The translations under genes were made by a program, and so were the position numbers. A stretch of 64,000 bases of DNA, from contig JAUNUI010000001.1 of assembly GCA_030538255.1 (NCBI GenBank), positions 173,827 through 237,826 of the forward strand, in the 5' to 3' direction. This DNA is from Pelistega sp. (lineage in GTDB: Bacteria; Pseudomonadota; Gammaproteobacteria; Burkholderiales; Burkholderiaceae_B). A model generated the notes under the pieces. The model worked only from the letters and a program-made list of their open reading frames with translations, was not told the DNA's origin and made no database searches. Of the stretch, positions 1-64,000 are shown piece by piece; positions within the stretch are counted from its first letter, which is position 1, and every line of letters begins with the position of its first letter.

Positions 1-1704
1 GTCGTGCGTTGCCTTGCCGAAGAAGGTGTGAAACATGTTTTCGGTTATCCAGGCGGCGCGGTGCTCTACATCTACGACGCAATTCACAAACAGAAAGATT
101 TCGAACATATTTTAGTACGACATGAGCAGGCCGCTGTTCATGCTGCTGATGCCTATTCGCGCTCATCCGATAAGGTTGGTGTATGTCTTGTGACTAGCGG
201 TCCAGGCCTCACTAACGCCGTAACCGGTATCGCGACTGCCTACACAGACTCAATTCCTATGGTGATTCTGAGTGGTCAGGTATCGAGCAAAGTGATCGGC
301 GAAGATGCCTTCCAAGAATGTGATGCGGTAGGAATTACACGTCCTTGCGTAAAACACAACTTCTTGGTGCGTGATGTGAAAGAACTTGCTGATACCATGC
401 GCAAAGCTTTCTATATCGCTAAGACAGGCCGTCCAGGCCCCGTGCTTGTGGACATTCCGAAAGACGTCTCCATGACGATGTGCAAATACACGCCACCGAA
501 AGGTGAAGTGAAGATGCGCTCTTACGCGCCAGTAACTAAGGGTCATAGCGGTCAAATTAAGAAAGCCGCACAGCTTTTAGCGCATGCTTCGCGTCCTATG
601 ATTTACACCGGTGGTGGTGTTATTTTATCGGACTCTTCTGCTGAAGTAACCGAGTTGGTTGAATTATTAGGTGCGCCTTGCGTGAATACCTTGATGGGTC
701 TTGGTGGCCTGAGCGCGAACAATGAACACTACCTGGGTATGCCAGGTATGCACGGTACTTACGAAGCCAATATGGCGATGCATAATAGCGATGTGATCAT
801 TGCTGTGGGCGCCCGCTTTGACGACCGTGTAGTGAGTAATCCTAAGCACTTCATGTCAGTGCCTCGTAAAGTGATTCATATTGACGTGGATCCATCGTCT
901 ATTTCTAAGCGTGTACGCACCGATGTACCGATTGTAGGTAATGTGAAGGACGTGTTGCTCGACTTAAATGAGCAATTACGTGAGATGGGGGATCTACGCA
1001 AAACTAATGCAAAACCCCTGAAAGCATGGTGGGATCAAATTAACGAATGGCGTGCGCGCAACTGCCTAGCTTATGATAAGACCCGTGATGATGTGATTAA
1101 GCCGCAATACGTGGTTGATAAGCTATGGGAAGTGACGGAAGGGAATGCCTTCGTGACTTCTGATGTGGGTCAACACCAGATGTGGGCAGCACAATATTAT
1201 CGCTTTAACCAACCACGTCGTTGGATTAACTCAGGTGGCTTAGGCACCATGGGTGTGGGTTTGCCATATGCCATGGGTGTACAGAAAGCCAATCCAGGCG
1301 CTGATGTTGCGGTGATTACGGGTGAGGGTTCCATTCAGATGAATATTCAAGAATTGGCAACCTGTAAACAATACGGTTTTACACCGAAAATTATTTGCTT
1401 AAACAACCGTTATCTAGGTATGGTTCGTCAATGGCAAGAATTAGAGTATGAGAAGCGTTACTCAGAATCGTATATGGATTCACTACCAGACTTCGTGAAG
1501 TTGGTGGAAGCTTATGGTCACGTCGGTATTCAAGTCGAGAAAAAAGAGGATGTTGAGCCAGCATTACGCGATGCTTTTGGCAAATACAAAGATCGTCTGG
1601 TTTTCTTGAACATTATCACTGATCGCGAAGAGAACGTATGGCCTATGATTCAGGCTGGCAAAGGCATGACCGACATGTTGTTAGGTCCAGCAGGTTCATT
1701 GTAG
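1..1704 (+). CDS. ilvI: acetolactate synthase large subunit (5' end outside window)
   Basis: Thiamine-diphosphate enzyme that condenses two pyruvates, or pyruvate and 2-oxobutyrate, in the first common step of valine, leucine and isoleucine synthesis. The reading frame is open from base 1, so roughly the first ten residues lie outside the window. The catalytic glutamate is in RHEQAAVHAADAY (about residue 41 of the visible part). The ThDP-binding stretch near residue 440 reads GEGSIQM and ends in the conserved NNRYLGMVRQWQ about 25 residues later. GEGS instead of GDGS is common in beta-proteobacterial enzymes, so it is not a defect. ilvH follows after nine bases, so the two subunits are surely co-transcribed. 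ilvB would be an equally valid symbol. Confidence 0.97.
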   Translation, partial: VVRCLAEEGVKHVFGYPGGAVLYIYDAIHKQKDFEHILVRHEQAAVHAADAYSRSSDKVGVCLVTSGPGLTNAVTGIATAYTDSIPMVILSGQVSSKVIGEDAFQECDAVGITRPCVKHNFLVRDVKELADTMRKAFYIAKTGRPGPVLVDIPKDVSMTMCKYTPPKGEVKMRSYAPVTKGHSGQIKKAAQLLAHASRPMIYTGGGVILSDSSAEVTELVELLGAPCVNTLMGLGGLSANNEHYLGMPGMHGTYEANMAMHNSDVIIAVGARFDDRVVSNPKHFMSVPRKVIHIDVDPSSISKRVRTDVPIVGNVKDVLLDLNEQLREMGDLRKTNAKPLKAWWDQINEWRARNCLAYDKTRDDVIKPQYVVDKLWEVTEGNAFVTSDVGQHQMWAAQYYRFNQPRRWINSGGLGTMGVGLPYAMGVQKANPGADVAVITGEGSIQMNIQELATCKQYGFTPKIICLNNRYLGMVRQWQELEYEKRYSESYMDSLPDFVKLVEAYGHVGIQVEKKEDVEPALRDAFGKYKDRLVFLNIITDREENVWPMIQAGKGMTDMLLGPAGSL

Positions 1705-1713
1705 GAGAGCAAC

Positions 1714-2205
1714 ATGAAACATATTCTATCGGTTTTATTGGAAAATGCCCCCGGCGCCTTATCGCGTGTTGTTGGTTTATTCTCTGCTCGCGGTTATAAC
1801 ATTGAATCCTTAACCGTTGCGCCAACTGAGGATGATACCTTATCGCGTATGACCATCATGACCACAGGCTCAGATGATGTCATTGAACAAATTACGAAAC
1901 ACTTAAATCGCTTAGTTGATGTGGTGAAAGTAGTTGACCTCACTGAAGGTTCGCACGTTGAGCGTGAGTTAATGCTCATTAAAGTGCGTGCAGTCGGTAA
2001 GGAGCGTGACGAAGTGATGCGTATGACGGATATTTTCCGTGGTCATATTGTTGACGTAACGGATAAATCATATACCGTTGAAATCACGGGTGACCAAGCA
2101 AAAATTGAGGCCTTTATCAGCAGTATCGATAAAAGTGCCATTCTCGAGACGGTGCGAACCGGAGTTTCGGGTATTGGGCGTGCAGAACGCATTTTGAAAC
2201 TGTAA
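1714..2205 (+). CDS. ilvH: acetolactate synthase small (regulatory) subunit
   Basis: Regulatory partner of the large subunit that confers valine feedback inhibition. The 163-residue length is typical. An N-terminal ACT domain (about residues 3-78) is recognisable from HILSVLLENAPGALSRV and GLFSARGYNIESLTV; the C-terminal half carries the second small-subunit domain. The start is an ATG preceded by AGGAG at a normal distance. It sits between ilvI and ilvC in the order usual for the Burkholderiales. Confidence 0.97.
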   Translation: MKHILSVLLENAPGALSRVVGLFSARGYNIESLTVAPTEDDTLSRMTIMTTGSDDVIEQITKHLNRLVDVVKVVDLTEGSHVERELMLIKVRAVGKERDEVMRMTDIFRGHIVDVTDKSYTVEITGDQAKIEAFISSIDKSAILETVRTGVSGIGRAERILKL

Positions 2206-2249
2206 TTCGGTAAAATAACCGCTGATTACGCAATAATAAACATTTTTAA

Positions 2250-3284
<1,035 letters not shown>

Positions 3285-3294
3285 GAGTAGGATT

Positions 3295-3322
3295 TTCAAT
3301 AATACGAAGGTGTATTATTGAA
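3295..3322. other. perfect 11-bp hairpin after ilvC
   Basis: TTCAATAATAC pairs perfectly with GTATTATTGAA around a six-base loop. It is AT-rich and has no T-run after it, so it is probably not a terminator by itself. It lies between the ilvC stop and the stronger hairpin at 3344, and may protect the 3' end of the message. Confidence 0.5.
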
Positions 3323-3340
3323 CACACTCTGAATTCAGTA

Positions 3341-3368
3341 AGACCCCTGTTTAGTGCAGGGGTTTTTC
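3341..3368 (+). terminator. intrinsic terminator of the ilvIHC operon
   Basis: CCCCTG (3344-3349) pairs with CAGGGG (3357-3362) and is followed by TTTTT. It lies about 60 bases after the ilvC stop, the right place to end the operon transcript. Confidence 0.85.
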
Positions 3369-3426
3369 TATTTTAAGGCGCTACTTTGGTTCAAGTGCTT
3401 AATGATTCGCTTTATTGTGTCGCTTT

Positions 3427-3532
3427 GTTGAGTTGCTTGTTGAGGCACTTATTGAGTCGCTTAGCTATTCGGGCAGAGTAAAGCATTGATATTCTGTGCG
3501 CATGTTGAGTTGCCTGTTGAGGTCTTATTGAG
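3427..3532. repeat. imperfect direct repeat, two copies of about 30 bp
   Basis: GTTGAGTTGCTTGTTGAGG plus about ten more bases at 3427-3456 recurs with small changes at 3504-3532. It lies in the 361-base gap between ilvC and the next gene. Apart from the hairpins at 3295 and 3344 and this repeat I see nothing else in that gap. Confidence 0.7.
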
Positions 3533-3645
3533 CAACTTGCCATAGTGAGCCGTGAGCGTTGAATTTATGGGTTTTTAAGCCTTAGCTGGTGATGGTGTTT
3601 ATACATACTTCGGTGGTTTATTCTTCTTCTTTTAGGTAGACAAAA

Positions 3646-4428
3646 ATGAAATTAAAATCACTGGTGTTAGCAAGTTTATTAGGTTTGGCAACATTATCGG
3701 GAGCGGCTCAGGCGGAGACCTTGAAGATGGGGGTTGAGGCTATGTTCCCTCCATTTGAAAGTAAAGATGCTAACGGCAAGCTGGTTGGCTTTGATATTGA
3801 ATTAGGCGATGCGGTCTGCGCCAAGTTGCAAGTGAAGTGTGAATGGGTAGAAAGTAGTTTTGATGGCTTAATCCCAGCATTGAATGCGCGTAAATTTGAC
3901 TTTATCAACTCGGCCATGAATATTACTGAGCCACGTGCTAAAGTGATTGATTTTACCGTACCTATCTATAATGTGCCCTCACAATTGGTGGCCAAGAAGG
4001 GTTCTCCCATTGAGTCGAATGTAGAGAGCCTTAAAGCACATAATGTTACTGTGGGCGTGTTACAAGGTTCTGCACAAGAAACCTATGCGCGCAAATACTG
4101 GCAGCCTGCAGGTGTGAAAGTCACTTCGTATGCGAATCAAGATCAAGTATTTGCCGACTTAAGCAGTGGTCGTATTGAAACTTCATTCCAAAAAACACCG
4201 AGTGCCGTTGACGGTTTCTTAAGTAAACCCGAAGGTAAGGACTTCGCCTTGGTGCCTGGTTTTGTTGAAGAAGAGCATGTCTTAGGTGTGGGAACCGGCT
4301 TTGGTATTCGTAAGGACAACACCGAGTTGAAAGAGCGCCTTGATAAAGCGATTGCCGAGTTAAAACAAGAAGGCTTTATCTCAGAGTTATCTAAGCGTTA
4401 CTTTAATGCGGATTGGGTCGCTAAATAA
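3646..4428 (+). CDS. periplasmic amino acid-binding protein of an ABC transporter
   Basis: Type 2 periplasmic binding protein of the polar amino acid family (ArgT/HisJ/LAO-like, Pfam SBP_bac_3). Residues 1-23 form a Sec signal peptide ending in GAAQA; the mature protein begins ETLKMGVEAMFPPFE. Family hallmarks are GFDIELGDAVCAKLQVKCEW and the segment FDGLIPALNARKFDFINSAM. The 260-residue length fits. No permease or ATPase gene lies beside it, so it must use a transporter encoded elsewhere. The ligand could be arginine, lysine, ornithine or histidine; sequence alone does not decide. Confidence 0.88.
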   Translation: MKLKSLVLASLLGLATLSGAAQAETLKMGVEAMFPPFESKDANGKLVGFDIELGDAVCAKLQVKCEWVESSFDGLIPALNARKFDFINSAMNITEPRAKVIDFTVPIYNVPSQLVAKKGSPIESNVESLKAHNVTVGVLQGSAQETYARKYWQPAGVKVTSYANQDQVFADLSSGRIETSFQKTPSAVDGFLSKPEGKDFALVPGFVEEEHVLGVGTGFGIRKDNTELKERLDKAIAELKQEGFISELSKRYFNADWVAK

Positions 4429-4508
4429 TTCGTGAAGAATTTGATTATCCATGACCTGGATGTTAAATCTAGGCGTGGATTACTTATTTTAATTTTTAAA
4501 TAATAGCT

Positions 4509-5654
4509 ATGCAGATTTGTTCTAAACTTCCATCCGTTGGTACTACCATCTTCGCGCGAATTGATGCGCTGTTCCGTCACTATCCTGATGTGGTCGGCTT
4601 GTCCCAAGGGGCACCCAACTTTATGCTCAGTCCTGAGATGCTGGATGGTGTCTATCAAGCAATGCAGGCCGGGCATAATCAATATGCACCCATGATAGGG
4701 ATCGAATCATTGCGCCAAGGTATGGTCGATAAGATTGAACGACTCTATGGCCACTCCTATGATGTGGACAATGAAATCACGATTATGCCCAGTGCGAGTG
4801 AAGCCTTATTCAGTAGTATTGCAGGCTTAGTCCATCCTGGTGATGAAGTGATTTATTTTGAGCCCTCTTTTGATAGCTATGCGCCGATGGTGGAGTTGCA
4901 AGGCGCGCAGGCGATTGCCTTGAAACTACGCTTACCCGATTTCTCCATTGATTGGGATGAGGTCAAGAGTAAGCTAAGTCCTCGTACCCGCATGATTATT
5001 TTGAACTCACCGCATAATCCTAGCGGTAGTATCTTAAGTGAGGCAGATATTTCAGCGCTACAAGAGATAACGAGGGACACGAATATCATTATTCTTTCCG
5101 ATGAAGTGTATGAACATATGGTGTTTGATGGGGAAATCCATCGCTCCATGTCACGTTATCCGGAGTTGGCCGCGCGTTCTATTGTAGTGACATCATTTGG
5201 TAAGACCTATCAGGTGACTGGCTGGCGTGTGGGTTGCTGTGTAGCGCCAGCCGCCTTAATGAAAGAGATTCGCTTGGTTCATCAATTCGTGATGTTCTCA
5301 GCGGATACACCGATGCAATATGCCCTAGCAGAAATTCTCAAGAAACCTGAGCGTTATTTACAGCTAGGTGGATTATTTCAAGCCAAGCGCGATTTATTAT
5401 TGCAAGGCTTGGCAGGTTCGCGCTTTGAGCCTATACCGTCGCGCGGCGGCTTCTTTCAACTTTTACGCTTTGATCACTTCAAATCAGTCAGCGATATGGC
5501 GATGGTGGAATATCTCTTGGCTGAGCATGGCGTAGGGGTGATTCCAGTCTCCGCTTTCTATCGTGAGCCGATTGAGACGGGTCTAATCCGTTGCACCTTT
5601 GCTCGTGATGATGCGACTATTCTTAAGGGGGCGGCTCGCTTGGCTGGGGCTTAG
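4509..5654 (+). CDS. class I/II pyridoxal-phosphate aminotransferase (methionine aminotransferase-like)
   Basis: Fold-type I aminotransferase of 381 residues, closest in my recognition to the YbdL/MtnE-like methionine or aromatic aminotransferases. The cofactor lysine is K232 in SFGKTYQVTGWRVG. Other conserved elements are NSPHNPSG, the aspartate-tyrosine pair in ILSDEVYEHMVFDG, and the terminal arginine in GLIRCTFAR. It follows the amino acid binding protein gene by 80 bases in the same direction, consistent with a role in amino acid use. Substrate range is inferred. No obvious terminator lies between the two genes. Confidence 0.87.
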   Translation: MQICSKLPSVGTTIFARIDALFRHYPDVVGLSQGAPNFMLSPEMLDGVYQAMQAGHNQYAPMIGIESLRQGMVDKIERLYGHSYDVDNEITIMPSASEALFSSIAGLVHPGDEVIYFEPSFDSYAPMVELQGAQAIALKLRLPDFSIDWDEVKSKLSPRTRMIILNSPHNPSGSILSEADISALQEITRDTNIIILSDEVYEHMVFDGEIHRSMSRYPELAARSIVVTSFGKTYQVTGWRVGCCVAPAALMKEIRLVHQFVMFSADTPMQYALAEILKKPERYLQLGGLFQAKRDLLLQGLAGSRFEPIPSRGGFFQLLRFDHFKSVSDMAMVEYLLAEHGVGVIPVSAFYREPIETGLIRCTFARDDATILKGAARLAGA

Positions 5655-5701
5655 CCTTTAATGTGCACGTAAGCGAGGAAATAATTAGCACCTTAACTAA
5701 G

Positions 5702-5813
5702 GCATCATTAGAGCTTAGGCTAATAGATAATTAACGCATTGATTAATAAATAATTTGAGCTTAAACTAAGGAATTATTAACATGTCAGCTGAAGCATCAT
5801 TAGAGCCTAGGCT
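5702..5813. repeat. 20-bp direct repeat, two copies
   Basis: GCATCATTAGAGCTTAGGCT at 5702-5721 recurs with one change (CTTAGG to CCTAGG) at 5794-5813, in the 572-base gap before the porin gene. The gap also holds a strong terminator (5835-5880) and two palindromes near 6008 and 6116. Confidence 0.75.
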
Positions 5814-5834
5814 GAGTCACAAAAACAATTCTAG

Positions 5835-5880
5835 GCGCCGTCTGCTGAGTGAATACTTAAGCAGACGGCGCTATTTTATT
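5835..5880 (+). terminator. strong GC-rich terminator hairpin
   Basis: GCGCCGTCTGCT (5835-5846) pairs perfectly with AGCAGACGGCGC (5860-5871), followed by TATTTTATT. It lies 180 bases after the aminotransferase stop and separates that unit from the porin gene. Confidence 0.8.
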
Positions 5881-6007
5881 ATCATGCAAGCATTTTATCG
5901 CTGCATCGGCATGCTAAAAACATAAGCAAAATTATTTTCGCTGGCATCTTCGTCTGCAACTAATCCCCTGGCAAAAAAATTAATGACTGTTGTCTGCAAC
6001 CATCAAT

Positions 6008-6022
6008 TTCCACTATGCAGAC
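6008..6022. promoter_or_regulatory. degenerate copy of the IclR-type palindrome
   Basis: TTCCACTATGCAGAC keeps most of the 15-bp consensus TTCYGCATNGCAGAA seen at the other loci. It lies 108 bases upstream of the better site at 6116, so it could be an auxiliary site. Weak match taken alone. Confidence 0.35.
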
Positions 6023-6115
6023 AAAAAACATTAGGTGTTATTACTAGTGTTTTAGTAACTCTCTGTTATTTTTAGTAAATATTATGTAATATGATTTCGT
6101 GATATTGGAAATTAA

Positions 6116-6130
6116 TTCCGCATGGCAGAA
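6116..6130. promoter_or_regulatory. candidate IclR operator upstream of the porin gene
   Basis: TTCCGCATGGCAGAA is a 15-bp near-palindrome whose half-sites TTCYGC and GCAGAA recur at 10858, 11043, 18284 and 27885 and, degenerately, at 31683 and 31814. It centres about 100 bases before the porin start. That the IclR protein encoded at 27932 binds it is inferred. Confidence 0.65.
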
Positions 6131-6226
6131 ATTAGTAGGAGTAAAGCAATGTCTTGGATTTCTCCTAAGTTTTAAAAAATTATTGCGTAATCACATACAT
6201 ACTTTTTAATATGGAGACAGTTTGTA

Positions 6227-7414
6227 ATGAAAAAAATTAGTTTGGCGGTATTGGCGGTAATGGCCCCAGCAGCTGCATTTGCCAGCTCATCAGTGACACT
6301 CTATGGTCTAGTGGATGGTGGGTATTATTACAAAAACCAGAAAACGACATTTTCCGGTGACCCAGGTGCAACGCAGGGTAGCATTGAGCAGCGCACAGTC
6401 GGTTTTCGTAATGGATTGCGCAATGGTAACCGCTGGGGCTTGAAAGGCGTCGAGGATTTAGGTAATGGAACCAGCGCTATCTATACTCTTGAAAGTGGTT
6501 TTAATTTAGGCGACGGTCAGTCATTACAAGGTGGTCGTTTGTTTGGTCGTCAAGCATTTGTCGGTTTAACTGGTGAGAGCTGGGGTACTTTCACGATTGG
6601 TCGTCAATACAATACGTCGGATGTATTTCTACAACCGATAGACCCATTCGGTCATAATGGTTGGCAGTCTTCTACGCATAGCGGTTTTAATACATCGCAT
6701 TCATATCGCTACGATAATGCAGTGAAATATGCCTCACCGAATTTATCAGGTTTTCGCTTTATTGTCGGTGGATTCTTTGAGAACACCAAAGTAGACACGG
6801 ATATTAATGGCGCTAAAGATACCGGTAAAGATCGCTTCGGTGGTTTGATGGCAGGTTTAGGCTATCGTAGCGGTCCAATTAATATTGGCGCGACGTTCGA
6901 CTATGTTGATCAGAAAACTGAGAATATGGCGGGTAAGACAGATGTCAGTACCAAAACCAAGCAATGGAATTTGGGTATGACCTACGACTTTGATGTGGCG
7001 AAACTTCATTTAATGTATGGCCATCAACGTGATGGTACCTTTTTTGGTATCGGTTTAGCGAATGATATCCTAAATCCACAAGGTGTGCGTACTTTAGCCC
7101 GTCAGATGAACAGTGATGGTTTCCGTCAACAATCTTGGTTGGCAGGCGTAACTGTACCTGTATCGCAATCAGGTCAGGTGATCTTCTCATATCAAGGCAA
7201 TTCCATTAAAAATAATGAGGCTGCAGGTTTAGAGGATGCTCGTATCAAGTCGCATATCTTTAGCTTAGGTTATGTTCATAATCTTTCTAAGCGTACAAAT
7301 ATGAATATCATTGCCTCTCACGGTACTTCAAAGTTGAAGTTTAATGATGCATTAAGTCAGCAACGTAAAGTGAAGTCGACTGATATTCAGTTAGGTTTGC
7401 AGCATCGCTTCTAA
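6227..7414 (+). CDS. general porin (Neisseria/Bordetella type)
   Basis: Outer-membrane trimeric beta-barrel channel of 395 residues. The signal peptide is residues 1-19, ending AAAFA, and the mature start SSVTLYGLVDGGYYY is the hallmark of beta-proteobacterial porins. A typical early block is NGNRWGLKGVEDLGNGTSAIYTLESGF followed by GRQAFVGL, given here in parts because it runs across about residues 70-120. The C-terminus ends LQHRF, with the terminal phenylalanine needed for Bam-dependent insertion. GGAG precedes the ATG. A palindrome of the regional regulon lies about 100 bases upstream, so this porin may serve uptake of the regulon's substrate rather than be housekeeping. Confidence 0.93.
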   Translation: MKKISLAVLAVMAPAAAFASSSVTLYGLVDGGYYYKNQKTTFSGDPGATQGSIEQRTVGFRNGLRNGNRWGLKGVEDLGNGTSAIYTLESGFNLGDGQSLQGGRLFGRQAFVGLTGESWGTFTIGRQYNTSDVFLQPIDPFGHNGWQSSTHSGFNTSHSYRYDNAVKYASPNLSGFRFIVGGFFENTKVDTDINGAKDTGKDRFGGLMAGLGYRSGPINIGATFDYVDQKTENMAGKTDVSTKTKQWNLGMTYDFDVAKLHLMYGHQRDGTFFGIGLANDILNPQGVRTLARQMNSDGFRQQSWLAGVTVPVSQSGQVIFSYQGNSIKNNEAAGLEDARIKSHIFSLGYVHNLSKRTNMNIIASHGTSKLKFNDALSQQRKVKSTDIQLGLQHRF

Positions 7415-7450
7415 ACCAAAACTATCATAACCGTAGATGATAGTGATGGG

Positions 7451-7480
7451 AACAGGCTCAGTATTGAGCCTGTTTTTTTG
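7451..7480 (+). terminator. porin terminator
   Basis: AACAGGCTCA (7451-7460) pairs perfectly with TGAGCCTGTT (7465-7474), followed by a run of T. It lies about 40 bases after the porin stop. Confidence 0.92.
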
Positions 7481-7497
7481 CGAGCTAAAGATTCGCT

Positions 7498-7596
7498 GTG
7501 CAGTGTTGCTGCAAGCTTGAGGAGCTAGAGTTGTGCAGTGTTGCTGCAAGCTTGATGAGCTAGAGCCGTGCAGTGTTGCTGCAAGCTTGAGGAGCT
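7498..7596. repeat. tandem repeat, three copies of a 35-bp unit
   Basis: GTGCAGTGTTGCTGCAAGCT begins each copy, at 7498, 7533 and 7568, giving an exact 35-bp period. The copies differ by only a few bases. The array lies between the porin terminator and the convergent acyl-CoA dehydrogenase gene. Confidence 0.92.
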
Positions 7597-7631
7597 TAAG
7601 ATATGATGGGCCAGATGTTCGGTACGCTGAG

Positions 7632-7669
7632 AGCCTCTAGGCTTAAGCACTAGGCTAAGCCTAGAGGCT
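7632..7669. terminator. perfect 14-bp inverted repeat, possible terminator of the minus-strand gene
   Basis: AGCCTCTAGGCTTA (7632-7645) pairs with TAAGCCTAGAGGCT (7656-7669). It lies 40 bases beyond the stop of the minus-strand acyl-CoA dehydrogenase. No T-run follows on either strand, so a terminator role is only likely from position. Confidence 0.5.
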
Positions 7670-7708
7670 TCAGTTAAAACAAGCTGATCTTGCCATAAAC
7701 GCGATGAC

Positions 7709-9559
7709 TTAGTACGTCGGCCATGGTTCGCTAAGCAAGTGATTAATTTTGCGATTATTTAATTGCATGAGTTTGGTACGAGCAAGCGGCAATTCAGTAT
7801 GGAAAAACCATTGACAGGTACGTAACTTAGCTTGGTAAAAATCTACTTGCTGAGCCGAGAGAGGAGGCGATTTGCTTGAAGACTCTTCCTGGGCATTAAG
7901 TTTACTGTGCGCGACATTCGCTTGCATTAACCATAGCCATGCCATGGTATGGTGGCCAAACGCGTCAAGATAGGTAAATGAGTTGGCGCTGGCTTGGGAT
8001 ATGTCTTGTTTACCCCAGTTCGTGAGCATGTGGCTAGTTTCAATCAGTTCTGACCATGCCTCTTGGAGTGTCTTCGCTAGACTATGCAGCTCATGTGTAT
8101 CCGCTTGTGCTAAGGTCTGCTCAATGCTTGCTGTGACTCGAGAGTGTAGAAGCGTTAAAGCAGAGCCATCAGCTAAGTTCACTTTGCGTAATAATAGATC
8201 AAGGCTTTGAATCCCGTGTGTGCCTTCATGAATTGGATTTAAGCGATTATCACGGTAGAACTGTTCTACAGGGTACTCGCGGGTGTAACCATAACCGCCA
8301 TGAATTTGGATGGCTAGGCTATTGGCTTCAAGACAATACTGCGCCGGCCATGTTTTCACAATCGGTGTTAATAAAGATAGCAGCAGTGAGGCCTGTGCTT
8401 TCGCCTCATGGTCAGTTTGTGTTTTACTTTCATCAGCAAGCCAAGCGGCATATAAGCACAATAACAATGCGCCTTCAACATAAGCTTTCTGCGTCATGAG
8501 CATGCGGCGTATATCAGCGTGTTGGATAATCGGCACTTGTGATTGTGAGCTATCTTTATTATCAATCGGCCGGCCTTGTGTGCGCTCTTTCGCATAATTG
8601 ATTGAATGTAGATAGGCGGTGTAGCCAAGCATCGTTCCCCCCATACCAACACCAATCCGTGCTTCGTTCATCATATGGAACATGCAATTTAAACCTTTGC
8701 CAGCCTCACCAATCAATTCTCCATAGCATGCCTCATACTCTCCAAAGCTTAAAATGGTGGAGGTGGTTCCTCGATAGCCCATTTTGTGGATAAGGCCGCT
8801 GAGCAGCACGTCATTGCGCTCGCTTACTTGGCCGTGTGCATCAACGCGATATTTAGGAACTAAAAATAAAGACAGCCCTTTAGCGCCAGCGGGTGCGCCA
8901 GCAATGCGAGCGAGTACGAGGTGAACAATGTTTTCACTGAGATTGTGGTCGCCGGCGGAAATAAAGATTTTCTGCCCTTTGAGTAGATAAGACCCGTCAG
9001 CTTGTGGGTAGGCGGTCGTATGTAAATCGGGCACTGATGAGCCTGCATGTGGCTCAGTAATGGCCATGGTGCCAAGCCACTTGCCTTGCAGTAAATTAGG
9101 CAAATAGCGCTGCTTCTGCTGTTCACTGCCATAGGTGCGAATTAAGTTAGCATTCGCCGCGGTTAAGAAGCAGTAGGCTGAGGTGGCAATATTTGCTGAA
9201 CGAAAAAGCGCTAAGCAAGATTGTGCGACTGTAATGGGTAATTGCATCCCATCGAGTTCATAATCATGGGTCGCCGATAAAAAACCTGCTTGGGCGAAGG
9301 CCAGGATGGCTTGTTTGACCTCTTCGATGATCTGCACAGATTGACCATCAAACTTAGGCTCGTTCTCATCGGCATAGCGGTTATGCGGTAAGAATAACTC
9401 GGTGGCAATTTTTTCAGCAGTATCAATGGCGGAAATAAATGTCTCTTTCGAATGATCGCTATAGCGATCTCTTTGGGTTAGTTGTTCAATATTTAAAACA
9501 TCAAATAAGATGAACGCTAAATCATCGCGATCAATTAACGTCGAGGCAATGCTACTCAT
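7709..9559 (-). CDS. acyl-CoA dehydrogenase, large DmdC/FadE-like form
   Basis: FAD enzyme introducing the 2,3-double bond into an acyl-CoA. The 616 residues exceed the usual 380, matching the long subfamily that includes methylmercaptopropionyl-CoA dehydrogenase, with an extra C-terminal domain. The middle domain shows MAITEPHAGSSVPDL and GYRGTTSTILSFG. The catalytic glutamate is present in the canonical setting YRDNRLNPIHEGTHGIQ. I start at the ATG at 9559 (MSSIAST), preceded by AAGGA; the frame stays open to 9616 but that upstream ATG has no ribosome site. It lies 71 bases downstream of the Bug/TctC gene, likely in one operon. The acyl substrate is unknown. Confidence 0.9.
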   Translation of the reverse strand: MSSIASTLIDRDDLAFILFDVLNIEQLTQRDRYSDHSKETFISAIDTAEKIATELFLPHNRYADENEPKFDGQSVQIIEEVKQAILAFAQAGFLSATHDYELDGMQLPITVAQSCLALFRSANIATSAYCFLTAANANLIRTYGSEQQKQRYLPNLLQGKWLGTMAITEPHAGSSVPDLHTTAYPQADGSYLLKGQKIFISAGDHNLSENIVHLVLARIAGAPAGAKGLSLFLVPKYRVDAHGQVSERNDVLLSGLIHKMGYRGTTSTILSFGEYEACYGELIGEAGKGLNCMFHMMNEARIGVGMGGTMLGYTAYLHSINYAKERTQGRPIDNKDSSQSQVPIIQHADIRRMLMTQKAYVEGALLLCLYAAWLADESKTQTDHEAKAQASLLLSLLTPIVKTWPAQYCLEANSLAIQIHGGYGYTREYPVEQFYRDNRLNPIHEGTHGIQSLDLLLRKVNLADGSALTLLHSRVTASIEQTLAQADTHELHSLAKTLQEAWSELIETSHMLTNWGKQDISQASANSFTYLDAFGHHTMAWLWLMQANVAHSKLNAQEESSSKSPPLSAQQVDFYQAKLRTCQWFFHTELPLARTKLMQLNNRKINHLLSEPWPTY

Positions 9560-9630
9560 TGTCTGTCCTTGTCTGCGTTGAACTCCTCCATACCTAAGAG
9601 GCGAAGAGGAGTTCATTCATTATGTATAAA

Positions 9631-10608
9631 TTATTTTTTACTAAAACCAATGGATTCTAATATGGCTGATTCTTGCTCGGCCATTTTCTTGGCGAATTCG
9701 CTGTATTCTGAAGAACTCATATAATAGGGTTCCATATCATAGCGCTCTAAAGCCTCGCGGTAATTGTCTTTTTCCATTGCCAGCTTTAATGCGTCGTGCA
9801 ATTTTTTGACAATATCACTATCAGTGCCTTTAACAACAGCCAGGCCGAAAGGTGATAATTGCTTAATATTGATGCCTGACTCAATGAGTGTCGGGACCTC
9901 AGGAAAGCGCTTGGAACGTTGCTCTCCCCAGGTAGAGAGAAGGCGTAATTTACCGTTATCAACATACTGAGCCCAAGCCGGGGTGTCAGCTACTGACATA
10001 ACAAATCCGGCTAGTGCGGCTTGCATCGACTCTGCATTGCCTTTGTAAGGGACGTGAACTAATTCGATACCCGCCTCACGCGCAATTTGCTCCATGGTGA
10101 TATGCAATGAAGTCATAGCGCCAGGGGTACCATAGGTTAAGGTATTGGGGTTTTGCTTGGCGTAGGCAATATAGTCTTGCATATTCTTAATCGGCGAGTC
10201 TGCTGGGACGATGAGACCGAATGAATAACCCGCTAGATTAATCACATAGTCCAAACCCGTCACTGGGTCCCAATCCGTTTTATTGATATAGGGTAGACGG
10301 AAAATAGTGGCAGGTGTTTGGATTAGGGTATAGCCATCGGCCTTGCCATTGCGCGCTTGGAGGGCAGGTAGGATTCCACCAGCGCCGGGTTTATTCTCAA
10401 CGATAACCGGTGTTTTTAATATCTCTGAGAGGTTCTCGGCCAAGATGCGAAACGGCATGTCTGTTGAGCCGCCTGCCGTATAGCCAATGACAATTCGAAT
10501 CGGTTGCTTAGGGAATTCTTCTGCCTCTTTAGAGAGCGCGTGCACTTGTGTCGCTGCAACAGTCAGCAGCCCAAAGCTTAAGAGTGCTTGGCTAAAAAAT
10601 TTTCTCAT
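9631..10608 (-). CDS. Bug/TctC-family tripartite tricarboxylate transporter binding protein
   Basis: Periplasmic solute-binding protein of the Bug family, greatly expanded in Bordetella relatives and binding carboxylates or amides. Residues 1-24 form a Sec signal peptide; then comes FPKQPIRIVIGYTAGGSTD, the family signature, followed by VIVENKPGAGGILPA. The ATG at 10608 follows GAGG at about eight bases; the ATG five codons earlier does not. No TctA or TctB membrane gene is nearby, so it is an orphan binding protein. Its position ahead of an acyl-CoA dehydrogenase suggests its ligand feeds that enzyme. The gap to livH carries two candidate IclR operators. Confidence 0.9.
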   Translation of the reverse strand: MRKFFSQALLSFGLLTVAATQVHALSKEAEEFPKQPIRIVIGYTAGGSTDMPFRILAENLSEILKTPVIVENKPGAGGILPALQARNGKADGYTLIQTPATIFRLPYINKTDWDPVTGLDYVINLAGYSFGLIVPADSPIKNMQDYIAYAKQNPNTLTYGTPGAMTSLHITMEQIAREAGIELVHVPYKGNAESMQAALAGFVMSVADTPAWAQYVDNGKLRLLSTWGEQRSKRFPEVPTLIESGINIKQLSPFGLAVVKGTDSDIVKKLHDALKLAMEKDNYREALERYDMEPYYMSSSEYSEFAKKMAEQESAILESIGFSKK

Positions 10609-10857
10609 AGGATATAACCTCATAATAAAAATTCAAAATTAAAACAAAATTCCTGTGTAAACGTATTCTTTCAAGCTGTTCTTCATACTTCGCTTCAAAG
10701 CCGCTGAATGATTATGCCTTGCGATTATTCAAGCTATTTGTAAGGCGTCGATTCAACTTCAGCTGTGCAATTAAGCCTAACGTTAATTCATATGTAATCT
10801 TTCAAACTATTTGTGCTGCACTGAGGGGTAATGATGATGAAGTACATTTTTACATTG

Positions 10858-10872
10858 TACCGCATAGCAGAA
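10858..10872. promoter_or_regulatory. candidate IclR operator, tctC side
   Basis: TACCGCATAGCAGAA differs from the regional consensus in one base of one half-site. It lies in the 557-base divergent gap between the tctC-like gene and livH, 250 bases from the tctC start. I see no other gene in that gap. Confidence 0.6.
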
Positions 10873-11042
10873 TTATAGTCTATATTGTAGGTTTTTATTA
10901 ATAATTATTTTCTTCTTGGCTTTTAGGGTGTTTAGATCAGAGGATTATTGATTTGTGTGGTATTAGCTTGATTTTAGAGGGTGTAAGTCGTATTTACAAT
11001 GAGAATAATAATTCAAAAGGCGTTTAAGTAGTTTCCCTTAAT

Positions 11043-11057
11043 TTCCGCATAGCAGAA
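11043..11057. promoter_or_regulatory. candidate IclR operator upstream of the Liv operon
   Basis: TTCCGCATAGCAGAA matches the consensus in every position. It lies about 110 bases upstream of the livH start and would control the transporter operon. Confidence 0.68.
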
Positions 11058-11165
11058 ATAAATTTCATAAAACTCATTGACATTGTGCTGTAATTCATCA
11101 AAAATGAGTGCTTCATCTATAGGCAGAATAGTGCTAGATAAACATAAAGTAATCGGAGATAAGGC

Positions 11166-12029
11166 ATGGAAATTTTTGTGCAACAACTTCTTAATGGTCT
11201 AACCTTAGGAAGTGTGTACAGTCTAGTAGCACTAGGGCTTACTTTGGTATATGGAATCCTTCATGTGCCGAACTTTGCACATGGTGCTTTCTATATGATG
11301 GGGGGCTTTGTTGCCTTTCATTTGATGACTAAGGTCGGCTTGGGATATTGGTGGGCGATGGGCGGTGCCGCTATTGTTGTGGCCATATTGTCTATGCTCG
11401 CTGAGCTTCTTGTGTTTAAGCCCTTGAGCAAAGCGCCACCATTACACGACATGATTGCCGCCATTGGCATTATGCTTTTCCTTGAGGCTGCTGCTCAACT
11501 TATTTGGGGCGCCGACTTCCAAAGAATGCCAACACCGTACGACAGTATGGTGAATGTTATGGGTATTACGATTTCAGCACAGCGCCTTTTAATTATTGTC
11601 GGTGCATTTGTCCTCGTTACTTTATTGCATCTATTCCTCAACAAAACGATTATCGGCTCGACCATTATTGCTATGGCCCAGAACAAAGAGGGTGCGGCCT
11701 TAGTCGGTATTGATCCAATCCGTGTTACTTACTTGGTATTCGCAGTAGCAGGTATTTTGGCTGCTGTGGCCGCGGTTTTATATGCACCGATTAATCTTGT
11801 CTATCCAGCTATGGGTCAGCTTGTCATCACTAAAGCATTCGTGATTATTGTGATGGGTGGTATGGGAAGCTTTGCCGGTGCGATTGTTGGCGGCATGATT
11901 GTCGGTTTTGCCGAGAGCCTAGGGGGCTACTATATTTCACCTGACTATAAAGACATCATTGCTTTTTTAATGCTTGTTCTGGTTCTATCCATTCGTCCAG
12001 AAGGCTTATTCTCTAAGGGGGCGCGATAA
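11166..12029 (+). CDS. livH: branched-chain amino acid-type ABC permease, LivH subunit
   Basis: Inner-membrane permease of 287 residues with about eight hydrophobic segments. The start MEIFVQQLLNGLTLGSVYSL and the following ALGLTLVYGILHVPNFAHG are the LivH signature. The C-terminal FVIIVMGGMGSFAGAIVGG loop contacts the ATPase. A GGAG stands before the ATG. It begins a five-gene set, livH-M-G-F plus binding protein, with touching or overlapping genes. In catabolic settings such transporters often carry aromatic or short-chain carboxylic acids rather than amino acids. Confidence 0.95.
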   Translation: MEIFVQQLLNGLTLGSVYSLVALGLTLVYGILHVPNFAHGAFYMMGGFVAFHLMTKVGLGYWWAMGGAAIVVAILSMLAELLVFKPLSKAPPLHDMIAAIGIMLFLEAAAQLIWGADFQRMPTPYDSMVNVMGITISAQRLLIIVGAFVLVTLLHLFLNKTIIGSTIIAMAQNKEGAALVGIDPIRVTYLVFAVAGILAAVAAVLYAPINLVYPAMGQLVITKAFVIIVMGGMGSFAGAIVGGMIVGFAESLGGYYISPDYKDIIAFLMLVLVLSIRPEGLFSKGAR

Positions 12030-13025
12030 ATGAATCAGAAATCTCTACACTGGGGATGGTTAGTCGCACTGGCGATAGCCCTTGTTTTCCCATTTGTTTC
12101 AACGAATGAATATTATTTATCAGTGGCTACCTTGGCGCTCATTTATGCCATATCTGCTTTAGGTTTAAACCTATTGACGGGTTATACCGGCCAATTTAAT
12201 TTGGCGCATGGTGGCTTTATGGCTATTGGTGCGTATGCTGTTGGCATCTTAACAGTGGATTACGAGTGGTCATTCTGGGCGGCTTTTATCGTCGCTATAT
12301 TGGTGACGATGTTGATTGGTTTTTTTGTTGGCTTAGTGTCGCTGCGTCTAAAAAGCCATTTCTTCTCCATCTTCACCTTATGCGTGGGCTACATCATTTT
12401 CTTATTGATTGAAAAATGGGAATGGCTAACCCAAGGCGTCGTCGGCATCATGAATGTACCGGTGCCTGAACTGGGTGGCTTAGTCGATTTTGAAGAGCCA
12501 AGAGCGCAATATTACTTAGTCGTATTTTTCTTGGCGCTGGGCCTATGGCTGATGAATCGAATTGTTCGTTCAATTGTAGGGCGCAGTTTTGTAGCGGTGA
12601 GAAATAGTGAGCCGCTGGCCCAAGCCTTAGGCATTAACTTAATGCGTACGAAGATTTTATCCTTCGTAATTTCAGTGGCGTATGCAGGTGCTGCTGGTGC
12701 CTTATATGCAGGTTATGTGCGTTTCTTAGGGCCCGATATGGCCTATGTAACACATACCTTTACCGTGGTTATGTTTGTCTTAGTGGGCGGTATTGGTACC
12801 TTAGCGGGTCCAGTGATCGGTGCCTTATTAGTATCATCGCTAACGCAGTCTTTACAGTTTCTCGAAGACTATCGCATGCTAATTTTCGGCCCCTTATTAA
12901 TCATCATCTTGATTTTTATTCCAGCTGGGATAGTGGGCGTGTGGAGAAAGTTTAAGGCAAAAAGGATGATCGCTGCTAAGCAAAAGGCGGCCGCAGCAAA
13001 GGGAGGTAGCTATGCTTCAAATTAA
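12030..13025 (+). CDS. livM: branched-chain amino acid-type ABC permease, LivM subunit
   Basis: Second permease subunit, 331 residues, highly hydrophobic. The segment SALGLNLLTGYTGQFNLAHG and the C-terminal FVLVGGIGTLAGPVIGALL identify LivM. It starts directly after the livH stop and its 3' end overlaps livG by 14 bases, so translation is coupled. A basic tail rich in lysine and alanine ends the protein. Confidence 0.95.
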   Translation: MNQKSLHWGWLVALAIALVFPFVSTNEYYLSVATLALIYAISALGLNLLTGYTGQFNLAHGGFMAIGAYAVGILTVDYEWSFWAAFIVAILVTMLIGFFVGLVSLRLKSHFFSIFTLCVGYIIFLLIEKWEWLTQGVVGIMNVPVPELGGLVDFEEPRAQYYLVVFFLALGLWLMNRIVRSIVGRSFVAVRNSEPLAQALGINLMRTKILSFVISVAYAGAAGALYAGYVRFLGPDMAYVTHTFTVVMFVLVGGIGTLAGPVIGALLVSSLTQSLQFLEDYRMLIFGPLLIIILIFIPAGIVGVWRKFKAKRMIAAKQKAAAAKGGSYASN

Positions 13026-13776
13026 AAACCTAACTAAAAAATTTGGTGGACTAACTGCCGTCAATGATGTCTCAGTGGATATCGAGAAAGGTAGTATCAC
13101 AGCGATTATTGGTCCTAATGGTGCAGGCAAAACGACCTTCTTTAATCTGGTCAGCGGTGCTATTAAACCAAGCTCAGGTCAAGTCCTTTTGAATGGCGCA
13201 GAGATGGCTGGCTTACGTGCCGACCAAGTAGCACGCCATGGTGTGGCACGTACCTTCCAGACAACCCACTTATTTGAACAAGCGACCGTCTTAGATAACT
13301 TAATTGTTGGCCACCGTTTGCGCACAGAGTCAGGTTTCTGGGATGTGCTCATTAACTCACCTCGCTTAAAACGCGAAGAGAAAATATGCCGTGAAAAGGC
13401 AGAGCAGGCCTTAGATTTTGTCGGGCTTTCAGCCTTGGCGAATGTGTTGGCCTCTGATATCTCGCAAGAAGCGAAAAAGCGAGTGGCCTTCGCTTTGGCC
13501 TTAACGACCGACCCGCAGATCTTATTGCTTGACGAACCTGCCGGTGGGGTTAATCCTGAAGAGACGGTCGGACTGGCTAGTTTAATTCGTAAGCTAGTTG
13601 AACATGGCAAAACGGTGTGTTTAGTAGAACATAAGATGGACATGATCATGAGCTTAGCAGACAAGATTTTGGTACTTCATCACGGCCAAAAACTCGCTGA
13701 AGGTACACCTACAGAGATTCAACAAAATACACAAGTGATTGAGGCATATCTAGGAGTTGAGCATGTTGAAGCTTGA
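13012..13776 (+). CDS. livG: ABC transporter ATPase, LivG subunit
   Basis: Cytoplasmic ATPase of 254 residues. Walker A is GPNGAGKTT (about residues 36-44) and Walker B is ILLLDEPAGG. The family insert GLRADQVARHGVARTFQTTHLF is typical of LivG. The signature region reads DISQEAKKRVAFALAL, so the usual LSGGQ is altered to ISQEA, although LSYGQQR-like variants are normal in this subunit. GGGAGG precedes the ATG within the livM end. Confidence 0.95.
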   Translation: MLQIKNLTKKFGGLTAVNDVSVDIEKGSITAIIGPNGAGKTTFFNLVSGAIKPSSGQVLLNGAEMAGLRADQVARHGVARTFQTTHLFEQATVLDNLIVGHRLRTESGFWDVLINSPRLKREEKICREKAEQALDFVGLSALANVLASDISQEAKKRVAFALALTTDPQILLLDEPAGGVNPEETVGLASLIRKLVEHGKTVCLVEHKMDMIMSLADKILVLHHGQKLAEGTPTEIQQNTQVIEAYLGVEHVEA

Positions 13777-14470
13777 TAAGGTTGATTTATATTACGGGGC
13801 ATTTAAAGCTTTAAATGAAGTATCCATTCAGGCGAATCAAGGTGAATTGATTGTTTTATTGGGTGCGAATGGCGCTGGCAAAAGCTCTCTATTTCTAGCG
13901 ATTAGCGGAATCCATAAAATCGCTGGTGGAAGTGTTGAATATGCAGGTCAGAGCATCGGTAATAGCCGTCCGGCAAAAATTGTTCGCTCTGGCCTTGTTC
14001 ATTGCCCTGAAGGTCGTAAATTATTTCCAGCCATGAGTGTCTATAAGAATCTGATGCTTGGTGGATTTACGCGTCGCGGTGATCGTAAGGGTATCAATGA
14101 GAGTATTGAAGAGGTTTTCGAGCTTTTCCCAATTCTTAAAGAAAAGCAACACGAAATGGCGGGTTCCTTATCTGGAGGTCAGCAGCAGATGGTGGCGATT
14201 GGCCGTGCCTTGGTAGGGCGTCCTAAAGTACTTTTATTAGATGAGCCTTCGCTTGGCTTAGCACCGCTTGTCGTAAAACAAATGTTCGATGTTATTAAGC
14301 GCATTAATGAAGAAGGCACGACGATTCTTTTGGCTGAACAAAATGCTTACTCAGCTTTGCAGATCTGTGATCGTGCTTACGTCATGGAGCGAGGTAACGT
14401 TATTCTTGAAGGTAATAAAGAATCTCTATTAAGTAATCCTGAAGTGCGTAAGGCATATTTGGGTGCCTAA
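13763..14470 (+). CDS. livF: ABC transporter ATPase, LivF subunit
   Basis: Second ATPase, 235 residues. Walker A is GANGAGKSS, the signature is SLSGGQQQMVAIGRAL and Walker B is VLLLDEPSLGLAP, all intact. The ATG at 13763 follows AGGAG by six bases and overlaps the end of livG by 14 bases; the frame also contains a TTG two codons earlier with poorer spacing. ATP hydrolysis by the LivG-LivF pair drives import. Confidence 0.95.
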   Translation: MLKLDKVDLYYGAFKALNEVSIQANQGELIVLLGANGAGKSSLFLAISGIHKIAGGSVEYAGQSIGNSRPAKIVRSGLVHCPEGRKLFPAMSVYKNLMLGGFTRRGDRKGINESIEEVFELFPILKEKQHEMAGSLSGGQQQMVAIGRALVGRPKVLLLDEPSLGLAPLVVKQMFDVIKRINEEGTTILLAEQNAYSALQICDRAYVMERGNVILEGNKESLLSNPEVRKAYLGA

Positions 14471-14526
14471 TAAACAAGCTTTAATTATTCTATTTTCTGT
14501 CAATTCATCTATAGGAGACAATGATA

Positions 14527-15708
14527 ATGACATTAGGAAAATTATTTAGTAAATTCGGTAGCGCTTTAACCGTTGCTAGTGTGTTAGGCTTTGCTGGTCA
14601 ATCGGCTTTAGCCCAAGAGACCATTAATATTGGCTTTAGTGGCCCCTTAAGTGGTGGCGCGGCCTTATATGGCAAGAACGTGATGGATGGTTTATCCAAA
14701 GGCGTTGAAGATGTCAATAAAAAGGGCGTGACGATTAATGGTAAGTCATATAAGCTTAATTTAGTCGGGCTTGATGATAAATATGCGCCATCAGAAACCG
14801 CGGTCAATGCGCGTCGCTTAGTACAAGAAAGCAAGACACCGTTTATTTTTGTGCCGCATTCGGGTGGTATTTTTGCACTCCAAACATTTAATGAACGCAG
14901 CAAATTCATTATTATGGCATATAGTAGCTTGCCTTCAATTTTGGAGAAAAAGAACCCATTCACCGTGCGTATCCCAGAGTCATTCACACGCTATTTCCCA
15001 ACTTTCATTGATACGCAAATGAAAGCCTATGGTAAGAAGCTTGGCGTAGCAACAACCAATACCGACTACGGCAAGGCCTTTACGAAAGAATTTGTTGCCG
15101 CGTGGGAAGCAGCGGGTGGTGAAGTCGTCTCTCATAACCAGATGTCTTACAATGCCTCGGCTGACTTCTATAGCGGTGTCGGTCGTACCTTAGCTGATAA
15201 GCCTGATGTGTTATTGATTGGTGGCCCTTCTGAACCCACCGCATTAGTTGCCAAACAAGCACGTGAGCTTGGCTTTACCGGCGGCTTCATTTTCATGGAT
15301 CAAGCAAAATATAATGAGATGGAGCGCGTATTAGGCGACTATTCGCTCTTAGAGAACTCAATTGGTATTGTGCCTATCGTGAAAGAAGTGCGACCAGAGT
15401 CAACACCATTTGTCGAAGAATTCGAGAAAAATCACCCTGAGTATAAGGGCAAGGCCTTGAGCAGTGAAGTTATTCTCAACTACGCAATGGTGCATGTAAT
15501 TGCTAACGCTATGGAACTTGCGAATAGTGCAGATGATTTATCTGCAATTTATAGCAAAATGGATGAAGCGGTGAAAAAATTAGAACCGGTTTATAATCCG
15601 ATTCAAATCACTGGTTTCGAGACGACGGGCAGCATGATGTATAACTCGACAGCAGCCATGGTTAAAGATGGTAAGCTTGTTCGTATTCCTTTAGTTGACT
15701 CAAAATAA
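14527..15708 (+). CDS. LivK-type periplasmic substrate-binding protein
   Basis: Binding protein for the LivHMGF transporter, type 1 periplasmic fold, 393 residues. The signal peptide ends in GQSALA and is followed by QETINIGFSGPLSGGAALYG, the standard family opening. I prefer the ATG at 14527, nine bases after AGGAG; the ATG at 14521 is only three bases away. No lipobox cysteine, so it is soluble in the periplasm. The ligand is unknown. Binding proteins of this type in degradation clusters often bind aromatic or cyclic acids, an inference from context. Confidence 0.92.
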   Translation: MTLGKLFSKFGSALTVASVLGFAGQSALAQETINIGFSGPLSGGAALYGKNVMDGLSKGVEDVNKKGVTINGKSYKLNLVGLDDKYAPSETAVNARRLVQESKTPFIFVPHSGGIFALQTFNERSKFIIMAYSSLPSILEKKNPFTVRIPESFTRYFPTFIDTQMKAYGKKLGVATTNTDYGKAFTKEFVAAWEAAGGEVVSHNQMSYNASADFYSGVGRTLADKPDVLLIGGPSEPTALVAKQARELGFTGGFIFMDQAKYNEMERVLGDYSLLENSIGIVPIVKEVRPESTPFVEEFEKNHPEYKGKALSSEVILNYAMVHVIANAMELANSADDLSAIYSKMDEAVKKLEPVYNPIQITGFETTGSMMYNSTAAMVKDGKLVRIPLVDSK

Positions 15709-15711
15709 ATT

Positions 15712-16698
15712 ATGCAAGCCTTAATCTGTCATCAATTTGGACCGATTGAATGCTTAAGCCTAGAGGAAGTTGCCTCACCTACCGTACAAGATAATCAAGT
15801 GCTGGTTAAGGTGATGGCGGCTTCGGTAAACTTTCCCGATGCATTAATCGTGCAAGGTTTGTACCAGATGAAGCCTGCTTTTCCGTTCTCTCCAGGGGCG
15901 GAGCTAGCAGGTGAAATCATTCAGGTCGCGCCTAATGTGAAAGATTGGCAAGTAGGAGATCGGGTGATTGCCTCAAGTGGTTACGGTGCATTTGCCCAAG
16001 AATGTTTGGTGGATGCGAGTAAGCTGATGCCTTTACCTGAAGTAATGAGCTATGAGTTGGGTTCCGCTTTTGTCTTAACTTACGGTACCTCTTTGCATGC
16101 TTTGAAAGAGTGTGCGCAATTACAGCCTGGTGAAACCGTGCTTATCTTGGGGGCCGCAGGTGGTGTTGGTATTGCAGCAATTGAGATTGCTAAGCAAATG
16201 GGGGCGATTGTTATTGCTGCCGCATCCAGTGAAGCCAAGCGTGAGCTTTGTTTAGAAGTCGGTGCTGATCATGCTATTGACTATACGCAAACCGATTGGC
16301 GCAAACAAGTTGAGGCGCTAACGGCTGGGCGTGGGGTTGATGTGGTGTATGATGCGGTGGGTGGACCTTATAGTGAAATCGCATTACGGGCAACGGCATG
16401 GCGGGGACGTTATCTCGTCGTCGGGTTTGCCGCGGGTGAAATTCCTAAAATTCCTTTAAACCTCGCTTTATTGGGTGAGCGTAAAATTTTAGGGGTGTTT
16501 TGGGGGCAAGCAGTTCGCACCTATCCTGAAGTGCATAAAGCGAATATGAGCATACTGTTGGATTGGTTTACGCAAGGTAAGATCAAACCGGCAATTACGC
16601 AACGCGTTACCTTAAATCAAGCCAAGCAAGCCATTCAAGACTTGGCTGACCGTAAAGTCCAAGGCAAAATAGTCGTTCTCCCAAACTCAACATCCTAA
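15712..16698 (+). CDS. zinc-free quinone oxidoreductase / enoyl reductase-like MDR protein
   Basis: Medium-chain reductase of 328 residues, the NADPH:quinone oxidoreductase branch. The N-terminal catalytic fold has FPDALIVQGLYQMKPAFPF and PGAELAGEI; the nucleotide site is ETVLILGAAGGVGIAAIEIA (about residues 140-159). Catalytic zinc ligands are lacking. It starts three bases after the binding protein stop, so it belongs to the liv operon and probably acts on the imported compound or its enoyl-CoA derivative. The substrate cannot be named. Confidence 0.88.
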   Translation: MQALICHQFGPIECLSLEEVASPTVQDNQVLVKVMAASVNFPDALIVQGLYQMKPAFPFSPGAELAGEIIQVAPNVKDWQVGDRVIASSGYGAFAQECLVDASKLMPLPEVMSYELGSAFVLTYGTSLHALKECAQLQPGETVLILGAAGGVGIAAIEIAKQMGAIVIAAASSEAKRELCLEVGADHAIDYTQTDWRKQVEALTAGRGVDVVYDAVGGPYSEIALRATAWRGRYLVVGFAAGEIPKIPLNLALLGERKILGVFWGQAVRTYPEVHKANMSILLDWFTQGKIKPAITQRVTLNQAKQAIQDLADRKVQGKIVVLPNSTS

Positions 16699-16755
16699 GA
16701 CTCGCGTATAGAGCGGTCTGAATTAAGCCTCATAGTTTGGATTGCCGTAAAAAAC

Positions 16756-16799
16756 GAGCTCCAAAATGTTAGATTCTTTAGGTCTAATTTTTGGGGCTC
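16756..16799. terminator. long imperfect hairpin after the liv operon
   Basis: GAGCTCCAAAA pairs with TTTTGGGGCTC with one G-T pair, and inside it TTAGA pairs with TCTAA. No T-run follows on the plus strand. Its place 58 bases after the oxidoreductase stop suggests termination or mRNA protection. Confidence 0.55.
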
Positions 16800-16824
16800 A
16801 CTTTATCTTTGGGACTTACTCATT

Positions 16825-16908
16825 CTAAATCAGCATTCCCAGGCGCTTAAGGAGCATTCCTAGGTGCTAAATCAGCTTTACTAGGTGCTTAAGGAGCATT
16901 CGTAGGTG
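16825..16908. repeat. 42-bp tandem duplication
   Basis: The unit starting CTAAATCAGC at 16825-16866 is repeated head to tail at 16867-16908 with a few mismatches; both contain GCTTAAGGAGCATTC. It lies between convergent genes. Confidence 0.9.
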
Positions 16909-16978
16909 TGTTTATCCAAGCCTTATTAGCTTTATCAGAGCTTGTCACAAAACCACGTCCTTCAGGGAGGAGAGGGAG

Positions 16979-17707
16979 TCAAGATTCATCAAGAATGTTT
17001 TTGATCTCACCTTGCTGTAGTTGCGGCACAATGTCGTAGATGTTTTTTTGCGCGATAAAATCCAGTTCGTGATTTAAGTTTTTGCTCAGCAGTCGACGGC
17101 CAACGCGAGAGAGGCGAAAACAATCGATGGCATCAATTGATTGTGAATAGTGTAATGCCGCTAGCGCAGCATCGCTTAGCTCGAACTCCTGGTAGGGTAA
17201 TAATGAAATTAAATAGCCCGCACCATAAAAATCTTCCATATTAAAGCGACCACCAGAGCCAGAACAAATGAATAAGATAGTCCGCTGTGGATGTTGTTGT
17301 TGAACATGATTCAACACCGCTTGTGCATTGAGTAAAGAGACCGCATAAACAGCATGTGCTGTTTGGCTATGCCTCAGAGCAATCGTGCCATTGGTTGTGG
17401 CGTAAATAAGTGTTTGCTTATCACCAATAGATTGCTGAATACTGAGAGGGGTGGCTGAGCTAAAACCGTGTAAGGTTTCTGCATTAAATTCACCCGCAAG
17501 TAAATAATCCTGCTGTGTACGTGCTTGTGCAATCTGCAATGCATGTTCACCATTGAGGGCCGGAATAACGCGCTCAATTTGGTGTGCTAAAGCCGTGGTA
17601 ATACTGGATGTCGCACAAAGAATGTCTAACACAAGCGCCACTTTATCACTAAGCAGTTCAGGCTTAATATCTTCTTTTCTTAAAATAACATGAAGCTTTG
17701 TTTTCAC
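16979..17707 (-). CDS. ComB-family 2-phosphosulfolactate phosphatase-like protein
   Basis: Protein of 242 residues recognised as ComB-like from the region AGEFNAETLHGFSSATPLSI and the motif YATTNGTIALRHS, followed by CSGSGGRFNMEDFYGAG. In methanogens ComB dephosphorylates 2-phospho-3-sulfolactate for coenzyme M synthesis; no other step of that pathway is visible here, so the true substrate is probably another phosphorylated hydroxy acid. The start is GTG at 17707, overlapping the upstream thioesterase stop as GTGA, so the two are translationally coupled. A phosphatase beside a kinase-containing catabolic cluster is notable. Confidence 0.8.
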   Translation of the reverse strand: MKTKLHVILRKEDIKPELLSDKVALVLDILCATSSITTALAHQIERVIPALNGEHALQIAQARTQQDYLLAGEFNAETLHGFSSATPLSIQQSIGDKQTLIYATTNGTIALRHSQTAHAVYAVSLLNAQAVLNHVQQQHPQRTILFICSGSGGRFNMEDFYGAGYLISLLPYQEFELSDAALAALHYSQSIDAIDCFRLSRVGRRLLSKNLNHELDFIAQKNIYDIVPQLQQGEIKNILDES

Positions 17708-18216
17708 GCTTTCTTCTCCAGTACAGCAAATGTTGCCGAGGCATGGAACAAGAGCTTATTGGCCGACTTAATTTCACTCTCTAGAAAGACCAAGCGTCGC
17801 CCCTTACGCGTGACAGAAACTTTCGCATAAATGAACTCACCTAACTGTGCTGATTGCATAAATTGGCTGTTCATGCTGAGGGTGACATAACTGGATTGCC
17901 ATTCAGATTGGAAGGATAAGGTACGCCCCATGGCATTATCGGCGAGAGTCATCAAGATGCCACCATGGGCCAGATCAAGTTGATTCAGATGTTGCTCTTC
18001 TAACAATAATCCTAAGGCAACCGTATTGTCGTCAAACACTTTTTCATACATAGGGCCGCAGAGTTGTACAAAACGACTTTTGGTATCGAATGGCGTAAAT
18101 CCGTAGGGAATCGTTGTAGGAACTTGGCTTGTCTGAGCTTGCTCGGCAAGAGTGCTATTCTGGTTCGAGTCTGTATCTGCCTCTGTGTCTATCGTAGAGG
18201 AATTATTCATCAGCAT
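17704..18216 (-). CDS. PaaI-type hotdog thioesterase
   Basis: Hotdog-fold acyl-CoA thioesterase of the PaaI/4HBT family. The core starts near residue 60; LDLAHGGILMTLADNAMGRT contains the conserved HGG and following aspartate of the active site, and VTLSMNSQFMQSA is the central strand. The first 35 or so residues are polar and low in complexity, unusual for the family; a start at the second ATG (18210) is equally possible. It is divergent from the thiolase gene, with two candidate operators between, and forms a coupled pair with the ComB-like gene. It may release CoA from dead-end acyl-CoA. Confidence 0.85.
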   Translation of the reverse strand: MLMNNSSTIDTEADTDSNQNSTLAEQAQTSQVPTTIPYGFTPFDTKSRFVQLCGPMYEKVFDDNTVALGLLLEEQHLNQLDLAHGGILMTLADNAMGRTLSFQSEWQSSYVTLSMNSQFMQSAQLGEFIYAKVSVTRKGRRLVFLESEIKSANKLLFHASATFAVLEKKA

Positions 18217-18283
18217 GGTCTCACTCCATTGTTTAAGTATATTTCTCGTTATTTAATCAAAAAGCAATCAAAAAGCGTATTAA

Positions 18284-18298
18284 TTCTGCATTGCAGAA
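18284..18298. promoter_or_regulatory. candidate IclR operator, perfect palindrome
   Basis: TTCTGCATTGCAGAA is a perfect 7-1-7 palindrome, the most symmetrical of the set. It stands 68 bases from the thioesterase start and about 280 bases from the thiolase start. Confidence 0.7.
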
Positions 18299-18406
18299 AT
18301 ATATTTTATAAAAAAACACATTATATATAAGGGTATACCAAATATGTGCGATTATATCCTTTACATAGTCAGTATATCCAGTTATTATCCATTTTATAGA
18401 ATTATG

Positions 18407-18421
18407 TTCCACAAAGCAGAA
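18407..18421. promoter_or_regulatory. second operator-like site before the thiolase gene
   Basis: TTCCACAAAGCAGAA keeps both outer half-sites but changes the centre. It lies about 150 bases upstream of the thiolase start. The rest of this 355-base divergent gap holds no supported gene. Confidence 0.5.
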
Positions 18422-18571
18422 CTAACGGCGCTGAGTGTGTACCAAAGGAGACATTAATCAGCCATGTGGCGGAGCGAGAGCATGTAACGGCATCGCTAAA
18501 GCTATTCAGTGAGAGCCACACAAGAAGGTTCAATCAATGCGATTATTTAGAATCTATTAACGGAGATTATT

Positions 18572-19750
18572 ATGACAGAAGCAGTTATCGTATCAACAGC
18601 CCGTACAGGCTTAGGCAAGTCTTGGAAAGGCGCTTTCAATATGACTTACGGCGCCACACTAGGAGCGCATGCGGTCAAGCATGCTGTAGAGCGTGCGGGT
18701 ATTGATCCTGCCGAAGTTGAAGATGTGATTATGGGCGCCACACTACTAGAAGGTACAACGGGCGGTAATATTGCGCGTGCGATTGCAATTCGTGCGGGTT
18801 TACCAGTGACCACGGCTGGTGTGAGTGTTAACCGTTTCTGCTCATCAGGTCTGCAAGCGATTGCGATGGCAGCTAACCGTATCGTGGCTGAACAAGTACC
18901 TATTATGGTGGCGGGTGGCGTAGAAAGCATCTCATGCGTGCAGAATGAGCGTAATTCGCATATGTTCCGTGACCCATGGATTGTCGAAAATAAACCAGAG
19001 CTCTATTGGAGCATGTTGCAAACCGCTGAGTTGGTGGCTAAGCGTTATGGTATCTCTAAAGAGGCACAGGACGAGTATGGCGTGCGTAGTCAGCAACGTG
19101 CAGCAGCAGCGCAAGCGGCAGGTCTTTTTGATCACGAAATTGTACCAATGACAACGACCATGGGTATTTTTGATAAGGAAAAAGGGCTGATCGGAACGAA
19201 AGAAGTCACGATTTCTGCAGACGAAGGCATTCGTGCGGATACCACTTTAGAAGGCATTAAAAACTTACGTCCAGCGCTTGAGAATGGTGTTGTTACCGCC
19301 GGTAATGCGAGCCAGTTCTCCGATGGTTCATCAGCATGTGTGTTGATGAATCGCAAACTTGCTGAGCAACGTGGCATTGAGCCGCTTGGCATCTTCCGTG
19401 GTTTTGCTGTAGCGGGTTGTGAACCAGAGGAAATGGGTATTGGTCCAGTAGTCGCCATTCCTCGTCTCTTAGAGCGCGCTGGTCTGAAAGTCTCTGATAT
19501 TGGCCTATGGGAAATTAACGAAGCATTTGCTTGCCAAGTCATCTATAGCCGTGACTACTTAGGTATCCCTGATGAGTTGCTGAATGTGAATGGTGGTGCG
19601 ATTGCGGTTGGTCACCCGTATGGCGTATCAGGCTCACGCTTAACCGGTCATGCTTTACTTGAAGGCAAGCGTCGTGGTGCCAAGTACGTAGTAGTCAGTA
19701 TGTGTATTGGCGGTGGTCAAGGTGCAGCTGGTTTATTTGAAGTTATTTAA
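18572..19750 (+). CDS. thiolase (acetyl-CoA acyltransferase)
   Basis: Thiolytic enzyme of 392 residues that cleaves 3-oxoacyl-CoA with CoA in the last step of beta-oxidation. The nucleophile is C90 in [13 protein letters not shown], the second cysteine is C378 in MCIGGGQG, and the histidine lies in [17 protein letters not shown], where PYG replaces the more common [11 protein letters not shown] is also conserved. It opens a same-strand run of thiolase, SDR, kinase, dehydrogenase and ligase genes. Comparable to PimB or FadA; no exact substrate class can be given. Confidence 0.93.
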
Positions 19751-19783
19751 ATAAAAACTATTGAGTAAGCGGCAGGAGACAAG

Positions 19784-20557
19784 ATGAGCGTTAAAGAATT
19801 ATTTAGAATTGAAGGAAAAGTAGCTTTAATTACGGGTGGCTCGCGAGGCCTTGGCCTACAGATTGCTGAGGCGCTTGGTGAGATGGGATGTAAGTTGGCC
19901 ATTGTCGCTCGTAAAGAGGGTGAACTAGCAGAGACCAAAAAGTACCTAGAAGGTCTAGGTTACCCTGTTTTAGCTATCCCTAGTAACTTATCTAATTTTG
20001 AACACATTCCTCAGCTTGTTGATGCCGTAATCGAACATTTTGGACCAATCGATATTCTGGTGAATAATGCGGGGGCAACTTGGGGCGCTCCTGCTGAAGA
20101 CTATCCTGATGAAGCTTGGCATAAAGTGATGGACTTAAATATTAACGCGATGTTCTTTTTATCGCGAGAAGTAGGGCGTCGTTGCATGATTCCTGCACAA
20201 AGCGGAAAAATCATTAATGTCGCTTCAATTGCTGGTTTGCGGGGGACCGGTAAGGGTGTGAATACTATTGCCTATAACACATCCAAAGCCGCTGCCATTA
20301 ACTTTACCCGTACGCTTGCTGCTGAATGGGGCAAATACAACATCAATGTGAATGCCATCTGCCCCGGCTTCTTTTCTTCAAAGATGGCTGATGGTCTTAT
20401 GGAGAAGTTAGGTGATGCCGTTATTGCGCGCATTCCGCTTGAGCGTATTGGTGGAGAGGAAGACTTGAAAGGTTTAGCGGTATTATTGGCCTCTCAAGCA
20501 GGGCGCCATATTACAGGTCAAGCGATTGCCGTTGATGGCGGCTCTTCAATTTGTTAG
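19784..20557 (+). CDS. short-chain dehydrogenase/reductase
   Basis: Classical SDR of 257 residues. The cofactor site is ALITGGSRGLGLQIAEAL (about residues 15-32), NNAG is at about 90, and the catalytic Ser-Tyr-Lys are in NVASIAGL and AYNTSKAAAINF. An arginine after the second strand suggests NADP use, an inference. GGAG precedes the ATG. It probably oxidises or reduces a hydroxy/oxo group on the pathway's acyl-CoA. The kinase gene starts ten bases downstream. Confidence 0.9.
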   Translation: MSVKELFRIEGKVALITGGSRGLGLQIAEALGEMGCKLAIVARKEGELAETKKYLEGLGYPVLAIPSNLSNFEHIPQLVDAVIEHFGPIDILVNNAGATWGAPAEDYPDEAWHKVMDLNINAMFFLSREVGRRCMIPAQSGKIINVASIAGLRGTGKGVNTIAYNTSKAAAINFTRTLAAEWGKYNINVNAICPGFFSSKMADGLMEKLGDAVIARIPLERIGGEEDLKGLAVLLASQAGRHITGQAIAVDGGSSIC

Positions 20558-20567
20558 GTTAAAGCCG

Positions 20568-21632
20568 ATGTCATATCAACAGTTTATAGGAACCAAACCG
20601 GTTGCTGAACAACACGCTTTCGATACGCGCGCATTAGCTACCTATATCCGTCAATATGTTGAGGATTTCCAAGGTAATATCCATGTTGAGCAGTTTAAAG
20701 GCGGACAATCAAATCCTACTTTCTTGGTGAAGGCAGATAGCAAACAATTCGTCTTGCGTCGTAAACCACCTGGGGAGCTACTACCTTCAGCCCATGCAGT
20801 CGATCGTGAATACAAGGTGATTAAGGCGCTTGAGGGCACTGAGGTTCCCGTTGCGAAGACCTATACCTTATGCATGGATCGAGAGTTAATCGGTTCAGAG
20901 TTTTACTTAATGGACTATATACCTGGTCGCATCTTTTGGGATCCGGCCTTGCCTGAGTGTAGTAAAGATGAACGTGAGCGCATGTATGCGGAAATGAATC
21001 GCGTTATTGCGCAGTTGCATAGGCTGGACCCGACACAAATTGGCTTAGCGGATTATGGACGTTCGGGTGGCTATTTTGAGCGTCAAGTGGCGCGTTGGAC
21101 TAAACAATACAGGGCTTCAGAAACTGAACATATTGAAGCGGTTGAAAATTTGATTCAGTGGTTGCCAGAGAATATTCCTGCCGGTGATGAGACGCGAATC
21201 GTGCATGGAGATTATCGCTTAGATAATGTTATTTTCCACCCTAGTGAGCCACGTATTCTAGCTGTACTCGATTGGGAATTATCAACGCTAGGTCATCCTT
21301 TGGCTGATTTTGCCTACCATTGCATGCCTTGGCGTCGTCAGAATATACAGACACGTGGTTTATTAGGCATTGATCTAGAAACTTTAGGCATTCCAAGCGA
21401 ACAGGATTATGTACAACAATATTGTCAACGGCTTGGACGAGCTCCGATTGAGCCAGCGCACTGGGAGTATTACATGGTCTTTAATATGTTCCGCTTAGTG
21501 GGGATTTTACAAGGCGTGTTGGCCCGCGCCCTCAAAGGTAATGCATCCAGTTCCGTGGCCTTAGAAGCAGGACGCCGTGCTAAGCCTTTAGCGATTCAAG
21601 CTTGGAGTCTTGTTGAAAACATAAAGCGCTAA
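20568..21632 (+). CDS. APH-family kinase, ACAD10/11 kinase-domain type
   Basis: Aminoglycoside-phosphotransferase-fold kinase of 354 residues. The glycine-rich nucleotide region is QFKGGQSNPTFLV, the catalytic loop is HGDYRLDNVIF (H213, D215) and the metal-binding segment is VLDWELSTLGHPLADFA (D235). This is the branch fused to acyl-CoA dehydrogenases in animal ACAD10/11 and represented in bacteria by LvaA, which phosphorylates 4-hydroxyacyl-CoA in levulinate breakdown. Here the dehydrogenase partner is the next gene. The ATG at 20568 is chosen because the frame upstream overlaps the SDR gene. Antibiotic resistance is unlikely. The exact substrate is inferred. Confidence 0.87.
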   Translation: MSYQQFIGTKPVAEQHAFDTRALATYIRQYVEDFQGNIHVEQFKGGQSNPTFLVKADSKQFVLRRKPPGELLPSAHAVDREYKVIKALEGTEVPVAKTYTLCMDRELIGSEFYLMDYIPGRIFWDPALPECSKDERERMYAEMNRVIAQLHRLDPTQIGLADYGRSGGYFERQVARWTKQYRASETEHIEAVENLIQWLPENIPAGDETRIVHGDYRLDNVIFHPSEPRILAVLDWELSTLGHPLADFAYHCMPWRRQNIQTRGLLGIDLETLGIPSEQDYVQQYCQRLGRAPIEPAHWEYYMVFNMFRLVGILQGVLARALKGNASSSVALEAGRRAKPLAIQAWSLVENIKR

Positions 21633-21711
21633 GATTTTTGTAGAAATATATAGGTTTAAAGTAAATTAGAGTCTATATATTGCTCAATAGAATGATATAA
21701 AGGAGAGGTTA

Positions 21712-22932
21712 ATGGATTTTTCGTTTTCGCCCAAAGTACAAGAGTTGCAGGCTCGTTTGACGAGCTTTATGCAAACGCATATTTATCCTAATGAAGCATT
21801 ATTTCATCAACAAGTAGAAGACAATCGTGCACAAGGCAATCCTTGGCAGGCACCAGCGATCTTAAGTGAGCTTAAAGCCAAAGCCAAGGCAGAAGGCTTA
21901 TGGAATTTGTTTCTACCAGAGTCAGAGTTAGGTGCCGGTTTAACTAATCTAGAGTATGCCCCCTTATGCGAAATTATGGGCCGTTCAACGCATTTTGCGC
22001 CGGAAGTATTTAACTGCTCAGCACCTGATACGGGCAATATGGAAACCTTAGTGCGTTATGCCAATGAGGAACAGAAAAAGCAATGGTTGGAGCCATTATT
22101 AAACGGTGAGATTCGTTCGGCTTTTGCCATGACAGAGCCTGGGGTTGCCTCTTCTGATGCGACGAATGTTGAGGCTAGCATCGTTAAAGACGGTAGTGAC
22201 TATCTTATTAATGGTCGCAAATGGTGGACTTCAGGTGCCATGCACGAAGACTGCAAGGTTTTGATCTTTATGGGCAAAACCGATCCAGAAGGTGAGGACC
22301 GTTACCGCCAACAATCGATGATTTTAGTGCCTTTAGATACACCTGGAATTAAGATTGAGCGGGCCTTAACGGTCTTTGGTTATGATCATGCGCCACATGG
22401 ACATGCTGAGGTTTCATTTACGAATGTGCGCGTACCGCAAAGCAATGTGTTACTCGGTGAGGGACGAGGTTTTGAGATTGCTCAAGGACGCTTGGGGCCA
22501 GGACGAATTCACCACTGTATGCGTGTGATTGGTGTGGCTGAGCGAGCTCTAGAGCTTATGTGTCAACGTGCTTTAGATCGCAAACCATTTGGTCGTCCTT
22601 TAGCGGACCAAGGGGTGACACGAGAGCGTATTGCGAATGCTCGCATCATGATTGATCAAGCCCGCTTATTAGTATTGAATGCGGCTTATATGATGGATAC
22701 GGTGGGGAATAAAGTCGCCAAAAAAGAGATCGCCATGATCAAAGTGGCAGCTCCTTCAATGGCCTGCCAAGTGATTGATTGGGCGATGCAAGCCCATGGT
22801 GGCGCAGGGGTTTGCCAGGACTTCTTCTTAGCATCTGCATATGCTTCAGCTCGTACGCTACGTTTTGCCGATGGCCCTGATGAGGTGCATCGCAATCAAA
22901 TAGGTAAACTTGAGCTGGCTAAATATAAATAA
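21712..22932 (+). CDS. acyl-CoA dehydrogenase, ACAD11-like
   Basis: FAD-dependent dehydrogenase of 406 residues. [17 protein letters not shown] and [11 protein letters not shown] mark the middle domain, and [15 protein letters not shown] the C-terminal helices. The end reads [20 protein letters not shown], the ACAD10/11 form that replaces the usual EGT catalytic turn. It follows the APH-type kinase gene, the same two activities that are fused in the animal proteins. AGGAGAGG stands before the ATG. I infer that it acts after phosphorylation of a hydroxyacyl-CoA, with elimination of phosphate. Confidence 0.9.
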
Positions 22933-22965
22933 GCTGGGTAATTGATTATTTAAAGAGAAATAAAG

Positions 22966-24606
22966 ATGAATACATTACATTTTGCACATTGGCCAAAAGG
23001 TCTAGCCAAAACACTAACCGTACCGCAAACAACTTTGCAGACCAATCTAGAAATTACCGCCTTGCGTTACCCAGATAAAGCGGCTTTGATTTTTTACGAC
23101 ACAATCATTACCTATCGAGAGCTTCTACACGAAGTAGAACTAATGGCAGGCTTCTTGCAACAAGATTGTGGTATTAAAAAGGGTGATCGTGTCTTGCTGT
23201 TCACCCAGAATAGTCCGCAATTTGTGATTGCATATTATGCGATTATTCGTGCTGATGCGATTGTTGTGCCCGTGAATCCGATGAATAAAGCAGATGAGTT
23301 ACAGCATTATGTGGATGATACAGGTGCCGATACGATAATCGTTACTCAGGAGTTGTATGGCAATATTCAAAAACTCAATCACCCTAATTTGCAACATATT
23401 ATTTTAGCTTGCTATGGTGATTACTTAAAGTCTGAAACAAGTCTGAATGTACCTCCTTTTGTTAAGGATGAGCGCTTAGTGGTGTCGAATCCGAAAGTCC
23501 ATCCGTGGCTCAAGGCACTTGAATTAAACCGTCAGGTAGCCCCTTCGCAAGCGACCCCAGATGATGTGTGTGTTATGCCCTATACGTCTGGCACCACAGG
23601 ACATCCTAAGGGTTGTATGCATACCCATAAAACTGTTATGTATAACACCATATCAAGTGCCAACTGGTACTTGTCAACAAGTCAAGATGCGGTATATCTG
23701 GCGGCGTTACCCTTATTCCACGTGACTGGCATGCAAGGCAATATGAATACGCCCATCTATCTTGGTGGCACCAGTGTTTTACTAACGCGTTGGGATCGCG
23801 AAGTGGCAATTCAGTCGATTGAGCGCTATAAAGTGAGCCGCTTAGCGATGATTGCTGCGATGGTGGTTGACTTCATATCCTCACCAAACTTGTTGAAACA
23901 TGACCTCTCTAGTGTTTCACGCATTAGTGGTGGCGGTGCTGCTATGCCTGAGGCTGTCGCGGAGAAGTTACATCAATTATTTGGTATTAATTATATTGAA
24001 GGCTACGGCATGTCAGAGCTGATTGCGCCTTCACATATTAATCCTGAACATCGTCCTAAGAAACAATGCTTAGGTGTGCCTATCTTTGATGTGGATGCTC
24101 GTATTATTGACATCGAAACCTTAAAAGAATTGCCCCAAGGCGAGGTCGGTGAAATTATTGTTCATGGTCCACAAGTGATGAAAGGTTATTGGAACGATGC
24201 GGCGGCCACTGAAGAGGTCTTTATTGAGCTTGATGGTAAGCAGTTTTTACGCACAGGTGACATTGGTCGTATCGATGAAGACGGTTACTTCTTTATGGTA
24301 GACCGACTAAAGCGGATGATTAATGCTTCGGGCTACAAAGTGTGGCCAGTGGAAGTGGAGTCCCTGATGTATAAGAACCCAGTGATTCAAGAAGCTTGTG
24401 TCATTGGTGTACAAGATCCAAAACGCGGCGAGACCGTTAAGGCGGTGGTTGTGTTGAAAGAAGGCTTGCAAGAGAAAATTACTGAGCAGGACATTATGGC
24501 TTGGTGTAAAGAGCATATGGCAGCATATAAAGTGCCTCAAATCGTTGAGTTTATTGAGGCATTGCCTAAGACCGCTTCGGGCAAGATTCGTTGGCGTGAG
24601 CTTTAA
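22966..24606 (+). CDS. AMP-forming acyl-CoA ligase
   Basis: Adenylate-forming enzyme of 546 residues that activates a carboxylic acid with ATP and CoA. Motifs: MPYTSGTTGHPKGCMHTH (ATP loop, near residue 205), GYGMSE, RTGDIGRIDEDGYFF, the hinge DRLKRMINASGYKVWPVEVE and the catalytic lysine in KTASGKIRWREL at the very end. It resembles the medium- and long-chain fatty acid ligases and PimA-type enzymes. It is the last gene of the thiolase operon, followed by a terminator. It likely makes the CoA thioester entering the pathway. Confidence 0.92.
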   Translation: MNTLHFAHWPKGLAKTLTVPQTTLQTNLEITALRYPDKAALIFYDTIITYRELLHEVELMAGFLQQDCGIKKGDRVLLFTQNSPQFVIAYYAIIRADAIVVPVNPMNKADELQHYVDDTGADTIIVTQELYGNIQKLNHPNLQHIILACYGDYLKSETSLNVPPFVKDERLVVSNPKVHPWLKALELNRQVAPSQATPDDVCVMPYTSGTTGHPKGCMHTHKTVMYNTISSANWYLSTSQDAVYLAALPLFHVTGMQGNMNTPIYLGGTSVLLTRWDREVAIQSIERYKVSRLAMIAAMVVDFISSPNLLKHDLSSVSRISGGGAAMPEAVAEKLHQLFGINYIEGYGMSELIAPSHINPEHRPKKQCLGVPIFDVDARIIDIETLKELPQGEVGEIIVHGPQVMKGYWNDAAATEEVFIELDGKQFLRTGDIGRIDEDGYFFMVDRLKRMINASGYKVWPVEVESLMYKNPVIQEACVIGVQDPKRGETVKAVVVLKEGLQEKITEQDIMAWCKEHMAAYKVPQIVEFIEALPKTASGKIRWREL

Positions 24607-24662
24607 AAATCCTTGGTGCACAAGTTTATCAGTGTAGCCGCTCCTAAGCTTGTGTGTTTTTA

Positions 24663-24694
24663 AGTACGCCTCAATCGAGGCGTACTATTTTTTT
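24663..24694. terminator. bidirectional terminator between ligase and EamA genes
   Basis: AGTACGCCTC (24663-24672) pairs perfectly with GAGGCGTACT (24677-24686), followed by ATTTTTTT on the plus strand. The stop codon of the minus-strand exporter lies inside the stem. Confidence 0.9.
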
Positions 24695-25605
24695 GCACGA
24701 CTTAACAGATACACTCCTGATAAGACAATTATCGTACCGATAATATCCATCCAGCTAATCGGATCGTCTAAGATTAACCAAGCTAAAAACAATAAAGATA
24801 CTGGGCCTACAAGTCCTAGCTGAGTACTCGTTGTGCTGCCAATCCGCTCCACCGCCCACATTAACAAGAAAGTGGGGATGACTGTATTCACAATGGCATG
24901 GACAATTGACCAGGTATAGACAGGCGTGGGTTGAATTATCCAATCAAAGCCCTGCAGAATAAATAATTGTAGCAGGGCAAAGACAGCCGATATCGACATG
25001 GCATAGGCCACAAATCGGGTGCTACCGACGGTTTTAATCAGTTCCCCAGCAATAATAATGTAGATGGCATAGGAGATTGCGGAGCCGATGACTAAAGCAG
25101 AGCCAAGAGCAATATTGGAGCCTTCTACACTAAAGTCCTGCAGAAACACTAAGAGTACTCCTAGATACGCTAAAGCCATGGAAAGTAGCTGCATACGGCT
25201 AATGGTGCGACGATATAAGAGCCACGAGAAAATCAGTACGAAGGCAGGAGAGAGTAGGAGTATGAGGCGCTCTAAACTCACCGATATATATTTTAAGCTC
25301 GCAATATCTAAGAAGCTAGCCAAGTAATAACCCAGAAAGCCTAAGACGACAAGCTGTAATTTATGCTTATTGCTTAAAATAGGTAAGAGACCTTGCTTAG
25401 CTTTCTGTGCTTGAAAATAGCCAATGATAAGGAAAAAAGGCAGGGCAAATAATAAGCGAAACCCCAAAGCAATCGTTGCATTAGGCTCATAGAGATAAAT
25501 AAATTTAATCACAATGGATTTAGCGGAGAATAAGACCGCGCCCAGTAAGGCATAAATAATGCCTTGAGTTCTCCATGATTGATCGTTGATTGCTTGGGTT
25601 TTCAT
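24685..25605 (-). CDS. EamA-family (DMT) inner-membrane transporter
   Basis: Membrane protein of 306 residues with ten hydrophobic segments in two EamA repeats, typical of drug/metabolite transporters. Recognisable parts are IIYALLGAVLFSAKSIVIK at the start and FLLMWAVERIGSTTSTQLGL with GPVSLLFLAWLILDDPISW in the second repeat. A proline-poor basic tail ends in RAKK. The substrate is unknown. It converges with the ligase gene and may belong to the catabolic region by position only. Confidence 0.88.
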   Translation of the reverse strand: MKTQAINDQSWRTQGIIYALLGAVLFSAKSIVIKFIYLYEPNATIALGFRLLFALPFFLIIGYFQAQKAKQGLLPILSNKHKLQLVVLGFLGYYLASFLDIASLKYISVSLERLILLLSPAFVLIFSWLLYRRTISRMQLLSMALAYLGVLLVFLQDFSVEGSNIALGSALVIGSAISYAIYIIIAGELIKTVGSTRFVAYAMSISAVFALLQLFILQGFDWIIQPTPVYTWSIVHAIVNTVIPTFLLMWAVERIGSTTSTQLGLVGPVSLLFLAWLILDDPISWMDIIGTIIVLSGVYLLSRAKK

Positions 25606-25801
25606 GATGCTGCTTATGCCAAAATAATGAATCCATTATAGGCTGTCACAATTAAAATTACTCTATAAACCCAGGTGTTGCGTTTATGATTCCTGGATTT
25701 ATAGAGCATGATATATAAGTAAATTAGCTAGATGAGAGCGTTAAGCTTGAGTCTACGTTTAAGTCGCTTGGCCCACTACAGATAAGTGCGACGAGGACGC
25801 T

Positions 25802-26542
25802 TTACTTCGTCAAGAATTTAGCAAAAGCCGCCTGTGCTTGGGGCGACTGTAGGCATTGCACAAACGACTCCCGTTCAACCTTAAAGGTTTCCTCAATAAT
25901 TGGCGCCATATGACGCTTCAACAGTTGTTTGGTGGTTTTAAGGGAAAGCAGAGACTGTTGTGCCATTTCATTAGCCAGTTCTTGCGCGGTGCTTAAGGCT
26001 TGTCCAGCAGGTGATACGGCGCTAATAAAACCCTTTTCCTGCGCTTCTTTAGCGGTGAAGGGTTTGCCACGATATAACCATTCATTGGCTGTACGAATGC
26101 CAACATATTGCGCCATAAGCACACTGGATGCTCCTTCAGGACAGAGCCCTAGTGGTACGAATGGAATTTGAAAAAAGACATTGTCTGAGGCATATACAAA
26201 GTCGCAATGCATAAGCATAGTGACACCAATACCGACAGCCCCCCCTTCAACCGCGGCGATAATAGGAATCTCTACTTTATGTAGGCTTTCTAAAAAAGTA
26301 ATCCCAGGACTGGTGGCGCCAGGGGTCTTTTGGAAGTCACGTAGATCATTGCCTGCGGTAAAATAATTCTCAGCGCCAGTGAGAATGACCGCGTGTAGAT
26401 CATCACGGCCATGCGTGCTATCCAAGGCCTGTGCCAGTGCCTCATAGGTTTCAAAGTCTAAGGCATTACGGGCTTGTGGTCGGTTGATAGTGAGCGTTAG
26501 AACCTTATTGTTTTCTTCAACGAGAACTTTTTGATTATTCAT
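25802..26542 (-). CDS. enoyl-CoA hydratase/isomerase-family protein
   Basis: Crotonase-fold enzyme of 246 residues. The oxyanion-hole segments are TAGNDLRDF (about residue 66) and AVEGGAVGIGVTMLMHCDFV; the catalytic-acid region is IPFVPLGLCPEGASSVLM, where glutamate follows the GLCPE motif. The ATG at 26542 overlaps the upstream oxygenase stop as TAATG, so translation is coupled. It could hydrate or isomerise an enoyl-CoA of the regulon's pathway. Confidence 0.9.
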   Translation of the reverse strand: MNNQKVLVEENNKVLTLTINRPQARNALDFETYEALAQALDSTHGRDDLHAVILTGAENYFTAGNDLRDFQKTPGATSPGITFLESLHKVEIPIIAAVEGGAVGIGVTMLMHCDFVYASDNVFFQIPFVPLGLCPEGASSVLMAQYVGIRTANEWLYRGKPFTAKEAQEKGFISAVSPAGQALSTAQELANEMAQQSLLSLKTTKQLLKRHMAPIIEETFKVERESFVQCLQSPQAQAAFAKFLTK

Positions 26543-27507
26543 TAGAGTTGCCCCTGGATACGTAGACGCGCTTGCGCATATTCCTCTTGCATGGTGGCGA
26601 CAATTTGTGCCGTACTTTCAATGGAGTCAATTGTGCCAACACCTTGGCCTGCACCCCAGATATCTTTCCATGGTTTAACACGGGTAGAGCCAAAGTTAGT
26701 GCCGACCATTTCTTCTTTTTTAAGATTCTCTGGATCAAGACCTGCGTTAATAATACTTGGGGTTAAATAGTTTCCTGGGATACCGGTAAAAAAGGGCGTA
26801 TAGAGAACATCCTTGGCTGCTGAATCAACAATCATCTGCTTATAACGTTGATCTGCATTGGCTTCAGTGCTCGCAATAAAGCGCGTGCCAATATAGGCGA
26901 AATCGGCACCCATAGCACGTGCAGCGAGAATGCCATCGCCGGTTGTGATTGAACCAGATAGAGCGATAGGCCCCTTAAAAATTCGACGCACCTCAGAGAG
27001 TAGGGCAAAAGGACTTAAGGTGCCGGCATGACCACCGGCACCAGCGGCCACCAGAATTAAACCGTCTACGCCAGCTTCAATTGCCTTCTCAGCGTGACGC
27101 AAAGTGGTCACATCATGAAAGACTACACCGCCCCACTTATGAGTTTGCTGTACCACCTCATTCGGCGCCCGCAAGCTCGTAATAATCATCGGTACTTTAT
27201 GCTTTTCGCACATCGCCATATCGTGGTCTAAGCGATCGTTAGAGGCGTGAATAATTTGATTGATGGCGTAGGGGGCGGTTTTTCGCGTAGGTTCTTGTTG
27301 ACGAGCATTGCTCAAGGTTTCGTTAATTTCTGCTAGCCAGTCATCCAATAACTCGGCAGGACGCGCATTGAGTGCAGGCATCGAGCCGATAACACCGCTT
27401 TTGCATTGTTCAATAACTAATTTAGGGCTAGATACGATAAACATCGGTGAGCAGATAACGGGGAGGCTCATCTGTTCGTATAACTGAGTAACGATGGGGT
27501 GGGTCAT
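26542..27507 (-). CDS. nitronate monooxygenase-family FMN enzyme
   Basis: TIM-barrel flavoprotein of the 2-nitropropane dioxygenase (NMO) family, 321 residues. Typical elements are LPVICSPMFIVSSPKLVIEQ, LVAAGAGGHAG (FMN phosphate loop), and ALSGSITTGDGILAARAMGADFAYIGTRF. Members called NMO often act as quinone or enoyl reductases, so nitronate oxidation is not certain; coupling to an enoyl-CoA hydratase suggests a role in acid breakdown. The promoter region upstream also serves the IclR gene in the opposite direction, 424 bases away. Confidence 0.88.
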   Translation of the reverse strand: MTHPIVTQLYEQMSLPVICSPMFIVSSPKLVIEQCKSGVIGSMPALNARPAELLDDWLAEINETLSNARQQEPTRKTAPYAINQIIHASNDRLDHDMAMCEKHKVPMIITSLRAPNEVVQQTHKWGGVVFHDVTTLRHAEKAIEAGVDGLILVAAGAGGHAGTLSPFALLSEVRRIFKGPIALSGSITTGDGILAARAMGADFAYIGTRFIASTEANADQRYKQMIVDSAAKDVLYTPFFTGIPGNYLTPSIINAGLDPENLKKEEMVGTNFGSTRVKPWKDIWGAGQGVGTIDSIESTAQIVATMQEEYAQARLRIQGQL

Positions 27508-27884
27508 GAAAAAATTTCCTTTTAAAGTAAGGCTTAGTTTAATTATAAATAGTGACTATGCTATAGTAGCGGTCAATCGTCTGCTTGCTCCTGCTCATTA
27601 ACTTAGCGCCTTGCATCAGCAAGTAAGCTTAGGTGCTGTAATGCGCTCTTGAGTAAGACTTGGATAATTGATGTAAGTTCAAGCTTAAACACTATTTATG
27701 TCTCCTGTGTTCCACTATGAGGGATAATGTTTTACTTTATCACGTTATACCAAGGATTTCATGTTCTTATTCTAAATAAGTTTTCTTGAAACAATGTTTG
27801 TATTTCCTTAATGAATACTATGCTTTAGGCTAAGTTAGCAAAGTTTGAGTTGGTTTTATTTAATCATACAATTCGATTGTTTAT

Positions 27885-27899
27885 TTCTGCATGGTAGAA
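27885..27899. promoter_or_regulatory. candidate IclR autoregulatory operator
   Basis: TTCTGCATGGTAGAA matches the regional palindrome with one change, and lies 32 bases upstream of the iclR-type start. This position fits autoregulation. The remaining 424-base gap back to the oxygenase gene contains no other feature I can support. Confidence 0.62.
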
Positions 27900-27931
27900 T
27901 TATAAGCACTTGTACAGATTAGGAATACGCT

Positions 27932-28786
27932 ATGGCATACGGTACTAAATCTTCCACGACCACCTCGAACGTCACGCAGCCGAAGAGCCTATCACTCATT
28001 GATAAATATAAGGATGATCGTCACTTCGTCACTGCGTTAGCGCGTGGCTTAGAGGTGCTTGCCTGTTTTCGTTCTGGTAATCGTGTTTTGGGTAATCAAG
28101 AGATTGCCAAGCGTTGTAATCTTTCTAATTCAACGGTTTCACGCTTAACCTCAACCTTGGTCAAGATGGGTTACTTAATGCATGATGCGCCGACGGGTAA
28201 GTACCGCTTAGGGATGGCAACCTTATCTTTGGGTATGGGGATGTTAGCCAAGTTAGATGTACGACAAATTGCCCGTCCTTACCTGCAAGAAATTGCTGAC
28301 TTTTCTCAAGGTGTTGTAAGTTTAGGTGTGCGAGATCGCTTATCTATGCTGTGCATTGAAACCTGTCGTAGTCGTTCGGCCTTGACCTTGCAACTCGATG
28401 TAGGCACGCGCTTGCCAATAACGACTTCGTCAATGGGACGGGCCTATTTAGCGGAAGCTGGTCAAGAGGAGCTAGATGAGGTGTTTGAGCGTGTGAGTGA
28501 GCTTGACGAGCGCTCAAGTCATCTTATTATGCAGGGTATTGAACAGGCCCTGAAAGATTATCGTGAGTTAGGTTGCACGTGCTCATTTGGTGAGTGGCAA
28601 GGTGATGTGAATGGGATTGCGGTTGGTTTAAATTTAGGCGGGAATTTTCCGATTATGTCGATTAACTGTGGTGGCCCATCGTTTAACTTATCACCCGAAT
28701 TTTTATTGGATGAGGTGCGACCACGCCTATTAGCCATGACACAGAAGCTGAAAGAATCATTCGGCCTCACCGATTTTAATTATTAA
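27932..28786 (+). CDS. IclR-family transcriptional regulator
   Basis: Regulator of 284 residues. The N-terminal 25 residues are polar; the winged helix-turn-helix covers about residues 30-95 (TALARGLEVLACF, NQEIAKRCNLSNSTVSRLTSTL). The effector domain follows, with SLGVRDRLSMLCIET and LPITTSSMGRAYLAE typical of IclR proteins. Family members bind palindromes of about 15 bp and respond to small acids. The operator-like sites near six promoters here make it the likely master regulator of the 6-34 kb region; whether it represses or activates cannot be seen. Confidence 0.93.
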   Translation: MAYGTKSSTTTSNVTQPKSLSLIDKYKDDRHFVTALARGLEVLACFRSGNRVLGNQEIAKRCNLSNSTVSRLTSTLVKMGYLMHDAPTGKYRLGMATLSLGMGMLAKLDVRQIARPYLQEIADFSQGVVSLGVRDRLSMLCIETCRSRSALTLQLDVGTRLPITTSSMGRAYLAEAGQEELDEVFERVSELDERSSHLIMQGIEQALKDYRELGCTCSFGEWQGDVNGIAVGLNLGGNFPIMSINCGGPSFNLSPEFLLDEVRPRLLAMTQKLKESFGLTDFNY

Positions 28787-28799
28787 GGCTTATAGTTTA

Positions 28800-28890
28800 G
28801 CGTTTAGAGCTTAGCGTTTAGGCCTTAATGTTTAAGCTCATCATTTAGGGCTAATCGTTTAGGACTTAGGGCGTAGCGCTTAGCGCTTGG
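28800..28890. repeat. degenerate tandem repeats after the IclR gene
   Basis: Variants of AGCGTTTAGGGCTTA occur about five times in a row (for example TAGCGTTTAGAGCTTAGCG and TCGTTTAGGACTTAGGGCG). Period is about 15-18 bp and degenerate. Confidence 0.6.
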
Positions 28891-28920
28891 CGTATGTACC
28901 TGTTAATTTGGCGCAGGAGA

Positions 28921-28956
28921 ATAGAAAAAGCGGAGCATCAACTCCGCTTTTTCTAT
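28921..28956. terminator. bidirectional terminator, 15-bp perfect stem
   Basis: ATAGAAAAAGCGGAG (28921-28935) pairs perfectly with CTCCGCTTTTTCTAT (28942-28956). T-runs on both strands make it usable by the convergent IclR and PimD-like genes. Confidence 0.92.
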
Positions 28957-28990
28957 GGCTGCGCTTGGCTTAGCATCAGCGCTGGATTGT

Positions 28991-29068
28991 CTAATAGCAC
29001 GGACTTATCGCAATCAGCATAAACTTGTCCTAATCAACACGGACTAGACTAATCAACACGGACTTATC
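28991..29068. repeat. three copies of a 20-bp repeat
   Basis: CTAATCAACACGGACTTATC-like units start at 28991, 29030 and 29049. The last ends exactly at the stop codon of the PimD-like gene on the minus strand. Confidence 0.75.
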
Positions 29069-30214
29069 TTAATTAGCGCCCAGTAAACTATCGCTATAAC
29101 GCTCAAGATGATAGTCAACATCACCAAACATCATATTAATTGTGGTGATGCGTTTATAGAAGTGTGCGACGTTGAGTTCATCGGTTACCCCAATACCACC
29201 ATGCATCTGTACCGCTTCATGGGCGACATGACGAGCAAGCTTGCCCACATAGGCTTTTGCGCCTGAGGCTTTAATCAAGCGTTGTGCTGGGTCAGGGTTA
29301 GACATTTCCATAGCGGCTAACAAGGCCATAGAGTTGGCTTGTTCTGCGGCAATCGCCATCTCGGCCATACGATGTTGTAGGGCTTGGAAAGTACCAAGCG
29401 GAACACCAAATTGTTTGCGGATTTTTAGATACTCTAAAGTTGCATTATTTAATGCTTCAATTAAGCCTGTGGCTTCTGCAACTAAGGCCGTATTGCACAC
29501 GGCTAGGGCCTGAGCAATAGCGGGGGCTGCTTGACCTTCGGTACCAATCAAGGCGTCTGCAGGTACTGATACATTGTTAAGGATAACATCAGCAGCGCTA
29601 TGACCATCATGTGTACGGTAGTTTTTTAAGCTTAAACCAGCGGCATCAAGTGGGATGCGAAATACCGAAATGCCTTGGGCATCGCTGGTAGCACCAGCAC
29701 TACGTGCTGAGACTAAGAGATAGTCAACATCTTTGGCGTCTAACACGGCGGCTTTATGGCCATTGATAAGCCATGCGTCACCTTGCTTTTGCGCACTGGT
29801 GCCTACATGGGTTTCTTGATAGCGAGACTCTGGCTCGTAATGGGCAAAGGCATAGCGCGTCGCTCCAGAGGCAATCTCTTCAATCAGTGTGGCTTTCTGT
29901 TCAGGCGTTGCTGCTTCTTGCAATAAGGTGCCGGAAAGAATAACCGTACTGATATAAGGCTCTAGTACAAGTCCAGGCGCTAATGCACGCATCACTAAAT
30001 AGGTATCCAGAGCGGTACCATTCAGGCCACCGAAATCTTCGTGAAAAGGCAGTGCTAAGATCCCAAGCTCAGCGAATGTATTCCAGATGGCAGGATCAAA
30101 ATTCGCATCAGCAGCAACACGTTGACGACGCGTCTCGAAACTATAGTCTTTGTTAATAAAGCGGTTCAAGGTGTCCTGTAAGGACAGTTGTTCTTCGGTA
30201 AAGTTGAAATCCAT
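29069..30214 (-). CDS. acyl-CoA dehydrogenase, PimD-like small subunit
   Basis: Acyl-CoA dehydrogenase fold, 381 residues. FTEEQLSLQDTLNRFINKDY opens it and QMHGGIGVTDELNVAHFYKR is the late helix. After it the canonical catalytic EGT turn is replaced by MMFGDVDYH, as in the second partner of heteromeric dehydrogenases such as PimD and the mycobacterial sterol side-chain enzymes. I infer that it forms a heterotetramer with the PimC-like product of the upstream gene. It lacks the cofactor-loop TEPGAGSD, having AHYEPESRYQET instead, again typical of the non-FAD-site partner. Start ATG at 30214 has no strong ribosome site. Confidence 0.88.
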   Translation of the reverse strand: MDFNFTEEQLSLQDTLNRFINKDYSFETRRQRVAADANFDPAIWNTFAELGILALPFHEDFGGLNGTALDTYLVMRALAPGLVLEPYISTVILSGTLLQEAATPEQKATLIEEIASGATRYAFAHYEPESRYQETHVGTSAQKQGDAWLINGHKAAVLDAKDVDYLLVSARSAGATSDAQGISVFRIPLDAAGLSLKNYRTHDGHSAADVILNNVSVPADALIGTEGQAAPAIAQALAVCNTALVAEATGLIEALNNATLEYLKIRKQFGVPLGTFQALQHRMAEMAIAAEQANSMALLAAMEMSNPDPAQRLIKASGAKAYVGKLARHVAHEAVQMHGGIGVTDELNVAHFYKRITTINMMFGDVDYHLERYSDSLLGAN

Positions 30215-30240
30215 TTAAGGGCTCCACAATGTTAGTTTTT

Positions 30241-30256
30241 TACTCTGCCATGAGTA
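30241..30256. promoter_or_regulatory. palindrome TACTC-N6-GAGTA upstream of the PimD-like gene
   Basis: TACTCTGCCATGAGTA is symmetrical and contains CTCTGCCA, which recurs inverted as TGGCAGAG at 30317. It resembles the operator half-site but not the whole consensus. It lies 27 bases from the PimD-like start. Confidence 0.3.
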
Positions 30257-30416
30257 GCGGTGTATAAGCGAAAATTAAGTGCTTTTTTACAATCGCATTG
30301 GTTTGTGTTGGTGTATGGCAGAGTTAAATTTGTTTAATCGATCTTTAAAATAAATTGTCCGTAGTAATCAAAGGCTGTGTATAAATTTAATCTATAAAGC
30401 CTCGGCCATTACTGAT

Positions 30417-31613
30417 TTATAGGCCAAGAATCATGCGGCAGATAATGCCTTTTTGGACCTCACTTGAACCACCATAAATAGTGGTTTTACGTACGTTAAA
30501 GTTATAGCCAGTTAAGTGTTCAAATTCATTCGGGAAAGCGCTACTAATTGCCTCGTGCGCTTCGTTGTGTAGCAAATGCGCTACGCCATAAGGGCCCAAT
30601 GCATGCGATGCTAATTCCGCAATAGTCTGTTGAATTTCTGAACCCTTGACCTTCAGAATCGATGCTTCTGGTCCCGGAGTATGTTGTTTGCCATCGCTAG
30701 AGACGAGTTTTAAGTTGGTGATTTCAAGTGCCATCAGCTCAAGCTCAACCGCCGCAATACGATCACGAAAACGCGTATCTTCAAGCAATGATTTGCCATG
30801 ATTGCCAGGGCGTTGAGCCGCCATATCCTTAACCCGAGCCAACGCCGCTTTCGAACGGCCTACACGGGCAATATTGGTGCGCTCATGGCCAAGTAAATAT
30901 TTGGCATACGTCCAACCCTTATTCTCTTCACCCACTAAATTAGCAACAGGAACGCGGACATTCTCAAACCAGACTTCATTAATCTCATGACCATCATCCA
31001 ACATAATGATGGGACGGACAGTGATACCTGGGGTGTTCATATCAATCAGCAAGAAAGAGATGCCTTCTTGTTTACGTACACTTGGGTCAGTACGAACTAA
31101 ACAGAAAATCCAATTGGCATATTGACCCAGTGTGGTCCAGGTTTTTTGGCCGTTAACCACATAATGATCACCTTCACGTACCGCAGTTGTTTTGAGCGAA
31201 GCAAGGTCAGAACCTGCACCTGGCTCAGAGTAACCCTGACACCACCAATCCTCACCAGAAATAATGCGTGGCAAGAAATAGTCTTTCTGGGCTTGTGAAG
31301 CATACTTCTGAATCACAGGCGCAACCATTTTCACGCCGAAGGCCAGTTGTTCAGGAGCGCCAAAGCGAGCGCATTCTTCTTCAAAAATATGGCGTTGGAC
31401 AGCATCCCAGCCTGTGCCACCGTATTCAACAGGCCACGAGGGGGCACCCCAACCTTGTTGGTATAGCGCTTTCTGCCATTGAATACGCTCTTCTTTACTT
31501 AGCGGTTCATAGTTGAAAGTCTTCTGGCGAACTTCGGCAGATACGTTGTTTTCTAAGAATTGTCGAACCTCATCGCGAAAAGCGAGTTGTTCTGGCGTCA
31601 GCGTCAAATCCAT
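30417..31613 (-). CDS. acyl-CoA dehydrogenase, PimC-like large subunit
   Basis: Acyl-CoA dehydrogenase of 398 residues with the FAD-contacting segments QGYSEPGAGSDLASLKTTA and NGQKTWTTLGQYANWIFCL. The C-terminal turn is TIYGGSSEVQKGII, with GGS in place of EGT, the form found in PimC, FadE26 and similar large subunits. With the downstream PimD-like gene it probably makes one alpha2-beta2 enzyme. The ATG at 31613 follows AGGA by seven bases; the frame is open 37 codons further but that stretch covers the promoter and an operator. It is divergent from the PimF-like gene. Confidence 0.9.
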   Translation of the reverse strand: MDLTLTPEQLAFRDEVRQFLENNVSAEVRQKTFNYEPLSKEERIQWQKALYQQGWGAPSWPVEYGGTGWDAVQRHIFEEECARFGAPEQLAFGVKMVAPVIQKYASQAQKDYFLPRIISGEDWWCQGYSEPGAGSDLASLKTTAVREGDHYVVNGQKTWTTLGQYANWIFCLVRTDPSVRKQEGISFLLIDMNTPGITVRPIIMLDDGHEINEVWFENVRVPVANLVGEENKGWTYAKYLLGHERTNIARVGRSKAALARVKDMAAQRPGNHGKSLLEDTRFRDRIAAVELELMALEITNLKLVSSDGKQHTPGPEASILKVKGSEIQQTIAELASHALGPYGVAHLLHNEAHEAISSAFPNEFEHLTGYNFNVRKTTIYGGSSEVQKGIICRMILGL

Positions 31614-31682
31614 GAGGGTTTCCTTTACATAATGTTTATCTTGATGTTCTACTCTGAATCTTCCTTGATTCTGCATTATTAA

Positions 31683-31697
31683 TTCCGCATTATGGAA
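31683..31697. promoter_or_regulatory. operator-like palindrome, PimC side of the divergent promoter
   Basis: TTCCGCATTATGGAA keeps TTCCGCAT and the final GGAA of the consensus. It lies 70 bases upstream of the PimC-like start. Confidence 0.5.
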
Positions 31698-31813
31698 CTT
31701 AATAATAAATAATGGAATTATCATAATTCATTAATTATCCTAGGTCAATTAGGGATATAGCTTTTTTTCATTGTTTTTTTTAAAGAGTTTAAGGTATTAT
31801 ATAGATAATTTAT

Positions 31814-31828
31814 TTCTGCAGAGTGGAA
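31814..31828. promoter_or_regulatory. operator-like palindrome, PimF side of the divergent promoter
   Basis: TTCTGCAGAGTGGAA keeps TTCTGCA and GGAA. It is 35 bases upstream of the PimF-like start and 131 bases from the site at 31683, so paired binding is possible. Confidence 0.5.
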
Positions 31829-31862
31829 TATTATTTTAATTAATATTATTAGGAGATTGGTG

Positions 31863-33959
31863 ATGGACGCAGTAAAGTATGAAATTAAAGACGGTGTTGC
31901 TTTGGTGGCTTTCCAGAATCCGCCTGTGAATGGCATGAGCCATGCATTACGCTTAGGTATTGTACAAGCAATTGATAAGGCGGAAAGCGATACTGCAGTG
32001 AGTAGCATTGTGCTAACAGGTTCAGAGAAAGCGTTCTCAGGTGGCGCTGATGTGACTGAATTTGGTACACCTAAAGTGATGCAGCAGCCAATACTACGCG
32101 CGGTTATTGAAGCACTAGAGGCGTGTGAGAAGCCTGTTATAGCGGCGATCCAAGGTGTCTGTTTAGGTGGCGGCTTAGAGTTGGCGATGGGGGCGCATTA
32201 TCGAATCGCTAAAGCCGACGCCCAAATCGGCCTGCCAGAAGTGAAGCTAGGTTTATTACCCGGTGCAGGTGGCACACAACGATTGCCACGTGCGGTAGGC
32301 TTAGAGAAGGCCTTAGAGATGATCACCAGCGGCTCCATTGTGAAAGCTCAGTCCTTAGCAGGAACCCAACTACTTGATCGTGTTGTTGAAGATGACTTAA
32401 TTGCAGCGGCTATTGCCTATGCCCAAGAGCTTGTGGTGAATCAGGCTCCATTAAAGCGCTTACGCGATCTGCAAGTGACTTCACAAACCGATGAGCAAGC
32501 CTTGCTCCAAACCACGCGCGAGACATTGCAGGTTAAGAGCAAGAATTTCCCGGCGCCGTTAAAGTGTTTAGAGACGGTACAAGCAAGTATGGAGTTGCCT
32601 TTTGAGCAAGGTTTAGCTTTCGAACGCCAGTTGTTTTTAGGCTTAATGAGTTCTCCAGAATCACAAGCTTTACGACATATTTTTGCCGCTGAACGCGCCG
32701 CCTTGAAAATACCTGATATCCCAGCAGACACACCATTACGTGAGATTAAGCAAGTGGCGGTGATTGGTGCAGGCACCATGGGTGGTGGCATTGTCATGAA
32801 CTTCCTGAATATTGGTCTGCCAGTGGTGATGTTAGAAATGAAGCAAGAGGCCTTAGACCGTGGTGTTGCAACGATTCGTCGTAATTATGAAAACACCATG
32901 AAGAAAGGGCGCTTAAGCGCAGAGCAAGTTGAGCAGCGCATGGGTTTACTCAGTACGACCTTATCTTATGATAACTTAGCCCAAGCGGATTTAATTATTG
33001 AAGCCGTATTTGAAGAGATGGGTGTGAAAAAAGCGGTCTTCACAGAGTTAGACCGAGTTGCTAAGGCAGGTGCCATTTTAGCCTCGAACACCTCAACCTT
33101 GGATGTTGATCAGATTGCGGATTTTACTAAGCGCCCTGAGGATGTTATTGGACTGCATTTTTTTAGCCCTGCCAACGTGATGCAATTATTAGAAATTGTA
33201 CGTGGTGCTAAAACAGCGAAAGACGTGCTGGCAACCTCCATACAGATCGGTCGTAAGATTGGGAAAAAGCCTGTAGTCTCAGGTGTATGTGACGGCTTTA
33301 TTGGTAACCGCATGTTATACCCTTATCGTGCAGCAGCAGATGAAATGGTCTTGGCTGGTGCATCACCCTCACAAATCGACAAGGCGCTTGAAGGCTTTGG
33401 CATGGCCATGGGGCCCTATCGCGTTGGCGACTTAGCCGGCTTAGATATCGGTTGGGCAATTCGTAAACGTAAGGCGGCTGAAAATCCAGAACAGACTTAT
33501 GAACCCGTGATCGCGGATAAACTCTGTGAGGCAGGTCGCTTCGGTCAGAAGACAGGCATGGGTTGGTATAAGTATGAAGCAGGTAATCGTCAGCCGATTG
33601 TTGATCCGATTGTCGGGCAAATTATTGAAGATTTCCGTAAAGCTAAAGGCATTGAGCCGCGTCAATTTAGCGACTCAGAAATCGTGCAGCGTTGTATTTA
33701 TGCCTTGGTCAATGAGGGCGCTAAAATTCTTGAGGAAGGCATTGCGCTCAGAGCCTCTGATATTGATGTGGTCTATCTCTATGGCTATGGTTTCCCTGCG
33801 CACCGTGGTGGCCCGATGAATTATGCCCAACAAGTAGGTCTGTTCAATGTCGTTCGGTCTATGCAGCGCTTTGCACGTGCTTCAGAGCAGGCAGCGACTT
33901 TTTGGCAAGTAGCGCCTTTGCTTGTGCAACATGCTGAATCAGGCGAGCCTTTAAAATAA
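31863..33959 (+). CDS. multifunctional enoyl-CoA hydratase / 3-hydroxyacyl-CoA dehydrogenase (PimF/FadB-like)
   Basis: Two-domain beta-oxidation enzyme of 698 residues. The N-terminal crotonase domain (about 1-190) has SGGADVTEFG and IQGVCLGGGLELAMGAHYRI, and the catalytic glutamates lie in GLPEVKLGLLPGAGGTQRL. The NAD domain (about 295-475) begins VAVIGAGTMGGGIVMNFL and includes ASNTSTLDVDQIA and GLHFFSPANVMQLLEIV with the catalytic histidine. Two C-terminal dehydrogenase domains follow. The ATG at 31863 stands eight bases after AGGAGA; TTG 31857 is two codons earlier. It is divergent from the PimC/D pair as in pimeloyl-CoA-degrading clusters. Confidence 0.95.
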   Translation: MDAVKYEIKDGVALVAFQNPPVNGMSHALRLGIVQAIDKAESDTAVSSIVLTGSEKAFSGGADVTEFGTPKVMQQPILRAVIEALEACEKPVIAAIQGVCLGGGLELAMGAHYRIAKADAQIGLPEVKLGLLPGAGGTQRLPRAVGLEKALEMITSGSIVKAQSLAGTQLLDRVVEDDLIAAAIAYAQELVVNQAPLKRLRDLQVTSQTDEQALLQTTRETLQVKSKNFPAPLKCLETVQASMELPFEQGLAFERQLFLGLMSSPESQALRHIFAAERAALKIPDIPADTPLREIKQVAVIGAGTMGGGIVMNFLNIGLPVVMLEMKQEALDRGVATIRRNYENTMKKGRLSAEQVEQRMGLLSTTLSYDNLAQADLIIEAVFEEMGVKKAVFTELDRVAKAGAILASNTSTLDVDQIADFTKRPEDVIGLHFFSPANVMQLLEIVRGAKTAKDVLATSIQIGRKIGKKPVVSGVCDGFIGNRMLYPYRAAADEMVLAGASPSQIDKALEGFGMAMGPYRVGDLAGLDIGWAIRKRKAAENPEQTYEPVIADKLCEAGRFGQKTGMGWYKYEAGNRQPIVDPIVGQIIEDFRKAKGIEPRQFSDSEIVQRCIYALVNEGAKILEEGIALRASDIDVVYLYGYGFPAHRGGPMNYAQQVGLFNVVRSMQRFARASEQAATFWQVAPLLVQHAESGEPLK

Positions 33960-33981
33960 GCCTGTGCGTGCTGTGTGATTG

Positions 33982-34026
33982 AAAATCGGCTGGGCCTAGA
34001 AAGTTTGGGCTTGGCCGATTTTTTAT
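33982..34026 (+). terminator. terminator after the PimF-like gene
   Basis: AAAATCGGC (33982-33990) pairs with GCCGATTTT (34014-34022), with further pairing inside between GGGCC and GGGCT-type stretches, and ends in a T-run. Confidence 0.85.
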
Positions 34027-34074
34027 AGGATCCACCGTAAAATCCCATTCCTCAGGGCGTGAAGGGCGTCATGG

Positions 34075-34138
34075 GTGCTTAATCGATAAGGCGCTTAGTC
34101 GATAAGGTGTTCAATCGACAAGGCACTTAATCGACAAA
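34075..34138. repeat. four tandem copies of a 16-bp unit
   Basis: GTGCTTAATCGATAAG, GCGCTTAGTCGATAAG, GTGTTCAATCGACAAG and GCACTTAATCGACAAA follow each other without gap and end exactly at the stop codon of the minus-strand MFS gene. Confidence 0.9.
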
Positions 34139-35344
34139 TTAACGATTGGCGTCAGAAAAACAAATCCACCACGTCACTAAGCCGAGTGCGCCACAAAACC
34201 CAATAATAATCGCTAAGGGGAGTGCGGTGCCGGCATAGAAGTAACCCGCTAAGGTGCCGGTGAGTGCAGCGCTACCTGTCTGTATCAGCCCAAAAATAGC
34301 CGAGGCTGAGCCTGCTTGCGCACGAAATATACTAATAGCGGCGGCTTGCGTATTCGACATGGTCATGCCACCAACACCAAAGACAAAGAACATGCAGATG
34401 AGCAAGAGCGGCAGGGAGAGGTGTTCAAACTGGAAGAATAGGAAAATACTGGCAGCAGTAAATAAGACGCCCATCGCTACACCCAGAATGCGCTCAATGC
34501 GGATATGCTTAATAATGCGAGCATTAATTGAGGCGGCTAAAAATAAACCAAAGACATTGAAGGCAAAGGTATAACCAAAGTAGGTTTTATCAATGCCCAG
34601 TGCGTCCGTGACTAAGTAAGAGGCGATCGAGATGTAGGCAAACATAGAGCCAAAGGCGCAGCTTGCTAGGATGACATAGCCTAAGAATTGTTTATGTTTC
34701 AAGAAGCCAAACGAAGAAGCAAATAAGGTTTTGATCTTACTAAGTGCCTGACCGCCTTTAGCTGGTGCTGTTTCAAACATCAGGAAGTGGACGGCGAATA
34801 GCAGGGTTATACCAAATATGCTCAAGGCGATAAAGTGAGATTGCCAAGCAAACCAGTGTAGCAATAGACTGCCGAGGATGGGTGCTAAGGCTGGCACAAT
34901 GGCCATCGCTGAGGCAATGTGTGACATAAAGCTCGCCGCTTCTTGTCGTTCATATAAATCAGCAATCATTGCACGCCCTAGGACAGGACCTGCTGCTGCG
35001 GCTAATCCCTGAATAAAGCGTGCTAGCCACATCATCTCAATACTCGCTACAAGAAAACAGGTGATTGAGGCGGCAATATAAAAAAGAAGGCTGAGTTTTA
35101 GAATCGGTAAGCGACCGTAGTGGTCAGAGAGAGGTCCAGAGATAATTTGCCCACCAGCAAAACCTAACATAAAGAAAGTCAGTGTCAGCTGTACTTGAGA
35201 CTCGCTGGTGCCAAAGCTTCGGGTCATATCCATAAAGCCTGACAAGTAGAGATCCGTAGAAATTGCACTAAGTGCTACGGTGGCAATTAGGACAATAATC
35301 TGTAATTTTGAAAACTTAGGTTTGAGACTTGAGGACGTGGGCAT
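34139..35344 (-). CDS. Bcr/CflA-type MFS multidrug efflux transporter
   Basis: Proton-driven inner-membrane exporter of 401 residues with twelve hydrophobic segments. The start region ALSAISTDLYLSGFMDM (TM1 with conserved DLYLP-like motif), GQIISGPLSDHYGRLPIL (the MFS loop signature) and RFIQGLAAAAGPVLGRAMIADLY are characteristic of Bcr/CflA drug resistance pumps. Drug specificity cannot be read. It is probably unrelated to the neighbouring catabolic genes. Confidence 0.92.
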   Translation of the reverse strand: MPTSSSLKPKFSKLQIIVLIATVALSAISTDLYLSGFMDMTRSFGTSESQVQLTLTFFMLGFAGGQIISGPLSDHYGRLPILKLSLLFYIAASITCFLVASIEMMWLARFIQGLAAAAGPVLGRAMIADLYERQEAASFMSHIASAMAIVPALAPILGSLLLHWFAWQSHFIALSIFGITLLFAVHFLMFETAPAKGGQALSKIKTLFASSFGFLKHKQFLGYVILASCAFGSMFAYISIASYLVTDALGIDKTYFGYTFAFNVFGLFLAASINARIIKHIRIERILGVAMGVLFTAASIFLFFQFEHLSLPLLLICMFFVFGVGGMTMSNTQAAAISIFRAQAGSASAIFGLIQTGSAALTGTLAGYFYAGTALPLAIIIGFCGALGLVTWWICFSDANR

Positions 35345-35650
35345 ATGGATTGACGATAATCGCTATCAAGAGATCAGCAAACCCCTATTGTACCTGTTTC
35401 TACCCGCATGCACCGATGTCTCTATCAGTGTTCTAGTGCCTCACGTTTGTGGGGTAGAGCCATGTTTGCAGACATAACTAGAAATTATGTATTTGGTCGG
35501 GTCCCTTATACTGTCGTAAGTCGATCTGTCTTGCCATGTTTAAGAAGCAGGATAAGCCTTATTTAAGAAGGAGGATAAGGTGCGCAGCGATACCTAGGAT
35601 AGAGCAGACAGTAAAAACTGTTAAAATAATAGGTCCATTGATTAAATTGT
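35345..35650. other. intergenic region with a short direct repeat
   Basis: The 306 bases between the MFS gene and psd contain a direct repeat: TTTAAGAAGCAGGATAAG at 35539-35556 and TTTAAGAAGGAGGATAAG at 35562-35579. No gene, RNA or strong hairpin is seen; the promoters of both divergent genes must lie here. Confidence 0.6.
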
Positions 35651-36328
35651 ATGATATCTAACCCTATGCATAAACCTGCTTATCCCCATCCGATTATTGC
35701 CCGTGAAGGCTGGCCTTTTATTGCAATCACCTTAGCCTTAGCGATTGCAGTCAGCTTTGCAAGCATGTGGATTGCTATTCCTTTTTGGTTGTTGGCGATC
35801 TTTGTCCTGCAATTCTTCCGTGATCCTGCTCGTATGGCCCCTGATGGCGATGATTTGATTCTAGCGCCTGCTGACGGTCGCATTGTGGTGGTTGAACAAA
35901 CCGAAGACCCTTATGCCAAGCGTCAAGCGCTGAAGATTAGTGTGTTTATGAACGTGTTCAATGTGCACTCTAATCGTAGTCCTGCTGATGGCGTGGTGCA
36001 GAGTGTTGAGTACTTTAAAGGCAAGTTCTTGAATGCTGCCTTAGACAAGGCTTCGCTGGAGAATGAGCGTAATGCGATTGTCCTGAAAACTGATGATGAT
36101 CAGTTAGTAACCTTCGTTCAAGTCGCCGGTTTAGTGGCCAAGCGTATTTTGAACTATGCAAAAGTCGGCCAACGCTTAGCCCACGGTGAGCGCTATGGTC
36201 TTATCCGATTTGGCTCACGCGTAGATGTCTATTTACCGCTTGAAGCCCAGCCCTTGGTAACAATTGGCGATAAGGTCAGTGCCACAACGACAGCGCTAGC
36301 CAGATTACCAAGAAGAGAGAATATCTGA
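35651..36328 (+). CDS. psd: phosphatidylserine decarboxylase proenzyme (short form)
   Basis: Membrane-associated pyruvoyl enzyme that makes phosphatidylethanolamine from phosphatidylserine. The 225 residues match the short PSD-A class. Residues 13-55 include two hydrophobic stretches. [18 protein letters not shown] is conserved, and self-cleavage occurs within [13 protein letters not shown] before S189, which becomes the pyruvoyl group. A start at the ATG 15 bases downstream ([10 protein letters not shown]) would fit homologues equally well; neither has a strong ribosome site. The stop overlaps the pssA start as TGATG. Confidence 0.94.
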
Positions 36329-37122
36329 TGAATGCAAATAAACCGCATCGAGGTGCTTACTTATTACCGAATGCGTTTACCACAGGTAATTTGTTCGCCG
36401 GTGTCTTTGCCATTATGCTAGCCATGAATGGGCGCTATGAATTAGCCGCTACGGCTATTTTTGTTTCAATGATTTTAGATGGTATGGATGGTCGAGTTGC
36501 TCGCTTAACCAATACCCAATCGGCTTTCGGTGAGCAATATGACTCCATGGCCGATATGGTTTCTTTCGGCGTGGCGCCTGCCTTAGTGATGTATTCCTAC
36601 TTATTGAATGATATCGGACGTTGGGGCTTGGTCGCGACCTTTATTTATGTTGCTGGCGCGGCCTTACGCTTAGCGCGTTTTAATACGAATATTGCCGTTG
36701 TTGATAGCCGCTTTTTCCAAGGTTTACCGAGTCCGTCAGCCGCTGCCTTATTGAGTGGTTTTGTTTGGTTAAGTGCGGAGAATCGTATTCCTACCGATGG
36801 TTTTATGGCTTGGATCGCCTTTATCTTAACGGTATATGCAGGCTTGACCATGATTTCGAATGCACCATTCTTTAGTGGTAAGTCAATGATTAAGCGTCAA
36901 GAGCCGACTGGCAATAAGCGTCCACCCGTATGGCTAATGTTAGCCTTGGTGTTGACCTTCGCTGTGGTGGCTTTGGAGCCAGCGCTTATGCTATTTGCCT
37001 TATTTGTGGTTTATTCTTTATCGGGTTGGGTGCTGTATGCTTGGCGTTGGCGCAAAGCACATCAATTATCTCAGGCACGCAAATCCGCGTTTGAAGAGCC
37101 TGACAACAAGGACGAGAAATAA
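36328..37122 (+). CDS. pssA: CDP-diacylglycerol-serine O-phosphatidyltransferase
   Basis: Integral membrane enzyme of 264 residues making phosphatidylserine, the substrate of the psd product. The CDP-alcohol phosphotransferase motif is DGMDGRVARLTNTQSAFG followed by EQYDSMADMVSFG, giving the pattern DGxxARx8Gx3Dx3D. About six to eight hydrophobic segments follow. Translation is coupled to psd by the TGATG overlap. The last codons and 3' flank are partly duplicated 75 bases downstream. Confidence 0.95.
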   Translation: MNANKPHRGAYLLPNAFTTGNLFAGVFAIMLAMNGRYELAATAIFVSMILDGMDGRVARLTNTQSAFGEQYDSMADMVSFGVAPALVMYSYLLNDIGRWGLVATFIYVAGAALRLARFNTNIAVVDSRFFQGLPSPSAAALLSGFVWLSAENRIPTDGFMAWIAFILTVYAGLTMISNAPFFSGKSMIKRQEPTGNKRPPVWLMLALVLTFAVVALEPALMLFALFVVYSLSGWVLYAWRWRKAHQLSQARKSAFEEPDNKDEK

Positions 37123-37216
37123 TTATCTTTCGATTGTTTTTAGCAAGGACCGGTAATAATTATTTTGCCGCTTGGTTCAAGCAAGCATGAGAAATATTAT
37201 CTTTAGATTGTTTTTA
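37114..37216. repeat. direct repeat including the pssA stop codon
   Basis: GAGAAATAATTATCTTTCGA and nine more bases at 37114-37142 recur with few changes at 37189-37216. The first copy spans the last codons and stop of pssA. Confidence 0.75.
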
Positions 37217-37227
37217 AATTTCGAAGT

Positions 37228-37345
37228 TAGAAAAAAGAAAACCGTAGCGAAGTTGGAAAGAGTACAACAGTAGCGAGGTTGGAAAAATAAAGCCGTTGTA
37301 AAGCTAGAGAAATAAAGCCGCAACGAAGCTAGAAAATAAAGCCAG
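37228..37345. repeat. degenerate tandem repeat, about four and a half copies
   Basis: Units of about 25-28 bp such as CCGTAGCGAAGTTGGAA, CAGTAGCGAGGTTGGAA, CCGTTGTAAAGCTAGAG and CCGCAACGAAGCTAGAA, each joined by AATAAAG-like sequence, run up to the terminator of the minus-strand lipoprotein gene. Confidence 0.75.
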
Positions 37346-37374
37346 TGAGTCAGCGATATGGCTGATTCACTGGC
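37341..37374 (-). terminator. terminator of the minus-strand lipoprotein gene
   Basis: GCCAGTGAGTCAGC (37341-37354) pairs with GCTGATTCACTGGC (37361-37374) with one G-T pair. On the minus strand TTTATTTT follows. Confidence 0.8.
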
Positions 37375-37381
37375 CATTTTA

Positions 37382-37921
37382 TTACCAGCGCCCAAACCAG
37401 TCATCTACTTCATACAGTGGGTCAGGGCCTGAGTGATAGCGCGTCACCTTCGAGCCATCGCCGCCAAAGTAAACATGCATGAGGGAGTTCCAGGCATTGC
37501 CTTGCTTATAACGATATGACCAGATTAAGGCATTCTTCTCACCCAAGCCTAGGCGCGAGGTTTCCGCGGGTGGACCAAACTCACAGACCACATCTTGCTG
37601 AGTCCAAGTGCCTGAATCAAGGCGTCTGAAGTGGGTATCAGTTAAGACAGATTCGACTCGCTCAACAATCCCTTCCTTAGAAACATTCGCGCCATAGCCA
37701 TATTGGCCATAGGGCTGATAAGACCAGACCAATCGACCACCACCATCATCTTTAGGGCAGGTCAGCGAGGGTTGTCCCATGCGTGCGAGTACTTCGTGTA
37801 CTGGGCTATTCGGTGCAATATCACGATAGGTCGCGCAAGCACCAAGACTCACCGCAAGGGCGCTCAGTAAGCCAACTCGTAAGAAGCGTTGAGAGAAGAA
37901 ACCATGAAGCTTAATAGACAT
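37382..37921 (-). CDS. outer-membrane-type lipoprotein, SmpA/OmlA-like
   Basis: Protein of 179 residues with a lipoprotein signal: hydrophobic residues 13-28 and lipobox LGAC, the cysteine being about residue 29. The mature part contains two similar stretches, SPVHEVLARMGQPSLTCP and TWTQQDVVCEFGPPAETSRL, reminiscent of the repeated SmpA/OmlA fold in which a small alpha-beta unit senses or supports envelope proteins. Function is unknown. A terminator lies directly after it. It is a common neighbour of housekeeping genes in related genomes as far as I can recall. Confidence 0.8.
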   Translation of the reverse strand: MSIKLHGFFSQRFLRVGLLSALAVSLGACATYRDIAPNSPVHEVLARMGQPSLTCPKDDGGGRLVWSYQPYGQYGYGANVSKEGIVERVESVLTDTHFRRLDSGTWTQQDVVCEFGPPAETSRLGLGEKNALIWSYRYKQGNAWNSLMHVYFGGDGSKVTRYHSGPDPLYEVDDWFGRW

Positions 37922-38125
37922 ACAATATCCTTTAGAAAAGTGCGCTGCTAGTAGGCATCATCAACGTGAAGCAAGAGCATAGGTGTATTTTAAAGCAAGA
38001 CCCGTGTGAGAGCGCTAAATTGGCGCCTTAGCGGGGTATAACGTTGTTTTCAGGTTGAGTTCAGTCTGACGGGCATATGAAAACAACATGCACAAGAGAT
38101 TTATCCACTAAATCACTGAAAAATC

Positions 38126-38155
38126 TTAACAAAATGCGCAGTTATCAGGTATAAT
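38126..38155 (+). promoter_or_regulatory. likely promoter of rpsO-pnp
   Basis: TTAACA (38126-38131) and TATAAT (38150-38155) are separated by 18 bases. Transcription would start close to 38162, at the foot of the hairpin below, giving a leader of about 190 bases. Confidence 0.6.
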
Positions 38156-38160
38156 TAACG

Positions 38161-38186
38161 ATTCTATTGGGAAAATCCAATAGAAT
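38161..38186 (+). other. 10-bp hairpin at the predicted 5' end of the rpsO message
   Basis: ATTCTATTGG pairs perfectly with CCAATAGAAT around the loop GAAAAT. It may stabilise the leader or join S15 autoregulation, which is known for rpsO in enteric bacteria through a different structure. No other feature was found in the 432-base gap before rpsO. Confidence 0.55.
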
Positions 38187-38353
38187 TATCGTGTTTGGAT
38201 TAGATTCACTTACTATTTGCACAATGTGGTTTCATATAATGATTTGACATAATGTGCTTGTTTTGTGGTTTTAAGAGACACACGTAATTTTTGTTAATTT
38301 CACGTTAGCGAACTCTCATTGCTAACGCTTGTATATAGTTTAGAGGAAATATC

Positions 38354-38623
38354 ATGTCTGTAGCTGACATCAATAAAGCGGATATCGTAAGTCAATTTGC
38401 ACGCGCACAAGGCGACACAGGTTCTCCTGAAGTGCAAGTGGCTTTATTAACTGCTCGTATCAACGAGTTAACTGGACACTTCAAAGAGCACAAGAAAGAT
38501 CACCACTCTCGTCGTGGTTTGTTGCGTATGGTTAGCCGTCGTCGTAAGTTATTAGACTACTTGAAAGGTCGTAACCCAGACGCTTACCGCGCTCTAATTG
38601 AGAAATTAGGTCTACGTAAGTAA
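38354..38623 (+). CDS. rpsO: 30S ribosomal protein S15
   Basis: Primary 16S rRNA-binding protein of 89 residues, the standard length. [20 protein letters not shown], the [15 protein letters not shown]-type stretch (here [16 protein letters not shown]) and [20 protein letters not shown]-like C-terminus are invariant family features. AGAGGAAAT precedes the ATG. It is followed by an attenuating hairpin and pnp, the arrangement conserved across proteobacteria. Confidence 0.98.
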
Positions 38624-38657
38624 TTAAGACTAGGGTTGAGTTTAACCCGGGTTAGAG

Positions 38658-38697
38658 ACCGTGCACAGTGCCGAGGTGTTCTGTGTGCGGTTTTTTA
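38658..38697 (+). terminator. terminator/attenuator between rpsO and pnp
   Basis: ACCGTGCACAG (38658-38668) pairs with CTGTGTGCGGT (38680-38691) with one mismatch region, followed by a T-run. Partial read-through to pnp is expected from the conserved gene order. Confidence 0.8.
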
Positions 38698-38783
38698 TTG
38701 TTGGAAATTTGTCTGAAAGTGCATGGAACCATGGTGCATTTTAATGTGATCTCAGGCAAATTCATTAAAAAGGAAGAACATCT

Positions 38784-40934
38784 ATGTTCAATAAAGTAAG
38801 TAAGTCTTTTCAGTTCGGTGCACACACCGTTGTTTTAGAAACTGGTGAAATTGCTCGCCAATCCTCAGGTGCCGTTGTGGTGTCTATGGGTGATACAGTG
38901 GTATTAGCCACGGTGGTCGCACAGAAAGAAGCCAAAGCAGGTCAAGACTTTTTCCCTCTAACAGTTGATTATGTTGAGAAAACTTATGCTGCGGGTCGCA
39001 TCCCTGGTGGTTTTTTCAAGCGCGAAGGCAAGCCAAGCGAGAAAGAAACATTAACTTCTCGTTTAATTGACCGTCCATTACGTCCATTATTCCCTGAAGG
39101 TTTCTATAACGATGTACAAGTGATTGTGCACGTATTATCGGTAGATCCTGAAATTGATCCTGATGTACCAGCGATGATTGGTAGTTCAGCTGCTTTAGCT
39201 GTATCGGGTATCCCATTTAATGGCCCAATTGGTGCGGCGCGTGTTGGTTATATCAATGAGCAATATGTTTTAAACCCAACAGTTTCTCAACTTAAAGATT
39301 CAGCGATGGACTTGGTTGTTGCAGGTACTGAAGCAGCGGTATTAATGGTTGAATCTGAAGCGACGCAATTGTCTGAAGAAATCATGTTAGGTGGCGTAGT
39401 ATTCGGTCACGAGCAGATGCAAGCAGCGATTAATGCGATTCATGACTTAGTAGCCGATGCTGGCAAACCTGAGTGGGATTGGCAAGCAGCGCCTAAGAAT
39501 GAAGCCTTGATCGCAGCAGTAACCGCAGTGGCTGGTGAAGAATTGAAAGCGGCTTATCAAATCCGCCAAAAGCAAGAGCGCTCAACGAAGTTGAAGCAAG
39601 TTTCTGCCAACACGAAAGAGAAACTCGCGGCGCAAGCAGCTGAGCGTGGTGAAGATGCACCTGATTCAGTAGCGGTTGAGAATATCCTATTTGACTTGGA
39701 GTCAGCGATTGTTCGCGGCCAGATCTTGAATGGTGAGCCACGTATTGACGGTCGTGATACCCGTACTGTGCGTCCAATTTCTATCCGTCTCGGCGTGCTA
39801 CCACGCACACACGGTAGCGTATTGTTTACTCGTGGTGAGACTCAAGCCCTAGTGATTGCTACCTTAGGTACGAAGTCTGATGAACAAATCATTGACTCGG
39901 TAATGGGTGAGCACCGTGATCGCTTTATGCTTCACTACAATATGCCTCCGTTTGCAACTGGTGAAACAGGTCGCTTTGGTTCACCTAAGCGCCGTGAAAT
40001 CGGTCATGGTCGCCTAGCTAAGCGTTCATTAGTAGCGACATTACCTAAGCATGATGATTTCCAATACACCATCCGCATCGTGTCTGAAATTACCGAATCG
40101 AACGGTTCTTCATCAATGGCTTCAGTATGTGGTGGCTCATTGGCGATGATGGACGCTGGTGTGCCTGTGACAGATCACGTGGCTGGCGTGGCTATGGGTC
40201 TTATCAAAGAAGACAATAAATTCGCCGTATTGACTGATATTCTAGGTGATGAAGACCACCTAGGTGATATGGACTTCAAAGTAGCGGGTACCGAGAAAGG
40301 CATTACCGCACTACAGATGGACATCAAGATTCAAGGCATCACCAAAGAAATCATGCAAGTGGCTTTAGCGCAAGCGCGTGACGGTCGTCTGCATATCCTT
40401 GGTAAGATGAAAGAAGCGATTGGTGGTTCACGTGGTGAGTTGTCAAGCTTCGCGCCGCGTATGTTAACCATGAAAATCAACCCAGAAAAAATCCGTGATG
40501 TGATTGGTAAGGGTGGTGCAACCATTCGCGCCTTAACGGAAGAGACTGGTTGCCAGATCGATATTACTGATGAAGGCGTAGTAACTATCTCTAGCGCTGA
40601 CTTAGACAAAGCTAAAGAAGCTGAGCGTCGTATCGCTGAGTTAACCGCAGTGGTTGAAGTGGGTCAAGTCTATGAAGGTACAGTACAGCGTCTATTAGAC
40701 TTCGGTGGTATTGTACAAATCCTACCAGGTCGTGATGGCTTGCTACATATCTCTGAAATCGCTAACTACCGCATTAATGATATTAATGATGTATTAAGCG
40801 TAGGCCAAAAGGTTAAGGTTAAAGTGATTGAAGCTGACGACCGTGGTCGTGTACGCTTATCAGCGAAAGCCTTAGGTGGTTTAGAAGGTCTAGAGGGTTC
40901 TGTTCCTCAGACAGAGCAACCAGCAGCTGAGTAA
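38784..40934 (+). CDS. pnp: polynucleotide phosphorylase
   Basis: Phosphorolytic 3'-5' exoribonuclease, degradosome component, 716 residues. Two RNase PH domains (about 1-230 and 325-545) carry [14 protein letters not shown] and [18 protein letters not shown], with active-site [23 protein letters not shown] domain ([19 protein letters not shown], about 570) and an S1 domain ([19 protein letters not shown], about 630) follow. AAGGAAG precedes the ATG. Length and motifs are complete. Confidence 0.98.
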
Positions 40935-41332
40935 TTTGTTTTGCATTAGCTGGGGTGTGAATAAGCACCTCAGATAATGCATTGAGAGGCAATAAGCGGT
41001 TCGTGATAGCTGGTCCGTGATAGCTTATACGTAGCGCAGAATTCGCTTCTCAGATAATGTACTTTACATTGCATGGCGGCTGAGTTCAGCTTAAGCAAGT
41101 CATTCATATGCTAAATTAAGAGGGTGGTGCTATTAGGCATCACCCTTTTTTTGTGCCGATTGAATAAGCGAAGCGTAATCATTCTGCATAGAAGGAAGAG
41201 TACGTCCTAGCCCAGTACTCATATACGTAGTCAATTTCTGTATACGCACCATATACCTAGGGCAATGCTCATATACATACCATATACATCTAGTACCTTA
41301 AAGAACGCAATCTCAATCGTAAAGGATTTTTT
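40935..41332. other. intergenic region after pnp
   Basis: The 398 bases hold the terminator at 41121, a 13-base direct repeat (GTTCGTGATAGCTG then GTCCGTGATAGCTT near 40998-41025) and several scattered CATATAC heptamers (41220, 41250, 41270, 41281). No gene is supported. Confidence 0.6.
41121..41152 (+). terminator. pnp terminator
   Basis: AGGGTGGTGC (41121-41130) pairs with GCATCACCCT (41137-41146) with one G-T pair, followed by seven T. Confidence 0.85.
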
Positions 41333-41860
41333 ATGAAGATTGATTATGTTATTCAAGAAACCAGCCTAGGTTGGATGCTCTTGGCCCAGACAGAGAAGGG
41401 GATTTGTGCCTTGAATCTGGCGGATATGCCAGATGACTTGCTCGCACAACTTCAGGCCGAATATCCGCAGGCGCAATGTCATGAGAATCCTCAAGCTTTA
41501 GCAGGCTCACTTGAGCAGGTCTTGCCGTGCATAGAAGCTCCTACGCATGAGTGTCATTTAGCATTTGATACGCCCAAGGGTACAGAATTTCAGCGAGCTG
41601 TCTGGCGTGAGTTGTGTAATATTCCGCTTGGACAGACAATCAGTTATAAGGAGTTGGCTGAGCGACTTGGTAAGCCAAAAGGCTTTCGTGCCGTAGCGAG
41701 CGCTTGCGGTAAAAATCCGGTGGCCGTATTAATTCCTTGTCACCGTGTATTAGGCTCAAATGGTGGCTTAGGCGGCTATAGCTTAGGCCTAGAACGTAAA
41801 AAGGCTTTACTGGCACGTGAGGGAGTAAAGCCTTTTGCACACAATGATCTGCTTAGCTAA
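41333..41860 (+). CDS. ogt: methylated-DNA-protein-cysteine methyltransferase
   Basis: Suicide DNA repair enzyme that removes the methyl group from O6-methylguanine, 175 residues. The acceptor cysteine is C136 in VLIPCHRVLGSNGGLGGYS; the DNA-binding helix region is FRAVASACGKNPV. GTEFQRAVWRELCNIPLGQT is the usual preceding segment. AAGGAT lies ahead of the ATG. It stands alone between pnp and gldA and is not fused to an Ada domain. Confidence 0.93.
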   Translation: MKIDYVIQETSLGWMLLAQTEKGICALNLADMPDDLLAQLQAEYPQAQCHENPQALAGSLEQVLPCIEAPTHECHLAFDTPKGTEFQRAVWRELCNIPLGQTISYKELAERLGKPKGFRAVASACGKNPVAVLIPCHRVLGSNGGLGGYSLGLERKKALLAREGVKPFAHNDLLS

Positions 41861-41983
41861 GACTGTGATCTTCTAAGTTACTCGCAAGTACTTAGTAAAG
41901 TGCTTCTTAATGAAAGCACGTTAAGCAAAGCATATAGCCATGTTGCTTAGTACTTTGCTCAGGAGATACTTCGTTATATAGCA

Positions 41984-43078
41984 TTAGAACTCGTGGCTAG
42001 CCAAGGCATTGACCACGTACATAGCACCCACGATAGCGTCGTCAGTCACTTCGAATGGCATATTACCCATGGTGTCGTTCTTGTCATTGGCTAAAGTGGC
42101 AATTTTATACAGATCTTCCTTGCTCACATCAGGAATACCTAAGGCTTCAAATGTTGTTGGCAAACCTACTGACTGGCAGAAATCAATCACTTCGTAAATC
42201 TCTTCTTCAGAGCGGTTTTCTAGAGCCATCTGTGTGAGTGCACCAAAAGCCACTTTTTCACCATGCAGTAGATGGTGTAATTGTGGTAGAGCGGTCATAC
42301 CATTATGGATAGCATGAGAGGCTGCTAAACCGCCGCTTTCAAAGCCCATGCCTGATAATAAGGTATTGGCTTCGATAACGTTAGAAACAGCAATCGTGAG
42401 GCTCTGATTCTCAACAGCTTTAGCCGCTTTAAGACCATCACTCATTAGGGTATCAAAACATAATTTAGCTAAGGCCATCGCTGTTTTGGTTTGCTTACCA
42501 CCGGCAATTGTGCTGCTATTCGAGAGGCGTGTGGCATCCGCTTCAAAATACGTTGCAAGTGCATCACCCATACCTGCGACAAATAAGCGTGCTGGGGCAT
42601 TTACAATAATCTCTTCATCCATAATCACGACATCAGGATTCGAGCGCAAGAAAAGATATTTATCAAATTGACCCTCAGGTGTGTAGAGTACAGAGAGGGC
42701 TGAGGTTGGTGCATCAGTTGAGGCAGCTGTTGGTACGATAACCACTGGAATGTTTAATTCATAAGCGATTGCTTTAGCGGTGTCGTGTGATTTACCACCA
42801 CCGATGCCGAGAATCACATTATATTTCTTACCAGCCATCTTAGCTTTGTGGCTGTTAATCTCTGCTTGAGAACACTCACCACCGAATTCAACCATGGTGA
42901 ATTCAACGTCTTTACCTTGGAAGTTGCTTTCAATAAGTTCTTTATACGTCTTAAGAATGAATGAGTCGACCAGAGCGTAGATACCATCATTACCGTAGAC
43001 GCTGGTGTGTTCGTATAGTTTCTTAATTTCACCTGGGCCTTGAATGTATTTACCTGGTGCAACAACAATTTTCGTCAT
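41984..43078 (-). CDS. gldA: glycerol dehydrogenase
   Basis: NAD-dependent, metal-dependent polyol dehydrogenase oxidising glycerol to dihydroxyacetone; 364 residues. The NAD loop is GIGGGKSHDTAKA (about residues 92-104), and the metal ligands lie in GMGDALATYFEAD, AASHAIHNGM and LLHGEKVAFG. Iron-type alcohol dehydrogenase family, typical GldA length. It has a clear AGT-rich ribosome region and is single; no dihydroxyacetone kinase gene is beside it, so the product must be used elsewhere. Confidence 0.93.
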   Translation of the reverse strand: MTKIVVAPGKYIQGPGEIKKLYEHTSVYGNDGIYALVDSFILKTYKELIESNFQGKDVEFTMVEFGGECSQAEINSHKAKMAGKKYNVILGIGGGKSHDTAKAIAYELNIPVVIVPTAASTDAPTSALSVLYTPEGQFDKYLFLRSNPDVVIMDEEIIVNAPARLFVAGMGDALATYFEADATRLSNSSTIAGGKQTKTAMALAKLCFDTLMSDGLKAAKAVENQSLTIAVSNVIEANTLLSGMGFESGGLAASHAIHNGMTALPQLHHLLHGEKVAFGALTQMALENRSEEEIYEVIDFCQSVGLPTTFEALGIPDVSKEDLYKIATLANDKNDTMGNMPFEVTDDAIVGAMYVVNALASHEF

Positions 43079-43205
43079 AATTTACTCCAATAAATAAGGG
43101 TTTAAATTTTTCCCTCTATACCATTATTTTACGCGGAATATATGTCATTAATTTGAAGCAAAATCAATCAAAGATGATTTATGGGCGTGGAAAGTGCTGA
43201 TTTGT

Positions 43206-43477
43206 AGTTATGTGAAGTGCTGACATATAGAGCATGGGTGGGTTAAGGCTGAGATTACACAAACGCCTATCAGTTATGTGAAGTGTTGATATATAGAGCA
43301 TGAGTGGGGATAAATTAAGCGTATTGTTTTTTAATTTTGATTAAAACAAAAATTTAGCTTAATTAAGCAGCCTACCTTAAGCAAGAGAGTTATATAGTGT
43401 GGAGCTTAAGTCAAATCTTCACGGCTAACCACGCCTGCATGCGCAAGCAAGAGAGTTATATAGTGTGGAACTTAAGT
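43206..43477. repeat. two repeat pairs, both with a 66-bp offset
   Basis: AGTTATGTGAAGTGCTGACA and 17 further bases at 43206-43242 recur at 43272-43308. A different unit, AAGCAAGAGAGTTATATAGT and 13 further bases at 43379-43411, recurs at 43445-43477. Both offsets are exactly 66 bases. The 574-base gap between gldA and the next gene contains no other supported feature. Confidence 0.85.
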
Positions 43478-43652
43478 GGATTGTTGCGAAGTTAGCAGCA
43501 ATTGAAAGACAGCGAAAACATTGAATAAAGATATAAGTAATTCAACTTAACGCATACTTGACAGACAGGCTACAATAGTCATCTAGAGATCATGGTGCTT
43601 ATTGAGACGCGCTGATCTCACCTAATTTAGTCCTTATTATGGAAATGATTTA

Positions 43653-44462
43653 ATGAAAGTTAGTTCAACTCGTTCAACGATTAATGCCTTAGCCTTAACG
43701 CTAGGCGCTGTATTTGCCACTTCATCCGTCGCTTTAGCGAATGAGAAATTAAGCGTGGCAGCGACCCCAGTACCTGCCGCCGAGGTGCTAGAATTTATGA
43801 AGCCACAGCTGGCCGAGCAAGGTATTGACCTTGAGATCTATGTCTTTACCGATTATATCCAGCCGAACCAACAAGTAGCAGATAAGCAAATTGATATGAA
43901 TTGCTTCCAACATAAACCACATTTGGAAGCCTTCAATAACCGTTCAGATGAAAAACTGGTGCCTCAAGGCTATATGTATGTTCCACCGATTGCCGCTTAT
44001 TCACATAAAGTGAAGTCAGTGGAAGAGTTGAAAGACGGTGCCACTGTCGCCATTCCTTCAGATACGACCAATAGTGCTCGTGCCTTATTCCTCTTGCAAA
44101 AAGCCGGTTTGATTACCTTGAAAGACCCGAATAATTTATTTGCGACTTCTCGTGATATTGCTGAGAACCCGAAGAAATTAAAATTTGTTGAGCTTGAGGC
44201 CGCTAGCGTGCCACGTGCTTTAGCGGATGTAGATTTAGCGGTGATTAATACCAATTACGCACTGGATGTGAATTTAAATCCTAAGAATGATTCACTGTTC
44301 TTAGAAGATGAGAATTCACCTTACGGCAACTACTGCGCAAGTCGAGAAGACAATAAAGACCGTGAGGCGATTAAGAAATTGAATGCAGCATGGCATAGTG
44401 AAGCCACGATTAAATTTATTGAAGAGAAGTATAAGGGTACAGTGATTCCTGCTAAGAGCTAG
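43653..44462 (+). CDS. MetQ/NlpA-family D-methionine-type binding protein
   Basis: Periplasmic component of a methionine-type ABC importer, 269 residues. The signal peptide is residues 1-29 ending SVALA; the mature part has KLSVAATPVPAAEVLEFM, VFTDYIQPNQQVADKQIDMN and FQHKPHLEAFN, which are NlpA hallmarks, and later NTNYALDVNLNP. Unlike classical MetQ there is no lipobox cysteine, so it should be soluble. No metN or metI is adjacent, so it either shares a distant transporter or is an extra binding protein. Ligand: methionine or a related amino acid, inferred. Confidence 0.9.
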   Translation: MKVSSTRSTINALALTLGAVFATSSVALANEKLSVAATPVPAAEVLEFMKPQLAEQGIDLEIYVFTDYIQPNQQVADKQIDMNCFQHKPHLEAFNNRSDEKLVPQGYMYVPPIAAYSHKVKSVEELKDGATVAIPSDTTNSARALFLLQKAGLITLKDPNNLFATSRDIAENPKKLKFVELEAASVPRALADVDLAVINTNYALDVNLNPKNDSLFLEDENSPYGNYCASREDNKDREAIKKLNAAWHSEATIKFIEEKYKGTVIPAKS

Positions 44463-44558
44463 GAATATGTGACTGTAAGGGTGATAGGAGAGCTGACGTC
44501 GAAGAGGATAATCCTTATTTGAGTCTGAGCACTCCTTTTAAGTCTAGCCCCAAAATAT

Positions 44559-44602
44559 AAGCCCCAAAGTAAGGTATCAATGTGATCCTTGCTTTGGGGC
44601 TT
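44559..44602. terminator. long hairpin between convergent metQ-like and gdhA genes
   Basis: AAGCCCCAAAG (44559-44569) pairs with CTTTGGGGCTT (44592-44602), with AAGG/CCTT and ATCA/TGAT extending inwards. On the minus strand TTATATTTT follows, so it suits gdhA best. Confidence 0.75.
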
Positions 44603-44623
44603 AATCTAACTATTCCAATAAAC

Positions 44624-45979
44624 TTACACGGCACCTTGATCAATCATGGCATCCGCCACTTTACGGAAGCCTGCGATATTCGCGCCTAACACGAGGTTAT
44701 GTGCTTGGTTGAATTCCTTCGCTGTTTCCGAGGCCATATTGTAGATGTTCGCCATAATGCCTTTGAGGCGTGCGTCTACTTCTTGGAATGACCACTGTGT
44801 CATGCTCGCATTCTGAGCCATCTCTAATTGGCTTGTTGCTACACCACCCGCATTCGCTGCTTTACCTGGACCGTACATGATCTTCGCATTCAAGAAAGCT
44901 TGAACCGCTTCTTGCGTTGAAGGCATATTCGCACCTTCAGCCACTAAGATACAGTTATTGCTTAGTAAGGCTTTCGCATCTTCCAAGTTCAATTCATTCT
45001 GAGTTGCACATGGGAAGGCTAAGTCACATGGTACTGACCAGATTGGGTTACGGCCTTCTGGGTAAGAGGTGACTGGTGTGTAAATCGCATCAGGGTGCTT
45101 CTCAACGTACTTGTCTAAGCACTCATTGCGCTCACCGTCTTTAAGCTCTTTCAGTGTCTCTAAGTTAATGCCTGCTTTATGGTAGATGAAACCGCGAGAA
45201 TCACTACAAGTTACAGGAATCGCACCTAATTGATAGAGTTTCTCGATGGTATAGACGGCCACATTACCTGCACCTGAAACCACAGCAATCTTATCGTCGA
45301 GATAGTTGCCATTGTCTTTCAACATATTATGTGCAAAGTAGACGGTACCATAACCAGTTGCTTCAGTGCGGCCTAGTGAACCTCCCCAAGGGATACGCTT
45401 ACCGGTAAGAACACCATCATAATTAGCGGTTAAGCGCTTGTATTGGCCGTACATATAACCAATTTCACGCGCACCAACACCGATATCACCGGCTGGAACG
45501 TCAGTAGTTGGGCCAATATGACGATAAAGTTCAGTCATGAAGGCTTGGCAGAAACGCATAATTTCATTATTTGACTTGCCCTTAGGATCAAAGTCACTAC
45601 CACCCTTAGCGCCACCAATGGCAAGGCCTGTTAAGGCATTCTTGAAGATTTGTTCAAAGCCTAAGAATTTAATTGTGCCGCTCGTTACACTTGGGTGAAA
45701 GCGTAGACCGCCCTTATAAGGACCAATCGCTGAGTTAAATTGAATACGATAACCCTTATTCACACGAATCTTACCCTGGTCGTCAATCCATGTTACACGG
45801 AACATGATTTGACGCTCAGGCTCAATAATGCGCTCAAGAATATTGTGATCAAGATATTTCTGCTCTTTCAGAAGTAGAGGCTCTAAAGACTCTACGACCT
45901 CTTGTACGGCTTGGTAAAACTCAGGTTGTCCTGGACTGGATTTTTGTAGCTTTGGTAAATACTCTAAAAAAAGTGACAT
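44624..45979 (-). CDS. gdhA: glutamate dehydrogenase (NADP type)
   Basis: Hexameric enzyme interconverting 2-oxoglutarate plus ammonia and glutamate; 451 residues. PYKGGLRFHPSVTSGTIKFL contains the substrate lysine, GGAKGGSDFDPKGKSNNEI the catalytic lysine, and TDVPAGDIGVGAREIGYMYG is characteristic. The nucleotide domain starts VVSGAGNVAVYTIEKL, with a serine-rich following strand fitting NADPH use in ammonium assimilation. It is monocistronic by its spacing. Confidence 0.97.
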   Translation of the reverse strand: MSLFLEYLPKLQKSSPGQPEFYQAVQEVVESLEPLLLKEQKYLDHNILERIIEPERQIMFRVTWIDDQGKIRVNKGYRIQFNSAIGPYKGGLRFHPSVTSGTIKFLGFEQIFKNALTGLAIGGAKGGSDFDPKGKSNNEIMRFCQAFMTELYRHIGPTTDVPAGDIGVGAREIGYMYGQYKRLTANYDGVLTGKRIPWGGSLGRTEATGYGTVYFAHNMLKDNGNYLDDKIAVVSGAGNVAVYTIEKLYQLGAIPVTCSDSRGFIYHKAGINLETLKELKDGERNECLDKYVEKHPDAIYTPVTSYPEGRNPIWSVPCDLAFPCATQNELNLEDAKALLSNNCILVAEGANMPSTQEAVQAFLNAKIMYGPGKAANAGGVATSQLEMAQNASMTQWSFQEVDARLKGIMANIYNMASETAKEFNQAHNLVLGANIAGFRKVADAMIDQGAV

Positions 45980-46116
45980 GGTCGGATAGGTCCAATATGT
46001 AAAAAAATCTAAACTTAGTTCTAGCTATTATAATTATTTTTTTGCCTACATGGACTTGATTTTTACTAAATTACTCATATATATACTAGCCCTTGTAAAA
46101 AAAATACAAAAACGAC

Positions 46117-47898
46117 TTAAAAAGGCCAGAAAACAGGTATTAAGATGACCGCCAATATCCAGTAGAGAACATTCAGCGGCAGACCAATCTTGATAAAATC
46201 CGTGAAGTGATAGCCCCCTGCGGCATACACCATGGTATTGGTTTGATAGCCGACAGGCGTCATAAAACTCGTGGCCGCTGCAAACATCACGGCAATTAGG
46301 TAGGGGCTGGCATCCACACCGAGCATTTGAGCAGTGGATAGGGCAATTGGGGTCATTAAGACGGCAGTCCCTGCATTACTCATAAATTCGGTGAGAATAC
46401 TCGTCATCAGATACAGCACAGCCAAGACGATAAGTGGTCCAAAGTCACCGACTTGCCCCACGGTATTTCTGACGATAAATTCGGCCGCACCGCTATTGGC
46501 CATGGCTTGGCCCAGCGGTATTAGACCTGCTAATAAAATAATAATGCGCCAATCAATACTGTCATAACTCTCCTCAGCGCTCAGACAACCAGCCATGGTC
46601 ATGGCGGCAGCACCGAGCAAGGCTGTGATGGCAATTGAGGCCCAGCCTAAGGCGGAGACAAGGACAACAGCGACCATGGTGAGCAAGGCGAACCAGGCAC
46701 GCCAATTCTTGCCACTACGTGCTTTACCCTCAGACAGAACGATAAAGTGAGGATCTTGGCGCAAGTTTGACATATCCTCTTGTGGAATCGTCATCAGCAG
46801 AATATCGCCCACACGCAAGGAAATATTGCGCAAACGATCACGGATGATTTTGCCGCGACGCTGCAAACCCCAGACCATGATATTGCGATTCCAGTGACTT
46901 GATAAGACCAAGGTATTGCTGCCTAGCCACTTGGAGTTGGACGTAATCATGACCTCCACCATGCGAATATCACGGCTATTATGCTCCTTGTCATCGGAGT
47001 AATTCACATGGTGATAGACAGAAGAGTGTTGTAAATTAAACTTATCACGTAAGCGCATCAAGTCTTCAGGCTGGCCACGTATTAAGAGAATATCATTCTC
47101 TTTCAAGGCTTGATGGGAGGGCATAGTCAGATGCTGGCCTAGGCGCAAGAGACCCAAGAGATAGACTTTGTAGGTTTGGTTTATTTCAAGATCTGCAGTG
47201 GTTTGGCCTATCAGTGGTGAGTCAGCACTAATCTTCAATTCTGCAACATATTTACCTAAGTCTTGCTGTTCATCAAGTACAGGCGTGCGCTCAGGTAAGA
47301 GCCAAGGACTTAATAACAAAATATAGGCGCAGCCCACGACGAGAAAGATAAGGCCCAGTGAGACAAAGTCAAAGATGCCAAAACCAGGATGCCCTTGTTG
47401 CACAGCGATGGCGTTCACTAAAAGGTTGGTTGAGGTGCCGATAAGCGTCGTGACCCCCGCCATTTGCGAGACGAAGGACAGTGGGATAAGCGCCTTAGAG
47501 GTGGGTAGTTTAATGTTCTTCGCCGCGGCCATCACGATAGGAATAAAGACCGCTACCACCGCTGTATTATTGACGAATGGCGAGATAAGCGCGACCAAAG
47601 CAAACAGTATCAGTAGGAAAGATAGGGGGGATTTCGCCTTGCTTAAAAGCTGAGCAATACCATCCAGTGCGCCGCTATTCTGTAGACCTGCGGCTAAGAC
47701 AAACATGGCAGCGACGGCGACCGTGGCTGAGTTGCTAAAACCGCTCAGAGCCTCTTGCACACTAATGATATCCAACAAAGCTAGTGTGGCAAGTACTAAG
47801 ATAGCGACTGCATCCATGCGGATCTTCTCGCTGATAAAAAGCGCAACCGCAATAATGGAGATGCTGAGTGTGATGGCAATATCCCAAGTCATATGCAT
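46117..47898 (-). CDS. SLC13/DASS-type permease with two TrkA-C domains
   Basis: Inner-membrane anion transporter of 593 residues. Two hydrophobic halves (about 1-195 and 400-593) carry the paired motifs SFVSQMAGVTTLIGTSTNLL and ATSFMTPVGYQTNTMVYAA, which form the cation and substrate site in this family. Between them lie two RCK/TrkA-C domains of about 80 residues each (ELKISADSPLIGQT and VMITSNSKWLGSNT). Such proteins carry sulfate, dicarboxylates or other anions; the ion is not decidable. The first ATG is at 47898 and a second at 47892. Confidence 0.9.
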   Translation of the reverse strand: MHMTWDIAITLSISIIAVALFISEKIRMDAVAILVLATLALLDIISVQEALSGFSNSATVAVAAMFVLAAGLQNSGALDGIAQLLSKAKSPLSFLLILFALVALISPFVNNTAVVAVFIPIVMAAAKNIKLPTSKALIPLSFVSQMAGVTTLIGTSTNLLVNAIAVQQGHPGFGIFDFVSLGLIFLVVGCAYILLLSPWLLPERTPVLDEQQDLGKYVAELKISADSPLIGQTTADLEINQTYKVYLLGLLRLGQHLTMPSHQALKENDILLIRGQPEDLMRLRDKFNLQHSSVYHHVNYSDDKEHNSRDIRMVEVMITSNSKWLGSNTLVLSSHWNRNIMVWGLQRRGKIIRDRLRNISLRVGDILLMTIPQEDMSNLRQDPHFIVLSEGKARSGKNWRAWFALLTMVAVVLVSALGWASIAITALLGAAAMTMAGCLSAEESYDSIDWRIIILLAGLIPLGQAMANSGAAEFIVRNTVGQVGDFGPLIVLAVLYLMTSILTEFMSNAGTAVLMTPIALSTAQMLGVDASPYLIAVMFAAATSFMTPVGYQTNTMVYAAGGYHFTDFIKIGLPLNVLYWILAVILIPVFWPF

Positions 47899-48048
47899 GT
47901 CCTTCTTAATTTTGAGTTACTTAATGGTGGGTTGATTCATCTAATAAATTTATTAGTCTTTATAACTCACCATTAAATTACGTAATTTTGAGACAGTTTC
48001 AGGTAGTATACATATTAAGGAATTTGTAAGTCCAGAACTTTTACATAG

Positions 48049-48115
48049 GATTTATGCTGATTGGCATAAGCTCTTATTGAATCGTATTGAAGATTTATGT
48101 TGATCGGCACAAGCT
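48049..48115. repeat. direct repeat with 43-bp offset
   Basis: GATTTATGCTGATTGGCATA plus AGCT (48049-48072) is repeated as GATTTATGTTGATCGGCACA plus AGCT (48092-48115). Confidence 0.75.
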
Positions 48116-48310
48116 ATTGTTTAATCTTATTGAATGCTTGATTGCTTTATGTTGATAGCATTGTTAAAGCCAAGAATGGTTTCTTGCTAGCTATGTGCTT
48201 AATATGATGTGAAAGAGTGAGAATAGTTAAAGCAGAAGCCAAGCCAGTGAATGAGTGAATGCTGAGGTAGGGCAGAATGAGCGGAGAGGATGAACGGAGA
48301 GAATTCAGAC

Positions 48311-48343
48311 AAAAATAGGGCGCCCCTAAGATACGGGGCGCCC
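48311..48343 (-). terminator. terminator of the indolepyruvate oxidoreductase gene
   Basis: GGGCGCCCC (48318-48326) pairs perfectly with GGGGCGCCC (48335-48343). On the minus strand it is followed by TATTTTTGTC. Confidence 0.85.
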
Positions 48344-48401
48344 GGTTTGCATCTAGGCTTAGTACTTGATGCCGCTTTGCGCTATACCTGAAGCGGCATG
48401 T

Positions 48402-48480
48402 TTGAGTTTAAGCCGCTTTGGCCTGTGCCGGTGCCGGTATCGGCGCCATTGAACTTAAGCCGCTTTGGCCTGTGCGGGTG
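48402..48480. repeat. duplication of the 3' end of the oxidoreductase gene
   Basis: TTAAGCCGCTTTGGCCTGTGC occurs at 48455-48475, spanning the stop and the last codons, and again at 48408-48428; the 32-bp frame around it matches with three differences. Offset 47 bases. Confidence 0.8.
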
Positions 48481-51400
48481 CACAAAACTCAGCAATTAAC
48501 TGCTTCTTGCGTTCCTTGTACTTCTGAATATTGGCTTCTTTCACATGACCAAAGCCACGAATATCATCGGCTAAATTCGCTAATTCCAAGGCTTTATCAT
48601 AATTATCAATACTTAAATAGCTTTTAAATAAGTCCAATAACTCTTGATACTCTTGGATTAAGGCACGCTCTTGGCGACGCTCTTCAGTGCGACCGAATGG
48701 ATCGAGGGCAGTACCGCGCAAACCTTTAAAGCGACTTAATAATTTAAATGCTTTAAATATCCACGGACCATATTCGCGTTTAACGAGGTGTCCTTTACTG
48801 TCTTTTTTACTAAAAGCAGGTGGTGCCATATGCACATGCAGCTGATAATCCTTGCCTGGCTCACCAGCGAAGGTGCGACGTAGGTGTTCAAAGTAGGCGG
48901 GATCAGTATAGAGGCGCGCCACTTCGTACTCGTCTTTATAACTCATGAGCTTAGCGAGGTTCTTCGCCACGGTTTCGGTGAGGCGGCGGCTGCCTTTACC
49001 AGCAACGGCTTCTTCCAATTGACGTAAGGGCACAATAGCCTGCATAAATTGCTCACCATAGGCAGCATTCTGATAGGCCGTTAAGTGGCTAGTTAAGCGC
49101 TTGAGTAAGCCGTCTAAGGTCTCAGGCATCTCTAGTGGTTTGCCTTTTAAAGTATTCAGTTCTAGGGACTCAACACCGTAGTGCGCTAGATAGCGGCCCC
49201 AGTAAAAGGCTTCTAAATTCTTCTCGACGGCTACAGCATTCAGCTCGATGGCTTTTTCAATAACATCAAGCTCAAGAGGCACTTTGCCTTTTTGCCAGGT
49301 ATAGCCTAACAATAAGGGGTTGGCATAGATGCCATCGCCAAGTAAAGTCATGGCATAGCCTGAAGCATCGAAGAAACTGGTGTTATTTGGCCCTAGGACC
49401 GACTCCAAGTCGTACTGTGTAATCACCGTCGGGAAGCGCCATTTTGGATTGCCAATCATCTCTGCGGTTGGGGTTTTGGCGCTATTGACGGCAGCATAGG
49501 TAATGCCACGTTGCGCCTTTGAGGTGATTTCTTTAGAGGCCGCCACAATTGCATCACAGGCAATAATTAAATCAGCCTCACCCGTACCAATGCGAGTGGA
49601 GTAGAGGTCTTCAGGCGTGCGACCAATTTGAATATGACTGATCACTGCGCCGCCTTTTTGGGCAAGGCCTGTGACATCAAGGATATTGACGCCTTTACCT
49701 GCAATATGTGCGGCCATACCTAAAATAGCACCTACAGTCACTACCCCTGTACCGCCAACACCAGGTACGAGGATATTATAGGAGCGCTCATAGGTGGGGA
49801 GTGTCGGTAAGGGAACGGGCTTTTTCTCAAGCTGACCGCTTTGGCTGGCGGGTTTTAAAAGTTCAGCACCCTTGGCACTCACAAAGCTCGGACAGAAGCC
49901 ACGCTGGCAGGAGAAGTCCTTATTACAGGTAGACTGATTAATACGACGCTTTACACCTAAAGGAGTTTCATAGGGCTCAACCGATAAGCAATTCGATTGC
50001 ACACTACAATCACCGCAACCCTCACAAACGGCGGCATTGATAAAGGTGCGCTTAGCAGGGTCTTGTGCTAGGCCACGCTTACGGCGACGGCGCAGTTCGG
50101 TAGCGCACGTCTGTACATAGATAATTGCTGTGGTGCCTTCAATCTCACGCATCATGATTTGCACATCGTCAAGTTCATCACGATGATAAATTTCAGGGCT
50201 GCCGCTAATATTCATGGCTTTAATATTATCGGGCTCATCACTGACAATCACAATCTTGCCGATACCTTCGGCAATGAGTTGATCATGGATTTGCTTTACA
50301 GTTAAAATGCCATCAACAGGCTGACCGCCAGTCATGGCGACAGCATCGTTGTATAAGATCTTATAGGTGATATTGGCCTTAGCCGCAATCGAGGCACGAA
50401 TCGCTAAAATACCTGAGTGGAAGTAAGTCCCATCACCCAGATTGGAGAAAATATGTTTCTCGTCGGTGAAGGCTTTTTGACCAATCCATGCGACACCTTC
50501 ACCACCCATTTGTGAGAAGGTGTCGGTGCTGCGATCCATCCAGGTGGTCATATAGTGGCAACCAATGCCAGCAACAGCGCGTGATCCTTCAGGTACGCGG
50601 GTTGAGGTGTTGTGAGGACAGCCTGAGCAGAACCAAGGTTTGCGTTCGGTAACGACAGAGATACGCTGGGTCTCTTTTTCCTTTTGCTCAAGAATAGCAA
50701 GACGAGCCAGAATGCCTTCACGAATTTCTTCACTTAAGGGATGCTTCAGGAGACGCTTAGCAATCGCACGCGCAATAATCGCGGGGGAGAGATCCGCATT
50801 CGGCGGTAAGAGCCAAGGCCCCCGAGGCACTGACCATTCACCGCCACCATCTTCACGTGAATCGAATTTACCGTAGACATCAGGGCGGACATCATCGCGC
50901 CAGTTATACAGCTCTTCCTTCAGCGCATATTCCATAATTTGGCGCTTCTCTTCAACCACTAAGATTTCATCCAAGCCTGCGGCAAATTCACGCGCGCCTT
51001 GTGCTTCAAGCGGCCAGACACAGCCAACTTTATATAGGCGAATACCAACTTCGGCACACCGCTCATCGTCTAAACCTAAATCAATTAAGGCTTGACGTAC
51101 ATCGAGATAAGCCTTACCTGCGGTCATAATGCCGAAGCGCGCTTGCGGTGAATCAATCACCACCTTATCTAATTTATTCGCACGTACATAGGCAAGTGCG
51201 GCATACCACTTATAGTCATTGAGGCGACGCTCTTGCTCAAGTGGGGTATCAGGCCAGCGAATATTTAAGCCACCTTCAGGGATTTCAAAGTCGGCTGGAA
51301 TGACGGTTTTGACACGATCAGGATTCACCTCAACAGAAGAAGAGGACTCCACCACATCAGTGACGCACTTTAAACTCACCCAAAGCCCAGAGTAACGGCT

Positions 51401-51985
51401 CATCGCCCAGCCATGAATACCGAAGTCGAGATATTCTTGTACATTAGCGGGGTAGAGCACAGGAATCCCTGCCGCTTGTAAATCATGTTCTGATTGATAA
51501 GCAACAGTCGAAGACTTAGCGGCATGGTCATCACCCGCGATCAAGAGCACACCACCGTATTGCGAGGTGCCCGCATTATTCGCATGCTTAAACACGTCCA
51601 TCGAGCGGTCTAGCCCAGGTCCCTTGCCATACCACATGGAGAAGACACCATCACGGTTGGCTTTAGGAAAAAGGTTCAGCTGCTGTGAACCCCAGATGGC
51701 GGTAGCGGCCAAGTCCTCATTAATCCCCGGCTGGAACACAATATCATGGGCATCTAAGTGCTTCTGCGCTTTCCACAAGGCAAGGTCTACATTTCCTAAG
51801 GGCGAGCCACGATAGCCCGAAATAAAGCCTGCAGTATTCAGCCTTGCTGCTTGATCTCTCTGTTTTTGTAAAAGTGGTAGCCGAACCAAGGCTTGTGTCC
51901 CATTCATAAAGACATATTGGTTCAGTGCTGTGTATTTATCGTCCAGCGTGACGTCTTGGGTTTTGGTGTTTAAAGGTGCATTCAT
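48455..51985 (-). CDS. indolepyruvate ferredoxin oxidoreductase, fused form
   Basis: Very large thiamine-diphosphate and iron-sulfur enzyme of 1176 residues that decarboxylates aryl pyruvates from aromatic amino acid transamination to acyl-CoA. The N-terminal pyrimidine-binding part includes GFISGYRGSPLGNVDLALW. ThDP domain: WFCSGCPHNTSTRVPEGSRA near residue 450, then NLGDGTYFHSGILA. A 4Fe-4S cluster motif, CEGCGDCSVQSNCLSVEP, is near 650. The gamma-type domain begins LVPGVGGTGVVTVGAILG. The ATG at 51985 follows GGAGA; the frame extends 24 bases further. It is divergent from a LysR gene. The bifunctional aminotransferase at 4.5 kb could feed it. Confidence 0.93.
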   Translation of the reverse strand: MNAPLNTKTQDVTLDDKYTALNQYVFMNGTQALVRLPLLQKQRDQAARLNTAGFISGYRGSPLGNVDLALWKAQKHLDAHDIVFQPGINEDLAATAIWGSQQLNLFPKANRDGVFSMWYGKGPGLDRSMDVFKHANNAGTSQYGGVLLIAGDDHAAKSSTVAYQSEHDLQAAGIPVLYPANVQEYLDFGIHGWAMSRYSGLWVSLKCVTDVVESSSSVEVNPDRVKTVIPADFEIPEGGLNIRWPDTPLEQERRLNDYKWYAALAYVRANKLDKVVIDSPQARFGIMTAGKAYLDVRQALIDLGLDDERCAEVGIRLYKVGCVWPLEAQGAREFAAGLDEILVVEEKRQIMEYALKEELYNWRDDVRPDVYGKFDSREDGGGEWSVPRGPWLLPPNADLSPAIIARAIAKRLLKHPLSEEIREGILARLAILEQKEKETQRISVVTERKPWFCSGCPHNTSTRVPEGSRAVAGIGCHYMTTWMDRSTDTFSQMGGEGVAWIGQKAFTDEKHIFSNLGDGTYFHSGILAIRASIAAKANITYKILYNDAVAMTGGQPVDGILTVKQIHDQLIAEGIGKIVIVSDEPDNIKAMNISGSPEIYHRDELDDVQIMMREIEGTTAIIYVQTCATELRRRRKRGLAQDPAKRTFINAAVCEGCGDCSVQSNCLSVEPYETPLGVKRRINQSTCNKDFSCQRGFCPSFVSAKGAELLKPASQSGQLEKKPVPLPTLPTYERSYNILVPGVGGTGVVTVGAILGMAAHIAGKGVNILDVTGLAQKGGAVISHIQIGRTPEDLYSTRIGTGEADLIIACDAIVAASKEITSKAQRGITYAAVNSAKTPTAEMIGNPKWRFPTVITQYDLESVLGPNNTSFFDASGYAMTLLGDGIYANPLLLGYTWQKGKVPLELDVIEKAIELNAVAVEKNLEAFYWGRYLAHYGVESLELNTLKGKPLEMPETLDGLLKRLTSHLTAYQNAAYGEQFMQAIVPLRQLEEAVAGKGSRRLTETVAKNLAKLMSYKDEYEVARLYTDPAYFEHLRRTFAGEPGKDYQLHVHMAPPAFSKKDSKGHLVKREYGPWIFKAFKLLSRFKGLRGTALDPFGRTEERRQERALIQEYQELLDLFKSYLSIDNYDKALELANLADDIRGFGHVKEANIQKYKERKKQLIAEFCAPAQAKAA

Positions 51986-52267
51986 CGTTGTCTCCGGTGT
52001 ATGCGTCAAGTTAAGATGACGACCAAGAGCAATTGTGTCGCTCTGGTGTTTTTATTATTGTTTTAGTGTATCCTGTTTTTTAGTTATCTCAAAACAATTA
52101 AATCTATTAGCAGGTATCTGAAAAACTAATATCTAAAATAGGCTAAGCTGTGTCGCTAGAGTAGTGGTGAGTGGGTATCTGATTTACGCTTCATTTGTTA
52201 GGGTTGATGCGGGATAGGGCCGTGGTAAGTAGGTATGTCATAGTAGGTTTGTAATAGGGAAAAGTAA

Positions 52268-53176
52268 ATGTCCAAGAAAGTCACCTTAAAACAAATGCGC
52301 TATTTTGTGAGTGCAGCGCGGCTTGGTCGCTTCTCCATGGCGGCGGCGCATGAGCACGTCTCACAATCAGCGATAACCAATGCTGTCTTAGATTTAGAGG
52401 CGCAGCTCGGTGTCAGTCTATTTGAGCGTCTACAACATGGCGTCAGCCTAAGCGAAGCCGGCAGAGCCTTTTACCGTCATGCCAGCTTTATTTTAGAGTC
52501 GGTGGATGAGGCCATGAACCTGACGACTCAGCAGCCGATTAGTGGCGTAGAAGGGCGATTGCGAGTGGCGGCTTCGTATACCATGCTAGGCTATTTCTTA
52601 CCTGAATTAGTGGCGCGATTTAAGCGTGCTAACCCACGCGTGATTTTTGATTTAATTGATTTGGATTTAGCGCAGATGGAGCAAGCCGTGCAGGCTGATG
52701 AGATTGATATTGGCGTTGGTTTGCTCTCGAATATTAAGAATCGAGCGCAATACCATGAAGAGATTTTACTACGCTCACCGCGACGGCTATGGGTTTCACC
52801 GACCCATCCCTTGGGGCAGATGCATAGTTTAAGCTTAGTGCAAATTGCTCCCTATCCTTATATTATGATCACGATTGATGATACCCCAAGTTTTACCGAG
52901 AAGTTCTGGCAAGCGAGTGGTTTAGAGGCGAATTACGTCTTGCAGACCAGTTCATTAGAGTCGGTGCGTGGTTTTGTTGGCCAAGGCCTGGGTGTGACGA
53001 TTCTATCGGATATGGTGTATCGACCCTGGTCCTTGGATGGGAAAAAAATTAATGCAATACCGCTCGAGGGTGGGGTACCTGATTTAGAGGCAGGCCTGTT
53101 CTGGTCCAAAGAGAGAGACTTAAGCTTGGTGGCCGATGCTTTTCAGCGCTTTATGGTGTATGCCTGTGTGAAGTGA
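52268..53176 (+). CDS. LysR-family transcriptional regulator
   Basis: 302-residue regulator. The N-terminal helix-turn-helix is LKQMRYFVSAARLGRFSMAAAHEHVSQ followed by SAITNAVLDLEAQLGVSLFERL (about residues 6-60). The effector domain follows from about 90 (GRLRVAASYTMLGYFLPELV). It is divergent from the indolepyruvate oxidoreductase gene with a 282-base shared promoter region, the usual place for a LysR regulator of its neighbour. The inducer is unknown. Confidence 0.92.
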   Translation: MSKKVTLKQMRYFVSAARLGRFSMAAAHEHVSQSAITNAVLDLEAQLGVSLFERLQHGVSLSEAGRAFYRHASFILESVDEAMNLTTQQPISGVEGRLRVAASYTMLGYFLPELVARFKRANPRVIFDLIDLDLAQMEQAVQADEIDIGVGLLSNIKNRAQYHEEILLRSPRRLWVSPTHPLGQMHSLSLVQIAPYPYIMITIDDTPSFTEKFWQASGLEANYVLQTSSLESVRGFVGQGLGVTILSDMVYRPWSLDGKKINAIPLEGGVPDLEAGLFWSKERDLSLVADAFQRFMVYACVK

Positions 53177-53343
53177 TTGAGGTCTTCGCTGAGCCTTGAA
53201 TCTTGGCAGTATGGAGGCGCACGCCTATGAGGGTGAGTAAGTCATTAAGAGAGGTTGAATAGTCGCTTATTGTACATAGAGGGTGCGTAGCTTATGCGAT
53301 AATAGGTGGCTTGAGGAGTAGGGTTGCTTAGAGATCAATATCT

Positions 53344-53832
53344 GTGGCTCTAAATCGAATGGATAGCTTTATTTTAAGTGTAAATTTAAGAGTTCAAGGT
53401 ATGTGGTTATTAGTACTCGTATTAACGATAGTGTTATGGCTTATTTTGGATAATGTCTTGGTGGCTGCGATGTTGGCGATTTTTGCCTTGTTTTTGTTCA
53501 CTACTACAAGAGCGCTATGGTTAAGCCGCCGAGAAGGTCAACAGCAAGCGTTAGAGGTGGTAGCAAATAATTTGGCTGCTAATGAAGTCAGCACTCAGAA
53601 GACCAGCGTGCAAATGTCTGGCGTGAGTGATTTAGGTGTGAGTGATTTAAATGCAGGCGAGCTAGATGCTTTAGGTGCGAGTGATTCAAATGCAGGCGAG
53701 CTAGATGCTTTAGGTATTAATAATTCTGAACGCATTAAAACCCAGTCAATTTCTCAACCAGAGAATGAGGCGGGTGAAGTTGATGAGTCGTATTTACGTT
53801 TAATAGATGAACTTAAACCACCCAAGCGTTGA
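53344..53832 (+). CDS. hypothetical membrane protein with a 13-residue repeat
   Basis: Not recognised. The 162 residues start with GTG at 53344 (a start at the ATG 53359 is also possible). Two hydrophobic segments (about residues 20-36 and 38-55) are followed by a basic region RALWLSRREGQQ and then a polar acidic tail with two repeats, SDLNAGELDALGA and SDSNAGELDALGI, preceded by partial copies VSDLGV. The tail ends in LIDELKPPKR. It looks like a small inner-membrane protein with a flexible cytoplasmic tail. The coding repeat is 39 bp long and nearly exact (53641-53679, 53680-53718). Confidence 0.65.
   Translation: MALNRMDSFILSVNLRVQGMWLLVLVLTIVLWLILDNVLVAAMLAIFALFLFTTTRALWLSRREGQQQALEVVANNLAANEVSTQKTSVQMSGVSDLGVSDLNAGELDALGASDSNAGELDALGINNSERIKTQSISQPENEAGEVDESYLRLIDELKPPKR
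53641..53718 (+). repeat. 39-bp in-frame tandem repeat
   Basis: AGTGATTTAAATGCAGGCGA starts the unit at 53641 and AGTGATTCAAATGCAGGCGA starts the next at 53680. The unit encodes SDxNAGELDALGx. Confidence 0.9.
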
Positions 53833-53860
53833 TGCCTAACTGAGCCAATTCTCTTCCCAC

Positions 53861-54613
53861 TTATTCATCGCCAAGTATAAAATCCACGGCTGCCATAGCG
53901 TGAATAGTAGTGCTATCAAAGACGGGCAATGAACAATTCTCTTGCTTGATTAAAAGGCTGATTTCAGTGCATCCAAGAATAATCCCTTGTGCGCCTTGCT
54001 GCGCAAGGCTTTGTATGACGCTTTGGTAATAGTTCTGAGAGGCTTGAGTCACTTGGTTTAGACAGAGTTCATCGAAAATAATACGATGAATTTCGTCTTG
54101 TTCTTCTGCGCTAGGCATTAATAAGTCTACCCCTAAAGACTGCATACGCTCAGCGTAAAAACCATCACTCATCGTGAAGCGCGTCCCCAATAGGCCGATC
54201 AGAGGCTTGTTTTCGGGAGAAAGCGGGTCTTCAGAATCCTTGATTTCATGCTTAACTTCTGACTTAATCTCGCACTTAATTGCCTCCGTCGTGGTGTCTA
54301 CAACGTGTAAGAGGGGAACAGTTGTTGCCGCTGAAATAGCATCGGCGACTTTGTGCATCGTATTCGTTGCTAGGATAAGGCCTTCGGCGCCAGCTTGTTC
54401 TAATTGACGCGCGCTTTGAGCGAGTAATAAGCCTGCTTGTTCCCATTGTGATTGCTTTTGCATCTGTACTATAGTTTCAAAATTGACACTATGCAACAGC
54501 AAATCAGCGCTCGTATTGCCACCCATACGTCGATTAACTTCACGATTAATGATTTGATAATATAGGACGGTGCTTTCTGGACTCATGCCACCAATAATGC
54601 CAAGCTTTCTCAT
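53861..54613 (-). CDS. aspartate/glutamate racemase-family protein
   Basis: Cofactor-independent racemase fold, 250 residues. It opens MRKLGIIGGMSPESTVLYY and contains LILATNTMHKVADAI and GIILGCTEISLLI. In this YgeA/RacX branch the first active-site position is threonine in TNTMH and the second is cysteine in GCTE, matching here; two-cysteine enzymes have C in both. The ATG at 54613 fits the family start; the frame extends 18 bases upstream to a TTG. Substrate may be aspartate, glutamate or homoserine-like amino acids. Confidence 0.85.
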   Translation of the reverse strand: MRKLGIIGGMSPESTVLYYQIINREVNRRMGGNTSADLLLHSVNFETIVQMQKQSQWEQAGLLLAQSARQLEQAGAEGLILATNTMHKVADAISAATTVPLLHVVDTTTEAIKCEIKSEVKHEIKDSEDPLSPENKPLIGLLGTRFTMSDGFYAERMQSLGVDLLMPSAEEQDEIHRIIFDELCLNQVTQASQNYYQSVIQSLAQQGAQGIILGCTEISLLIKQENCSLPVFDSTTIHAMAAVDFILGDE

Positions 54614-54657
54614 ACGAATTTTCTCGATCAATTAAGAATATCTACATAGAGTAACAG

Positions 54658-54703
54658 AAAAGCAAAAAGCCATTAGCTTCAATAAAGAATACTAATGGCT
54701 TTT
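54658..54703 (-). terminator. bamC terminator
   Basis: AAAAGCCATTAG (54665-54676) pairs with CTAATGGCTTTT (54692-54703). On the minus strand TTTTTGCTTTT follows the stem. Confidence 0.85.
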
Positions 54704-54752
54704 ATGCCTTTCGCAAGTAGGCAGGAGATGGTCCTCTTGCCTACAAACTCAA

Positions 54753-55868
54753 TTACAAGCGATCTTGCAATACGGTCAAGATACGACGTGCTGTATCAGA
54801 ACGATCAACATTACCTTGTGCATCTTGCACGCTAATAATCGATTGCTGACCACCACCTTGGCTGACGCGAATGGTGTACGGTACAGGTGTTAGGTTACCC
54901 TTATCACCAAATAAGCGCGAGAAGATGTTAGGACCTTGGCGCTTCTCACCCGTATCCGTATCTAAGTAACGCACAACGAAAGTACCTGAAGCTGCGTCCG
55001 ATTGATCGATGCTAAAACCACTTGAGGCTAGAGCAGCACCAACACGACGGTAGGCATCATCACGCGCAACGTTAAAGCCTAAAGCATTCTCACCATCGAT
55101 AAAGTTAGCGTTATGGCTGACTTGACGAACGACTTCAGGGTTGCGCACTTGCTGTTCTGCTTTAGCTTGTTCAGCACCTAAGAAAATCATTAAGCGAGAT
55201 AGCATCGCCGCGTTAAGACCTTGGTCTTCATTAGCGGGTAGCCATTTGAAGGTAGTGCCATCGCGGTCCATCTGGGTCTCAACCATACGTTCATGGCTGA
55301 TAAAGACTTCAGTCTTACCAGAAACACGCTCTAGACGCGTCGTAAAGCGCTCACGCTCACCGCTATCAGAGACGACATCAATAATTGAGCCAAGCGCACG
55401 ACGTAAGAAGTTACCTGGAATCTTAGAACGGTTCTCGGCCCAGTCGGTTTCAATCACGCCAGCCGCAGGATTATCACGGTTAATCGTGAAGCCTTCATTC
55501 GTCCAGAACGCGATTAAGTCTGGGTAAACCAGCGCTGCGTCACGATCTAGTTGCAACCAACGTACATCACCACTGCGAAGAATCTTCATGCCTGCTTGTT
55601 CAGGTAAGACAGCCGTGCCTTGGTTGGCTTTATTGGCTTGAGCCATGGCTTGGTTATAAGCCGCAGCTGAGGCTACACCATCGTGAGTTGAATATTGTGG
55701 GTTAATTTGTGCTTGAGAAAGATCTGGCGGCAAGGTCAATGGCTGGCCACGGACAGTACTCTTATAGTCAACTTGTTCCGCAGAGACGATATCATCAATC
55801 GCTTGACAGCCTGTCAATGCAATACCCACTGCGGCCACTAATGCGATACGATTTGCTTTAATACGCAT
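54753..55868 (-). CDS. bamC: outer-membrane assembly lipoprotein BamC
   Basis: BamC/NlpB component of the beta-barrel assembly machine, 371 residues. Lipoprotein signal with lipobox LTGC, the cysteine at residue 21, followed by a long flexible stretch (about 22-100; RGQPLTLPPDLSQAQ is the conserved N-terminal segment that contacts BamD). Two helix-grip domains follow, with RWLQLDRDAALVYPDLIAFW and FNVARDDAYRRVGAALASSG. It lies 18 bases downstream of dapA in the same direction, as in many beta- and gamma-proteobacteria. Confidence 0.94.
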   Translation of the reverse strand: MRIKANRIALVAAVGIALTGCQAIDDIVSAEQVDYKSTVRGQPLTLPPDLSQAQINPQYSTHDGVASAAAYNQAMAQANKANQGTAVLPEQAGMKILRSGDVRWLQLDRDAALVYPDLIAFWTNEGFTINRDNPAAGVIETDWAENRSKIPGNFLRRALGSIIDVVSDSGERERFTTRLERVSGKTEVFISHERMVETQMDRDGTTFKWLPANEDQGLNAAMLSRLMIFLGAEQAKAEQQVRNPEVVRQVSHNANFIDGENALGFNVARDDAYRRVGAALASSGFSIDQSDAASGTFVVRYLDTDTGEKRQGPNIFSRLFGDKGNLTPVPYTIRVSQGGGQQSIISVQDAQGNVDRSDTARRILTVLQDRL

Positions 55869-55886
55869 TGAATAAATCCTTAGTAA

Positions 55887-56789
55887 TTAAATTAGATTTG
55901 TTTGTTTGAGGGCATCAAGAACCAAGGCTTCATTAGCAGGTGCTAGCGGGCACAATGGCAGACGATAACCAAGCTGACTCAAACCCATTGTTGCGACAGC
56001 AAATTTCACTGGGATTGGATTAGCCTCAACAAATAAGGTTTTGTTTAAAAGCGCTAACTGACCGTTAAGTTCACGAACAGTGGCGAGATCGCCTTGTGCG
56101 GCAGCCGTACATAAATTATGCATAAGCTTAGGCGCAACGTTAGCAGTCACTGAAATATTTGCTTGACCACCTAACATAATCAGCGCAGCAGCAGTTGGGT
56201 CATCACCCGAATATACTTGGAAGTGCGCAGGTTTGTTCTTAATTAATAAACCAAGACGAGCAATATCACCTGTAGCGTCTTTAATGCCCATAATGCCAGG
56301 CAGTTGAGCTAAGCGAAGGATAGTGTCGTTCGATAAGTCAGCAACTGTGCGACCAGGAACATTGTAGACAATAATCGGCAAATTACTACTTTCAGCAATT
56401 GCTTTAAAGTGTAAATATAAACCTTCTTGAGTTGGCTTATTATAGTAGGGTACAACCGATAAACCTGCTTGAGCGCCAGCTTTTTCAGCGGCTAAAGTTA
56501 GGTGGATTGCTTCCTTAGTGGAGTTAGCGCCAACACCAGCAATAATTGGAATGCGACCAGCAGAGTGCTCAACCGCTACACGGATAAGCTGTGTGTGTTC
56601 ATCAACATCAACAGTTGGTGACTCACCAGAGGTACCAACCACGACTAGCGCATCAGACCCTTCTTGAACATGCCAATCAATCAGCTTCTTGTAGGCGTCA
56701 TAGTCAATATCTCCATTCGGAGTCATGGGAGTGACCAGCGCAGGAATACTGCCTGTGAAGTTAGGGTATTGGAAACCATTAAGGGCCAT
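55887..56789 (-). CDS. dapA: 4-hydroxy-tetrahydrodipicolinate synthase
   Basis: Tetrameric aldolase that condenses pyruvate and aspartate semialdehyde in lysine and diaminopimelate synthesis, 300 residues. [10 protein letters not shown] at the start, [15 protein letters not shown] near residue 45, the tyrosine in [12 protein letters not shown] and the Schiff-base lysine in [11 protein letters not shown] are all present. The ATG at 56789 lies ten bases after AGGA; an in-frame GTG two codons earlier is too close to it. Upstream of bamC, with which it is co-transcribed. Confidence 0.97.
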
Positions 56790-56990
56790 ATGCACAAAAT
56801 CCTAAACGAAAAAGTAAACTTTGGTTAAACGTACAGCTCTCTAGTTTAATAGAAAAACTCACTGTAAAGCGTAAAAAAGCGTAAAAAAATAATAATGTGA
56901 CAAAGTGTGAGAATGCAGCGTATTCACCTGCCTCAACCAATAGTACTCAGCAACCTCAGGCAACCGCATTCATCTGTCTGAGCCAAAACC

Positions 56991-57022
56991 AAGATTAGCC
57001 AATACCGAGATTAGCCAATACC
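56991..57022. repeat. 16-bp tandem repeat spanning a stop codon
   Basis: AAGATTAGCCAATACC and GAGATTAGCCAATACC are adjacent. The second contains the stop and last codons of the minus-strand YciO-type gene, so the gene's 3' end is duplicated. Confidence 0.85.
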
Positions 57023-57637
57023 AAGAGTACTTGGATCACCGGAGCCGAGACGTGCCACGCTTGGTGGTGTATCGGTTAAATCAATCACGGTTGTAGGCTC
57101 AGGTGATACGTGACCACAGCTAATAACACCTGCTAATTGACCCTTATAGTCATCAATAAAGTCTTCGTAATCGGTAAAAGGCTGCTCCTCCCCTTCGGCG
57201 ATAAACGTTGTCGAAAGCAAAGGCTCACCCACCGCTTCAATCAATTGCAGTAAGACTGGATGCTTAGGAATGCGCAAACCAATCGTTTTACGTGAAGGGT
57301 GAGAGACACGTCGTGGTACATCCTTGGTGGCTTCAAGAATAAAGGTCCATGGCCCAGGCGTGGCAGCTTTTAAAAGACGATATTGTGAATTATCAACTCG
57401 CGCAAAATGCGCAATCTCAGCCAAGTCACGGCAAAGCAAGGTTAACAAATGGCGCTCATCAAGCCCACGAATACGACGTAAATTCTTCGCCGCATCCTTG
57501 TCGTCAAGACGCGCCACAACCGCGTAACTCGAGTCAGTTGGAACGGCGACTAAACCGCCATCCTTAATTAACATGGCCGCTTGATTTAAAAGTCGTGTTT
57601 GTGGATTCTCTGGATGTACTTCGAATAATAAAGACAT
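57011..57637 (-). CDS. YciO/YrdC/Sua5-family protein
   Basis: RNA-associated fold of 208 residues related to L-threonylcarbamoyladenylate synthase, which makes the intermediate for t6A37 of tRNAs reading ANN codons. Characteristic parts are GGLVAVPTDSSYAVVARL, LDERHLLTLLCRDLAEIA, and ATPGPWTFILEATKDVPRR followed by RKTIGLRIPKHPVLLQL. The start and length fit the YciO subgroup more than TsaC, so the exact activity is open. AGGGAGG stands before the ATG. Confidence 0.9.
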   Translation of the reverse strand: MSLLFEVHPENPQTRLLNQAAMLIKDGGLVAVPTDSSYAVVARLDDKDAAKNLRRIRGLDERHLLTLLCRDLAEIAHFARVDNSQYRLLKAATPGPWTFILEATKDVPRRVSHPSRKTIGLRIPKHPVLLQLIEAVGEPLLSTTFIAEGEEQPFTDYEDFIDDYKGQLAGVISCGHVSPEPTTVIDLTDTPPSVARLGSGDPSTLGIG

Positions 57638-57793
57638 GACATCCTCCCTGTAATAAAGAAGACATTTTACCGCTTTTGCTAACAGGAGGCGAAAATATTA
57701 AATATGAGGGTAAATTTAGCCAGGCATAGCAATGTTTATGGAGCTATCACTATTGTTTAGAAAGGCGCTTTGGCTTGAAGGTGAATTAATAAA

Positions 57794-57829
57794 GACGGTT
57801 GTAAGTTCGGTGCTCGCTGGGGGCGCCAA
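57794..57829 (+). pseudogene. remnant of a tRNA-Arg 3' half
   Basis: A 36-base stretch from GACGGTTGTAAGTTCG to GGGGGCGCCAA matches the anticodon-stem-to-CCA end of the intact tRNA-Arg at 57951-57986, offset 157, with three mismatches. The 5' half is absent. This is what a tRNA gene looks like after insertion or excision of an element at its 3' end, or after a partial duplication. Confidence 0.82.
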
Positions 57830-57892
57830 GTAATTTCTTAGATAAAAAATAGAGCGGTGGGCAGTCGTTATCATTTATTCGAAAAATCAGCG

Positions 57893-57898
57893 TATAAT
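57893..57898 (+). promoter_or_regulatory. -10 element of tRNA-Arg
   Basis: TATAAT stands 11 bases ahead of the mature tRNA 5' end. A clear -35 was not found. Confidence 0.45.
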
Positions 57899-57908
57899 TA
57901 CGGGTTCA

Positions 57909-57985
57909 GTCCCCATAGCTCAATTGGATAGAGCACCCGCCTTCTAAGCGGACGGTTGTGAGTTCGATTCTCGCTGGGGGCGCCA
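57909..57985 (+). tRNA. tRNA-Arg (anticodon TCT)
   Basis: Complete cloverleaf of 77 bases with encoded CCA. The acceptor GTCCCCA pairs with TGGGGGC, the D arm is GCTC...GAGC, the anticodon loop is CTTCTAA (anticodon TCT, codon AGA) and the T arm contains GTTCGATTC. A partial copy of the 3' half lies 157 bases upstream. Confidence 0.97.
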
Positions 57986-58001
57986 AAATTCTATTTTGTA
58001 G

Positions 58002-58265
58002 CTAATCAAAAATCTCATTAAGCAATAGTACTTTAGCAAAAACACTTGCAGGCAAATCTATGAGTACATCACCTTTTTTTGGAGTGCTGGGTAAAGGCAC
58101 TTTGCGATTATCTTCAAAATAAAAATCCATGGCCGTTAGTAAAGCGTCCTTTGCCATCAGGATGGCATCTTCATAATTATCTCCACAGGTAATTGCTTCA
58201 GGAATATCTCTAAACCTAATGTTGTAACCAGTGCCTTCTTTCTCGAAAATAGCAGGGTAAAGCAT
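58002..58265 (-). CDS. hicB: orphan HicB-type antitoxin
   Basis: 87-residue protein with the HicB partial RNase H fold: MLYPAIFEKEGTGYNIRFRD, then IPEAITCGDNYEDAILMAKDALL. In HicAB modules the antitoxin neutralises the HicA mRNA-cleaving toxin. No hicA is found: 280 bases upstream and the tRNA downstream contain no matching frame. AAGGAG precedes the ATG. It lies 16 bases past the tRNA-Arg end, as a cargo of an integrated element might. Short HicB of this kind often has no DNA-binding C-terminal domain. Confidence 0.82.
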   Translation of the reverse strand: MLYPAIFEKEGTGYNIRFRDIPEAITCGDNYEDAILMAKDALLTAMDFYFEDNRKVPLPSTPKKGDVLIDLPASVFAKVLLLNEIFD

Positions 58266-58545
58266 ATGAGCTCCTTAAGTTTATATCAAGAGATGGTGTC
58301 AACGGCAATTGAAAAATAATGGTATCAATTTTAAACCTAATTGCTTTTTTATGCTGTGTATCGTGCTTAGCTAATACACATTATTAAGCAAACAGGGAGG
58401 TTGTTAGGTACGATTTGAGTTTCTGCGCCATGGTTCCCATCTACCCCTTAGATCAAGATGCAATATTCACGCTCGATTAATCCTTGCTTCATATAAGTCA
58501 TCTACAATACTAAGCTTTGCAGCCTAAAGAGATCAGAGTGTTCTA

Positions 58546-59292
58546 ATGGACCCTAGTGTTTTACTTGTCTTAATTTTAGTCGTGGCGTTTGCGACGTATT
58601 TTCAAACCGTCACAGGTTATGGCTTGTCGATTATTGTGATTGGTGTGACGAGTAATTTTGACCTATTGCCCTTAAGCCAGGCGGCTTCCATTATTAGTCT
58701 GATTTCTTTGATCAACTGTGCCTTAGCACTTCCACCGAAGAAGTGGGCAAGCATTGATTGGGCGATTGTCAAGATTGTTTCTTTAAGTGCTATCCCAGCG
58801 AGTATGCTGGGTGTTGCTCTGCTTAGTTTTTTAAGTCATCAAGCGACTAATACCTTACAAATAATCTTAGGTTTAAGTATTGTATTGGCAGCGGCACAAA
58901 GTCTTTTCCGTCCTGCGCCTTTTGCGCAGATTTCCTCTAAAGCGAGCTTTTTGGCATACGGCAGTATTGCAGGTTTAGGCGGTGGTTTATTTGGTATGCC
59001 TGGACCGCCGATTATCTTTCTTATGTATCGGCAACCCTTAGCGATGGCATCCATTAAGCTGATTCTTTTGGCGATTTTCTTTTTTATTTCGTCATTCCGA
59101 GAGTTGTTTTTAATCGCGACCGAGGGCTTCCAGATGCAGAACTATATCAGTGCACTCTTGTCTCTGCCGATTATTTTCTTAATGACTTGGTTGGGTCATA
59201 AATATCCACCTAAACTTAGTCCAATCGCGATGCGCCGTTTGACCTTTTTTGTGCTAGTTGTCTTAGGGGCTTTATTATTAGCGAGTGCTTAG
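58546..59292 (+). CDS. TauE/SafE-family sulfite exporter-like permease
   Basis: Membrane protein of 248 residues with about seven to eight hydrophobic segments. TGYGLSIIVIGVTSNFDLLPL in the first segments and AGLGGGLFGMPGPPIIFLMY in the second half are the paired TauE motifs. Members export sulfite or sulfoacetate, or carry other organic anions. It is single, with neither a regulator nor a sulfonate enzyme adjacent, so its substrate is open. Confidence 0.88.
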   Translation: MDPSVLLVLILVVAFATYFQTVTGYGLSIIVIGVTSNFDLLPLSQAASIISLISLINCALALPPKKWASIDWAIVKIVSLSAIPASMLGVALLSFLSHQATNTLQIILGLSIVLAAAQSLFRPAPFAQISSKASFLAYGSIAGLGGGLFGMPGPPIIFLMYRQPLAMASIKLILLAIFFFISSFRELFLIATEGFQMQNYISALLSLPIIFLMTWLGHKYPPKLSPIAMRRLTFFVLVVLGALLLASA

Positions 59293-59359
59293 GTGGTAAG
59301 ATGGTTTGTTGTTTACGTTCTAAAGATGGCTTCTGGTATTCAGTTCTGAAGGTTATAGG

Positions 59360-59458
59360 CTAAGAAGCTGGATGATGCCCACCTTGTTTTCGTCCAGCTT
59401 GCGGATCAAAATCAATCCAAATAATATCGCCAAGGTCAGGAATATAATTGCTGGGCAT
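59360..59458 (-). pseudogene. truncated mazF toxin gene
   Basis: Starting with the ATG that overlaps the mazE stop (TAATG), the frame reads MPSNYIPDLGDIIWIDFDP then QAGRKQGGHHPA, an unmistakable MazF/PemK N-terminus, but stops at codon 33 (TAG at 59360-59362). The rest of the roughly 110-residue RNase toxin is absent, so the product cannot be an active mRNA interferase. Found by reading the minus strand; it is too short for normal gene callers. Confidence 0.85.
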
Positions 59459-59706
59459 TAAATCCATTCCTTTCCGACTGGTGGGCCAAAATCTACGCGT
59501 TCTGCTTGGTTCTCAGGGTTAATCTGTGCAAGCAAGTCTGATAATTGGTAGTTTGGTTTATCAGCTTCGGGCGTTATTACAATGCGGTTGTTTTCAATGG
59601 TGACCTGGCATTTTGTGTTTTCATCAATATTCAATTTGTCAGTGATAAGGCTACTGATGCGAATTGCTAGGCTGTTTCCCCATCGTTTAAAAGCAACTTG
59701 TTGCAT
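59458..59706 (-). CDS. mazE: MazE-family antitoxin (toxin partner truncated)
   Basis: 82-residue AbrB-fold antitoxin: MQQVAFKRWGNSLAIRISSL is the DNA-binding swapped-hairpin strand, and the C-terminal PEADKPNYQLSDLLAQINPE with ERVDFGPPVGKEWI is the toxin-binding tail. It is complete. The coupled toxin gene is cut to 33 codons, so the antitoxin persists alone, perhaps as a repressor or to neutralise a related toxin elsewhere. AGGAT stands before the ATG. Confidence 0.87.
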   Translation of the reverse strand: MQQVAFKRWGNSLAIRISSLITDKLNIDENTKCQVTIENNRIVITPEADKPNYQLSDLLAQINPENQAERVDFGPPVGKEWI

Positions 59707-59897
59707 AAGGATATCCTCTAAAACTGTCTATTTATTAGACATTGTAGATACACGAAAGCAATGATCATCGCTTAAATTTATTGTTTCTGCATGCTAATCA
59801 CTAACTTTAGTGTAATAGGTAATATGCGTCTCAACAAGATCGTAAAACTACGCGCATGGATGGATTAGGCTCAATCGATTTCACTGCAAAAGCCAAA

Positions 59898-59931
59898 AAT
59901 GCAAAAAGCCACTTCGATATGAAGTGGCTTT
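59898..59931 (-). terminator. terminator of tRNA-His
   Basis: AAAGCCACTTC (59905-59915) pairs perfectly with GAAGTGGCTTT (59921-59931); on the minus strand TTTTTGCATTTTT follows. Confidence 0.88.
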
Positions 59932-59937
59932 AAAATC

Positions 59938-60014
59938 TGGGGTGACCGATGGGGCTCGAACCCACGACAACCGGAATCACAATCCGGGACTCTACCAACT
60001 GAGCTACGATCACC
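59938..60014 (-). tRNA. tRNA-His (anticodon GTG)
   Basis: Complete 77-base gene on the minus strand with encoded CCA. The acceptor GGTGATCG pairs with CGGTCACC including the extra G-1:C73 pair that is diagnostic of tRNA-His. Anticodon loop region is ATTGTGATT. A terminator follows directly. Confidence 0.97.
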
Positions 60015-60161
60015 ATTAAGTAGCATGCATTATTATGCAACTGCTTAAAGAAATATATTCTAGCATAGTAGAATCATAAATAACAAGGGTTTGGGGTGGT
60101 TTATGGGCTTTACATTACAATAAAACCACAGTTTGCGAGTTTTTATAGCTGAATAACGACA

Positions 60162-60455
60162 TTATGTAGACGGAGTCATGCTTTGCAAGAGTTGGATCTT
60201 CGGCTGTGGGCGTTTCATAGCTTGAGCTAAGTCGTAGTTGGCTTGCATGGCAAGCCAAGCTCTAGCAGTGCTGATTCCTGCTTGTTCAAGTCGAATAGCC
60301 AAATCTGGGCTGATAGCCGCTCTGCAATTAAGTACGCGTGAAAAAGCAGGGCGTGACATAGCAAAATGCTCAGCAGCATCAGTAACTGTCATGCCTAGTT
60401 CCGTAATAAGTTCTTTCTTAAGTAATTCTCCAGGATGTGCAGGATTGTGCATCAT
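60162..60455 (-). CDS. higA: HigA-family antitoxin (XRE fold)
   Basis: 97-residue helix-turn-helix antitoxin. NPAHPGELLKKELITELGMT is the typical opening and VTDAAEHFAMSRPAFSRVLN the DNA-binding helices. HigA represses its operon and neutralises HigB. The ribosome site AAGGA lies seven bases before the ATG. The higB frame upstream is damaged (see 60467), so this is probably another antitoxin without toxin. No other gene is adjacent. Confidence 0.88.
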   Translation of the reverse strand: MMHNPAHPGELLKKELITELGMTVTDAAEHFAMSRPAFSRVLNCRAAISPDLAIRLEQAGISTARAWLAMQANYDLAQAMKRPQPKIQLLQSMTPST

Positions 60456-60466
60456 AGTGTATTCCT

Positions 60467-60631
60467 TTAGTGATAGTCGAGGTAGTTAACGAGTTCTATA
60501 TTCTTATCGATAAACCGAAATATCACACGCCAATGACCATTAACGCTAATTGACCAAAAGTTTAATAAATCGCCTTGCAGTGGGTGTAGATGAAATGAAG
60601 GGTAATTTAAGTTTGATAGAGATTGATATGG
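60467..60631 (-). pseudogene. higB toxin remnant (C-terminal half)
   Basis: The minus-strand frame reads FHLHPLQGDLLNFWSISV then NGHWRVIFRFIDKNIEL and ends VNYLDYH, the conserved C-terminal half of HigB/RelE-type toxins, and stops 11 bases before higA. In-frame stops TGA (60632-60634) and TAG further upstream remove the N-terminal part, roughly 40 of 92 residues. No start codon with a full domain exists. Confidence 0.82.
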
Positions 60632-60682
60632 TCATAGTTTGGACTCCTAAGTGTCCAATAAATCCATACCACTGTAAAAAGC

Positions 60683-60723
60683 AAGCATAAAAAAACCTGC
60701 TAACTCAATGAATTAACAGGTTT
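60683..60723 (-). terminator. terminator of tRNA-Pro
   Basis: AAACCTG (60693-60699) pairs with CAGGTTT (60717-60723) with further TAA/TTA pairing inside; on the minus strand a run of seven T follows. Confidence 0.85.
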
Positions 60724-60747
60724 AATTGATATGCTATCTAAGTTAAA

Positions 60748-60824
<77 letters not shown>

Positions 60825-60955
60825 ACTTAAACTTTATAGCTTGGTAGTGATGCTTGTCATTCCCTACCAAAGAAAATAATTATACATAGTCTTTTCGGTA
60901 ATGACAAGTCATTTGCTTGAAACTTACTGCTTTGTGACATTACTGCAACAATTAC

Positions 60956-61432
60956 TTAGCGTGAGTCATCGTTCGGGCGTCCGCCTGTGCTGTTACCAAA
61001 ATCAGCGCGTCGAGAGCTGCGGCCCTCATTCCACCAGGTTTCCCGGCCTGAAGAACGATCTGGACGTTGTACGTATGGGCGGTCTGGACGGTTTGGTCGA
61101 TTAATTACTGGCCTATCATCACGACCTGGGCGTGCATCACGTGATGGGCGGCGATTGTCATTGTTTGCGCGTCGATCGTCACGATTATAACGTCGGTCAT
61201 TACGGTCGTAACGATTACGGTCATAACGACGACCATCTTGGGTGTAATAATAGTTGTTGACATAGGGGCGACGATAGCCATAGTAGTCGCTATAATAGAC
61301 TCGTGTGCTCGGTGCCGAAGAGTAGTAGCGATTACCGTAGGTGTCATAATCATCATAATAGCCATAGCCATCATTGACCACACAGGCGCTCAGACCCAGG
61401 CAGGCGCCAACAACAGCAAGAATACGTTTCAT
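60956..61432 (-). CDS. tyrosine/arginine/asparagine-rich lipoprotein
   Basis: 158 residues with lipobox LSAC (cysteine at residue 17). The mature protein is low in complexity: a Tyr-rich part (residues 23-60), repeated RYDRND and RRYNRDDRR-like stretches, then RPSRDARPGRDDRP and Arg/Pro/Asp-rich tail. No enzymatic motif. The composition suggests an exposed, basic outer-membrane or surface polymer-binding lipoprotein; function unknown. The start MKRILAVV follows an AAGAAG-like site. Confidence 0.72.
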   Translation of the reverse strand: MKRILAVVGACLGLSACVVNDGYGYYDDYDTYGNRYYSSAPSTRVYYSDYYGYRRPYVNNYYYTQDGRRYDRNRYDRNDRRYNRDDRRANNDNRRPSRDARPGRDDRPVINRPNRPDRPYVQRPDRSSGRETWWNEGRSSRRADFGNSTGGRPNDDSR

Positions 61433-61773
61433 AGTAGTGATACCTATAAAAAAGAAGAGAACTTAGTAATATTGTGCCGTAAATCAGCAGGCGAGGTGTT
61501 TCACCATGCGCTATAAGTGCAAGTAAATGTGTCCGCTACTTCTGTATAGCTAGAGCCTTGCCCGCAGAAGGCCGTGCAAAGCCAATCTACGCAAAGTCAA
61601 ATTGTAAAAATCAAAAGGCGCCAATATTGCACTTTGCAGAGCTTTACCTTCAAGCCCCTAGAAGCAACAGGAATGTTGTAAAAAAGTTGCAATAAAACTG
61701 AATTATTCAGTTTTTTAGCCCAAGACTAGACTTTCTAAAAATGCTTGTGCTATAGTTCTATTCTTACACGAAG
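61433..61773. other. intergenic region before tRNA-Leu
   Basis: It holds the hairpin AAAACTGA-loop-TCAGTTTT with a T-run (61694-61716), which looks like an intrinsic terminator without an upstream gene, and the TATAGT-like -10 near 61751 of the tRNA pair. No gene is supported. Confidence 0.5.
61694..61716 (+). terminator. orphan terminator-like hairpin
   Basis: AAAACTGA (61694-61701) pairs with TCAGTTTT (61707-61714), followed by further T. It lies 58 bases before tRNA-Leu. Confidence 0.6.
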
Positions 61774-61861
61774 GCACTCGTGGTGAAATAGGTAGACACA
61801 AGAGACTTAAAATCTCTCGGGCATTGCGCCCGTGCCGGTTCGATTCCGGCCGAGTGCACCA
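61774..61861 (+). tRNA. tRNA-Leu (anticodon TAA)
   Basis: Complete 88-base class II tRNA with encoded CCA. The acceptor GCACTCG pairs with CGAGTGC, the anticodon loop CTTAAAA gives TAA, and a long variable arm CGGGCATTGCGCCCGT is present. Confidence 0.97.
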
Positions 61862-61899
61862 TAAACTCTAGAGAGTTATAGGTTCTTATTTCGTGTATA

Positions 61900-61989
61900 G
61901 GAAGCTTGGCAGAGCGGTTGAATGCACCGGTCTTGAAAACCGGCGAGGGTTTGCGCCCTTCGTGAGTTCGAATCTCACAGCTTCCGCCA
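61900..61989 (+). tRNA. tRNA-Ser (anticodon TGA)
   Basis: Complete 90-base class II tRNA with encoded CCA. The acceptor GGAAGCT pairs with AGCTTCC, the anticodon loop CTTGAAA gives TGA, and the variable arm is CGAGGGTTTGCGCCCTTCG. It lies 38 bases after tRNA-Leu in the same direction, so both are probably one transcript. Confidence 0.97.
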
Positions 61990-62000
61990 GAATTATGAAG

Positions 62001-62036
62001 AACACCGATTGGGGCAACTCAATCGGTGTTTTTTTT
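62001..62036 (+). terminator. terminator of the tRNA-Leu/Ser unit
   Basis: AACACCGATTG (62001-62011) pairs perfectly with CAATCGGTGTT (62020-62030), followed by a run of T. Confidence 0.92.
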
Positions 62037-62295
62037 GCGGTGTCTTTTTTTCTGGGCTGCGATTGTTTTTCTCGAAGAAATCCTGCTTTCGTCAATGGTG
62101 TTAATACCACCTATCTCAACTCCTTATCAATGCAACTTAACGATGCCGCTCAATAATTTCATAAAGCCGCTTGAACGACTGTTCAATAGTGTCGCAAGAA
62201 GTGACCTTTTCTCATGAATTCTTGAGTCGTATGCTGTATTAAAATAATCACTCGCAGCTATTGGATAGATGCTGCTTTTGTCCATCCATGAAGAC

Positions 62296-62326
62296 ACCGA
62301 TAGGGGTAACGCTATCGGTATTTTTT
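62296..62326 (+). terminator. second, similar terminator
   Basis: ACCGATAG (62296-62303) pairs with CTATCGGT (62312-62319), followed by ATTTTTTT. It resembles the terminator at 62001 and precedes the DUF1016 gene. Confidence 0.85.
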
Positions 62327-62381
62327 TGTTAAGCTTATGGCTTTCAATGTGTATTACAAAATAATATAAAGGGCTTAGGTT

Positions 62382-62468
62382 ATGGGCTTTGAGTTAGGCG
62401 CTAACTATCAGCAATGGTTGTTGTAGCTTAAGCAGCAATTTCAACTCGCGCAGCAGCATGCGGTACGC
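62382..62468 (+). pseudogene. N-terminal fragment of the DUF1016 gene, cut by an in-frame TAG
   Basis: ATG at 62382 (MGFELGANYQQWLL) runs 14 codons to TAG at 62424-62426, then continues in the same frame as LKQQFQLAQQHAVR into the main frame at 62469. Family members have an uninterrupted N-terminus of this type, so the TAG looks like a nonsense mutation. Alternatively translation simply starts at 62469. Confidence 0.75.
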
Positions 62469-63401
62469 ATGGTGAATGCAGAAATGCTACGGTTTTACTG
62501 GAAACTGGGTGAGCAAATTGTTCAGCAGCAAGTAGGTTATGCATGGGGAGATGGTTTTTTAAAGCAGCTGAGTCAAGATCTTATGGCAGAATTTCCTGAT
62601 ATTAAAGGGTTTTCTAGGCGAAATTTGGAGTATATTCGACGCTGGTATTTGTTTTGGTCGCAAGATGCTTTAATTGCGCAACAGCTTGTTGCGCAATTAG
62701 ATCAACTACCATGGGGGCATCACACAACTATTTTAGATAAGTGTAAGTCTTTAGAGTCCGCTCGGTTTTATTTGCAAGCAAGTGTTCAACATGGATGGAG
62801 TCGAGCGGTATTAACTCATCAAATTGAGTCTCAACTTTGGCAGCGGCAAGGCATAGCAATTAATAATTTTAGTGTGACTTTGTCTCCTGTGCAATCCGAC
62901 TTGGTTGGACAAACTCTTAAAGACCCATATGTTTTTGATTTTTTGAATCTGAGTCCTGAATATAATGAGCGGCAGCTGGAGCAAGCCCTGATTGACAAAA
63001 TTAGTCATTTTTTAATTGAATTGGGAGTTGGTTTTGCTTATGTAGGGAAGCAAGTGCCTTTGTTGGTTGGGCAACGTGAATTCTATTTGGATTTACTTTT
63101 CTATCACACTAAATTGCATTGTTATGTTGTGGTTGAGTTAAAGGTGGTTGATTTTGAGCCTGAGCATATTGGCAAACTAAATTTTTATATTAAAGCTGTC
63201 GATGAACAAATTAAAACCACGTATGATCACCCGACAATTGGTTTGCTGCTGTGCAAAAGCAAAGATCATCTGGTTGCTCAATATGCATTGAGTGATGTGA
63301 AAAAACCAATCGGTATTTCTGCTTATGAGCTTAAGAAGGTGTTGCCTAGCGTGGAACAATTGGAAAAAGAATTAAAACATTTAGGGAGGGAGGAGGAGTA
63401 A
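62469..63401 (+). CDS. DUF1016 (YhcG) PDDEXK nuclease-family protein
   Basis: 310-residue YhcG-like protein common in mobile and defence regions. The N-terminal domain (about 1-160) contains MLRFYWKLGEQIVQQQ and FSRRNLEYIRRWYLFWSQ; the C-terminal nuclease domain has FYLDLLFYHTKLHCYVVVELK, with the acidic D and E-x-K of a PDDEXK core. An in-frame TAG separates about 29 codons of upstream homologous sequence, so the gene may be damaged at its 5' end. Function is unknown, perhaps DNA cleavage. Intact C-terminal half argues for recent inactivation. Confidence 0.82.
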   Translation: MVNAEMLRFYWKLGEQIVQQQVGYAWGDGFLKQLSQDLMAEFPDIKGFSRRNLEYIRRWYLFWSQDALIAQQLVAQLDQLPWGHHTTILDKCKSLESARFYLQASVQHGWSRAVLTHQIESQLWQRQGIAINNFSVTLSPVQSDLVGQTLKDPYVFDFLNLSPEYNERQLEQALIDKISHFLIELGVGFAYVGKQVPLLVGQREFYLDLLFYHTKLHCYVVVELKVVDFEPEHIGKLNFYIKAVDEQIKTTYDHPTIGLLLCKSKDHLVAQYALSDVKKPIGISAYELKKVLPSVEQLEKELKHLGREEE

Positions 63402-63753
63402 TTTTAGCGGTTGTTGCCTAAGTGGGATTCTGCTTGGTAAAAGAGTGACTAAAACTCGATGCTTGGGTTTTACCAAGCTAGGCTCAATCAGAAATTTCGG
63501 AATAACAATGTAGGCAGTATAAAATTTGGCAATTAACGTTAGATCGCACTACAAAAGTAAAGGCTAGTTTTATTAAGTTGCGCCGTAAAACTTCGCCGTT
63601 CACGGCGGAGATACAAGGCGCGGACTGCATAGCAGTCCCAAACCGTCCATGTTCAGCTAATCAAGCGTTGTCTACTGTTCTTCAATCAGTTTCTTTTTCC
63701 ATAAACCAAGTGTAGAATGTTGAATTGCCCAAAATCCTATTATCCATGAAAAC
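63402..63753. other. region upstream of the TnpB-type gene with two hairpins
   Basis: A GC-rich pair, CGCCGT (63594-63599) with ACGGCG (63602-63607), and GGACTGC (63622-63628) with GCAGTCC (63632-63638), stand about 120-160 bases before the gene. IS200/IS605-family elements carry subterminal hairpins at their ends, so one may be the left end. No gene is supported here. Confidence 0.5.
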
Positions 63754-64000
63754 ATGTTGATACGTAAAGCATTTAAATTTGAATTGATGCCAAACGGTGC
63801 ACAAATCCGCAAGATGAAACAATCTTGCGGTTGTTCGCGTTTTGTATTTAATCGTGCTTTGGCGTATCAAAATGCGCAATATCAACAGGATAATTCATTT
63901 AAGTTTAGTTACACCAAAGTCGCAAATTTATTGCCTGAATGGAAACGCGAGCTAATGTGGTTAAAAGACTGCCCCAGCCAAGTTTTGCAACAAAGTTTGA
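63754..64000 (+). CDS. TnpB-type (IS200/IS605 OrfB) protein, 3' end outside window
   Basis: The first 82 codons of an RNA-guided nuclease/transposase-accessory protein. MLIRKAFKFELMPNGAQIRKM with CGCSRFVFNRALAYQ is the conserved N-terminal helix-turn-helix region of IS605 OrfB, and ANLLPEWKRELMWLKDCPSQ with VLQQSL follows as in the family. No tnpA (Y1 transposase) precedes it, so it may be a stand-alone IS1341-type copy. The catalytic RuvC part and zinc finger lie beyond base 64000. Confidence 0.88.
   Translation, partial: MLIRKAFKFELMPNGAQIRKMKQSCGCSRFVFNRALAYQNAQYQQDNSFKFSYTKVANLLPEWKRELMWLKDCPSQVLQQSL

What the first reader, a model, noticed from the sequence alone, without database searches (positions are those of the whole stretch)
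6116..31828. A 15-bp palindrome ties six promoters into one IclR-controlled catabolic regulon
TTCYGCATNGCAGAA occurs at 6116, 10858, 11043, 18284 and 27885, with weaker copies at 6008, 18407, 31683 and 31814. Every copy listed is intergenic and upstream of a gene: porin, Bug/TctC, livH, thioesterase/thiolase, the IclR gene itself, and the divergent PimC/PimF-like genes. Only one IclR gene is present, 32 bases from one copy. The co-regulation of a porin, a Bug protein, an ABC importer and a complete beta-oxidation set suggests an undescribed acid-degradation regulon.
Basis: partly seen in the sequence, partly recalled or inferred. Interest (0 to 1): 0.78.

Follow-up and report, generated by a model that had tools for sequence, protein, structure and literature searches.

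The report
IclR operator regulon for acid breakdown
A short palindrome repeated in front of most operons of a bacterial acid-eating gene cluster is very probably the docking site of a switch protein encoded there, and one of these operons carries bacterial versions of the two halves of the mammalian enzyme that breaks down 4-hydroxy fatty acids.

Summary
Each of the nine palindrome copies outranks every non-site position of the 64-kb window in a leave-one-out matrix scan, and all five places of the 2.95-Mb genome within one mismatch of the consensus lie in this cluster. The IclR assignment is strongly supported by comparison, unproven by binding: 19 of 26 family genomes with a close IclR homologue carry a perfect palindrome, against 15 of 242 others; the reversed control pattern occurs in 0 of 26 and 10 of 242. 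Eighty named loci hold 32 perfect places; 39 of 40 shuffled palindromes gave 0-1, and the fortieth was nearly the real motif.

Corrections: a second IclR (71%) with its own pimF-like gene and operator lies on another contig, so 'one IclR' is true of the window only. The PimC/PimD-like proteins miss the equivalog cut-offs. The central operon encodes a split ACAD10/11-type pair, a 4-hydroxyacyl-CoA kinase and a phosphate-eliminating dehydrogenase, beside an SDR, a ligase and a thiolase. Likeliest function: a repressor-controlled regulon for 4-hydroxy/4-oxo carboxylic acids. Known kind of system, new regulon.

The parts
6008..6022 (-). weak operator copy, porin promoter region
6116..6130 (+). operator copy upstream of porin gene
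6227..7414 (+). Gram-negative porin (Porin_4)
   Evidence: PF13609 E 2.4e-45
7709..9616 (-). acyl-CoA dehydrogenase, 635 aa
   Evidence: NCBIfam matches below equivalog cut-offs
9631..10623 (-). Bug/TctC periplasmic binding protein
   Evidence: PF03401 E 1.8e-96
10858..10872 (+). operator copy, Bug side of the divergent Bug/livH region
   Evidence: a copy at the like place in G223
11043..11057 (+). operator copy, livH side
   Evidence: a copy at the like place in G223
11166..15708 (+). LIV-type ABC importer: livH, livM, two ATPases (livG, livF), substrate-binding protein
   Evidence: searches (livH, livM, binding protein; ATPases), synteny in G223
15712..16698 (+). quinone oxidoreductase-like (PIG3-like) gene
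   Evidence: TIGR02824 E 2.3e-72, below cut-off
16979..17707 (-). 2-phosphosulfolactate phosphatase-like gene
   Evidence: NF002055 E 5.4e-45, below cut-off
17704..18216 (-). hotdog thioesterase
   Evidence: TIGR00369 43.9 bits, cut-off 36.6
18284..18298 (+). fully palindromic operator, thioesterase side
   Evidence: 7 of 7 pairs
18407..18421 (+). operator copy, thiolase side
18572..19750 (+). acetyl-CoA C-acyltransferase (thiolase)
   Evidence: NF005494 708.1 bits, cut-off 615
19784..20557 (+). SDR oxidoreductase, candidate 4-oxoacyl-CoA reductase (role inferred)
   Evidence: NF006070 380.7 bits, cut-off 279
20571..21632 (+). APH-fold kinase, like the 4-hydroxyacyl-CoA kinase domain of ACAD11
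   Evidence: 8v3v E 2.6e-86, 3dxp E 1.8e-132; HGD at residues 212-214
21712..22932 (+). ACAD10/11-type dehydrogenase (4-phosphoacyl-CoA elimination, inferred)
   Evidence: 8v3u E 1.3e-144; [12 protein letters not shown] at 260-271, DGPDEVH at 387
22966..24606 (+). fatty acid CoA ligase
   Evidence: NF006181 861.8 bits, cut-off 705
25802..26542 (-). enoyl-CoA hydratase family gene (no operator seen at its own promoter)
26542..27507 (-). nitronate monooxygenase family gene; in some relatives a site lies near its start
   Evidence: PF03060 E 5.8e-23
27885..27899 (+). operator copy upstream of iclR
27932..28786 (+). IclR-family regulator
   Evidence: PF09339 and PF01614 above gathering score
29069..30214 (-). 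PimD-like acyl-CoA dehydrogenase
   Evidence: TIGR03203 354.8 bits, cut-off 652.7
30417..31613 (-). PimC-like acyl-CoA dehydrogenase (start placed at Met 38 of the ORF)
   Evidence: TIGR03204 497.8 bits, cut-off 623.85
31683..31697 (+). operator copy, pimC side
31814..31828 (+). operator copy, pimF side
31857..33959 (+). PimF-like enoyl-CoA hydratase/3-hydroxyacyl-CoA dehydrogenase
   Evidence: PF00378, PF02737, PF00725

Best explanation
The 15-bp palindrome (symmetrised consensus TTCYGCANTGCRGAA) is the operator of the IclR-family protein encoded at 27932-28786. The protein most likely acts as a repressor (a mixed role is possible) that, on sensing a substrate or CoA-ester intermediate, releases the porin, Bug protein, LIV-type importer and beta-oxidation operons as one local regulon, and controls its own gene. 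The most specific enzymes point to catabolism of 4-hydroxy and/or 4-oxo carboxylic acids: CoA ligase; SDR reduction of a 4-oxo group if present; phosphorylation of the 4-hydroxyl by the APH kinase; phosphate elimination to the 2-enoyl-CoA by the ACAD10/11-type dehydrogenase; hydration and oxidation by the PimF-like protein; thiolysis. Shown by computation: the sites, their rarity elsewhere in the genome, their conservation and statistical link to IclR, and the homology and motif residues of the enzymes. Inferred: binding, sign of regulation, effector, substrate and the role of each enzyme.
For: Sites: each of nine beats all non-site positions in leave-one-out scoring; five of five 0-1 mismatch places of the genome lie in the cluster. 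Link to IclR: 19 of 26 family genomes with a close IclR homologue (best E 9.6e-80 or lower) have a perfect palindrome, 15 of 242 others do; Fisher P 1.4e-14, relatedness not corrected; reversed-pattern control 0 of 26 and 10 of 242. Within the genus, IclR (E <= 1e-40) and kinase (E <= 1e-90) match in 2 of 7 genomes (G000, G223), and the perfect palindrome occurs in the same 2 and in 0 of the other 5; at one mismatch two of those 5 have one match each. In 80 named loci: 32 perfect, 42 one-mismatch and 54 two-mismatch places in 1.36 Mb, in 65 of 80 loci (27 with a perfect one); of 40 shuffled-half-site palindromes 39 have 0-1 perfect places. Position: within -400 to +60 of the aligned start in 18 of 22 pimF, 11 of 14 acyl-CoA dehydrogenase (635-aa type), 2 of 2 livH, 15 of 34 pimC, 26 of 78 iclR, but 0 of 23 pimD, 0 of 18 ACAD2, 0 of 15 thiolase, 0 of 9 QOR. 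Of the 12 named loci counted as holding the kinase, 10 have a site of up to 2 mismatches in front of the pimF, SDR or kinase gene that heads the same-strand run with the kinase (read by hand; that each run is one operon was not tested). Enzymes; 18 of 18 ACAD2 homologues at 60% or more keep R....R.HHCMR. Papers: PMC12440821 (passages) ties R626, H634, R637 and D753 of ACAD11 to activity on 4-phosphoacyl-CoA; PMC11342911 (passages) reports that bacterial kinase and dehydrogenase homologues replace the ACAD10 domains.
Against: No binding or expression data. 15 of 80 named loci have no site at up to 2 mismatches, only 37 of 80 have an intergenic one by a crude ORF call, and iclR itself has one in 26 of 78. 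Perfect palindromes also sit beside more distant IclR genes (33-34% identity, L180-L182), so the motif may not be specific to this protein. The kinase is near IclR in 12 of 80 loci and ACAD2 in 18 of 80, and of 88 family genomes with a kinase at E <= 1e-90 only 6 have a close IclR homologue: the 4-hydroxy module is accessory to the IclR regulon at large. The SDR was not compared with LvaD. Promoter matches are mostly near chance level, and at livH the operator lies upstream of the best promoter match, which does not fit simple repression there.
Confidence: 0.7

Rival explanations
1. The palindrome is the IclR operator, but the regulon serves dicarboxylic or ordinary fatty acids, and the kinase/dehydrogenase pair only handles hydroxylated side products.
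For: PimC- and PimF-like genes are commoner neighbours of IclR than the kinase: pimC 34 of 80, pimF 22 of 80, kinase 12 of 80. Bug, porin and importer fit an anionic acid.
Against: PimC and PimD miss the equivalog cut-offs (497.8 vs 623.85 and 354.8 vs 652.7 bits) and the ligase scores 276.6 vs 705.6 for PimA. The kinase and dehydrogenase sit inside a motif-headed gene run here and in G223.
Confidence: 0.3
2. Two paralogous IclR proteins (window and contig C2, 71% identical) share the palindrome, so the regulon is jointly or competitively controlled. (Compatible with the best explanation.)
For: Paralogue G000:C2:81467-82267 with a pimF paralogue (79%) and a 2-mismatch site in front of it; relatives G203, G204 and G226 also have two or more close copies.
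Against: One site is seen at the C2 stretch examined; effector and DNA specificity were not tested.
Confidence: 0.45
3. The palindrome belongs to another transcription factor and its link with IclR is coincidence of neighbourhood.
For: No binding data; 15 of 242 genomes without a close IclR homologue also have a perfect palindrome.
Against: Co-occurrence P 1.4e-14 (uncorrected for kinship); sites in front of 26 of 78 iclR genes; a symmetric 15-bp site suits a dimeric winged-helix regulator (general knowledge).
Confidence: 0.06
4. Paired operators act by DNA looping of an IclR tetramer.
For: 27 pairs spaced 79-184 bp in the named loci, plus four in the window.
Against: No helical phasing: best resultant 0.245, P about 0.15 over seven periods tried. 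One operator per divergent promoter explains the pairs more simply.
Confidence: 0.1

Closest known systems
lva operon of Pseudomonas putida (levulinic acid; from passages of PMC12440821 and PMC11342911; the gene order and LvaB/LvaD roles are recalled)
   Same: an LvaA-kind kinase, an LvaC-kind dehydrogenase and a CoA ligase together, with an SDR
   Different: no LvaB noticed here (not searched for); IclR operator, where an abstract names the regulator LvaR; thiolase in the operon; importer, porin and PimCDF-like genes in the regulon
ACAD10/ACAD11 of mammals
   Same: kinase and dehydrogenase domains homologous (8v3u/8v3v); HCMR motif, upstream Arg and both catalytic Asp positions kept
   Different: two separate bacterial proteins instead of one chain
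pim operon (pimeloyl-CoA degradation; operon recalled, proteins by NCBIfam models)
   Same: PimC- and PimD-like dehydrogenases; a fused hydratase/dehydrogenase like PimF
   Different: PimC, PimD and PimA scores below equivalog cut-offs
IclR-family catabolic regulators of the PcaR/PcaU/PobR subfamily
   Same: same protein family (TIGR02431 122.7 bits)
   Different: below that subfamily's cut-off of 284.75 bits; operators not compared by a call

Membership tests
IclR family regulator | HTH_IclR and IclR_C domains above gathering score | tested here: met
   PF09339 56.7 bits (cut-off 22), PF01614 70.7 bits (cut-off 24)
IclR family regulator | binds the palindrome and responds to an effector | not testable with these tools
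   only comparative evidence
PcaR/PcaU/PobR subfamily | TIGR02431 cut-off | tested here: not met
   122.7 vs 284.75 bits
ACAD10/11-type (LvaA/LvaC) 4-hydroxyacyl-CoA pathway | kinase homologous to the ACAD11 kinase domain with catalytic Asp | tested here: met
   8v3v E 2.6e-86; HGD aligned with the HGD of ACAD11, whose Asp is changed to Ala in 8v3u
ACAD10/11-type (LvaA/LvaC) 4-hydroxyacyl-CoA pathway | dehydrogenase with HCMR motif, upstream Arg and catalytic Asp | tested here: met
   [12 protein letters not shown] at 260-271, Asp 387; chain numbering of the aligned mouse residues is one below the paper's for the Asp; HCMR absent from the three other window acyl-CoA dehydrogenases tested
ACAD10/11-type (LvaA/LvaC) 4-hydroxyacyl-CoA pathway | activity on 4-hydroxyacyl-CoA | not testable with these tools
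   no assay
lva operon | LvaB and LvaD orthologues | not tested
   LvaB and LvaD sequences were not at hand; an SDR is present
Pim pimeloyl-CoA pathway | PimC, PimD, PimA equivalog cut-offs | tested here: not met
   497.8/623.85, 354.8/652.7, 276.6/705.6 bits

The most novel reading that the evidence does not exclude
An undescribed, widespread betaproteobacterial IclR regulon in which one palindrome couples outer-membrane, periplasmic and ABC uptake to a split ACAD10/11 pathway for 4-hydroxy/4-oxo acids, shared by two paralogous IclR repressors that sense different acyl-CoA intermediates.
Probability: 0.25. Interest if true: 0.6.

Novelty: new member of a known kind. Interest (0 to 1): 0.42.

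Why it matters
It gives a defined operator, regulator and gene set that can be tested directly, and offers a likely natural sensor and uptake system for 4-hydroxy or 4-oxo acids. It also says which operons around this group of IclR genes to examine across Betaproteobacteria.

Tried and rejected
Helical phasing of paired sites (DNA looping): not supported. Promoter scan to fix repressor or activator geometry: counts near shuffle level in most of the five regions (7 vs 2.8, 4 vs 2.0, 2 vs 1.7, 1 vs 1.6, 0 vs 3.1), so only a weak hint. Matches elsewhere in the genome at 2 mismatches: total near control level, not counted as sites except the C2 one, which lies in front of a pimF paralogue. Window places 41182 and 63428 were not taken as sites: they score 8.5 and 11.2 against 17.5 or more for the nine. 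Plain pimelate reading: cut-offs not met. Literature: no held paper contains any of six exact 15-letter forms; searches on IclR with pimeloyl-CoA, TTCTGCA, betaproteobacterial regulons, 4-hydroxy fatty acid/lactone, levulinate/LvaA and acyl-CoA operators listed no paper that I recognised, from titles and abstract starts, as describing this regulon; one search listed none at all. PMC12543098 (abstract, outline and passages) reports an IclR regulator with a glutarate phenotype that its authors take to be PcaR. PMC11683335: passages, nothing on this regulon. Mended after a recheck: the palindromes sit in five intergenic regions, not six; ABC ATPases were checked.
Full report
What was checked. The window is part of contig C7 of an unnamed 2.95-Mb genome in 47 contigs. 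Some contigs of its family's genomes have the same lengths as named Advenella, Candidimonas, Verticiella and Bordetella records; Advenella and Verticiella belong to Alcaligenaceae, so the source is probably an Alcaligenaceae-type betaproteobacterium, genus not named. The raw window count at up to 3 mismatches is not striking (21 against 14.8 expected), but the copies are: in leave-one-out matrix scoring each beats every non-site position in the window (the nine had been chosen for likeness), and the five places within one mismatch in the whole genome are all here.

Comparison. The IclR protein has close homologues (best E 9.6e-80 or lower) in 26 of 268 family genomes (read). A perfect symmetric palindrome TTCYGCANTGCRGAA occurs in 19 of those 26 and in 15 of the other 242 (P 1.4e-14, kinship not corrected), while the reversed pattern occurs in 0 of 26 and 10 of 242. 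The looser one-mismatch search is noisy: 237 of 268 genomes have a match. Of 40 shuffled palindromes 39 had 0-1 perfect places, and the one exception (26) differs from the real motif only by exchange of two half-site letters.

Places lie within -400 to +60 of the aligned start of pimF (18 of 22), the 635-aa acyl-CoA dehydrogenase (11 of 14), livH (2 of 2), pimC (15 of 34), SDR (5 of 13), iclR (26 of 78), NMO (3 of 11), kinase (2 of 12), comB (1 of 6), FadD (1 of 16) and livF (1 of 15), and of none of 23 pimD, 18 ACAD2, 15 thiolase, 9 QOR, 6 livSBP, 4 Bug, 4 livG, 3 ECH, 3 hotdog and 3 livM. Hits under 40% identity, under half length or without 350 bp upstream were dropped; divergent genes can share a site; only the best site per gene was credited, which leaves 63 of 128 places uncredited. 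Sixteen loci with uncredited good places were examined: seven carry mutually related acyl-CoA ligases, four of them with a 3-hydroxyacyl-CoA dehydrogenase-like gene on the other side (two of the four dehydrogenases and two ligases scanned), so this IclR group also seems to serve other acid clusters.

The same-genus relative G223 keeps most of the cluster, with palindromes between the Bug-side region and livH and before the thioesterase/thiolase pair. The five other genomes of the genus had no match to the IclR (E <= 1e-40) or to the kinase (E <= 1e-90), which fits gain or loss as a unit. No porin or 635-aa dehydrogenase match was reported in the 40 kb of G223 examined, so these parts of the regulon rest on the window, or for the dehydrogenase on more distant relatives (G204, G093).

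What the regulon does. The APH-like protein at 20571-21632 matches the kinase domain of ACAD11 (E 2.6e-86) and a solved bacterial protein labelled putative, 3dxp (E 1.8e-132); the dehydrogenase at 21712-22932 matches the ACAD11 dehydrogenase domain (E 1.3e-144). The residues that PMC12440821 (passages) ties to 4-phosphoacyl-CoA chemistry are present: HCMR, the upstream arginine and the catalytic aspartate; the three other window acyl-CoA dehydrogenases tested lack HCMR. PMC11342911 (passages) reports that bacterial homologues of the two parts can replace the ACAD10 domains. With the SDR, ligase and thiolase of the same gene run, this resembles the lva operon. Against over-reading: the kinase is near IclR in 12 of 80 loci, and of 88 of 268 family genomes with such a kinase (E <= 1e-90) only 6 have the close IclR. 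The 4-hydroxy module is thus an add-on to a beta-oxidation regulon.

Regulation. The best promoter-like matches put the operator at or after the -10 element for Bug, thioesterase, thiolase, iclR and pimC, well downstream for pimF, but upstream of the promoter for livH; none was found for the porin (several candidates per region, counts mostly near shuffle level). In the named loci the pimF operator centre is 23-94 bases before the aligned start in 15 of 18. Repression is the likelier sign; this is inference. A second IclR (71%) with a pimF paralogue (79%) and a 2-mismatch operator lies on contig C2, so two regulators may share the motif. A more distant IclR (33-34%) in three genomes also has the perfect palindrome beside its gene. 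Paired sites show no helical phasing.

Verdict. It is an ordinary kind of system with a new, well-supported operator and a testable substrate prediction.

Noticed in passing
L060 (G000:C2:66000-83902), 9393-17707: Second locus with IclR paralogue, pimF paralogue, thiolase, thioesterase-like and acyl-CoA dehydrogenase genes, with one operator-like site at 14525.
   Followed up: partly
L180, L181, L182: A distant IclR gene (33-34% identity) lies beside a perfect palindrome in three genomes of another genus; the operator may be shared more widely among IclR proteins.
   Followed up: partly
16979-17707: 2-phosphosulfolactate phosphatase-like gene next to a thioesterase inside the cluster; role unexplained.
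   Followed up: no
62469-63401: DUF1016/YhcG PDDEXK nuclease gene near the contig end, with weak palindrome-like matches at 63244, 63428 and 63623.
   Followed up: partly
L089, L095, L097, L104, L120, L123: Paired palindromes beside an acyl-CoA ligase, in four of these loci divergent from a 3-hydroxyacyl-CoA dehydrogenase-like gene: a different acid cluster with the same operator.
   Followed up: partly
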